From positions 1 to 23,204 of IMG/VR virus record IMGVR_UViG_3300037071_000517: 23,204 nt of DNA, one strand, 5' to 3'. The notes beneath the pieces are model-generated. The model saw nothing but the letters and a program-made list of their open reading frames with translations. It was not told the origin of the DNA and did not search any database. The stretch's first letter is position 1. Every line of letters starts with the position of its first letter. This stretch comes from a virus. Both the position numbers and the translations under genes were made by a program. Shown piece after piece: positions 1-23,204 of this stretch.

Positions 1-77
1 CTAGTCTAATACAAGCTTTAAAAGAGGTAGGCTTAACTAATAACCAGATCAAGTCAACTGGATTGGTGCTCGAATGA
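1..77 (+). CDS. C-terminal end of an unknown protein (partial at window edge)
   Basis: An open frame read from base 3 gives about 24 residues, including LKEVGLTNNQI, and stops at the TGA at 75-77. That stop overlaps the ATG of the next gene as ATGA, the usual coupling of adjacent phage genes, so I read it as the end of a real gene whose body lies upstream. The residues LKEVGLTNNQI loosely resemble LKKVGVIPQNI near the start of the following protein, which may be chance. No function can be assigned from so short a piece. Confidence 0.5.
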   Translation, partial: SLIQALKEVGLTNNQIKSTGLVLE

Positions 78-847
78 CTAAGACACTAGCTCAGATAGAA
101 TCAGGGCTTAAAAAGGTAGGTGTCATTCCACAGAATATCTACAAGGCTGTCGACTCATCAAAGCCCGTACGGGTCATACCGGGGATTTTGCGAGAGCATC
201 AAGCTCTTATGGTGGAGGCTATTATTATCCACTACGCGGAATACCATAATTATCCAACTCCTCGTGAATTACACGAATACACGAAGAAGACTGTTCCGCT
301 AGCATTGTGTCACCGGGTTTGGCAAGTCCAACCGTTCTTGGACGTGCTGTATGCACGAGGGCTTCCCAGTATCGAGAGTCTCACAGTTAGACGAGAAGAC
401 CCACACGTAGTAACTAGCATTGCCATTAGCGAAGCTTTAGATCCTAGACAGTTATTAGCCCTTAGTGTAATGACCGATACAACCCAAAGGCTGTCGTTGG
501 AAACTAGACTGCGCAGGGCTGGCATCCAGAAGAGCGAGTGGCAGAATTGGATGCGAAATAAGAAGTTCCGGGAGAAGTTCGAGAGAATAGCCCGAGAGAC
601 TTTTATTAGGTCTCAAAGCATGATTGATTTGCAATTAGCTAGTGGTGCATTAGAAGGGAAGCTCGATTTCATAAAGTATTACAACGAAGTCTCGGGCCGG
701 CACGATCCAAATAAGCAATCCCGACAGGACGTGCGGACCGTACTTGCGGCTGTCGTTGATATCATTACCCGGAACGTGACCGACCCAGAAGTCTTAAACA
801 GGATTAGTTCCGAGATGCAAATTCAACTACAGGCTCTGGACATATGA
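74..847 (+). CDS. Probable terminase small subunit (phBC6A51-type helix-turn-helix)
   Basis: This 257-residue protein has no hydrophobic segment. Residues about 125-215 look like the DNA-binding part of phBC6A51-type small terminases: helices with LETRLRRAGI, then SEWQNWMRNKKFREKF (a recognition-helix-like W..W...KKF pattern), then a helical tail ending in KLDFIKYYNEVSGRHD, matching the usual 'lk.y.e..G' ending of that family. The small subunit recognises phage DNA and hands it to the large terminase. The large subunit lies about 2.5 kb downstream, so the order small-then-large fits. The N-terminal 120 residues are not recognised. The ATG overlaps the stop of the upstream gene. The family call comes from remembered patterns, not a search; another DNA-binding protein is possible. 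Confidence 0.6.
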   Translation: MTKTLAQIESGLKKVGVIPQNIYKAVDSSKPVRVIPGILREHQALMVEAIIIHYAEYHNYPTPRELHEYTKKTVPLALCHRVWQVQPFLDVLYARGLPSIESLTVRREDPHVVTSIAISEALDPRQLLALSVMTDTTQRLSLETRLRRAGIQKSEWQNWMRNKKFREKFERIARETFIRSQSMIDLQLASGALEGKLDFIKYYNEVSGRHDPNKQSRQDVRTVLAAVVDIITRNVTDPEVLNRISSEMQIQLQALDI

Positions 848-999
848 TGCTTAGATACATGTGGACTATTTGGGTGCAGGAAGTATTTGAGGCTAGAGAT
901 TGGGATACGCTTTGTAACGCACAAAGAATGATGCGACAGGTAGAGCGGTTGACAAATGGTCAGCCGTCGTTCTATGGTATAGGGCGTGACCCATCCTGA
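844..999 (+). CDS. Small protein of unknown function, 51 residues
   Basis: The ORF starts with ATG inside the ATGATG at 844-849, overlapping the stop of the putative small terminase, and ends at the TGA at 997-999, overlapping the next gene (GTG at 986) by 14 bases. It fills a gap of about 140 bases that would otherwise be the longest gene-free stretch here. The product begins MMLRYMWTIWVQEVFEARDW and is rich in Met, Trp and Arg, with an amphipathic look and no clear membrane segment. A start at 847 is equally possible. I do not recognise it. Coding status rests only on position and overlap. Confidence 0.5.
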   Translation: MMLRYMWTIWVQEVFEARDWDTLCNAQRMMRQVERLTNGQPSFYGIGRDPS

Positions 1000-1687
1000 G
1001 ACAGAACGATATTATACGCCTAAGCTTTCGCTTACGGCGCCTAGTATCGACGATGAAATCTCCGCTATGCGTCCGAATTGGGAACGGTTAGATCAGGCAT
1101 ATGCTGGTGCAATTATAGTCAATCCTGATACGATTCCGGATGAGTCTGTACTGTATGATGGTTGTCTAGTAGCAGAACGCTCGACAGGTATCGTATGGAG
1201 AGCGCAGAAGAACGCCAGTGGGGTATTCGAGAAGCGATATATTAAATATCCTTGGCGAATTAGTTTCTATAATCAGACTAACCAGAGCCCTACAGGTATT
1301 ACAAACTGGGCACTGTTTGGATATAGCACTGTCGAAGGCGGAACTATTAATGCAGGTGCAGAAAGCTTAGTTGGTGGTAGGGCTATAATTCCAGTGACCG
1401 GTTATTACCAGGGTGGAGACTGGGTTAAATGGAATACACCACAAACTGCAAGTCACCGGGGTCATACGCTCTGGGTTAATAATGAAACTACTGCTAGTCC
1501 CAACTCACCACAAGATGGTGAACAGTCTAGACCGTGTGTTTTCAATGGTGGTAGTACTTCCTGTGTAAAGATTAATAGGAAGTTCTATAAAGGGGATTCG
1601 GTATGTGCAGGTCTTTGGCACGCCGAGGCTGTCGGTATCACCGTTGACCATCGTATCCAACTCGCATTGGTAAGGGTGGTAGGCTGA
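986..1687 (+). CDS. Fibre/receptor-binding-like protein, paralogue 1 of 3
   Basis: This 233-residue protein, with a GTG start, is the first of three consecutive related genes. Its N-terminal ~90 residues are the shared module: YTPKLSL, then NWERLD, then VLYDGCLVAERSTGIVW, then FEKRYIKYPW. The C-terminal ~130 residues are Gly-, Asn- and Thr-rich with alternating hydrophobic residues, ending in RIQLALVRVVG, which looks like a small beta-sandwich resembling C1q/TNF-type head domains of phage fibres. A conserved attachment end with a variable receptor-binding end is the usual design for such proteins. No enzyme motif is visible. A structural role is inferred from architecture and tandem position; the precise role (fibre, collar appendage or head decoration) cannot be told. 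The GTG is only weakly supported by a ribosome-binding site. Confidence 0.75.
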   Translation: MTHPETERYYTPKLSLTAPSIDDEISAMRPNWERLDQAYAGAIIVNPDTIPDESVLYDGCLVAERSTGIVWRAQKNASGVFEKRYIKYPWRISFYNQTNQSPTGITNWALFGYSTVEGGTINAGAESLVGGRAIIPVTGYYQGGDWVKWNTPQTASHRGHTLWVNNETTASPNSPQDGEQSRPCVFNGGSTSCVKINRKFYKGDSVCAGLWHAEAVGITVDHRIQLALVRVVG

Positions 1688-1688
1688 T

Positions 1689-2363
1689 ATGGCTAGGCAG
1701 TATACACCGCGGATGAAACTTATCACGGAATCAGACGATGAGTTAATTGACCAGTTTGAATATAACTGGCCGATTTTGGATTACTATGCAGATAGTATTA
1801 TCGTAAATAACGGTGTGACACCGCCAGATAGTGAGCTTTATGATGGCTGTCTAGTAGCAGAACGAACTAGTGGTAAGCTATGGATGGCTAGTAGGAATCT
1901 AGCTACTGGACTGTTCGATAAAAGCTGGATCGTCTATCCGTGGACTATCGAAAGCTCAAAGACATTTGCCACTAACGGCAGTAATAATGTGCTACAGGGT
2001 TTCCCTACTCTGGAAGCGGCAAATTGCGTTAACGCAGGTGCGGCAGATATCGAGGCTGGAACTAGCTATATTATCATTCCAATTGCAGGTATCTATGCGA
2101 TCTGGACGACGCTTCATATTAATGGTACCGGTGCTGCGAGTAAGACCTACAATAATGTGGTAGTTATGGATACAGTCGGTCAGTCCGGTACGGAAATGAT
2201 TATGGATTCCATTTCTGGTCAGGATGCTGTTGCTGGCTGGGACGGTAATTATGCGATGGGTGCTGGAACTAAGGTAGGTTTCAGGATAGGTGATTTTAGT
2301 GGTGGAGATGTTCATACTGGTGTTATGCGTATTGGTATTACTATGATTTCACCGCTCAACTGA
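1689..2363 (+). CDS. Fibre/receptor-binding-like protein, paralogue 2 of 3
   Basis: This 224-residue protein starts one base after the previous stop. Its N-terminal module matches paralogue 1 closely: YTPRMKL, NWPILD, SELYDGCLVAERTSGKLW, FDKSWIVYPW. The DNA for the LVAER core is identical to paralogue 1 over 17 bases (1848-1864 against 1163-1179), a sign of fairly recent duplication. The C-terminal half, with AGTSYIIIPIAGIYAIWTTL and ending GVMRIGITMISPLN, has the strand pattern of a C1q-like jelly roll ('agiY.i...l.i'). It shares almost no sequence with the C-terminal half of paralogue 1, so the heads have diverged or been swapped. Function inferred: virion appendage that contacts the host surface. 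Confidence 0.75.
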   Translation: MARQYTPRMKLITESDDELIDQFEYNWPILDYYADSIIVNNGVTPPDSELYDGCLVAERTSGKLWMASRNLATGLFDKSWIVYPWTIESSKTFATNGSNNVLQGFPTLEAANCVNAGAADIEAGTSYIIIPIAGIYAIWTTLHINGTGAASKTYNNVVVMDTVGQSGTEMIMDSISGQDAVAGWDGNYAMGAGTKVGFRIGDFSGGDVHTGVMRIGITMISPLN

Positions 2364-2383
2364 TCTTCCTGTCGGGAGCTGAT

Positions 2384-3049
2384 ATGTCCACGCTAACACC
2401 AAGAGTGAAATATGAACTAGACGCGACAGGACAAATCGGTGTCCAGCACGCTAACTGGGATCGGTCTGATTATGTAGCCGGTCTGATTTATCGGCTGTCG
2501 ACTGATCCTCCTGTCGATACTGCTATCTTGTACGATGGCGCTGTCGTAGTAGAGAAGGATACCGGTATCTCTGCCAGATACCTATGGAATGGTTCTGGTT
2601 TCGATAAGAAGTATGTGAACTATCCGTTCTACTACTGGGCTCAGGAACCTGGCTCTAGTTTTGGTTCCGGGCAGGCACCTCTTAATGGATGGACTCAAAA
2701 CTTTACTAGCGAGTTAATCAACTGGGATACTACCTGGCAGGATAGTACCACTAAAGGTATTAAGATTCAGGTAAAGGGTATCTATGATTTGAGACTTCAT
2801 GTGAAGCTCGATGGTACTTTCGGTGGAAGTCGTGATTTAGGATTCCGAAAGAACGGAGCTTGGCAAAATTCATATCGACAGGTGAACGCAGTGCCAGGTG
2901 GATACGGTACTGGTTATTTTATGAGTAACTCTACCAGGCAGGTATTTGCTGTTAACGATTTGATTCAGCCATACTTCTATAATACAGGTGGTGGCACCTA
3001 TAATATACTGTGCTCTGTCGAATGCTCTTTGGTTAGGCCGGTGTGGTAA
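2384..3049 (+). CDS. Fibre/receptor-binding-like protein, paralogue 3 of 3
   Basis: This 221-residue protein follows a 20-base gap that carries a plausible ribosome-binding site (GGGAG, ending 7 bases before the ATG) and one copy of CTGTCG. It keeps the module order of its two neighbours but is the most divergent: LTPRVKYEL, ANWDRSDY, ILYDGAVVVEKDTG, FDKKYVNYPF. The C-terminal half (IKIQVKGIYDLRLHVKL, then Gly/Asn-rich, ending CSVECSLVRPVW) again has a jelly-roll-like strand pattern. Its stop overlaps the ATG of the next gene. Probable role as for the two upstream paralogues. Alternatives are a collar protein or a head decoration protein. Confidence 0.72.
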   Translation: MSTLTPRVKYELDATGQIGVQHANWDRSDYVAGLIYRLSTDPPVDTAILYDGAVVVEKDTGISARYLWNGSGFDKKYVNYPFYYWAQEPGSSFGSGQAPLNGWTQNFTSELINWDTTWQDSTTKGIKIQVKGIYDLRLHVKLDGTFGGSRDLGFRKNGAWQNSYRQVNAVPGGYGTGYFMSNSTRQVFAVNDLIQPYFYNTGGGTYNILCSVECSLVRPVW

Positions 3050-3354
3050 TGACTAGTCCAGCGGAAACTGGTAAGGTAAATACCACTGCTAGTTCTTCAC
3101 CTGATAGACGGGCTGTCGCAGAATTCCATCGTAATTCTGATCTGGATACTAGGCCAGAGGCTCAGCACCATACGACAGGGAACGGTTCTAATCAAGGCGC
3201 GTATGGTAACCATACTCACGATGGACAGCGAGGTTTGTTGCTATTAGAAGGTGTGACATTTACTGGATCGCGTTCTAATAACACGGCTGATATCTTGAAC
3301 CAGATTATGAATGCTCTGGTTCCACTAGGCGCTACAAATGCCACCGGGTCGTAA
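3049..3354 (+). CDS. Small His/Gly-rich virion-type protein
   Basis: I take the ATG at 3049, which overlaps the previous stop as TAATG, in preference to the GTG two codons upstream at 3043. The product is 101 residues. Its centre is polar and His/Gly/Asn-rich (HHTTGNGSNQGAYGNHTHDG), followed by LLLLEGVTFTGSRSNNT and a C-terminal helix ending ALVPLGATNATGS. Small proteins with a 'GNHTHDG...L.GVT.TGS' core occur, from memory, next to tail-fibre or minor tail genes in actinobacterial phages, and this one also sits beside fibre-like genes. A short structural or linker protein of the appendage complex is likely. The histidines might bind metal in a trimer. No enzymatic motif is seen. Confidence 0.7.
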   Translation: MTSPAETGKVNTTASSSPDRRAVAEFHRNSDLDTRPEAQHHTTGNGSNQGAYGNHTHDGQRGLLLLEGVTFTGSRSNNTADILNQIMNALVPLGATNATGS

Positions 3355-4930
3355 TCCCCGTAGGGCAAAGCCGGAAGATTATATGTCCACCAAAGATATG
3401 GTGGATTTTTTGACGAACAGCTTGAAACTACAGGCTAAGACGCCTAATCTGCACGCATACATTCCGCATTCAAAACAGAGTGCGTTTCATAAGAGTGATG
3501 CCAAGGGACGACTTTACATTGGGGGAAACAGATCAGGAAAGTCTGTTGGCGGTGTGGTCGAAGATTTGTGGTGGGCTACAGGACGCCATCCTTATATTAA
3601 GACTCCAGAATTGCCCATCCACGGACGAATTATCGGCGTTGACTTCATTAACGGGATTCAAGGTATCCTACTGCCAATCTTCAAGCGATGGATTGTGCCT
3701 AGTGACCTTATCAATGGTAGCTGGGAAGATTCCTGGCACAATCTCGAAAGAACGCTCACATTAGCCAACGGCTCGATACTGGACTTCAAATCTAACGATC
3801 AGGATTTGGAGAAGCATGCAGGTACCTCTCGAAACTTTATTCATTTCGATGAGGAACCGCCAAGAGCTTATTTCATCGAGAATCTTCTTCGTCTAGTTGA
3901 CACAGGTGGGTCCTGGTGGATTACCATGACTCCTGTCATGGGAATGACGTGGATTTACGCTCAGCTGTATGAGAAGTGGAAAAAGGGACACGTCGATAAC
4001 TTCGAGGTCATCGAAGTAGATATGGCGGATAATCCATACCTGTCGGAGACCGAAAAGGCTGCGATTCTGGGTTTCCTAAATGCAGATGAGCGATCGAAAC
4101 GAGAGCACGGTAATTTCATCCCGCGCGGTGGCTTGGTATATCCAGACTTCGAGGAAACCAAGCACGCTACTATTAGGAACTGGAAACCACCGAAAGACTG
4201 GATGGTTTATCAGAGTACCGATCACGGATACAATAACCCTGCTGCTCATTTGTGGCACGCTGTATCTCCTGACGGACTGACCGTCGTTACGTTCCATGAG
4301 ATGTATGGTAGTGAGAGAATCGTCAAGGAATGGGCTGCTGATATTCTGAAGTGGGAAGCGGAGAACGGAATCGAGATATTTTTGCGAACTGGCGATCCTG
4401 CCATGAAACAGAGACAGGCAGTAACTGGAACCAGTATCGCTAGCGAATACGCAGACTGTGGTATCTATTTCAGTCTAGATTCCGTACCTCGTGACGTGGC
4501 TGTCGGCGTAAACAGGATTACGCAGTACTTGCAGGTGAATCCGCATACCAAGCAGCCATTCTGGCAAATTGATGGAGAACGTTGTAAGAATCTTACGCGA
4601 GAAATGCTACAGCTACAGTGGGCATATTATGAGTCTGCAAAACTAGCGGATTCAAACAATAAGCAAGAAAAGATCAAGAAGAAAGACGACCATGCTCCGG
4701 ACTCGGCCCGTTATTTCTTCACGTTCTTACCCGACCTGGGATCGATGGTTGATACAACGATCGATCCAATTATGGAAGCTCTTGGAAACGGAGGCATTCA
4801 GGCCGGAACAATATGGGAATTTATCGCCCGAGCGAAAGGACCGGAAAGTAATTTCGGACCGACGAGTACTGAATGGATGACCCAGGAAGGGTTTTCCGTA
4901 ATGCCTGATGATTGGGATGACGATTTCTAA
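3338..4930 (+). CDS. terL: Terminase large subunit (packaging ATPase and nuclease)
   Basis: TerL pumps DNA into the procapsid through the portal and cuts concatemers. Counting from the ATG at 3338 (530 residues), the ATPase shows Walker A GGNRSGKS (62-69), Walker B FIHFDEE (167-173) and a TMTP coupling-type motif near 196. The C-terminal RNase H-like nuclease shows the expected three acidic positions: D295 in STDHGYN, D353 in TGDPAMK and D455 in DHAPDSARYF. Length and motif order are normal for a complete large terminase. The 3338 start overlaps the upstream gene by 17 bases. A second ATG at 3383 (MSTKDMV), preceded by GGAAG, is an equally good start. The stop overlaps the next ATG. Confidence 0.95.
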   Translation: MPPGRNPRRAKPEDYMSTKDMVDFLTNSLKLQAKTPNLHAYIPHSKQSAFHKSDAKGRLYIGGNRSGKSVGGVVEDLWWATGRHPYIKTPELPIHGRIIGVDFINGIQGILLPIFKRWIVPSDLINGSWEDSWHNLERTLTLANGSILDFKSNDQDLEKHAGTSRNFIHFDEEPPRAYFIENLLRLVDTGGSWWITMTPVMGMTWIYAQLYEKWKKGHVDNFEVIEVDMADNPYLSETEKAAILGFLNADERSKREHGNFIPRGGLVYPDFEETKHATIRNWKPPKDWMVYQSTDHGYNNPAAHLWHAVSPDGLTVVTFHEMYGSERIVKEWAADILKWEAENGIEIFLRTGDPAMKQRQAVTGTSIASEYADCGIYFSLDSVPRDVAVGVNRITQYLQVNPHTKQPFWQIDGERCKNLTREMLQLQWAYYESAKLADSNNKQEKIKKKDDHAPDSARYFFTFLPDLGSMVDTTIDPIMEALGNGGIQAGTIWEFIARAKGPESNFGPTSTEWMTQEGFSVMPDDWDDDF

Positions 4931-5355
4931 TGTCTGATACGTTTACGTTTGTCAAAGCGGGAGAGGCAGCGCATCCCGGTACGTGCCTGATTTGCGGATT
5001 CGATAGGCGAGATTTCATCGACTTTCGTCGAGATATGGAATACTATGGTGCTGTACTCGTATGCGTTTCATGCATTCAGGAATTGGGCACCGTTCCTCAG
5101 TTGGATTTCGTATCGAGAATCGATTATGAGGAACAGGCTGCTCTAGCCAGGTCGCTAACTCAAACCGTACAGTCATATGAGGGACTCAGGAAGAAGTTGG
5201 AAGATGGACTGGTACGTGTTGCCAACGATTTTACTGTCGATTTTGATTCCACTGGGATTAATCGAACTCCTACGCTACAAGGCGAACAAGGATACGTTAA
5301 GCTCGTTGAACCAGCAAAACAGCGAATTCCAGAAGACATTAATTCACCTTTCTAA
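4930..5355 (+). CDS. Four-cysteine zinc-ribbon-like protein with helical tail
   Basis: This 141-residue protein is coupled to terL by TAATG. The N-terminal part has two CxxC pairs, C19-LI-C22 in GTCLICGF and C45-VS-C48 in LVCVSCIQ, spaced as in a small zinc ribbon. Residues about 65-105 are charged and helical (YEEQAALARSLTQTVQSYEG), a probable coiled coil. The C-terminal 40 residues are polar. I do not recognise the family. Its place between the large terminase and the portal suggests a packaging or head-assembly accessory, or a DNA/RNA-binding regulator, but that is inference from position. Zinc binding is inferred from cysteine spacing only. Confidence 0.75.
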   Translation: MSDTFTFVKAGEAAHPGTCLICGFDRRDFIDFRRDMEYYGAVLVCVSCIQELGTVPQLDFVSRIDYEEQAALARSLTQTVQSYEGLRKKLEDGLVRVANDFTVDFDSTGINRTPTLQGEQGYVKLVEPAKQRIPEDINSPF

Positions 5356-5377
5356 TCTCCTGTCGTCTAAAGACCCT

Positions 5378-5578
5378 ATGGCATTTCAGGCAGTGTCTGT
5401 TGTAAGTCCGCAGATGCCAGCGTATGATTCGGAGTACGACCCAAGTGATGAGGCTGAAATTGCAAGGCTAAGGGAACGAGGAATCAGTGACGGGGCCATA
5501 CTCGATGAATGGAGCGGGGACGAAGGTAGGGAATTCGCTACCATCCGATCCGAACTCTATGGCGATCAGTCAACCTGA
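5378..5578 (+). CDS. Small acidic protein, 66 residues
   Basis: The ATG at 5378 is the first after the previous stop, leaving a 22-base gap that contains a CTGTCG copy. The product is acidic, with EYDPSDEAEIARLRERGISD followed by GAILDEWSGDEGREF. It looks like a real soluble protein, with a helix-turn-helix-sized helical segment (EAEIARLRERGISDGAIL), rather than a chance frame. The frame stays open far upstream inside the zinc-ribbon gene, but that extension looks like shadow sequence. It overlaps the portal gene by 20 bases if the portal starts at 5559, or by 92 if it starts at the GTG at 5487. Function unknown. No good ribosome-binding site is visible. Confidence 0.6.
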   Translation: MAFQAVSVVSPQMPAYDSEYDPSDEAEIARLRERGISDGAILDEWSGDEGREFATIRSELYGDQST

Positions 5579-7733
5579 TCCTAATATTCTGCCTTCTGGT
5601 AAAAAGAAGCGTCCTCTCGACAAAATGTCGGAAAAAGCTCAGAAGGAAATCGTCTCATGGGTTCAGGGCGAATATGGGAAGATGAAGAATTACCGCCAGA
5701 GGATTCGGCGGCAGTGGGATATGAACTTGGAGATGTATGGGGGAAACCAGTTCATTACAAATCTTTCCAAGGATGGCAGGACTACTGGCCGCATTGGTAC
5801 ACCGCCTTCTGCCCGACACCGCGAGCGAAGTGTTACCAACCGTATTCGGCCGATGATCCGGACGGAAATTACCAAGCTTACCTCGCAAAAGCCAAGCGTC
5901 ACTGTTATTCCTGCTTCGGGTGAAGATGATGACCTGTTTGCGGCGCAATCTGCCGAGGCAGTATGGGAATTTCTGTTCGATCATCTGAAATTCCAGTGGA
6001 CTTCGGAACGTGCAGCGTTTTGGACCAGTATTACCGGTAATGGTTTCGTAAAAACATGGTGGGATACCCAGAAGAAAGACACCATGTTCAAGAACATCCT
6101 GGGTATGCCAACAGTGGGTAATATCCAAATCAAACCAGTCACACCGTACAATATCTTCCTGCCTGATCTTCTGTGTGAGGACCTCGAAGATCAGACTCAT
6201 ATCTTCGAGGCTTATACTCGTCCTGTCGAATGGGCAAGACAGTACTGGAAGATGGATTTCACACCAAATGCCATAGCCAAGACTGAAATCTTCGAGGCTA
6301 GTTACTTCCAAAGTACTGGTGATAATACTTCCTCTCCGGATTCTGTGCTCATTATGGAGGCATGGATTAAGCCGGGAACTTGTAAGCTATTCCAAGATGG
6401 TGCGCTGGTCACTATTTGTGGGGATAAGCTCGTCAACTTTGATGAAGGTATGTGGTACTCACATGAGGAGTACCCGTATGCTCAGACAAAGCACGTTCAG
6501 ACCGGTAAGGCTTATGGTGCAAGTATCCTAGAGGATATTAATCATCTCCAAAAGGAATATAATCGTACCAGATCACAGATTATCGAATCGAAGAACCGAA
6601 TGGCGCGGCCGCAATTGCTGGCCCCACAGGGTTCATTTGATGTATCGAAATACACTTCCGAGCCCGGTCTGGTTGTTTTGTATCGCCCCGGGCTTGGAAA
6701 ACCGGAACAAATGCAAATCCAGCCGATTCCGAACTATGTGCTCCAAGAAGTTGAGCGCATTATTTCGGATATGGAGGATATTAGCGGCCAGCATCAGGTA
6801 TCCCGAGGAATGGCACCGGGACAAGGTGTAGTGGCTGCGACAGCGATCGCATTTCTCCAGGAGAAAGACGATGCTATCCTGTCGAATACGATTTCTAGTG
6901 AAGAACAGATGGTCGCAAAGATTGCGCGTCATGCTCTTACACTGGTCGTAGATTACTGGGATATTCCTAGACTTGTGCGTGTGACTGGAACCGATCGTGC
7001 ATTTGATTCGTTCCAGCTAAAGGGATCTGATATTGCGAACTCGCTAGATGTTCGCGTCGAGCCAGGGTCTGCACTACCGCAATCTAAAGCGGCTCGACAA
7101 GCATTTCTTATGGACCTCGCCAATATGGGCGCTATCAGTCCCCAGCAAATGCTGGATATGATGGAAATTGGTGGGGTCCAGACGCTCGTTGACCGCATGC
7201 GTATTGATATGCGTGCGGCTCAGCGGGAAAATTTGAAGATGAAGCAACTTACCGAAGAATCTATCCTGCAATTCAACCAAGAAATGATGCAAAAGGCTCT
7301 ACAAGGTGCCGAAGGTACAGTAGACCCACAGCGCGGAATTCCGACTGTTGACGCAGCGAATCTTTCGACGTATCCTCCTTGTATCAAGGTCAACAAGTGG
7401 GACAATCACGCAGTACATGTTACGACACATAACAACTTCCGCAAAACCCAGGCATTTGAATTGCTCTCTCCAATGGTTCAGGATCAGTTCGACAGGCATA
7501 TTATGATCCATGAATCATACCAAATGATGAGTCAAATGAACCCGATGTTTGGGGCAGCACAGCAGGGTATGCCACAGGAAGCAATGGGTATGGTTCCCGA
7601 AATGCAGACCGGACCACAGGACCCCAGTATGGGTATGGGCGGCCCGCCACAAGGTGACCAGTCTCCCGAAATGGGTGGAGAAATGCAGCCAAGTATGGGA
7701 GGCGGAGAAATGCCGCCAGGACCGATGGGATAG
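5559..7733 (+). CDS. Portal protein (P22-type)
   Basis: The portal is the dodecameric ring at one head vertex through which DNA enters and leaves. From the ATG at 5559 the protein has 724 residues, close to the 725 of P22 gp1. Portal-like features are the basic N-terminal helices (KNYRQRIRRQWDMNLEMYGG), a central KAYGASILEDINHLQKEYN segment, a 'SGQHQVSRG' stretch and the long helical region VDRMRIDMRAAQRENLKMKQ. The last ~67 residues are a disordered Met/Gly/Pro/Gln-rich tail with repeated GMG and MGG units. A GTG at 5487, preceded by GAGG, would add 24 residues. I prefer the ATG because the extension covers much of the small acidic ORF. The gene sits between terminase and scaffold, as expected for a portal. 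Confidence 0.88.
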   Translation: MAISQPDPNILPSGKKKRPLDKMSEKAQKEIVSWVQGEYGKMKNYRQRIRRQWDMNLEMYGGNQFITNLSKDGRTTGRIGTPPSARHRERSVTNRIRPMIRTEITKLTSQKPSVTVIPASGEDDDLFAAQSAEAVWEFLFDHLKFQWTSERAAFWTSITGNGFVKTWWDTQKKDTMFKNILGMPTVGNIQIKPVTPYNIFLPDLLCEDLEDQTHIFEAYTRPVEWARQYWKMDFTPNAIAKTEIFEASYFQSTGDNTSSPDSVLIMEAWIKPGTCKLFQDGALVTICGDKLVNFDEGMWYSHEEYPYAQTKHVQTGKAYGASILEDINHLQKEYNRTRSQIIESKNRMARPQLLAPQGSFDVSKYTSEPGLVVLYRPGLGKPEQMQIQPIPNYVLQEVERIISDMEDISGQHQVSRGMAPGQGVVAATAIAFLQEKDDAILSNTISSEEQMVAKIARHALTLVVDYWDIPRLVRVTGTDRAFDSFQLKGSDIANSLDVRVEPGSALPQSKAARQAFLMDLANMGAISPQQMLDMMEIGGVQTLVDRMRIDMRAAQRENLKMKQLTEESILQFNQEMMQKALQGAEGTVDPQRGIPTVDAANLSTYPPCIKVNKWDNHAVHVTTHNNFRKTQAFELLSPMVQDQFDRHIMIHESYQMMSQMNPMFGAAQQGMPQEAMGMVPEMQTGPQDPSMGMGGPPQGDQSPEMGGEMQPSMGGGEMPPGPMG

Positions 7734-7740
7734 GAGGTGA
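7732..7740 (+). promoter_or_regulatory. Strong ribosome-binding site for the 84-residue gene
   Basis: AGGAGGTGA lies across the portal stop codon and ends three bases before the ATG at 7744, with six bases between AGGAGG and the start. It is the best match to the 16S rRNA tail that I saw in the window, which implies high translation of the 84-residue protein. Confidence 0.75.
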
Positions 7741-7743
7741 ATT

Positions 7744-7998
7744 ATGCCTAACGTGACTATGGAAACGACGAACGGTAACACTACGACGCAGGATAATCGC
7801 TGGACTCCTGCAAATGGCGGGCTGTCGACTGGCCATGCAAACGATTTGGCCGCATCAGCTGATATCGCCAGTATGGATACGTTGCTCGCAACTTTGAATG
7901 GCGTATACTGGACCAGCAAACGGCTTGACCAGGAAAGTGTCTGGGATAAGCAGTACTGGTTGCGTTGTACTCGTCGTGCTACCGCATCACTCACGTAA
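7744..7998 (+). CDS. Small protein of unknown function between portal and scaffold
   Basis: This 84-residue protein is read from an unusually strong ribosome-binding site, so it may be made in quantity, which would suit a structural or assembly role. The N-terminal half is polar and low-complexity (Thr/Asn-rich, then DNRWTPANGGLSTGHANDL). The C-terminal half is helical, with LLATLNGVYW and WDKQYWLRCTRR. It has no signal peptide or membrane segment. I do not recognise the family. Possible roles are head decoration, scaffold partner or protease inhibitor; nothing in the sequence decides between them. A gap of 51 bases follows before the scaffold gene. Confidence 0.72.
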   Translation: MPNVTMETTNGNTTTQDNRWTPANGGLSTGHANDLAASADIASMDTLLATLNGVYWTSKRLDQESVWDKQYWLRCTRRATASLT

Positions 7999-8038
7999 TA
8001 ATCACAGCCCCAGGGCCGAAAGGTACAGGGTATCCAGT

Positions 8039-8043
8039 AAGGA
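8039..8043 (+). promoter_or_regulatory. Ribosome-binding site supporting a TTG start for the scaffold
   Basis: AAGGA lies six bases before the TTG at 8050. The reading frame is open from that TTG, and the first in-frame ATG (ATGCCTGAG, residue 48) is far inside the protein. The spacing therefore decides the start in favour of TTG. Confidence 0.6.
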
Positions 8044-8049
8044 TTTCCT

Positions 8050-8922
8050 TTGAGTGCACCAGATGGTGGATTTGACACTGGTAACAGTGCAGATTCAGTC
8101 GCCCCAACAGGCACGGATAATTCATCTGCCGAAAGCCCGGTATCAAACCAACAGGCAGACAATCCCGCTTGGAATCCTGTCCTAGAGGGAATGCCTGAGG
8201 TATTTGCAAATCGGGCACGTCCACATCTTCGGCAGTGGGACGACAACTATCGTCAGAGGGAATCTGAATTACGGGAGCTTAGGGAAAAGTACAGCCCTTA
8301 CGAGCAGTACTTAACGGTCGATCCCGAAGCTATCCAGTATGGCCTGGGTTTAGTTGGCAGGCTACAGCAGGACCCAATGGCAGTATATACAGCTCTTACT
8401 GAGCATGTACGCCAGTTGGGTTTGCTACAAAACGACCCTTCTGCAAACGGAGGTCAGCAGAAACCAGATGCAGTTCATCTGGAAGATGAGGACCCTCGTT
8501 ATACAGAACTGGAAAGACGACAAAAGGAAATCGACGATCGGCAGGCTGCATTTGAGCAACAGCTACAGGAACAGGCTTACAACAAGCAGGTAGAATCATA
8601 CGAATCGGAAATTAACGCGGCTGTCGGAAAGCTCAAAGAGCAATTCGGCAATGCAGTCGATGAGCATGATTTGCTGCAACGTATGTTGGTCCAGGTCCAA
8701 AGAGGCGAAGAACTCAGTGCACAGCGGGCGTTTGAGGAACAGAAATCGTTTTTCCAGAGAATGTATGCCAATGTTTCGCAGCAGCGATCTGCTCCGAACG
8801 TTCTAGCTCCTGGTGGCCAGCCTGCGGCAAATACGCCGCAGAAAGACCCTAAGGATATGAATGAGTCGGAGCGGAAGGCATACTTCAAGTCACTACTGGA
8901 TGCCGCAAATGCCGGAGGCTAG
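8050..8922 (+). CDS. Head scaffolding protein
   Basis: This 290-residue acidic, Gln/Glu-rich protein lies directly before the capsid gene, the classic place for a scaffold. The first ~35 residues are polar and disordered. A helical segment around residues 55-85 (HLRQWDDNYRQRESELRELR) and a long charged helix at about 150-195 (ERRQKEIDDRQAAFEQQLQE) look like a coiled coil. Residues 245-268 are a Pro/Ala/Asn linker. The last ~22 residues (MNESERKAYFKSLLDAANAGG) form a short helix that, in scaffolds generally, binds the coat protein. Scaffold guides capsid assembly inside the procapsid and leaves before or during packaging. No Ser-His-Asp protease signature is seen, so a fused maturation protease is not supported. 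The start is a TTG with a fitting ribosome-binding site. Confidence 0.85.
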   Translation: MSAPDGGFDTGNSADSVAPTGTDNSSAESPVSNQQADNPAWNPVLEGMPEVFANRARPHLRQWDDNYRQRESELRELREKYSPYEQYLTVDPEAIQYGLGLVGRLQQDPMAVYTALTEHVRQLGLLQNDPSANGGQQKPDAVHLEDEDPRYTELERRQKEIDDRQAAFEQQLQEQAYNKQVESYESEINAAVGKLKEQFGNAVDEHDLLQRMLVQVQRGEELSAQRAFEEQKSFFQRMYANVSQQRSAPNVLAPGGQPAANTPQKDPKDMNESERKAYFKSLLDAANAGG

Positions 8923-8924
8923 AA

Positions 8925-10151
8925 ATGCCCACGAGTCTATCGACTCTGACCGCAGTAACGAAGGAAGTTTACGAGGGTAAACTTCGAGCGCAGTTCAATG
9001 AGGAAGTGGTTCTGCTCAAGCGAATTGAGCGGAATGGAAACGGCAGCACGATCACCAGTACTGTCGGTGGAAAGTATGTCACGTTCCCGATCAAGGTTTA
9101 CCGGAATAACGGCCTTGGTTTCCGACGTGAGGGTGAGAATCTCCCGGTTGCTGGAAACCAGGGAACCGCGCCGGTTCAGGTCCGTTTGAAGCACGGATAT
9201 GCTTCTGTTCAACTTACCGGACAGTCTATTCGGCTGGTCGATAAGGATTTCCAGGCGTTCATTTCTGCGCTCGATCTGGAAATGCAGGGCGTGAAGAATG
9301 ACGTCGCCAAGGATTTGAACCGTCAGATGTACGGTGACGGTACCGGTGCAATTGGTGCTACCAGTACTGTTGGTGCAGCTACGACCGCGACGATTACCCG
9401 AGGCATTCAGAATTTCCAGGTTCAGGAAATCGTGGATGTTTACGTTCTTGCTACTCTGGTTGCAGATGGTGCCCCAAAGGCTACTGGTGTTCTGATTACC
9501 GCAGTCGATCCAGTCGCAAATACTATCACATATACGCCGTCTGTGACGCTTGCGGCAGGCGATGTGTTCGTTCGTACCGGTTCGGCAAATCGTGAGATTA
9601 CCGGTTTGGCTGCCATCATCAATAACTCCGGTACTCTTTACGGGGTCGATCCCAACACGTATCCGATTTGGAAGTCGGTTGTGGATCATAACTCGGGTAC
9701 GAACCGCGCCCTGTCGGAGTCCGCAATGATTCGGAACGTTCACGCGGTCCGGACAAATGGCGGCAAGACTAGTTTGCTGCTCTCCTCTCTCGGCGTTCAG
9801 CGTGCGTACTGGAACCTGTTGGTTCAGGCGCGACGTTTCTCGAACGTCAAGGAATTTGCAGGTGGTTACACCGGTCTGACATTTACTACCGATCAGGGCG
9901 AAGTCCCGATGGTGGCAGATGTGGATTCCCCGTACAACACCATCTTCGGTATTTCCGAGGAGAACATTCGGCTCTACCGCGATGCGGATTGGGACTGGAT
10001 GGATATGGATGGTAGTATGTGGGATCGAGTTCCTGGTACCGTTGCGGGAACCGTCAAGGACGCATATGCGGCTGAGATGTTCTCGTATCTGGAACTGGGA
10101 ACTGATCGACGAAATGCCCACTGGATCATGAAGGATATCACCGAAAGCTAA
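8925..10151 (+). CDS. Major capsid protein (HK97 fold)
   Basis: This 408-residue protein is three bases after the scaffold stop. Family-like features are an N-terminal helical arm (EVYEGKLRAQFNEEVVLLKR), an E-loop-like beta region (GGKYVTFPIKVYRNNGLGFR), the stretch GYASVQLTGQSIRLVDKDFQ, a spine-helix-like segment ending LNRQMYGDGTG (about 131-141), then a Gly/Thr/Val-rich beta insertion (about 142-225), and a C-terminal P-domain-like region. This is the shell subunit. The codons look more selected than those of the neighbours: the gene is richer in C- and G-ending codons and poor in CTA and TTA, as expected of the most expressed virion gene. The length is normal and no cleavage site is evident. 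Confidence 0.92.
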   Translation: MPTSLSTLTAVTKEVYEGKLRAQFNEEVVLLKRIERNGNGSTITSTVGGKYVTFPIKVYRNNGLGFRREGENLPVAGNQGTAPVQVRLKHGYASVQLTGQSIRLVDKDFQAFISALDLEMQGVKNDVAKDLNRQMYGDGTGAIGATSTVGAATTATITRGIQNFQVQEIVDVYVLATLVADGAPKATGVLITAVDPVANTITYTPSVTLAAGDVFVRTGSANREITGLAAIINNSGTLYGVDPNTYPIWKSVVDHNSGTNRALSESAMIRNVHAVRTNGGKTSLLLSSLGVQRAYWNLLVQARRFSNVKEFAGGYTGLTFTTDQGEVPMVADVDSPYNTIFGISEENIRLYRDADWDWMDMDGSMWDRVPGTVAGTVKDAYAAEMFSYLELGTDRRNAHWIMKDITES

Positions 10152-10164
10152 TCCTTCCCGGGAT

Positions 10165-10200
10165 GGGGTCGGTTCTGCCATGCACGACAGAATCGGCCCC
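10165..10200 (+). terminator. Hairpin after the capsid gene (possible terminator or processing site)
   Basis: GGGGTCGGTTCTG (10165-10177) pairs with CAGAATCGGCCCC (10188-10200) along all 13 positions with two G-U pairs, around a 10-base loop. It is the clearest inverted repeat I saw between genes, and it sits in the longest gap in the window. No run of T follows (AGGGGCATAT does), so it is not a textbook intrinsic terminator. It may instead partly terminate, pause or stabilise the 3' end of capsid mRNA. A CGACAG hexamer spans the loop and the base of the right arm. Confidence 0.5.
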
Positions 10201-10216
10201 AGGGGCATATCACCGT

Positions 10217-10221
10217 AGGAG
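10217..10221 (+). promoter_or_regulatory. Ribosome-binding site of the GDPD-lectin gene
   Basis: AGGAG sits five bases before the ATG at 10227, a good site that fixes this start. It follows the capsid hairpin, so this gene can be translated independently of the capsid gene. Confidence 0.7.
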
Positions 10222-10226
10222 AATCT

Positions 10227-11852
10227 ATGTCTGCGCCACTTTCCTTGCGAGATAAGCAAATGGCTGCTCTCGTTGCGACGTATGGACCTGGCTTGTCCTA
10301 TGCTGATATGTTGCAAAAGTATCTAGGTAACGGTAATAGCAGTATCAGTGATCTGTTTAATACTGCCTATCCAGGTCCCGGTAGTTCTACTGATGGCTAT
10401 TATAATGTCCTTTCTGGTTCTGGTTCTATGTCAGATAAGCAGTATGCTAACACTAGCGGTGGCATCGCTGTCGGTTCTCCAATTGACGCACTTATGGCAA
10501 CAACACCATTCTATATTGGGCATCGTGGCCAGGGTGATGTAGTACCTGAGCATACTTACGAAGGCTATATGGCCGCTGTTAGTGCAGGTATGAAAGCTAT
10601 TGAAGTATCGACTCAAGTATCTAGTGATAACTGGTGGTTTTGCTTGCATGATGCAGGTGCGACAGGGCTAGACCGAACTACTGATGGTACAGGTGATCCT
10701 AAAACTAAGACTCAGGCTCAGTTGCTAGCTCTTAAGGTAGATATTAATAACTGTGGACCTTACTGGGTAGCTCAGAATCTGAGGATACCTGCACTGTCTA
10801 CTGTACTTTCAGCTTTAGTGAATACTAATAACAAAGTAGTATTCCTAGAGAGTAAAGACTACACGACTACTGCTATTGACGCTCTGCTGGTTTATCTTAA
10901 TGCTAATTTCTCAGCCAAGCAGAAGTCTAATATCATTTGGAAGTCGCATGTTACTGGTGCATACGGGCTAGCTGCTGCGCGTGCAGCCGGTATGAAGTGC
11001 TGGGCTTATATTGATTATCCTCTAGTGGCTCAGCAGGTTACTGACGCACAAGCTCGGGCTGATTATATTGGTATTCCACGATATGATGGTGGTACGGGAC
11101 TTACTGATGGAGAAGTAGATACTGTAATCGCTGGTATCGGCGCAGTAAAAGCTATCTCTTGGCAACCGGTACGTCGATCTGAAATGGCTAAGCTGCTAGC
11201 TAAGGGTGTGGATGGTTTTGTGTGTCCACAAGGTAGGTATGCTTTGGATAACCTGCCTAATAGAAGCCAGGATGACTTCGCATCCGGAAAATGGGCACCA
11301 GGAGATATCCCCTTTGACTCGTCTAGAAACTTTGTTCTGGATAGTGGCACTGCTTGGTTTAATACTACTGCTACGAACCCATCGGTGGTAATGGGTTCGC
11401 TGTCGCCTTCTGGTCCGTATTTTGAAATCGAGTATGAGTTCAAATATGACACAGTGCCCGCTGCAACCCTTGGTTCAGGGATTGCTTTCTCAAAGCCTGA
11501 CGACCAAAGATACCAATTTCAGCTTGCTGGTAACCCCTCTGGCGGATATCATACTTTATTGCGACAGAATGGACAACTGCAACTGTACTCACATATTGCA
11601 GGAAGTGCATCGGGTACACAACTTGGGTCTACGATCGCTACCGCTGTCCTAAATAATACAGACTGGGCTAAGATTAGAGTCCGAGTAGATTCTAATGGTA
11701 TTCAGCTACAGCGTATGGATGGAACTCCTAGCACTGTTATTACCAGTACCGATAGTGTAAATAGGGGTAGCTATTTCCACCTGTCGCGTAATCATGCTGC
11801 TGCTACGAATGAGACGGTGAGATTTAGGAATATTAAGGTCACGGCGCTGTGA
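10227..11852 (+). CDS. Glycerophosphodiester phosphodiesterase with lectin-like domain (probable tail depolymerase)
   Basis: This 541-residue protein has three parts. Residues 1-90 are a polar N-terminal region, perhaps for virion attachment. Residues about 95-340 are a GDPD TIM barrel: H99-R100 in YIGHRGQG, E108 in VPEHT, E126 in IEVSTQ, H141-D142 in CLHDAG, LDRTTDGTGD, and E208/K210 in FLESKD. GDPD enzymes hydrolyse glycerophosphodiester bonds; in phage virions they are thought to cut glycerol-phosphate polymers such as teichoic acid. The usual ExD metal pair reads E126-V-S128, so one ligand is replaced. Residues about 365-541 look like a concanavalin/LamG-type beta-sandwich (FEIEYEFKYD, RYQFQLAG, WAKIRVRVDSNGIQL, VRFRNIKVTAL), probably for binding glycans. 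There is no signal peptide. Base composition is slightly lower in GC than in the capsid gene. Confidence 0.87.
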   Translation: MSAPLSLRDKQMAALVATYGPGLSYADMLQKYLGNGNSSISDLFNTAYPGPGSSTDGYYNVLSGSGSMSDKQYANTSGGIAVGSPIDALMATTPFYIGHRGQGDVVPEHTYEGYMAAVSAGMKAIEVSTQVSSDNWWFCLHDAGATGLDRTTDGTGDPKTKTQAQLLALKVDINNCGPYWVAQNLRIPALSTVLSALVNTNNKVVFLESKDYTTTAIDALLVYLNANFSAKQKSNIIWKSHVTGAYGLAAARAAGMKCWAYIDYPLVAQQVTDAQARADYIGIPRYDGGTGLTDGEVDTVIAGIGAVKAISWQPVRRSEMAKLLAKGVDGFVCPQGRYALDNLPNRSQDDFASGKWAPGDIPFDSSRNFVLDSGTAWFNTTATNPSVVMGSLSPSGPYFEIEYEFKYDTVPAATLGSGIAFSKPDDQRYQFQLAGNPSGGYHTLLRQNGQLQLYSHIAGSASGTQLGSTIATAVLNNTDWAKIRVRVDSNGIQLQRMDGTPSTVITSTDSVNRGSYFHLSRNHAAATNETVRFRNIKVTAL

Positions 11853-11865
11853 CGGGGGTAGGGGG

Positions 11866-12090
11866 ATGGCAAAGTTCAAATGGTTCTGGGATTTGTTCGA
11901 GGGAATCCGTCGATTAGTAGTTTTCCTGCTAGGTATCGTAGTAATTATTTTCGCATTACGCGATCCGGAATCAGCTAATACTGTTTTTATGCTTCTGATA
12001 GGCATGGTAATGGTAGGAATCTTGCCGATTGAGAATCTATTGGCATGGTTTCCTACTAGGCATAGGGAAAGGGATAAAGATGAGCGATGA
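11866..12090 (+). CDS. Small membrane protein with two helices (possible holin)
   Basis: This 74-residue protein has a ribosome-binding site-like GGGGG just before its ATG. It has an aromatic/basic N-terminus (MAKFKWFWDLFEGIRR), membrane helix 1 at about 17-31 (LVVFLLGIVVIIFAL), a short polar turn (RDPESANT), helix 2 at about 38-57 (TVFMLLIGMVMVGILP) and a highly charged C-terminus (RHRERDKDER). Two helices with a charged tail is the layout of class II holins, which open the inner membrane at lysis. Its position among head-tail genes, right after a wall-polymer hydrolase and with no endolysin in view, leaves a virion membrane protein as an alternative. It overlaps the next gene by 11 bases. 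Confidence 0.72.
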   Translation: MAKFKWFWDLFEGIRRLVVFLLGIVVIIFALRDPESANTVFMLLIGMVMVGILPIENLLAWFPTRHRERDKDER

Positions 12091-12529
12091 GTTTTGGAGG
12101 CAGACGTATCACTACGATCAGGATTATGGCGGATTCGTCAATTCAAAGCACGAAAGAGTCGCCCGGATTGTCGCTGAATCTTACCCTGACCTCGAACTCG
12201 GGTGGATTCCACCTGCTGATAGAGACGAAACTGATACGAAGCCTTATGCGCTCATTTATAATGATCCAAATGGAACGCGATACCCAGTCTCCTACTGGCG
12301 AGAAAACGAAATTGACGAGCGTATCCTCGTCTGGTGTTACGAGAATGACCTCCACCGACGAAACCCAGGTGCTGTCTATGATGAAATCAAGGCAAAAGAA
12401 GCAGCACGACAGTATCTGAGGAACAAAGAGATCGAAGATGAGGCAGCGGAGAAGTGGGAGTTCGGTGAATCGCTGCTGAAATCTCCGCTTCACACGTATA
12501 AGCATAACGGAAAGGTATATCGGGGCTAA
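12080..12529 (+). CDS. Unknown protein upstream of the adaptor gene
   Basis: I start at the ATG at 12080 (MSDEFWRQTY), preceded by AGGGAAAGGGA, rather than at 12029, whose extra 17 residues only shadow the membrane-protein gene. The 149-residue product is charged and soluble. It begins with an aromatic, acidic stretch (YHYDQDYGGFVNSKHERVAR), has a WIPPADRDET loop and an LIYNDPNGTRYPVSYW strand region, and ends in a charged helix (KAKEAARQYLRNKEIEDEAA) and a basic tail. I do not recognise the family. Its place directly before the adaptor suggests a head-completion or tail accessory protein; this is inference from position only. Confidence 0.72.
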   Translation: MSDEFWRQTYHYDQDYGGFVNSKHERVARIVAESYPDLELGWIPPADRDETDTKPYALIYNDPNGTRYPVSYWRENEIDERILVWCYENDLHRRNPGAVYDEIKAKEAARQYLRNKEIEDEAAEKWEFGESLLKSPLHTYKHNGKVYRG

Positions 12530-12531
12530 TT

Positions 12532-13164
12532 ATGCCTACTCCTACCGCGACAAAGACACTCGCTGACGTATCTGCATACGTCAAGCGTCAGTTTGGTGAC
12601 GAATCTGGTGTCCAAATCACCGATGCTGACATTACGCGGTGGGTAAACCAGGCTCAGACTGAAATCGTCAATAAGAATCCGATTATTCAGGCGACAGGAG
12701 TCACAAATACTGTCGTAGGAACCCAGACTTATGACATTCCACCGGATATGATCCAGTTGGAATCGATATTCGTCGACGGTATGATTATGGAGCAGTCAAA
12801 CTTCGAGACAATTCGGGCTCAACTGGGTAACGATGCCAATACTCAGGGCAATCCTCAGTATTGGTACGTGTGGGCCAATAAGATTTACCTCTGGCCGACA
12901 CCTTCCCAGGTATGGAAGCTCGAAACCAATTACTCAAAGATGCCAAATCGGGTATCTTCGAGTGCTGACGTATTGGGCGTGCCAGATAGGTACTTCGACA
13001 GGGTATGTGAGTACGCAATGGCGAAGGCATATGAGCTAGACGAGGATTGGAGTGCGCACGCGGTACAGAAACAGTCTTTTGAGGACAAACTCAACGAGGC
13101 AAACAACTCCGATAAGGTAAACTGGGGCGCATTCCCTGTCGCTTTCGATAGCGAGTACGAATAA
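12532..13164 (+). CDS. Head-tail adaptor (P22 gp4-like)
   Basis: This 210-residue protein resembles the adaptors that dock under the portal in P22-like phages. The N-terminal helices include ADVSAYVKRQFGD and ITDADITRWVNQAQTEIVNK, the 'i..winda...i' pattern common to that family. A beta region follows (QTYDIPPDMIQLESIFVDG), then WYVWANKIYLWPTPSQVWKL, then C-terminal helices (RYFDRVCEYAMAKAYELDED). The adaptor ring extends the portal channel and receives the stopper or hub encoded next. The stop overlaps the next ATG as TAATG. The identification is from pattern and gene order: portal and capsid upstream, probable gp10-like protein downstream. Confidence 0.8.
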   Translation: MPTPTATKTLADVSAYVKRQFGDESGVQITDADITRWVNQAQTEIVNKNPIIQATGVTNTVVGTQTYDIPPDMIQLESIFVDGMIMEQSNFETIRAQLGNDANTQGNPQYWYVWANKIYLWPTPSQVWKLETNYSKMPNRVSSSADVLGVPDRYFDRVCEYAMAKAYELDEDWSAHAVQKQSFEDKLNEANNSDKVNWGAFPVAFDSEYE

Positions 13165-14753
13165 TGGCTAACGAGGCGACGAAACTGGGTCCATTTACCG
13201 GCGGATTGCACAATAGCTCGTCCGGTGAGTTTATCGAGGACGACGAACTCTGGGAATGTGTGAATCTAGAGGTAGATAACGACGGTTCACTGGTTAACCG
13301 ACCAGAAATCAAGAAGTTTATCACGTCTGGATTCAATGCTAGCCAGTGTTCACTGCTCGGCGTGTATATTCCGAACGATGGACGCAAGTTTCTGGTGATT
13401 TATTCGCCTACCGATAACAAAGTGTATCTAGTAGATGCGGTTACAGGTGCTGCAAATGGCACTGCAACCCCTGTCGGAGTCCAGAGCGTATGTTGTGTGC
13501 AGTATGCCAACAGATTGTGGGTAGTTTCTAAGGTAGGTGCTGGTGCAAATGGTGGATATTTCGATGCCCCTACTCCTAGCACTGTAACATGGACAACTGT
13601 AGCTGCAATGCCGCGTGGCGAAGCGATTACGCAGTACAAAGAGAGGCTATGGATCGCTTGTGGCCTGTCGGCTACCTCAAATACCTCCCGATTTAGCTTT
13701 AGTGGCGTTGGGCCTCTTACTGATACTTGGGGCGGTACTGATTTTATCGATGTAGCTCCCGGTAACGGTCAGAAACTGGTATCACTGGTGCGTCTTGGCA
13801 GCGATTTGATCCTGTTTAAGGAGCACAGTACGCATAGGTTCACTTATAGTACCGATCCGCGGAAAGCTGAGCTAACAGAAATTGATGGTAGCATTGGCGT
13901 GCCGGCTGTAAACTGTGTTGTTACGTATAATAACAACTCAATTTACTGCATGCATGACAATGCGGTCTACGAACTGTTCCAGATGACGTATACCCGTATC
14001 ACAACGCTGGTAAATATGGAACAGGAGTCCGATTTGGACCTGTTCTCGAAGGATCAGTACGGTTTGACTCTGCATAGAGACAGATTGTTCGTTCGATACT
14101 TCAAAAACCTGTATATCTACAGCTTGAAAATCAAGAGATGGAGTACTTGGGAATCTACGCGGAAGTTTAGCCGGGTCGTAGTGATTCCTAGCGCCACAAC
14201 TGGTCTAGATACAGCATATGCGTCTAGTGCAAGTCAATCTAAGCCGACAGAACTGTACTATTTCCAAGATATCCGGAAACTAAACTACACCGGAGGTACT
14301 CCGACAGATGTGATGGAGGTATTCAAGGGTAGAATCACCACAAAGACGTATGATTTCGATAATCCACACAGTTTTAAGGTCATCTTCTGGTGGGGATTGT
14401 CTATTGCTACGTCTGGTTCCACTCTGTCGTATATTATCATTCCAAATGCCAACAAGAATAGGACTTGGCGAAGCGTAAGGGACCAATATACTACATGGCC
14501 CGCTGCCCAAGCTGGTTTGCAAACCTGGGCGAGCAATGCAGATGTGGTAATTACGGATACGACACTAGTATCCTACGGTCAGTACGCTAGAAAGTTCTAT
14601 AAGCTGCTAAAAAAGATGCGATTCCGGCAGATTTATTTCAAGATCGAGTTCGATATCGTCGGAAATACCATCACGGACGATTCTAGTATCCGTGTGTACG
14701 ATCTGACCGCGTTTGTGAAGTCCAAGGAAACTGTAGTTAAGGAGGTATCGTAG
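13164..14753 (+). CDS. Tail hub/stopper protein (P22 gp10-like, beta-propeller type)
   Basis: This 529-residue protein begins with the hallmark 'GG..N....I.D.E...c.N...d..G.l..RP' pattern: FTGGLHNSSS, FIEDDELWECVNLEVDNDGS, LVNRPEIKKF. Proteins of this kind (P22 gp10 and relatives) close the portal channel and stabilise packaged DNA. The body has repeated blade-like units with aromatic strands (KFLVIYSPTDNKVYLV, RLWVVSKVGAG, RLWIACGLSA, LILFKEHSTHRFTYS, SIYCMHDNAVYELF, LYIYSLKIKRWSTW), fitting a beta-propeller. The C-terminal 150 residues include SFKVIFWWGLSIATSG and YARKFYKLLKKMRFRQIYFK. No enzyme motif is seen. The gene follows the adaptor, as in P22-like phages. Confidence 0.8.
   Translation: MANEATKLGPFTGGLHNSSSGEFIEDDELWECVNLEVDNDGSLVNRPEIKKFITSGFNASQCSLLGVYIPNDGRKFLVIYSPTDNKVYLVDAVTGAANGTATPVGVQSVCCVQYANRLWVVSKVGAGANGGYFDAPTPSTVTWTTVAAMPRGEAITQYKERLWIACGLSATSNTSRFSFSGVGPLTDTWGGTDFIDVAPGNGQKLVSLVRLGSDLILFKEHSTHRFTYSTDPRKAELTEIDGSIGVPAVNCVVTYNNNSIYCMHDNAVYELFQMTYTRITTLVNMEQESDLDLFSKDQYGLTLHRDRLFVRYFKNLYIYSLKIKRWSTWESTRKFSRVVVIPSATTGLDTAYASSASQSKPTELYYFQDIRKLNYTGGTPTDVMEVFKGRITTKTYDFDNPHSFKVIFWWGLSIATSGSTLSYIIIPNANKNRTWRSVRDQYTTWPAAQAGLQTWASNADVVITDTTLVSYGQYARKFYKLLKKMRFRQIYFKIEFDIVGNTITDDSSIRVYDLTAFVKSKETVVKEVS
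14739..14745 (+). promoter_or_regulatory. Ribosome-binding site of the 86-residue gene
   Basis: AAGGAGG lies inside the last codons of the hub gene, ten bases before the ATG at 14756. The spacing is a little long but the match is strong. Confidence 0.6.
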
Positions 14754-14755
14754 CT

Positions 14756-15016
14756 ATGGACCCGTTTCGTCAACAGATTGCGAATATGGGAATCGATCGT
14801 GCTGGTGGTGGATTCAATCCATATGCGGCTGGTCCGAAACGTTACGGTATCACCGGACGAGCAGCAGCAACATCGGGTCCAGTTTCTCTGGAAGGTAGGC
14901 AGGGATACGATCAGCGCGATATGCAAGCTAGGGCTAAGCGTACTGCGATTTTGAACCGTATGCAGGCTACCCAAAAGGGTCAGCATATGAATCCCGCCGC
15001 TTTGAGAGGAATGTGA
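14756..15016 (+). CDS. Small basic Ala/Gly/Gln-rich protein
   Basis: This 86-residue basic protein starts MDPFRQQIANMGIDRAGGGF, continues with a Gly/Ala-rich stretch (GITGRAAATSGP) and ends in a helix with alternating Gln, Arg and Lys (RDMQARAKRTAILNRMQATQ). It has no hydrophobic segment. A small disordered, possibly virion-bound or DNA-binding protein fits the composition; I do not recognise it. It is read from AAGGAGG within the end of the hub gene, and its stop overlaps the next ATG (ATGTGATGG). Confidence 0.7.
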   Translation: MDPFRQQIANMGIDRAGGGFNPYAAGPKRYGITGRAAATSGPVSLEGRQGYDQRDMQARAKRTAILNRMQATQKGQHMNPAALRGM

Positions 15017-15105
15017 TGGATACAACGACACTCTTGCTAGTCATTATCGCCATCGTGGTAGTGATTCTTTTGATTATGGCCCTAGTTGGCTGGAGGCGGC
15101 GATAA
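15016..15105 (+). CDS. Tiny single-helix membrane protein, 29 residues
   Basis: This ORF joins the neighbouring genes exactly: its ATG overlaps the upstream TGA, and its TAA overlaps the downstream ATG as TAATG. The product MDTTTLLLVIIAIVVVILLI continues MALVGWRRR. It is one membrane helix (about residues 5-25) with a short acidic/Thr N-terminus and a basic WRRR end, which would place the C-terminus in the cytoplasm. Exact coupling on both sides makes chance unlikely. A regulator or partner of a holin, or a small virion membrane protein, is possible. No function can be assigned. Confidence 0.7.
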   Translation: MDTTTLLLVIIAIVVVILLIMALVGWRRR

Positions 15106-15659
15106 TGAGAGCAGTACAGAAATCAGCACCGGCAGGTAATCGTACCGGTACACAAATCAATGCAGGTACGGTAGCCCGAGCCCGAGTAGATCGTGAGCAG
15201 CATAACACTGGAGGTATGCAACCAGATCGTCGAGGAAATCGTCCACAGCAAAGGCTTCCCGATTTGGGGAATCAGCGACAGGGCAGATTGCCGGATCAGG
15301 GCCAAACTTCCCGAGCACCGGGAAGAACTGAAACTCTAGGTACCGGATATAGCGGTGGAATGCCTATGGATATTCCAAATGGTGGGAATCAGGGTGGTGT
15401 TCTTGATCCTGATATTCTTGGTCCTGGTATTAATGGTGGTGGTATTGGCGAACCTCTTGGGCAGCCCTATAACAACCAGCCTGTAATTCCGACGGGTGAC
15501 CCAAATCAACCTATGCCTTCTGGTGGTAATGGAGTCGAGGGTCATATCGATAACAGTTCTTCGGCCGAAGTTGAATGGGCACGACAATTCGCTAAGCAGT
15601 ATGGAGCTTTCCCTCCTGGGTATGAGTACCTAGAAGGTATCTTCGGTATCGGCGGATGA
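15105..15659 (+). CDS. Disordered Gly/Pro/Gln/Asn-rich protein
   Basis: This 184-residue protein is low-complexity over its first ~150 residues. It has a basic Arg/Gln part (DRRGNRPQQRLPDLGNQRQG), with the near-repeat RLPDLGNQRQ / RLPDQGQTSR, followed by a Gly/Pro/Asn/Ile part (DILGPGINGGGIGEPLGQP). The last ~35 residues are ordered-looking (AEVEWARQFAKQYGAFPPGY, then EYLEGIFGIGG), with a short helix that may be a binding peptide. There is no signal peptide. It could be a virion linker or internal protein. It lies in a run of small genes before the large internal proteins. Confidence 0.7.
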   Translation: MRAVQKSAPAGNRTGTQINAGTVARARVDREQHNTGGMQPDRRGNRPQQRLPDLGNQRQGRLPDQGQTSRAPGRTETLGTGYSGGMPMDIPNGGNQGGVLDPDILGPGINGGGIGEPLGQPYNNQPVIPTGDPNQPMPSGGNGVEGHIDNSSSAEVEWARQFAKQYGAFPPGYEYLEGIFGIGG

Positions 15660-15660
15660 T

Positions 15661-15798
15661 ATGCCCATCGATAAGAACGGGAAGGAACCCGGCCAAAAGG
15701 GATACACACTAGAAGGTATGGAAGGTAAGAAAAAGGCGCAGGCCCAAGCCATTCTGATTTCAATGGCGAAAAAAGAAGGGAAGATTAGAAATGCCTAG
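15661..15798 (+). CDS. Small Lys-rich protein, 45 residues
   Basis: The ATG lies one base after the previous stop, and the ORF ends at TAG 15796-15798, overlapping the next gene by 8 bases. The product begins MPIDKNGKEPGQKGYTLEGM and ends in a basic helix (EGKKKAQAQAILISMAKKEG). The strong basic charge and helical end suggest a nucleic-acid-binding or virion packing role. It fills an otherwise empty 130-base gap between two coupled genes, which supports coding. I do not recognise the family. Confidence 0.6.
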   Translation: MPIDKNGKEPGQKGYTLEGMEGKKKAQAQAILISMAKKEGKIRNA

Positions 15799-16699
15799 AA
15801 TTCTTGGGCCACAAACGCCGGCTATGAATGCAGCTTCGGCTAGGGCTACTCCTGCTCCATCGTGGGGGCAGAATTTGGTAAACGTCATTGCTAAATCTGT
15901 TGCTCCTGCTCCGAAAGCTCCCGCCAAAAAGGCTCCTGTCGCTGGAACCGTAGCTAAGAATACTCGGATCATTCCGACGAAGGTAACAGGTAAGAAGAAT
16001 ACTCCTACATATTCTTCGAGTGGCGGAAGTTCCGGTACAAGTACGGGACGTTCTGGTGGTGGAAGTTCTGGTGGTGGTGGAACTTCTGGTGGTGGAAGTT
16101 CTGGTGGAGGCGGATATGGAGGGGGCGGTGGAGGCGGTGGTGGATTTGATGCATCTGCTATGCCTGCCATGATGGATATTACCGTTCCTGATGCTACCGA
16201 GGATACCGACTACAAACGAACTGTAGCCGATTTGGCCCGAGCTATGACAGATTTCAGCGCACAGCAGGGTCTGTCGAGAAAGCAGTATGATTTCGGATTC
16301 GGGGAAGCTAAGCGTAAAATGGGGTGGAAAGCTGATCCGGCTGATGCTACTAAGGGGGCATTCGACAGAGCACTTCCAGGTGCGTATGGGGATGCGGTTT
16401 ACGCTAACGAGAACGATTTCGCCGGGCGTGGTCTTACCTGGAGTGGTTTGTTCGGCAAGGCATCTGGTGATATCAACCAGGAATTCGCGGATCGTGGTAA
16501 GAATCTCGATGTAGCCCGACAGGATAATATCGATACCCAGAATCTAGCCAAGAATACCTTCGTGAGTAATCAGGATGCCACAAGAGAGGTAGCAAAGCAG
16601 AACGCTATCTCAAAGATTATGGCTTCTCTTGGTATTTCTGCCGGTGAGGTTCCTGTCGGGACCGGTTCTCGCGTGATTCAGAGGGCGGCGATTGGCTAA
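15791..16699 (+). CDS. Probable internal virion protein with a long Gly/Ser linker
   Basis: This 302-residue protein divides into three parts. The N-terminus has PSWGQNLVNVIAKSV at 23-37, then an Ala/Lys/Pro stretch (APAPKAPAKKAPVAG) and TPTYSSS at 71-77. A glycine/serine tract spans about 78-118, including nine glycines in a row. A helical C-terminal half follows, with KRTVADLARAMTDFSAQQGL, a YDFGFGEAKRKMGW segment and ENDFAGRGLTWSGLFGKASG, ending in Gln/Asn/Asp-rich helices. The first two motifs recur in the next protein. Architecture and position suggest a protein carried inside the head or tail and ejected. The DNA of the Gly tract contains a 24-base direct repeat. The stop overlaps the next ATG. 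Confidence 0.72.
   Translation: MPRILGPQTPAMNAASARATPAPSWGQNLVNVIAKSVAPAPKAPAKKAPVAGTVAKNTRIIPTKVTGKKNTPTYSSSGGSSGTSTGRSGGGSSGGGGTSGGGSSGGGGYGGGGGGGGGFDASAMPAMMDITVPDATEDTDYKRTVADLARAMTDFSAQQGLSRKQYDFGFGEAKRKMGWKADPADATKGAFDRALPGAYGDAVYANENDFAGRGLTWSGLFGKASGDINQEFADRGKNLDVARQDNIDTQNLAKNTFVSNQDATREVAKQNAISKIMASLGISAGEVPVGTGSRVIQRAAIG
16051..16107 (+). repeat. 24-base direct repeat within the glycine tract
   Basis: Bases 16051-16074 and 16084-16107 are identical and 33 bases apart start to start, so each unit plus spacer is 11 codons. Around them the DNA is built of GGT/GGA and TCT repeats. The spacing keeps the frame, so gain or loss of a unit would lengthen or shorten the linker without breaking the protein. 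Confidence 0.85.
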
Positions 16700-18300
16700 T
16701 GGCTATCGATCTCAAGGCACCGCAGGTTCAGGCACTACAAAAAGCTGGGTATAAGCCACAGGAGATTCGTGCATTTCAGCTTGGTCAGCTTACTGGTACT
16801 GCTAAGAGCGATATGCTTAAGACGATCAGTCAGCCTGGAATTTCTGGACGACACCAACTCGGTGGAAACTCTAACTCGTTTCCGGTAAATCCAATGGGTG
16901 GTACTAGTGCCCCGCCAAACCGTACACCAACTTATTCGTCTAGTTCTGGTACCACTGGAACTGTTGGTAAAGGTACCTCTACTCCTGGCGGTGGTACTGG
17001 TAGGCATCAACTCGGTGGGACATTTGGACCTTCCTGGGGTCAGCAATTTGTAGATATCGTTAAAGGTGCGGTAGGTGGTATCAAACCGACCTCTGTTGGT
17101 AGTTCCTCTAGGCGAGCACCTGGAAAACCAGGTGGTGGTACTGGAAGTGTATTCGAGGGTCTGGAATTCCCAGACTATGATTACGTGCCTCCTACTTTGC
17201 AGATGAATGATTTCACTGATGAGGCAAATGCCAATGTAGATAAGGCTTTCGCGCCTCTGTTTGCGGCATATGCTCAGCAGAAGCAGGAAATCAATACTAA
17301 AGCTGGACAAGATCGACAGGTCGTAGGCGGTTTGTACGATCAGTATGTAAAGAGTATTGCCGAAGGTGCTGCACAAACTGATAAGCGATACGATACTGCT
17401 GGTGCGGAACGTGCACAGCAAGGACAAGCTCTCGGTAATACAGTCGGAAATTATTACCAGTCTGCAAACAGTAACACAGCTGATTTGCTCAAATCTATTG
17501 GTGCGCAACAGGCTGCTCCAGAGTTGCTTCAACAGGGTGCTAACGAACAGGCAGTACAGCAGAGCCAAGTTGGACAAGGTACCCAGGCTATGCAAGACTA
17601 TTACGGTCAGCAGAACCAGGGAGCGCAGGACCAGGCTGTCGGATATCAAGACGCCGCACGTAATGAAAGCGTACGGGGTCAAGCAAATGTTCTAGCAGAT
17701 GCTGCTGCTCAAATCGGTGGGGTAAATCGACAGGAAGCTGGATCACGTACCGAGGCGGGAAAGACTGCTCTCGATATCGCACAGCAGCTAGCAAATCGTG
17801 ATTTCCAGGTACAGCAGTCTAACGTAGGTAATGCTGCAAATGCCTACAACGCTGATTATCAGGGCAGGGTTGGTGATTACAATGCTGCCCGCCAGAATAT
17901 CCTGGATCAACAGGATCTGAACTACAAGACTACTCAGCTAAATCAGGGCCAGCAGCAAATTAACCTAGAAGTTGAGAAAGCAAAAGGTGGCACAGGTTCT
18001 GGGGTAAATCCGACAGGATTGAATGCTACTGCTTTGCAGTGGAGTGACCAAATCGGTCAGCAGGCTGTCGCTGATATCACCAGAACAATCAACGAAGTAA
18101 CGGCTGGTTCTCTTGTACGTACTGGTGATCCAAATAAAATGGGTAATGCCTATATCGCTATGCTGTCGAAAGCTAATGAGGTAGCTCAGCGAAGTGGTGT
18201 ACCGGTAGCCTCGGTACAAAACGCCATGATTCAAATGTGGAAGGATTCTTTCGGAGCGGCTGATACTATTCCGGAGCCAAAGGTTCCCGGTCAGCGATAA
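16699..18300 (+). CDS. Gln/Ala-rich probable internal virion protein
   Basis: This 533-residue protein starts with a short helical region (VQALQKAGYKPQEIRAFQLG). It then has a Gly/Ser/Thr linker containing two copies of GRHQLGG (residues 50-56 and 101-107), TPTYSSS at 76-82 and PSWGQQFVDIVKGAV at 111-125. From about residue 165 to 430 it is a long helical region very rich in Gln, Ala and Asn (QKQEINTKAGQDRQVVGGLY; QQGANEQAVQQSQVGQGTQA), with no proline for long stretches and likely coiled coil. Long Gln/Ala helical proteins next to hub genes are typical of ejection proteins in short-tailed phages. No catalytic motif is visible. It shares motifs with the preceding 302-residue protein. Role inferred. 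Confidence 0.75.
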   Translation: MAIDLKAPQVQALQKAGYKPQEIRAFQLGQLTGTAKSDMLKTISQPGISGRHQLGGNSNSFPVNPMGGTSAPPNRTPTYSSSSGTTGTVGKGTSTPGGGTGRHQLGGTFGPSWGQQFVDIVKGAVGGIKPTSVGSSSRRAPGKPGGGTGSVFEGLEFPDYDYVPPTLQMNDFTDEANANVDKAFAPLFAAYAQQKQEINTKAGQDRQVVGGLYDQYVKSIAEGAAQTDKRYDTAGAERAQQGQALGNTVGNYYQSANSNTADLLKSIGAQQAAPELLQQGANEQAVQQSQVGQGTQAMQDYYGQQNQGAQDQAVGYQDAARNESVRGQANVLADAAAQIGGVNRQEAGSRTEAGKTALDIAQQLANRDFQVQQSNVGNAANAYNADYQGRVGDYNAARQNILDQQDLNYKTTQLNQGQQQINLEVEKAKGGTGSGVNPTGLNATALQWSDQIGQQAVADITRTINEVTAGSLVRTGDPNKMGNAYIAMLSKANEVAQRSGVPVASVQNAMIQMWKDSFGAADTIPEPKVPGQR

Positions 18301-18314
18301 GGTAGGTAGGGGAT

Positions 18315-21300
18315 ATGGGGCATCAGTATTCTGTACGGACTGGTCGATCGCTTACCAGTCCGAAACCGATCGTCAAAGATACAGATGTCCCTAAGACCCA
18401 AATTGAGGATTGGAAGCCTACTTTCGATGCTGCGCCACCAGAAAATGGTGAAGACGAAGTAGGCTGGCTTGGCGAACTTATCGATAATATCGGTAGGTTT
18501 GGTAACTCAATTCGTGGTGGACTTGATCCTATCTTCAACGAGTCGAATCCTGACTCGATTCTTGAAGGTATGCGTAAGGGTTGGTTCAATGAGGAACACT
18601 ATACTGGTGCTACTTCTATCCAAAAAGCTGTAGACGAAGCTCATAACAAAGGTGGCTACGATAAGCTATCTGATACCCAGAAGATGGCTGTCGACTTCGT
18701 AGGATCGAACTTCTTTAAGGCGACAGCCGGTCTGGTATACGACGTCGCAACTGATCCGCTGTCGTATCCAGTAGTGACAAAAGCTGTTACTGTTCCCCTA
18801 GGAGCAGTAGTTAAGCCGGCTGCTAAAGCGACTCATCATGCTCTTTGGGGTACTAAAGCAGAAGCTAAACATGCCAAGAGACTTACCGAAGAACAGGCAG
18901 CAGCTAAGGGCCTAGAAACAGAACGAGTACGTGTTGGTGAGGAAGTTGGACCGAAAGAACAGCCAACATATACTCCTGCTGGTTCTGTTATGGGGAATGA
19001 TATTGGTGGAGCGGTATTTCCAGAGCCGCAATTAGGACCGGGTAGAACTCCTACACCGGGACCTCCTCGTTCTGAATCTGGCGCCATTATTACAGAACCT
19101 CCTGGTGGCGTTAGAGGCGGTCCACATGCGCCGTCATTTGATCCAACGACACGCAGCGCGGGCGCACAGTATATCGATGAATCTGGCCGGCCGGTATTTG
19201 CTCCGGAGTATAACGGTCCCGGTGATTTCCGTCCAACTAGTGATGTTTCTGGTTTGACTGAGGCTAGAAATCTGTCAAATGCACAGGCTGCTAGAATGGG
19301 CCGTCCGGTTCCCCCTCCTGGACCTACGGATTTCTTTCCGTCTACTAAGACAGGTACTGCTGCTCCATTCCCGGATATGCTTAACCCTAAGATTAAGGGT
19401 GCGGCTAGGGCTAAGCTACAGAATCCGATCGAACCGAAACCGCTATCTCCTGCTACCGAGGCAAATGTAGCTAGAGCAGCTGCTCACGATGTAGAACAAG
19501 CAGCAAAAGTTGCTGACGATATTACTGAACAGCCGGAACTTCCGTGGGTTCGGGGAGACATTTATGATAAGCAAGTAGATGCTGCGAGAGCTAAAGCTAA
19601 AGCTAATCCTACTGAGGAAAATCTGGATGCTTTAGATGATGCTATGGGAGCTAGGGAGGATGCTAGATTAGCTGAAGCTAAAGCTAGAGCCATACCTAAG
19701 CCTGTTACCGAAGCTGATATCGCAGCTAACCGCACTGTCGCAGAAGTTGGTGGTGATGTACGGGCTACAGATAGTGGCAAGACTAACGTAGGTATTCCGG
19801 ACGGTCCATATCCGACCGAGGCATGGAATACCGTAGTCAATAATAATGCTATGGCTACCCGTACCGCTGGATACGTGAGAGCAGCAAAGGCTACTGTTAA
19901 AGCTGCTCCGGATGCAACTCATTTTGAAGTCAATAGTGCTATGCGTGAGGCAATTGCGACAGGAGATAGACCAGCCTATAACGCAATCTTTGAAGAAGCT
20001 ACCAAAACTCACCTTAAAAAGACTCTAGCTAGTGATAAGCACGCCATGCTACAGTCCGGTACTGCACCGGTAATTCCGTACAAGGCTGCCGGAGAAAAGA
20101 TTCCTAAGAAGTACTTCCTCCACATGGCAGATATCATGCATGTTCTGCCGGACACTGTGTATAGAAGTTTCTTCAAAATCAAGGGTCAAACCCCGCCATC
20201 TAGTTGGATGGGTGCGGCTGCGGCTGCGATTCACCACTCAAATCTTGGTAAGACTGGACCGGAACTTACCGAACTGGTGAAGAAAGCGTTCCTAGATTAC
20301 AATAAGACTAAGCAGATACGTTCTGGAACGATGGCAGAACAGGCTGCGAAAGCTATTACGAAGCCAGAGAATCTCGCAAAACTCAAGGCTCGACTTCTAG
20401 AGAACGAAACTTTCATCGCTAAAGCTGACCATAAGGTCGGCGCGGCTGTCGGTGAATCAACTGCTGCGAAAGTTATCGCGGTATTAGATGATCCTGGGTC
20501 AAGTATGGCCGACGAATTGAACGCAGTAGCCGATATTCATGGTAGTATTTCGAGAGAGCTAAATGCGGCAGGTGGGCTGCCCGGGGAGGCGTCCGCTGCC
20601 ACCCAAACCGCCGGTAAGGCACTTGAACGCTACGTGGACGACCTCGACGTCGCGGCAGCCAGGACCACCCTCCGAGGGGTCAAAGCGTCTCAGCGTGGCG
20701 ATGAGGTGGCAGTACGGCGAATCCTCCTTGAGCAGTATAAGCGGGATGCAAAAGCATCGAAAGAAATCTCAGCAAGAGATGCAGGTGAATATGCATCAAA
20801 TGCAGCTCGAAACATCGAACCCAAATCTACATTTGCTCCTCCGTCAAACATCATTGCCGATTTAGCTGACCAGGAGACAGAGAATTTCCTGAACTTTTTC
20901 CAGCGCGTATACCGTGGCACTGCTATTAAGCTATTTGGCGGTGCTGGCCAGGGAAAGTTCGCTGGTATCCGCCGACAGAGCGCGCAGACTTTTGGCAAGA
21001 TGCATACGGCATACAACCGGGAGCTTTCGGTACTCGAAAAGGATTACGGTCGAGAAGCTGTCGACAATATGTTCTCGCAGATTCGTAATCGTAAATCGCG
21101 TAATAGTATGTCGCAAGGCGACAAGATGATTTACGACGACATGTACTCGAAGATGAAGAACGTCTTCGATCCTGCGGGTGGATTCCTAGAGAACGCTGTG
21201 CTGCGTTCTGGGCAAACCATCAAGGGTTTCAACGCTCAGATGAAACGTCGGGGACTTCCGCAGTATGAAATAGTAGAAGCATATCCTGGTGAGCCGCTAG

Positions 21301-22973
21301 CCCAGGCATATCAGCGAGTGGTAAAAGACTGGGTGATTCCCGATCCACTTGACTTCCTATCAAAAATGAATCAGGTATCGATGGATTCGGCCACGCTGTC
21401 GGCTATGGCTAGAGCGGCCGAGGCTAAAGGTAGCCTGCATTACCAGAAGGGCTATTCTCGAATCGCCAGGTCCAAGGAATTCGACGACGCTCCGGTATCG
21501 CACTATATCGATAACGAGATGTGGATTCCTGATACCATCATTGAAGAATTGCGTATGGCAAATGCTGAGATGCTGCGGACAGTAAACTGGGGTAAGAGTA
21601 CTACTCCGGCTGCCAAGTTTATGAACGAAGTATTTGATCCGATGACCCGAGCCTGGAAAACTTTTGCTACAAGTCTTAGGCCAGGTCACCATGCGGCAAA
21701 TGCTTCTGGTGACGCCATTGCGAATTTCGTACATGGAGTAAACGGTACAGACTATCTGCGAGCTAATCGTGCGCTTAGATCAGTGGGTATGGTCGAGCCC
21801 ATGCCGTATGCGATCATGGAAGAAATTGCTCTAGGTCGACCGATTAGAGATACTTGGCGAGCAACTAAAGGCTCGACAGGAAAGCATCGACAGCGGGTAG
21901 CAGACCGGGCTAGCGAGCATAATCTCACCATGACTCTTAAGGGTGGGAAACAAATCTCGTATACTAACGGTCAGTTTGGTGATAATCTATTCCGCAACGG
22001 TGCTCTGTCGGAGTTTAGGCAGCTGGAAGATATCGAGGTAGCTGCTAAATTCGGTGAGGTTAGACGGTTCAACAAGTCAGATGATGGCTTGATTGATCGT
22101 GGGCTGAACAAAGTACTGAATACCAAGTACGGTCGGGTGATGGAAAAGTCTGGTGAGTGGAATGCAAACATGCAACGCTCCGCCCAGATCGCTAAGCATT
22201 TGCGGGACCCAAAGTTCACTAAGAGGTTTGAGACCGAGGAAGATGCCTGGTTCGCGGCTGTCGAAAGTTCGTTCAAAACTCATCCAGATGCTGGTGGACT
22301 AACTGCATTTGAAAAGAAGTGGGGACGGCGAGTAATGCCGTTCTATTCTTACACCAGGCAGATTCTACCGTGGGTCATGATTAATTTCATGAAGCACCCT
22401 GGGCGTATGCTGGCGATTCCGAAAGCTCAGTATAATATGCAGGTACTGATGGGCCAGGACCCGCAGCAAATCGGTGCGCCATTTACCGAGATGGATACGC
22501 TACCGCCGTGGGCTAAGTCAATCATGGCTGGAAACATTCTAGGCGAAGATAAAGACCCGACTACACAGAACGTCGGATTCTCCCTGTCGTCGCCTTTGGA
22601 TACGCTGGCCGAGTTTACGAATAACCCCGAAGAAGGTCTACTAGGATCAGCGTCTAAGGCTGCGACGGGTATGTTGAATCCTCTGCTTACTGGGATTCCA
22701 CGTATGCTGGACCCAGTAAATGATACTTCGGAAGAACTAGACCAATCACTGCCGGGTCTGTCGACTGTTTCTAGTATCACCGGCCGTTCTCCGACAGGCA
22801 CTCTTGGAAATATTATAAGTGTACGTCCGGAACTTGATCCGACTAGGCAGTATGAACAGGGTCGAAAGACTCAGTTCTTGAATGAGTCGCTGGTCAACTT
22901 CTTCCTGGGTTTGCGTGTCTCGGACTACTCAGAATATTCTGCACCGGCACCAAGAATGGGGAATAGGTTGTGA
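18315..22973 (+). CDS. Giant internal/ejection-type virion protein, 1552 residues
   Basis: This is the largest gene in the window. Residues 1-150 are polar and helical (KAVDEAHNKGGYDKLSDTQK). Residues 153-178 are Ala/Val-rich (VTKAVTVPLGAVVKPAAKAT). About 220-380 is a Pro/Gly-rich, disordered linker. About 380-800 is Ala/Glu/Lys-rich helix. From about 850 the protein looks ordered and more conserved (ENFLNFFQRVYRGTAIKLFG; WKTFATSLRPGHHAANASGD), and about 1335-1377 has the aromatic/basic stretch RRVMPFYSYTRQILPWVMIN. That end resembles, from memory, the C-terminal region of large polyvalent virion proteins that enter the host with DNA. I see no lysozyme, transglycosylase or polymerase motif. 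A tape measure is unlikely because tail-tube genes are absent. The gene contains a GC-rich patch near codons 750-795. Confidence 0.78.
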   Translation: MGHQYSVRTGRSLTSPKPIVKDTDVPKTQIEDWKPTFDAAPPENGEDEVGWLGELIDNIGRFGNSIRGGLDPIFNESNPDSILEGMRKGWFNEEHYTGATSIQKAVDEAHNKGGYDKLSDTQKMAVDFVGSNFFKATAGLVYDVATDPLSYPVVTKAVTVPLGAVVKPAAKATHHALWGTKAEAKHAKRLTEEQAAAKGLETERVRVGEEVGPKEQPTYTPAGSVMGNDIGGAVFPEPQLGPGRTPTPGPPRSESGAIITEPPGGVRGGPHAPSFDPTTRSAGAQYIDESGRPVFAPEYNGPGDFRPTSDVSGLTEARNLSNAQAARMGRPVPPPGPTDFFPSTKTGTAAPFPDMLNPKIKGAARAKLQNPIEPKPLSPATEANVARAAAHDVEQAAKVADDITEQPELPWVRGDIYDKQVDAARAKAKANPTEENLDALDDAMGAREDARLAEAKARAIPKPVTEADIAANRTVAEVGGDVRATDSGKTNVGIPDGPYPTEAWNTVVNNNAMATRTAGYVRAAKATVKAAPDATHFEVNSAMREAIATGDRPAYNAIFEEATKTHLKKTLASDKHAMLQSGTAPVIPYKAAGEKIPKKYFLHMADIMHVLPDTVYRSFFKIKGQTPPSSWMGAAAAAIHHSNLGKTGPELTELVKKAFLDYNKTKQIRSGTMAEQAAKAITKPENLAKLKARLLENETFIAKADHKVGAAVGESTAAKVIAVLDDPGSSMADELNAVADIHGSISRELNAAGGLPGEASAATQTAGKALERYVDDLDVAAARTTLRGVKASQRGDEVAVRRILLEQYKRDAKASKEISARDAGEYASNAARNIEPKSTFAPPSNIIADLADQETENFLNFFQRVYRGTAIKLFGGAGQGKFAGIRRQSAQTFGKMHTAYNRELSVLEKDYGREAVDNMFSQIRNRKSRNSMSQGDKMIYDDMYSKMKNVFDPAGGFLENAVLRSGQTIKGFNAQMKRRGLPQYEIVEAYPGEPLAQAYQRVVKDWVIPDPLDFLSKMNQVSMDSATLSAMARAAEAKGSLHYQKGYSRIARSKEFDDAPVSHYIDNEMWIPDTIIEELRMANAEMLRTVNWGKSTTPAAKFMNEVFDPMTRAWKTFATSLRPGHHAANASGDAIANFVHGVNGTDYLRANRALRSVGMVEPMPYAIMEEIALGRPIRDTWRATKGSTGKHRQRVADRASEHNLTMTLKGGKQISYTNGQFGDNLFRNGALSEFRQLEDIEVAAKFGEVRRFNKSDDGLIDRGLNKVLNTKYGRVMEKSGEWNANMQRSAQIAKHLRDPKFTKRFETEEDAWFAAVESSFKTHPDAGGLTAFEKKWGRRVMPFYSYTRQILPWVMINFMKHPGRMLAIPKAQYNMQVLMGQDPQQIGAPFTEMDTLPPWAKSIMAGNILGEDKDPTTQNVGFSLSSPLDTLAEFTNNPEEGLLGSASKAATGMLNPLLTGIPRMLDPVNDTSEELDQSLPGLSTVSSITGRSPTGTLGNIISVRPELDPTRQYEQGRKTQFLNESLVNFFLGLRVSDYSEYSAPAPRMGNRL
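20566..20700 (+). other. GC-rich patch inside the 1552-codon gene
   Basis: Bases 20581-20700 are 69% G+C (83 of 120 counted). The 60 bases at 20461-20520 are 48% and those at 20761-20820 are 42%. Codons shift to GCC, ACC, CTC, GTC and GAC (for example GACGACCTCGACGTCGCG). The reading frame is kept. It may be a segment acquired from a GC-rich genome. Confidence 0.75.
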
Positions 22974-23204
22974 CTACCCCACTGATTTTGGATACTGACG
23001 ACAGTGATATGCTATGGAAGAAACTCGATGCCAAAAAGGCAGAGAACGAATCCAAGCAACGTGCCGCAGATACTATCGTCCCGGATGCGGATAGCCTGGT
23101 TTACGACAGCTATTACGATCGTCTAAAGAGTATTCAAGACAGAAGCACCAGTGCGACTCAGGGTGCAATTGCCGCAGATGCTACGAAGAAACAATACGAA
23201 GCTG
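22970..23204 (+). CDS. Start of an unknown protein, cut by the window end
   Basis: A GTG start overlaps the stop of the giant gene (TTGTGACT), and the frame stays open to the last base, giving 78 residues. The visible part is charged, with DDSDMLWKKLDAKKAENESK and then DSYYDRLKSIQDRSTSATQG, and looks helical. No motif is recognised. Coupling to the internal-protein gene suggests another virion component, but the call depends on sequence outside the window. Confidence 0.6.
   Translation, partial: MTTPLILDTDDSDMLWKKLDAKKAENESKQRAADTIVPDADSLVYDSYYDRLKSIQDRSTSATQGAIAADATKKQYEA

Follow-up and report, generated by a model that had tools for sequence, protein, structure and literature searches.

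A genome-wide hexamer in an actinophage-type phage is probably the template word recognised by the phage's own primase

The hexamer CTGTCG in the window

The window is the whole stretch of DNA analysed here, 23,204 nucleotides of IMG/VR virus record IMGVR_UViG_3300037071_000517. It covers the structural arm of a phage of actinophage type and includes neither the primase gene nor the replication arm. An exact count gives 45 copies of CTGTCG on the + strand and 30 of CGACAG, which are the copies on the - strand (Table 1), which amounts to a site about every 620 nt per strand. Of 52 CTGTC, 45 continue with G, and of 42 GACAG, 30 have a C before them. Copies within genes fall into two coding phases (26 and 17), and two CTGTCG and four CGACAG lie outside the ORFs used. 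The earlier note, which gave 45 and about 30 copies, a following G in about 45 of some 50 cases and the same two phases, was accurate on all these points, as it was on the two + copies shortly before start codons and on the CGACAG in the capsid hairpin.

Table 1. Positions of CTGTCG and of its complement in the window
Feature	Position (first base, or range)	Strand	Remark
CTGTCG sites, first third	147, 491, 750, 1329, 1629, 2369, 2495, 2511, 2541, 3015, 3113, 4040, 4500, 5234, 5360	+	exact count
CTGTCG sites, second third	6223, 6879, 7822, 8621, 9061, 9711, 10468, 11400, 11781, 12710, 13136, 13471, 13665, 14424, 15936	+	exact count
CTGTCG sites, last third	16271, 16653, 17636, 18065, 18163, 18688, 18759, 19735, 20446, 21058, 21396, 22005, 22258, 22584, 22758	+	exact count
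CGACAG (on +) sites, first half	722, 934, 1182, 2424, 2876, 3173, 6838, 7490, 10185, 10660, 11562, 12407, 12692, 12996, 14245	-	exact count
CGACAG (on +) sites, second half	14302, 15276, 16363, 16517, 17314, 17728, 18011, 18721, 19957, 20973, 21874, 21888, 22792, 22999, 23104	-	exact count
Full set, 75 sites	147..23109	both	spans window
Site outside ORFs	2369..2374	+	15 bases upstream of ATG at 2384
Site outside ORFs	5360..5365	+	directly past ORF end at 5355, ahead of ATG at 5378
Site outside ORFs	934..939	-	outside ORFs
Hairpin site	10185..10190	-	within hairpin downstream of capsid gene
Site outside ORFs	22999..23004	-	past last long ORF
Final site	23104..23109	-	outside ORFs

CTGTCG ranks first among all hexamers under Markov models of orders 0 to 3, under the maximal-order model and also when both strands are combined. 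The order-2 expectation is 4.5 for CTGTCG and 7.9 for CGACAG, about 12 combined against 75 observed; at order 3 the expectations are 11.6 and 11.7. Codon-preserving shuffles, in which the proteins and their codon usage are both held fixed, rule out a codon effect as the cause, in agreement with what the earlier note took from the two phases: 300 shuffles gave 7.0 +/- 2.3 copies of CTGTCG in genes (maximum 15) against 43 observed, and a mean of 8.9 CGACAG (maximum 18) against 26. When the window and six relatives are pooled, CTGTCG is enriched 4.2-fold at order 2 and no word one mismatch away exceeds 1.5-fold, thus all six positions of the word matter.

The spread had been described as fairly even, which holds only in part: a mild evenness is present in the window (CV 0.82 versus 0.98 simulated, P about 0.04), but spacing is otherwise close to random, and we rejected a packaging ruler of regular spacing. 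A link of the word to transcription direction was likewise tested and rejected.

Variants of the word in related phages

CTGTCG ranks first or second in each of the nine close IMG/VR relatives, whose capsid identity is 75-93%, and more distant relatives carry either the same word or a variant of it: CTGTCG in DS1 (116 versus 28 expected), CTGTGG in Jasmine (101 versus 16), CTGTAG in ctEqG8 (98 versus 28) and CTGTAAAGG in Shocker, where TGTAAA occurs 47 times against 0.8 expected. Enrichment of these words in the distant relatives holds under codon shuffles, with z from 9 to 36. Individual sites turn over while the word itself is retained, only 7-14% of sites being common at 56-60% nucleotide identity. 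Conserved sites are in weak excess among the most closely related pairs (24 of 61 versus 25%, P 0.015), and also in one of six distant relatives.

Searches with the AEP-helicase described below or with replication genes recovered phages of Mycobacterium, Pseudomonas, Serratia, Gordonia and Microbacterium that have capsids unrelated to that of the window and carry GTGTGG. The word ranks first (observed/expected) in Muddy (71/23), PMBT14 (74/16.5), JacoRen57 (74/22), Lebethron (90/23), FF47 (65/22.5) and Tlacuache (58/14.6), second in HanSolo and fifth in Button. Virion genes are wholly different among Muddy, PMBT14 and the family of the window, and the core TGTNG is common to all.

A fused primase-helicase in the word-bearing phages

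Common to the word-bearing phages is a fusion of a RepB'-like archaeo-eukaryotic primase (AEP) with a RepA-like helicase, present in a sister contig of the window (93% capsid identity) and, together with GTGTGG, in the Serratia phage Tlacuache. The model of the N-terminal half (residues 1-311, pLDDT 89.6) matches RepB' (3h20, E 4e-10), the S-2L PrimPol (6zp9, E 4e-8) and the RepB' catalytic domain (3h25, E 2e-6), and has helices at 204-310 after the catalytic domain. This half is thus modelled as an AEP fold plus a helix-bundle domain, a putative RepB'-like primase. The C-terminal half matches RSF1010 RepA in structure (1nlf, 1olo). Across 43 sequences D94, S119, H125, D154, R165, P167 and T169 are invariant or nearly so, and these we take to represent the AEP motifs (the acidic x-D, the S-to-H motif and the third Asp). 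We first considered, and then dropped, a T7-like zinc-domain primase with an ACAG primer, as both Pfam and fold indicate an AEP. Some alignment columns divide the word classes by their variable base (C, A or G), although they are confounded by phylogeny. Pol A and other replication genes accompany the AEP-helicase, and most word-bearing phages also encode a PDDEXK exonuclease and an AAA recombinase.

What the word follows

On the AEP-helicase tree the word labels require 6 changes, compared with at least 17 in 200 label shuffles. Capsid relatives of Muddy in which no AEP-helicase was detected are not enriched (ReT1v-1, 75% identity, 29/29.1; Bbif-1, 21/20.4), and we count the Arthrobacter phage Eileen among them, with GTGTGG at 31/22. 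One family member, a Streptomyces griseosporeus phage contig, retains the capsid, terminase, PDDEXK exonuclease, AAA, SNF2 and the helicase half; neither the AEP half nor Pol A was detected in it, and its best NTGTNG word is only rank 31. The presence of the word follows the primase and not the host or the capsid, with Pol A inseparable from the AEP. Four AEP-bearing contigs (L107, L137, L145 and L152) show little enrichment. Some T7-like phages that lack this AEP show a moderate excess of CTGTAG, so we left weak CTGTAG cases uncounted.

Chi-type words are also short, oriented and over-represented, and, like the word here, occur on both strands. Since most word-bearing phages have the exonuclease and the AAA recombinase, CTGTCG might be a Chi-like signal for a recombination nuclease of the host or for the phage's RecB/Cas4-type exonuclease, acting in recombination or defence evasion. 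We regard this, one of the suggestions of the earlier note, as quite unlikely: Chi is read by a recombination nuclease, but in the S. griseosporeus contig, a single case, the nuclease stays with AAA and SNF2 while the primase domain goes undetected and the word is missing. A host-specific version also has to face an identical GTGTGG in Mycobacterium, Pseudomonas and Serratia phages.

A little less probable again is that a phage protein of DNA organisation, packaging or partition binds the word along the genome. The even spread and the two orientations would suit such a protein, but the virion genes differ entirely between phages that have TGTNG in common, capsid relatives without the AEP-helicase are also without the word, and no common candidate binder is known outside the replication module.

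Least probable is that the word is written into the genome by a bias of mutation or repair, of the kind put forward for HIP1-type words, or by a compositional signature of the host. Turnover at steady density would also be expected from mutation, but words one base away are not generally depleted, related phages whose hosts are related bear differing words, phages of unrelated hosts have the same one, and neither unrelated phages of related hosts, such as Eileen, nor eight actinobacterial chromosome pieces, which may not be from the host of the window phage, are enriched. Word conversion by repair was tested and rejected.

The earlier note was probably right that a protein reads the word, although among the candidates it listed (a DNA-organising protein, a Chi-like recombination signal, packaging, methylation, a host genome signature) the one that now has most support, the primase encoded by the phage itself, was missing. 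We put at roughly 0.83 the probability that the phage's own AEP primase recognises CTGTCG in its template, with selection keeping the sites dense. The data show the enrichment, its codon independence, its variation by primase clade, its absence without the AEP, the turnover of sites and the predicted fold. That the AEP binds the word, where the primer starts and why selection would act we infer.

Comparison with known primases

The pRN1 primase reads GTG on 5'-CTGTGCTCA-3', and its primer begins opposite the two bases that precede GTG (PMC8076596, PMC11009956), NrSPol recognises GTGA/GTGG (PMC8718748), and the ssiA of RepB' contains GTG, proposed as the start site (PMC4434180). The sites of pRN1 ORF904 and the NrS-1 PrimPol (GTG, GTGG/GTGA, TTTGGTTA) are likewise short template words read via a helix-bundle domain, with the primer starting just 5', which for the phages here is an analogy. 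CTGTGG and GTGTGG, divided as CT or GT before GTGG, fit GTG-type specificity with the start bases 5', and the GTGG of NrS-1 lies within CTGTGG of Jasmine. CTGTCG and CTGTAG are one base off the GTG class, and the window word would fit by analogy. The phages here differ from pRN1 and NrS-1 in that the third position of GTG is C, A or G depending on lineage and in that the enriched word is at least six bases and genome-wide. NrS-1 and phage 1706 are not enriched for their own AEP sites (GTGG 156 versus 147.5; CCAAC 82 versus 76.6); the known sites in both are short or less stringent.

In RSF1010, RepB' (3h20) is the best PDB match of the primase half and RepA a close match of the helicase half, but there they are two separate proteins, here fused, and there is one ssi site per strand, whereas the word here is spread genome-wide.

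A precedent for a primase word over-represented in the genomes encoding that primase is T7 gp4 (sites GGGTC, TGGTC, GTGTC). T7-like phages are enriched for the documented site TGGTC (rank 34 or better of 512 in 25 of 26 contigs; codon-shuffle z 6.3 in T7); three of them have GGGTCT as their top-ranked hexamer. The fold of gp4 is unrelated (zinc domain plus RNA polymerase domain), however, its word is shorter and the enrichment weaker.

By analogy with pRN1 ORF904, NrS-1 and RepB', the helix-bundle domain would read GTCG in the single-stranded template, and priming would begin opposite the CT immediately 5' of that, so that the primer would start with A-G. By chance a six-base site would arise about once per 4 kb per strand, presumably too rare for frequent lagging-strand starts, so that the genome would gain copies wherever the sequence allows. 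Where a primase reads another base, the lineage would keep the matching word (CTGTGG, CTGTAG, CTGTAAAGG, GTGTGG).

Implications

How primases pick among many start sites, and whether genomes adapt to them, is an open question; a 2026 T7 paper still calls primase site selection elusive (PMC12839067). We found no earlier report of this enrichment in open-licence papers. It seems likely to us that the phage genome is a readable, genome-wide imprint of the specificity of its own primase, and that in AEP-primase phages the third base has switched repeatedly (GTG, GTC, GTA, GTAAAGG) with the genome rewritten each time, so that specificity would be predictable from sequence alone. Word counting by itself appears to expose which sequence an uncharacterised family of primases recognises. 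The variants change a position at which the pRN1 motif has G, providing enzyme-site pairs ready for studying how the helix-bundle domain sets specificity, and the approach may offer a route to inferring primase sites across phages.

Enrichment of CTGTCG in the Window

CTGTCG ranks first among all hexamers in the window under Markov models of orders 0 to 3 and under the maximal-order model, and an exact count bears out the copy numbers claimed in the earlier note, with 45 of CTGTCG and 30 of its reverse complement, CGACAG. That note named two results that would refute its claim, similar counts from codon shuffles or equal enrichment of unrelated hexamers, and neither was obtained. Codon-preserving shuffles of 21 ORFs fall short, yielding 7.0 copies of CTGTCG (maximum 15 in 300 shuffles) against 43 observed, and 8.9 of CGACAG (maximum 18) against 26, and no second hexamer comes close. 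With the window and six relatives pooled, CTGTCG stands 4.2-fold over order-2 expectation and every single-base neighbour at no more than 1.5-fold, so the specificity extends over the entire hexamer. These neighbours show no general depletion in the same sequences, and this speaks against conversion of one word into another by mutation or repair. Copies in the window fall in two to three coding phases and in intergenic places, on both strands, with spacing close to random; the enriched word is a real feature. The chromosome pieces compared came from bacteria other than the host of this phage.

The Window and Its Phage Relatives

The 23.2-kb virus record belongs to a tailed phage and carries its structural arm, with genes for terminase, portal and capsid (phrog_14242), for a tail protein with a GDPD domain and for a large late protein. 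The phages related to it by capsid that have names are the Jasmine/Adat/Brad group of Arthrobacter phages, Microbacterium phage Shocker, Cellulosimicrobium phage DS1 and the podovirus ctEqG8, which came from a spring. The replication arm lies outside the window and is present in two contigs, G005 and the sister contig G002, whose capsid is 93% identical. The hairpin is probably a terminator; in RSF1010 the primase sites are hairpins as well.

Features located in the window
Feature	Position
Stable hairpin 3' of the capsid gene, CGACAG inside	10165-10203
Tail protein with glycerophosphodiester phosphodiesterase domain (PF03009)	10227-11852

Word avoidance was assessed over the whole window and relatives L001-L009, L013 and L015. 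The window has no copies of CTGCAG, TTCGAA, TGATCA, GGATCC or CTCGAG, CTGAAG is avoided in Jasmine (2 against 44 expected) and DS1 (5 against 46), and CAGCTC and CTCCTC are avoided in many relatives. The avoidance of several words is strong and probably reflects escape from restriction.

The Word across the Capsid Family

CTGTCG is the top or second word in all nine closest IMG/VR relatives. In distant relatives the core is constant and the 3' part varies: DS1 has CTGTCG, Jasmine CTGTGG, ctEqG8 CTGTAG, and Shocker CTGTAAAGG beside residual CTGTCG. The clade of Shocker, L111 and L153 has both CTGTAAAGG and CTGTCG enriched, as would be expected of a primase that recognises both or is changing from one to the other. 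A member of the class N-TGT-N-G is among the top three words in 28 of 39 further capsid relatives and in 28 of 51 contigs found via the primase-helicase, counts that are not independent, given the relatedness among many family contigs; the score of this class is the highest among 256 equivalent word classes in those contigs. The order-2 baseline favours CTGTAG, which ranks high in some T7-like phages without this archaeo-eukaryotic primase, and we therefore give weight to strong cases and to codon shuffles.

In complete genomes copies are spread over both arms and both strands, at a hexamer density of about 2 to 3 per kb, independently of transcription direction. Relatives at 56-60% nucleotide identity share just 7-14% of individual sites and retain the word itself; the closest pair has a weak excess of conserved sites (24 of 61 against 25%, P 0.015). 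What is maintained is site density, not site position.

Association of the Word with the Primase-Helicase

The family's replicative protein is annotated as a RecA-like recombinase or a primase/helicase and contains an AAA_25/DnaB-like helicase; its N-terminal half has weak Pfam matches to prim-pol or RepB-primase and nothing stronger. AlphaFold models of the protein match the RSF1010 RepA helicase, and that of the N-terminal half alone matches the primase RepB' (3h20, E 4e-10), with further matches to S-2L PrimPol and the DNA-bound RepB' catalytic domain. We call this fused archaeo-eukaryotic primase (AEP) and helicase the AEP-helicase. In six contigs (G018, G019, G021, G023, G024 and G025) the matches to the AEP and to the helix-bundle/helicase part came as separate pieces, several in different frames, which could reflect a split gene, a frameshift or an insertion; several of these contigs still have the word enriched.

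Searching with the AEP-helicase brought up phages whose capsids and hosts are unrelated: Muddy, FF47 and JacoRen57 (Mycobacterium), PMBT14 and Lebethron (Pseudomonas), Button (Gordonia) and Kauala (Microbacterium). An exonuclease search added Tlacuache (Serratia) and HanSolo (Microbacterium), both of which carry the AEP-helicase. GTGTGG ranks first in six of these nine phages, second in HanSolo and fifth in Button, and is weaker in Kauala (rank 34, codon-shuffle z 7.5). In the Muddy capsid relatives ReT1v-1 (75%), Bbif-1 (57%) and Eileen (40%), GTGTGG shows no clear enrichment and the AEP-helicase was undetected.

A Streptomyces griseosporeus contig (L239-L241) is a member of the window's family, with capsid and terminase 45% identical, and retains the exonuclease, AAA, SNF2 and helicase half. 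The AEP half and Pol A both went undetected in this contig, where the highest-placed N-TGT-N-G word comes 31st; this family member may depend on host replication enzymes. The AEP is linked with other replication genes, Pol A and AEP being jointly undetected in this best negative case, and enrichment is slight in some contigs that carry the AEP. Mapped onto the AEP-helicase tree, the word labels require 6 changes, and none of 200 shuffles needs fewer than 17.

Proposed Mechanism

The helix-bundle domain of the AEP primases of plasmid pRN1 and phage NrS-1 reads a short template word (PMC8076596, PMC11009956, PMC8718748). For pRN1 the word is GTG, the first dinucleotide being made opposite the two bases 5' of it, and the template used was 5'-CTGTGCTCA-3' (PMC8076596, PMC11009956). 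NrSPol is most efficient with GTGG and GTGA and starts from the base immediately 5' of either (PMC8718748), and for RepB' a GTG inside the initiator is the proposed start site (PMC4434180). The phage words split as these sites do: GT|GTGG, CT|GTGG, CT|GTCG and CT|GTAG. The word would then be a primase start site in which the third base of GTG is switched by lineage, and its density would be under selection, because an unenriched six-base site would turn up on each strand only about every 4 kb. We predict, with a probability of about 0.83, that CTGTCG is the word which the RepB'-like primase of the phage recognises.

TGGTC, a documented T7 primase site, ranks 34th or better among the 512 pentamers in 25 of 26 T7-like contigs, which are likewise akin to each other and not independent, and T7 itself has 119 copies against 74 in codon shuffles (z 6.3). 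GGGTCT is the top hexamer in three T7-like contigs, or near the top; the known T7 site GGGTC/GGGTCT is over-represented in some of the set. Enrichment of T7-like phages for their own primase site supports the principle through a second, unrelated primase. NrS-1 and 1706 show no such enrichment of their own known sites; their primases are reported to need just GTG or a less stringent site, which fits our interpretation that only long, rare primase sites need enriching.

Neither the enzyme class nor recognition of the GTG type is new. Genome-wide enrichment of the word, with lineage-specific variants at the recognised base, appears to be newly described here with respect to the searchable open-licence literature.
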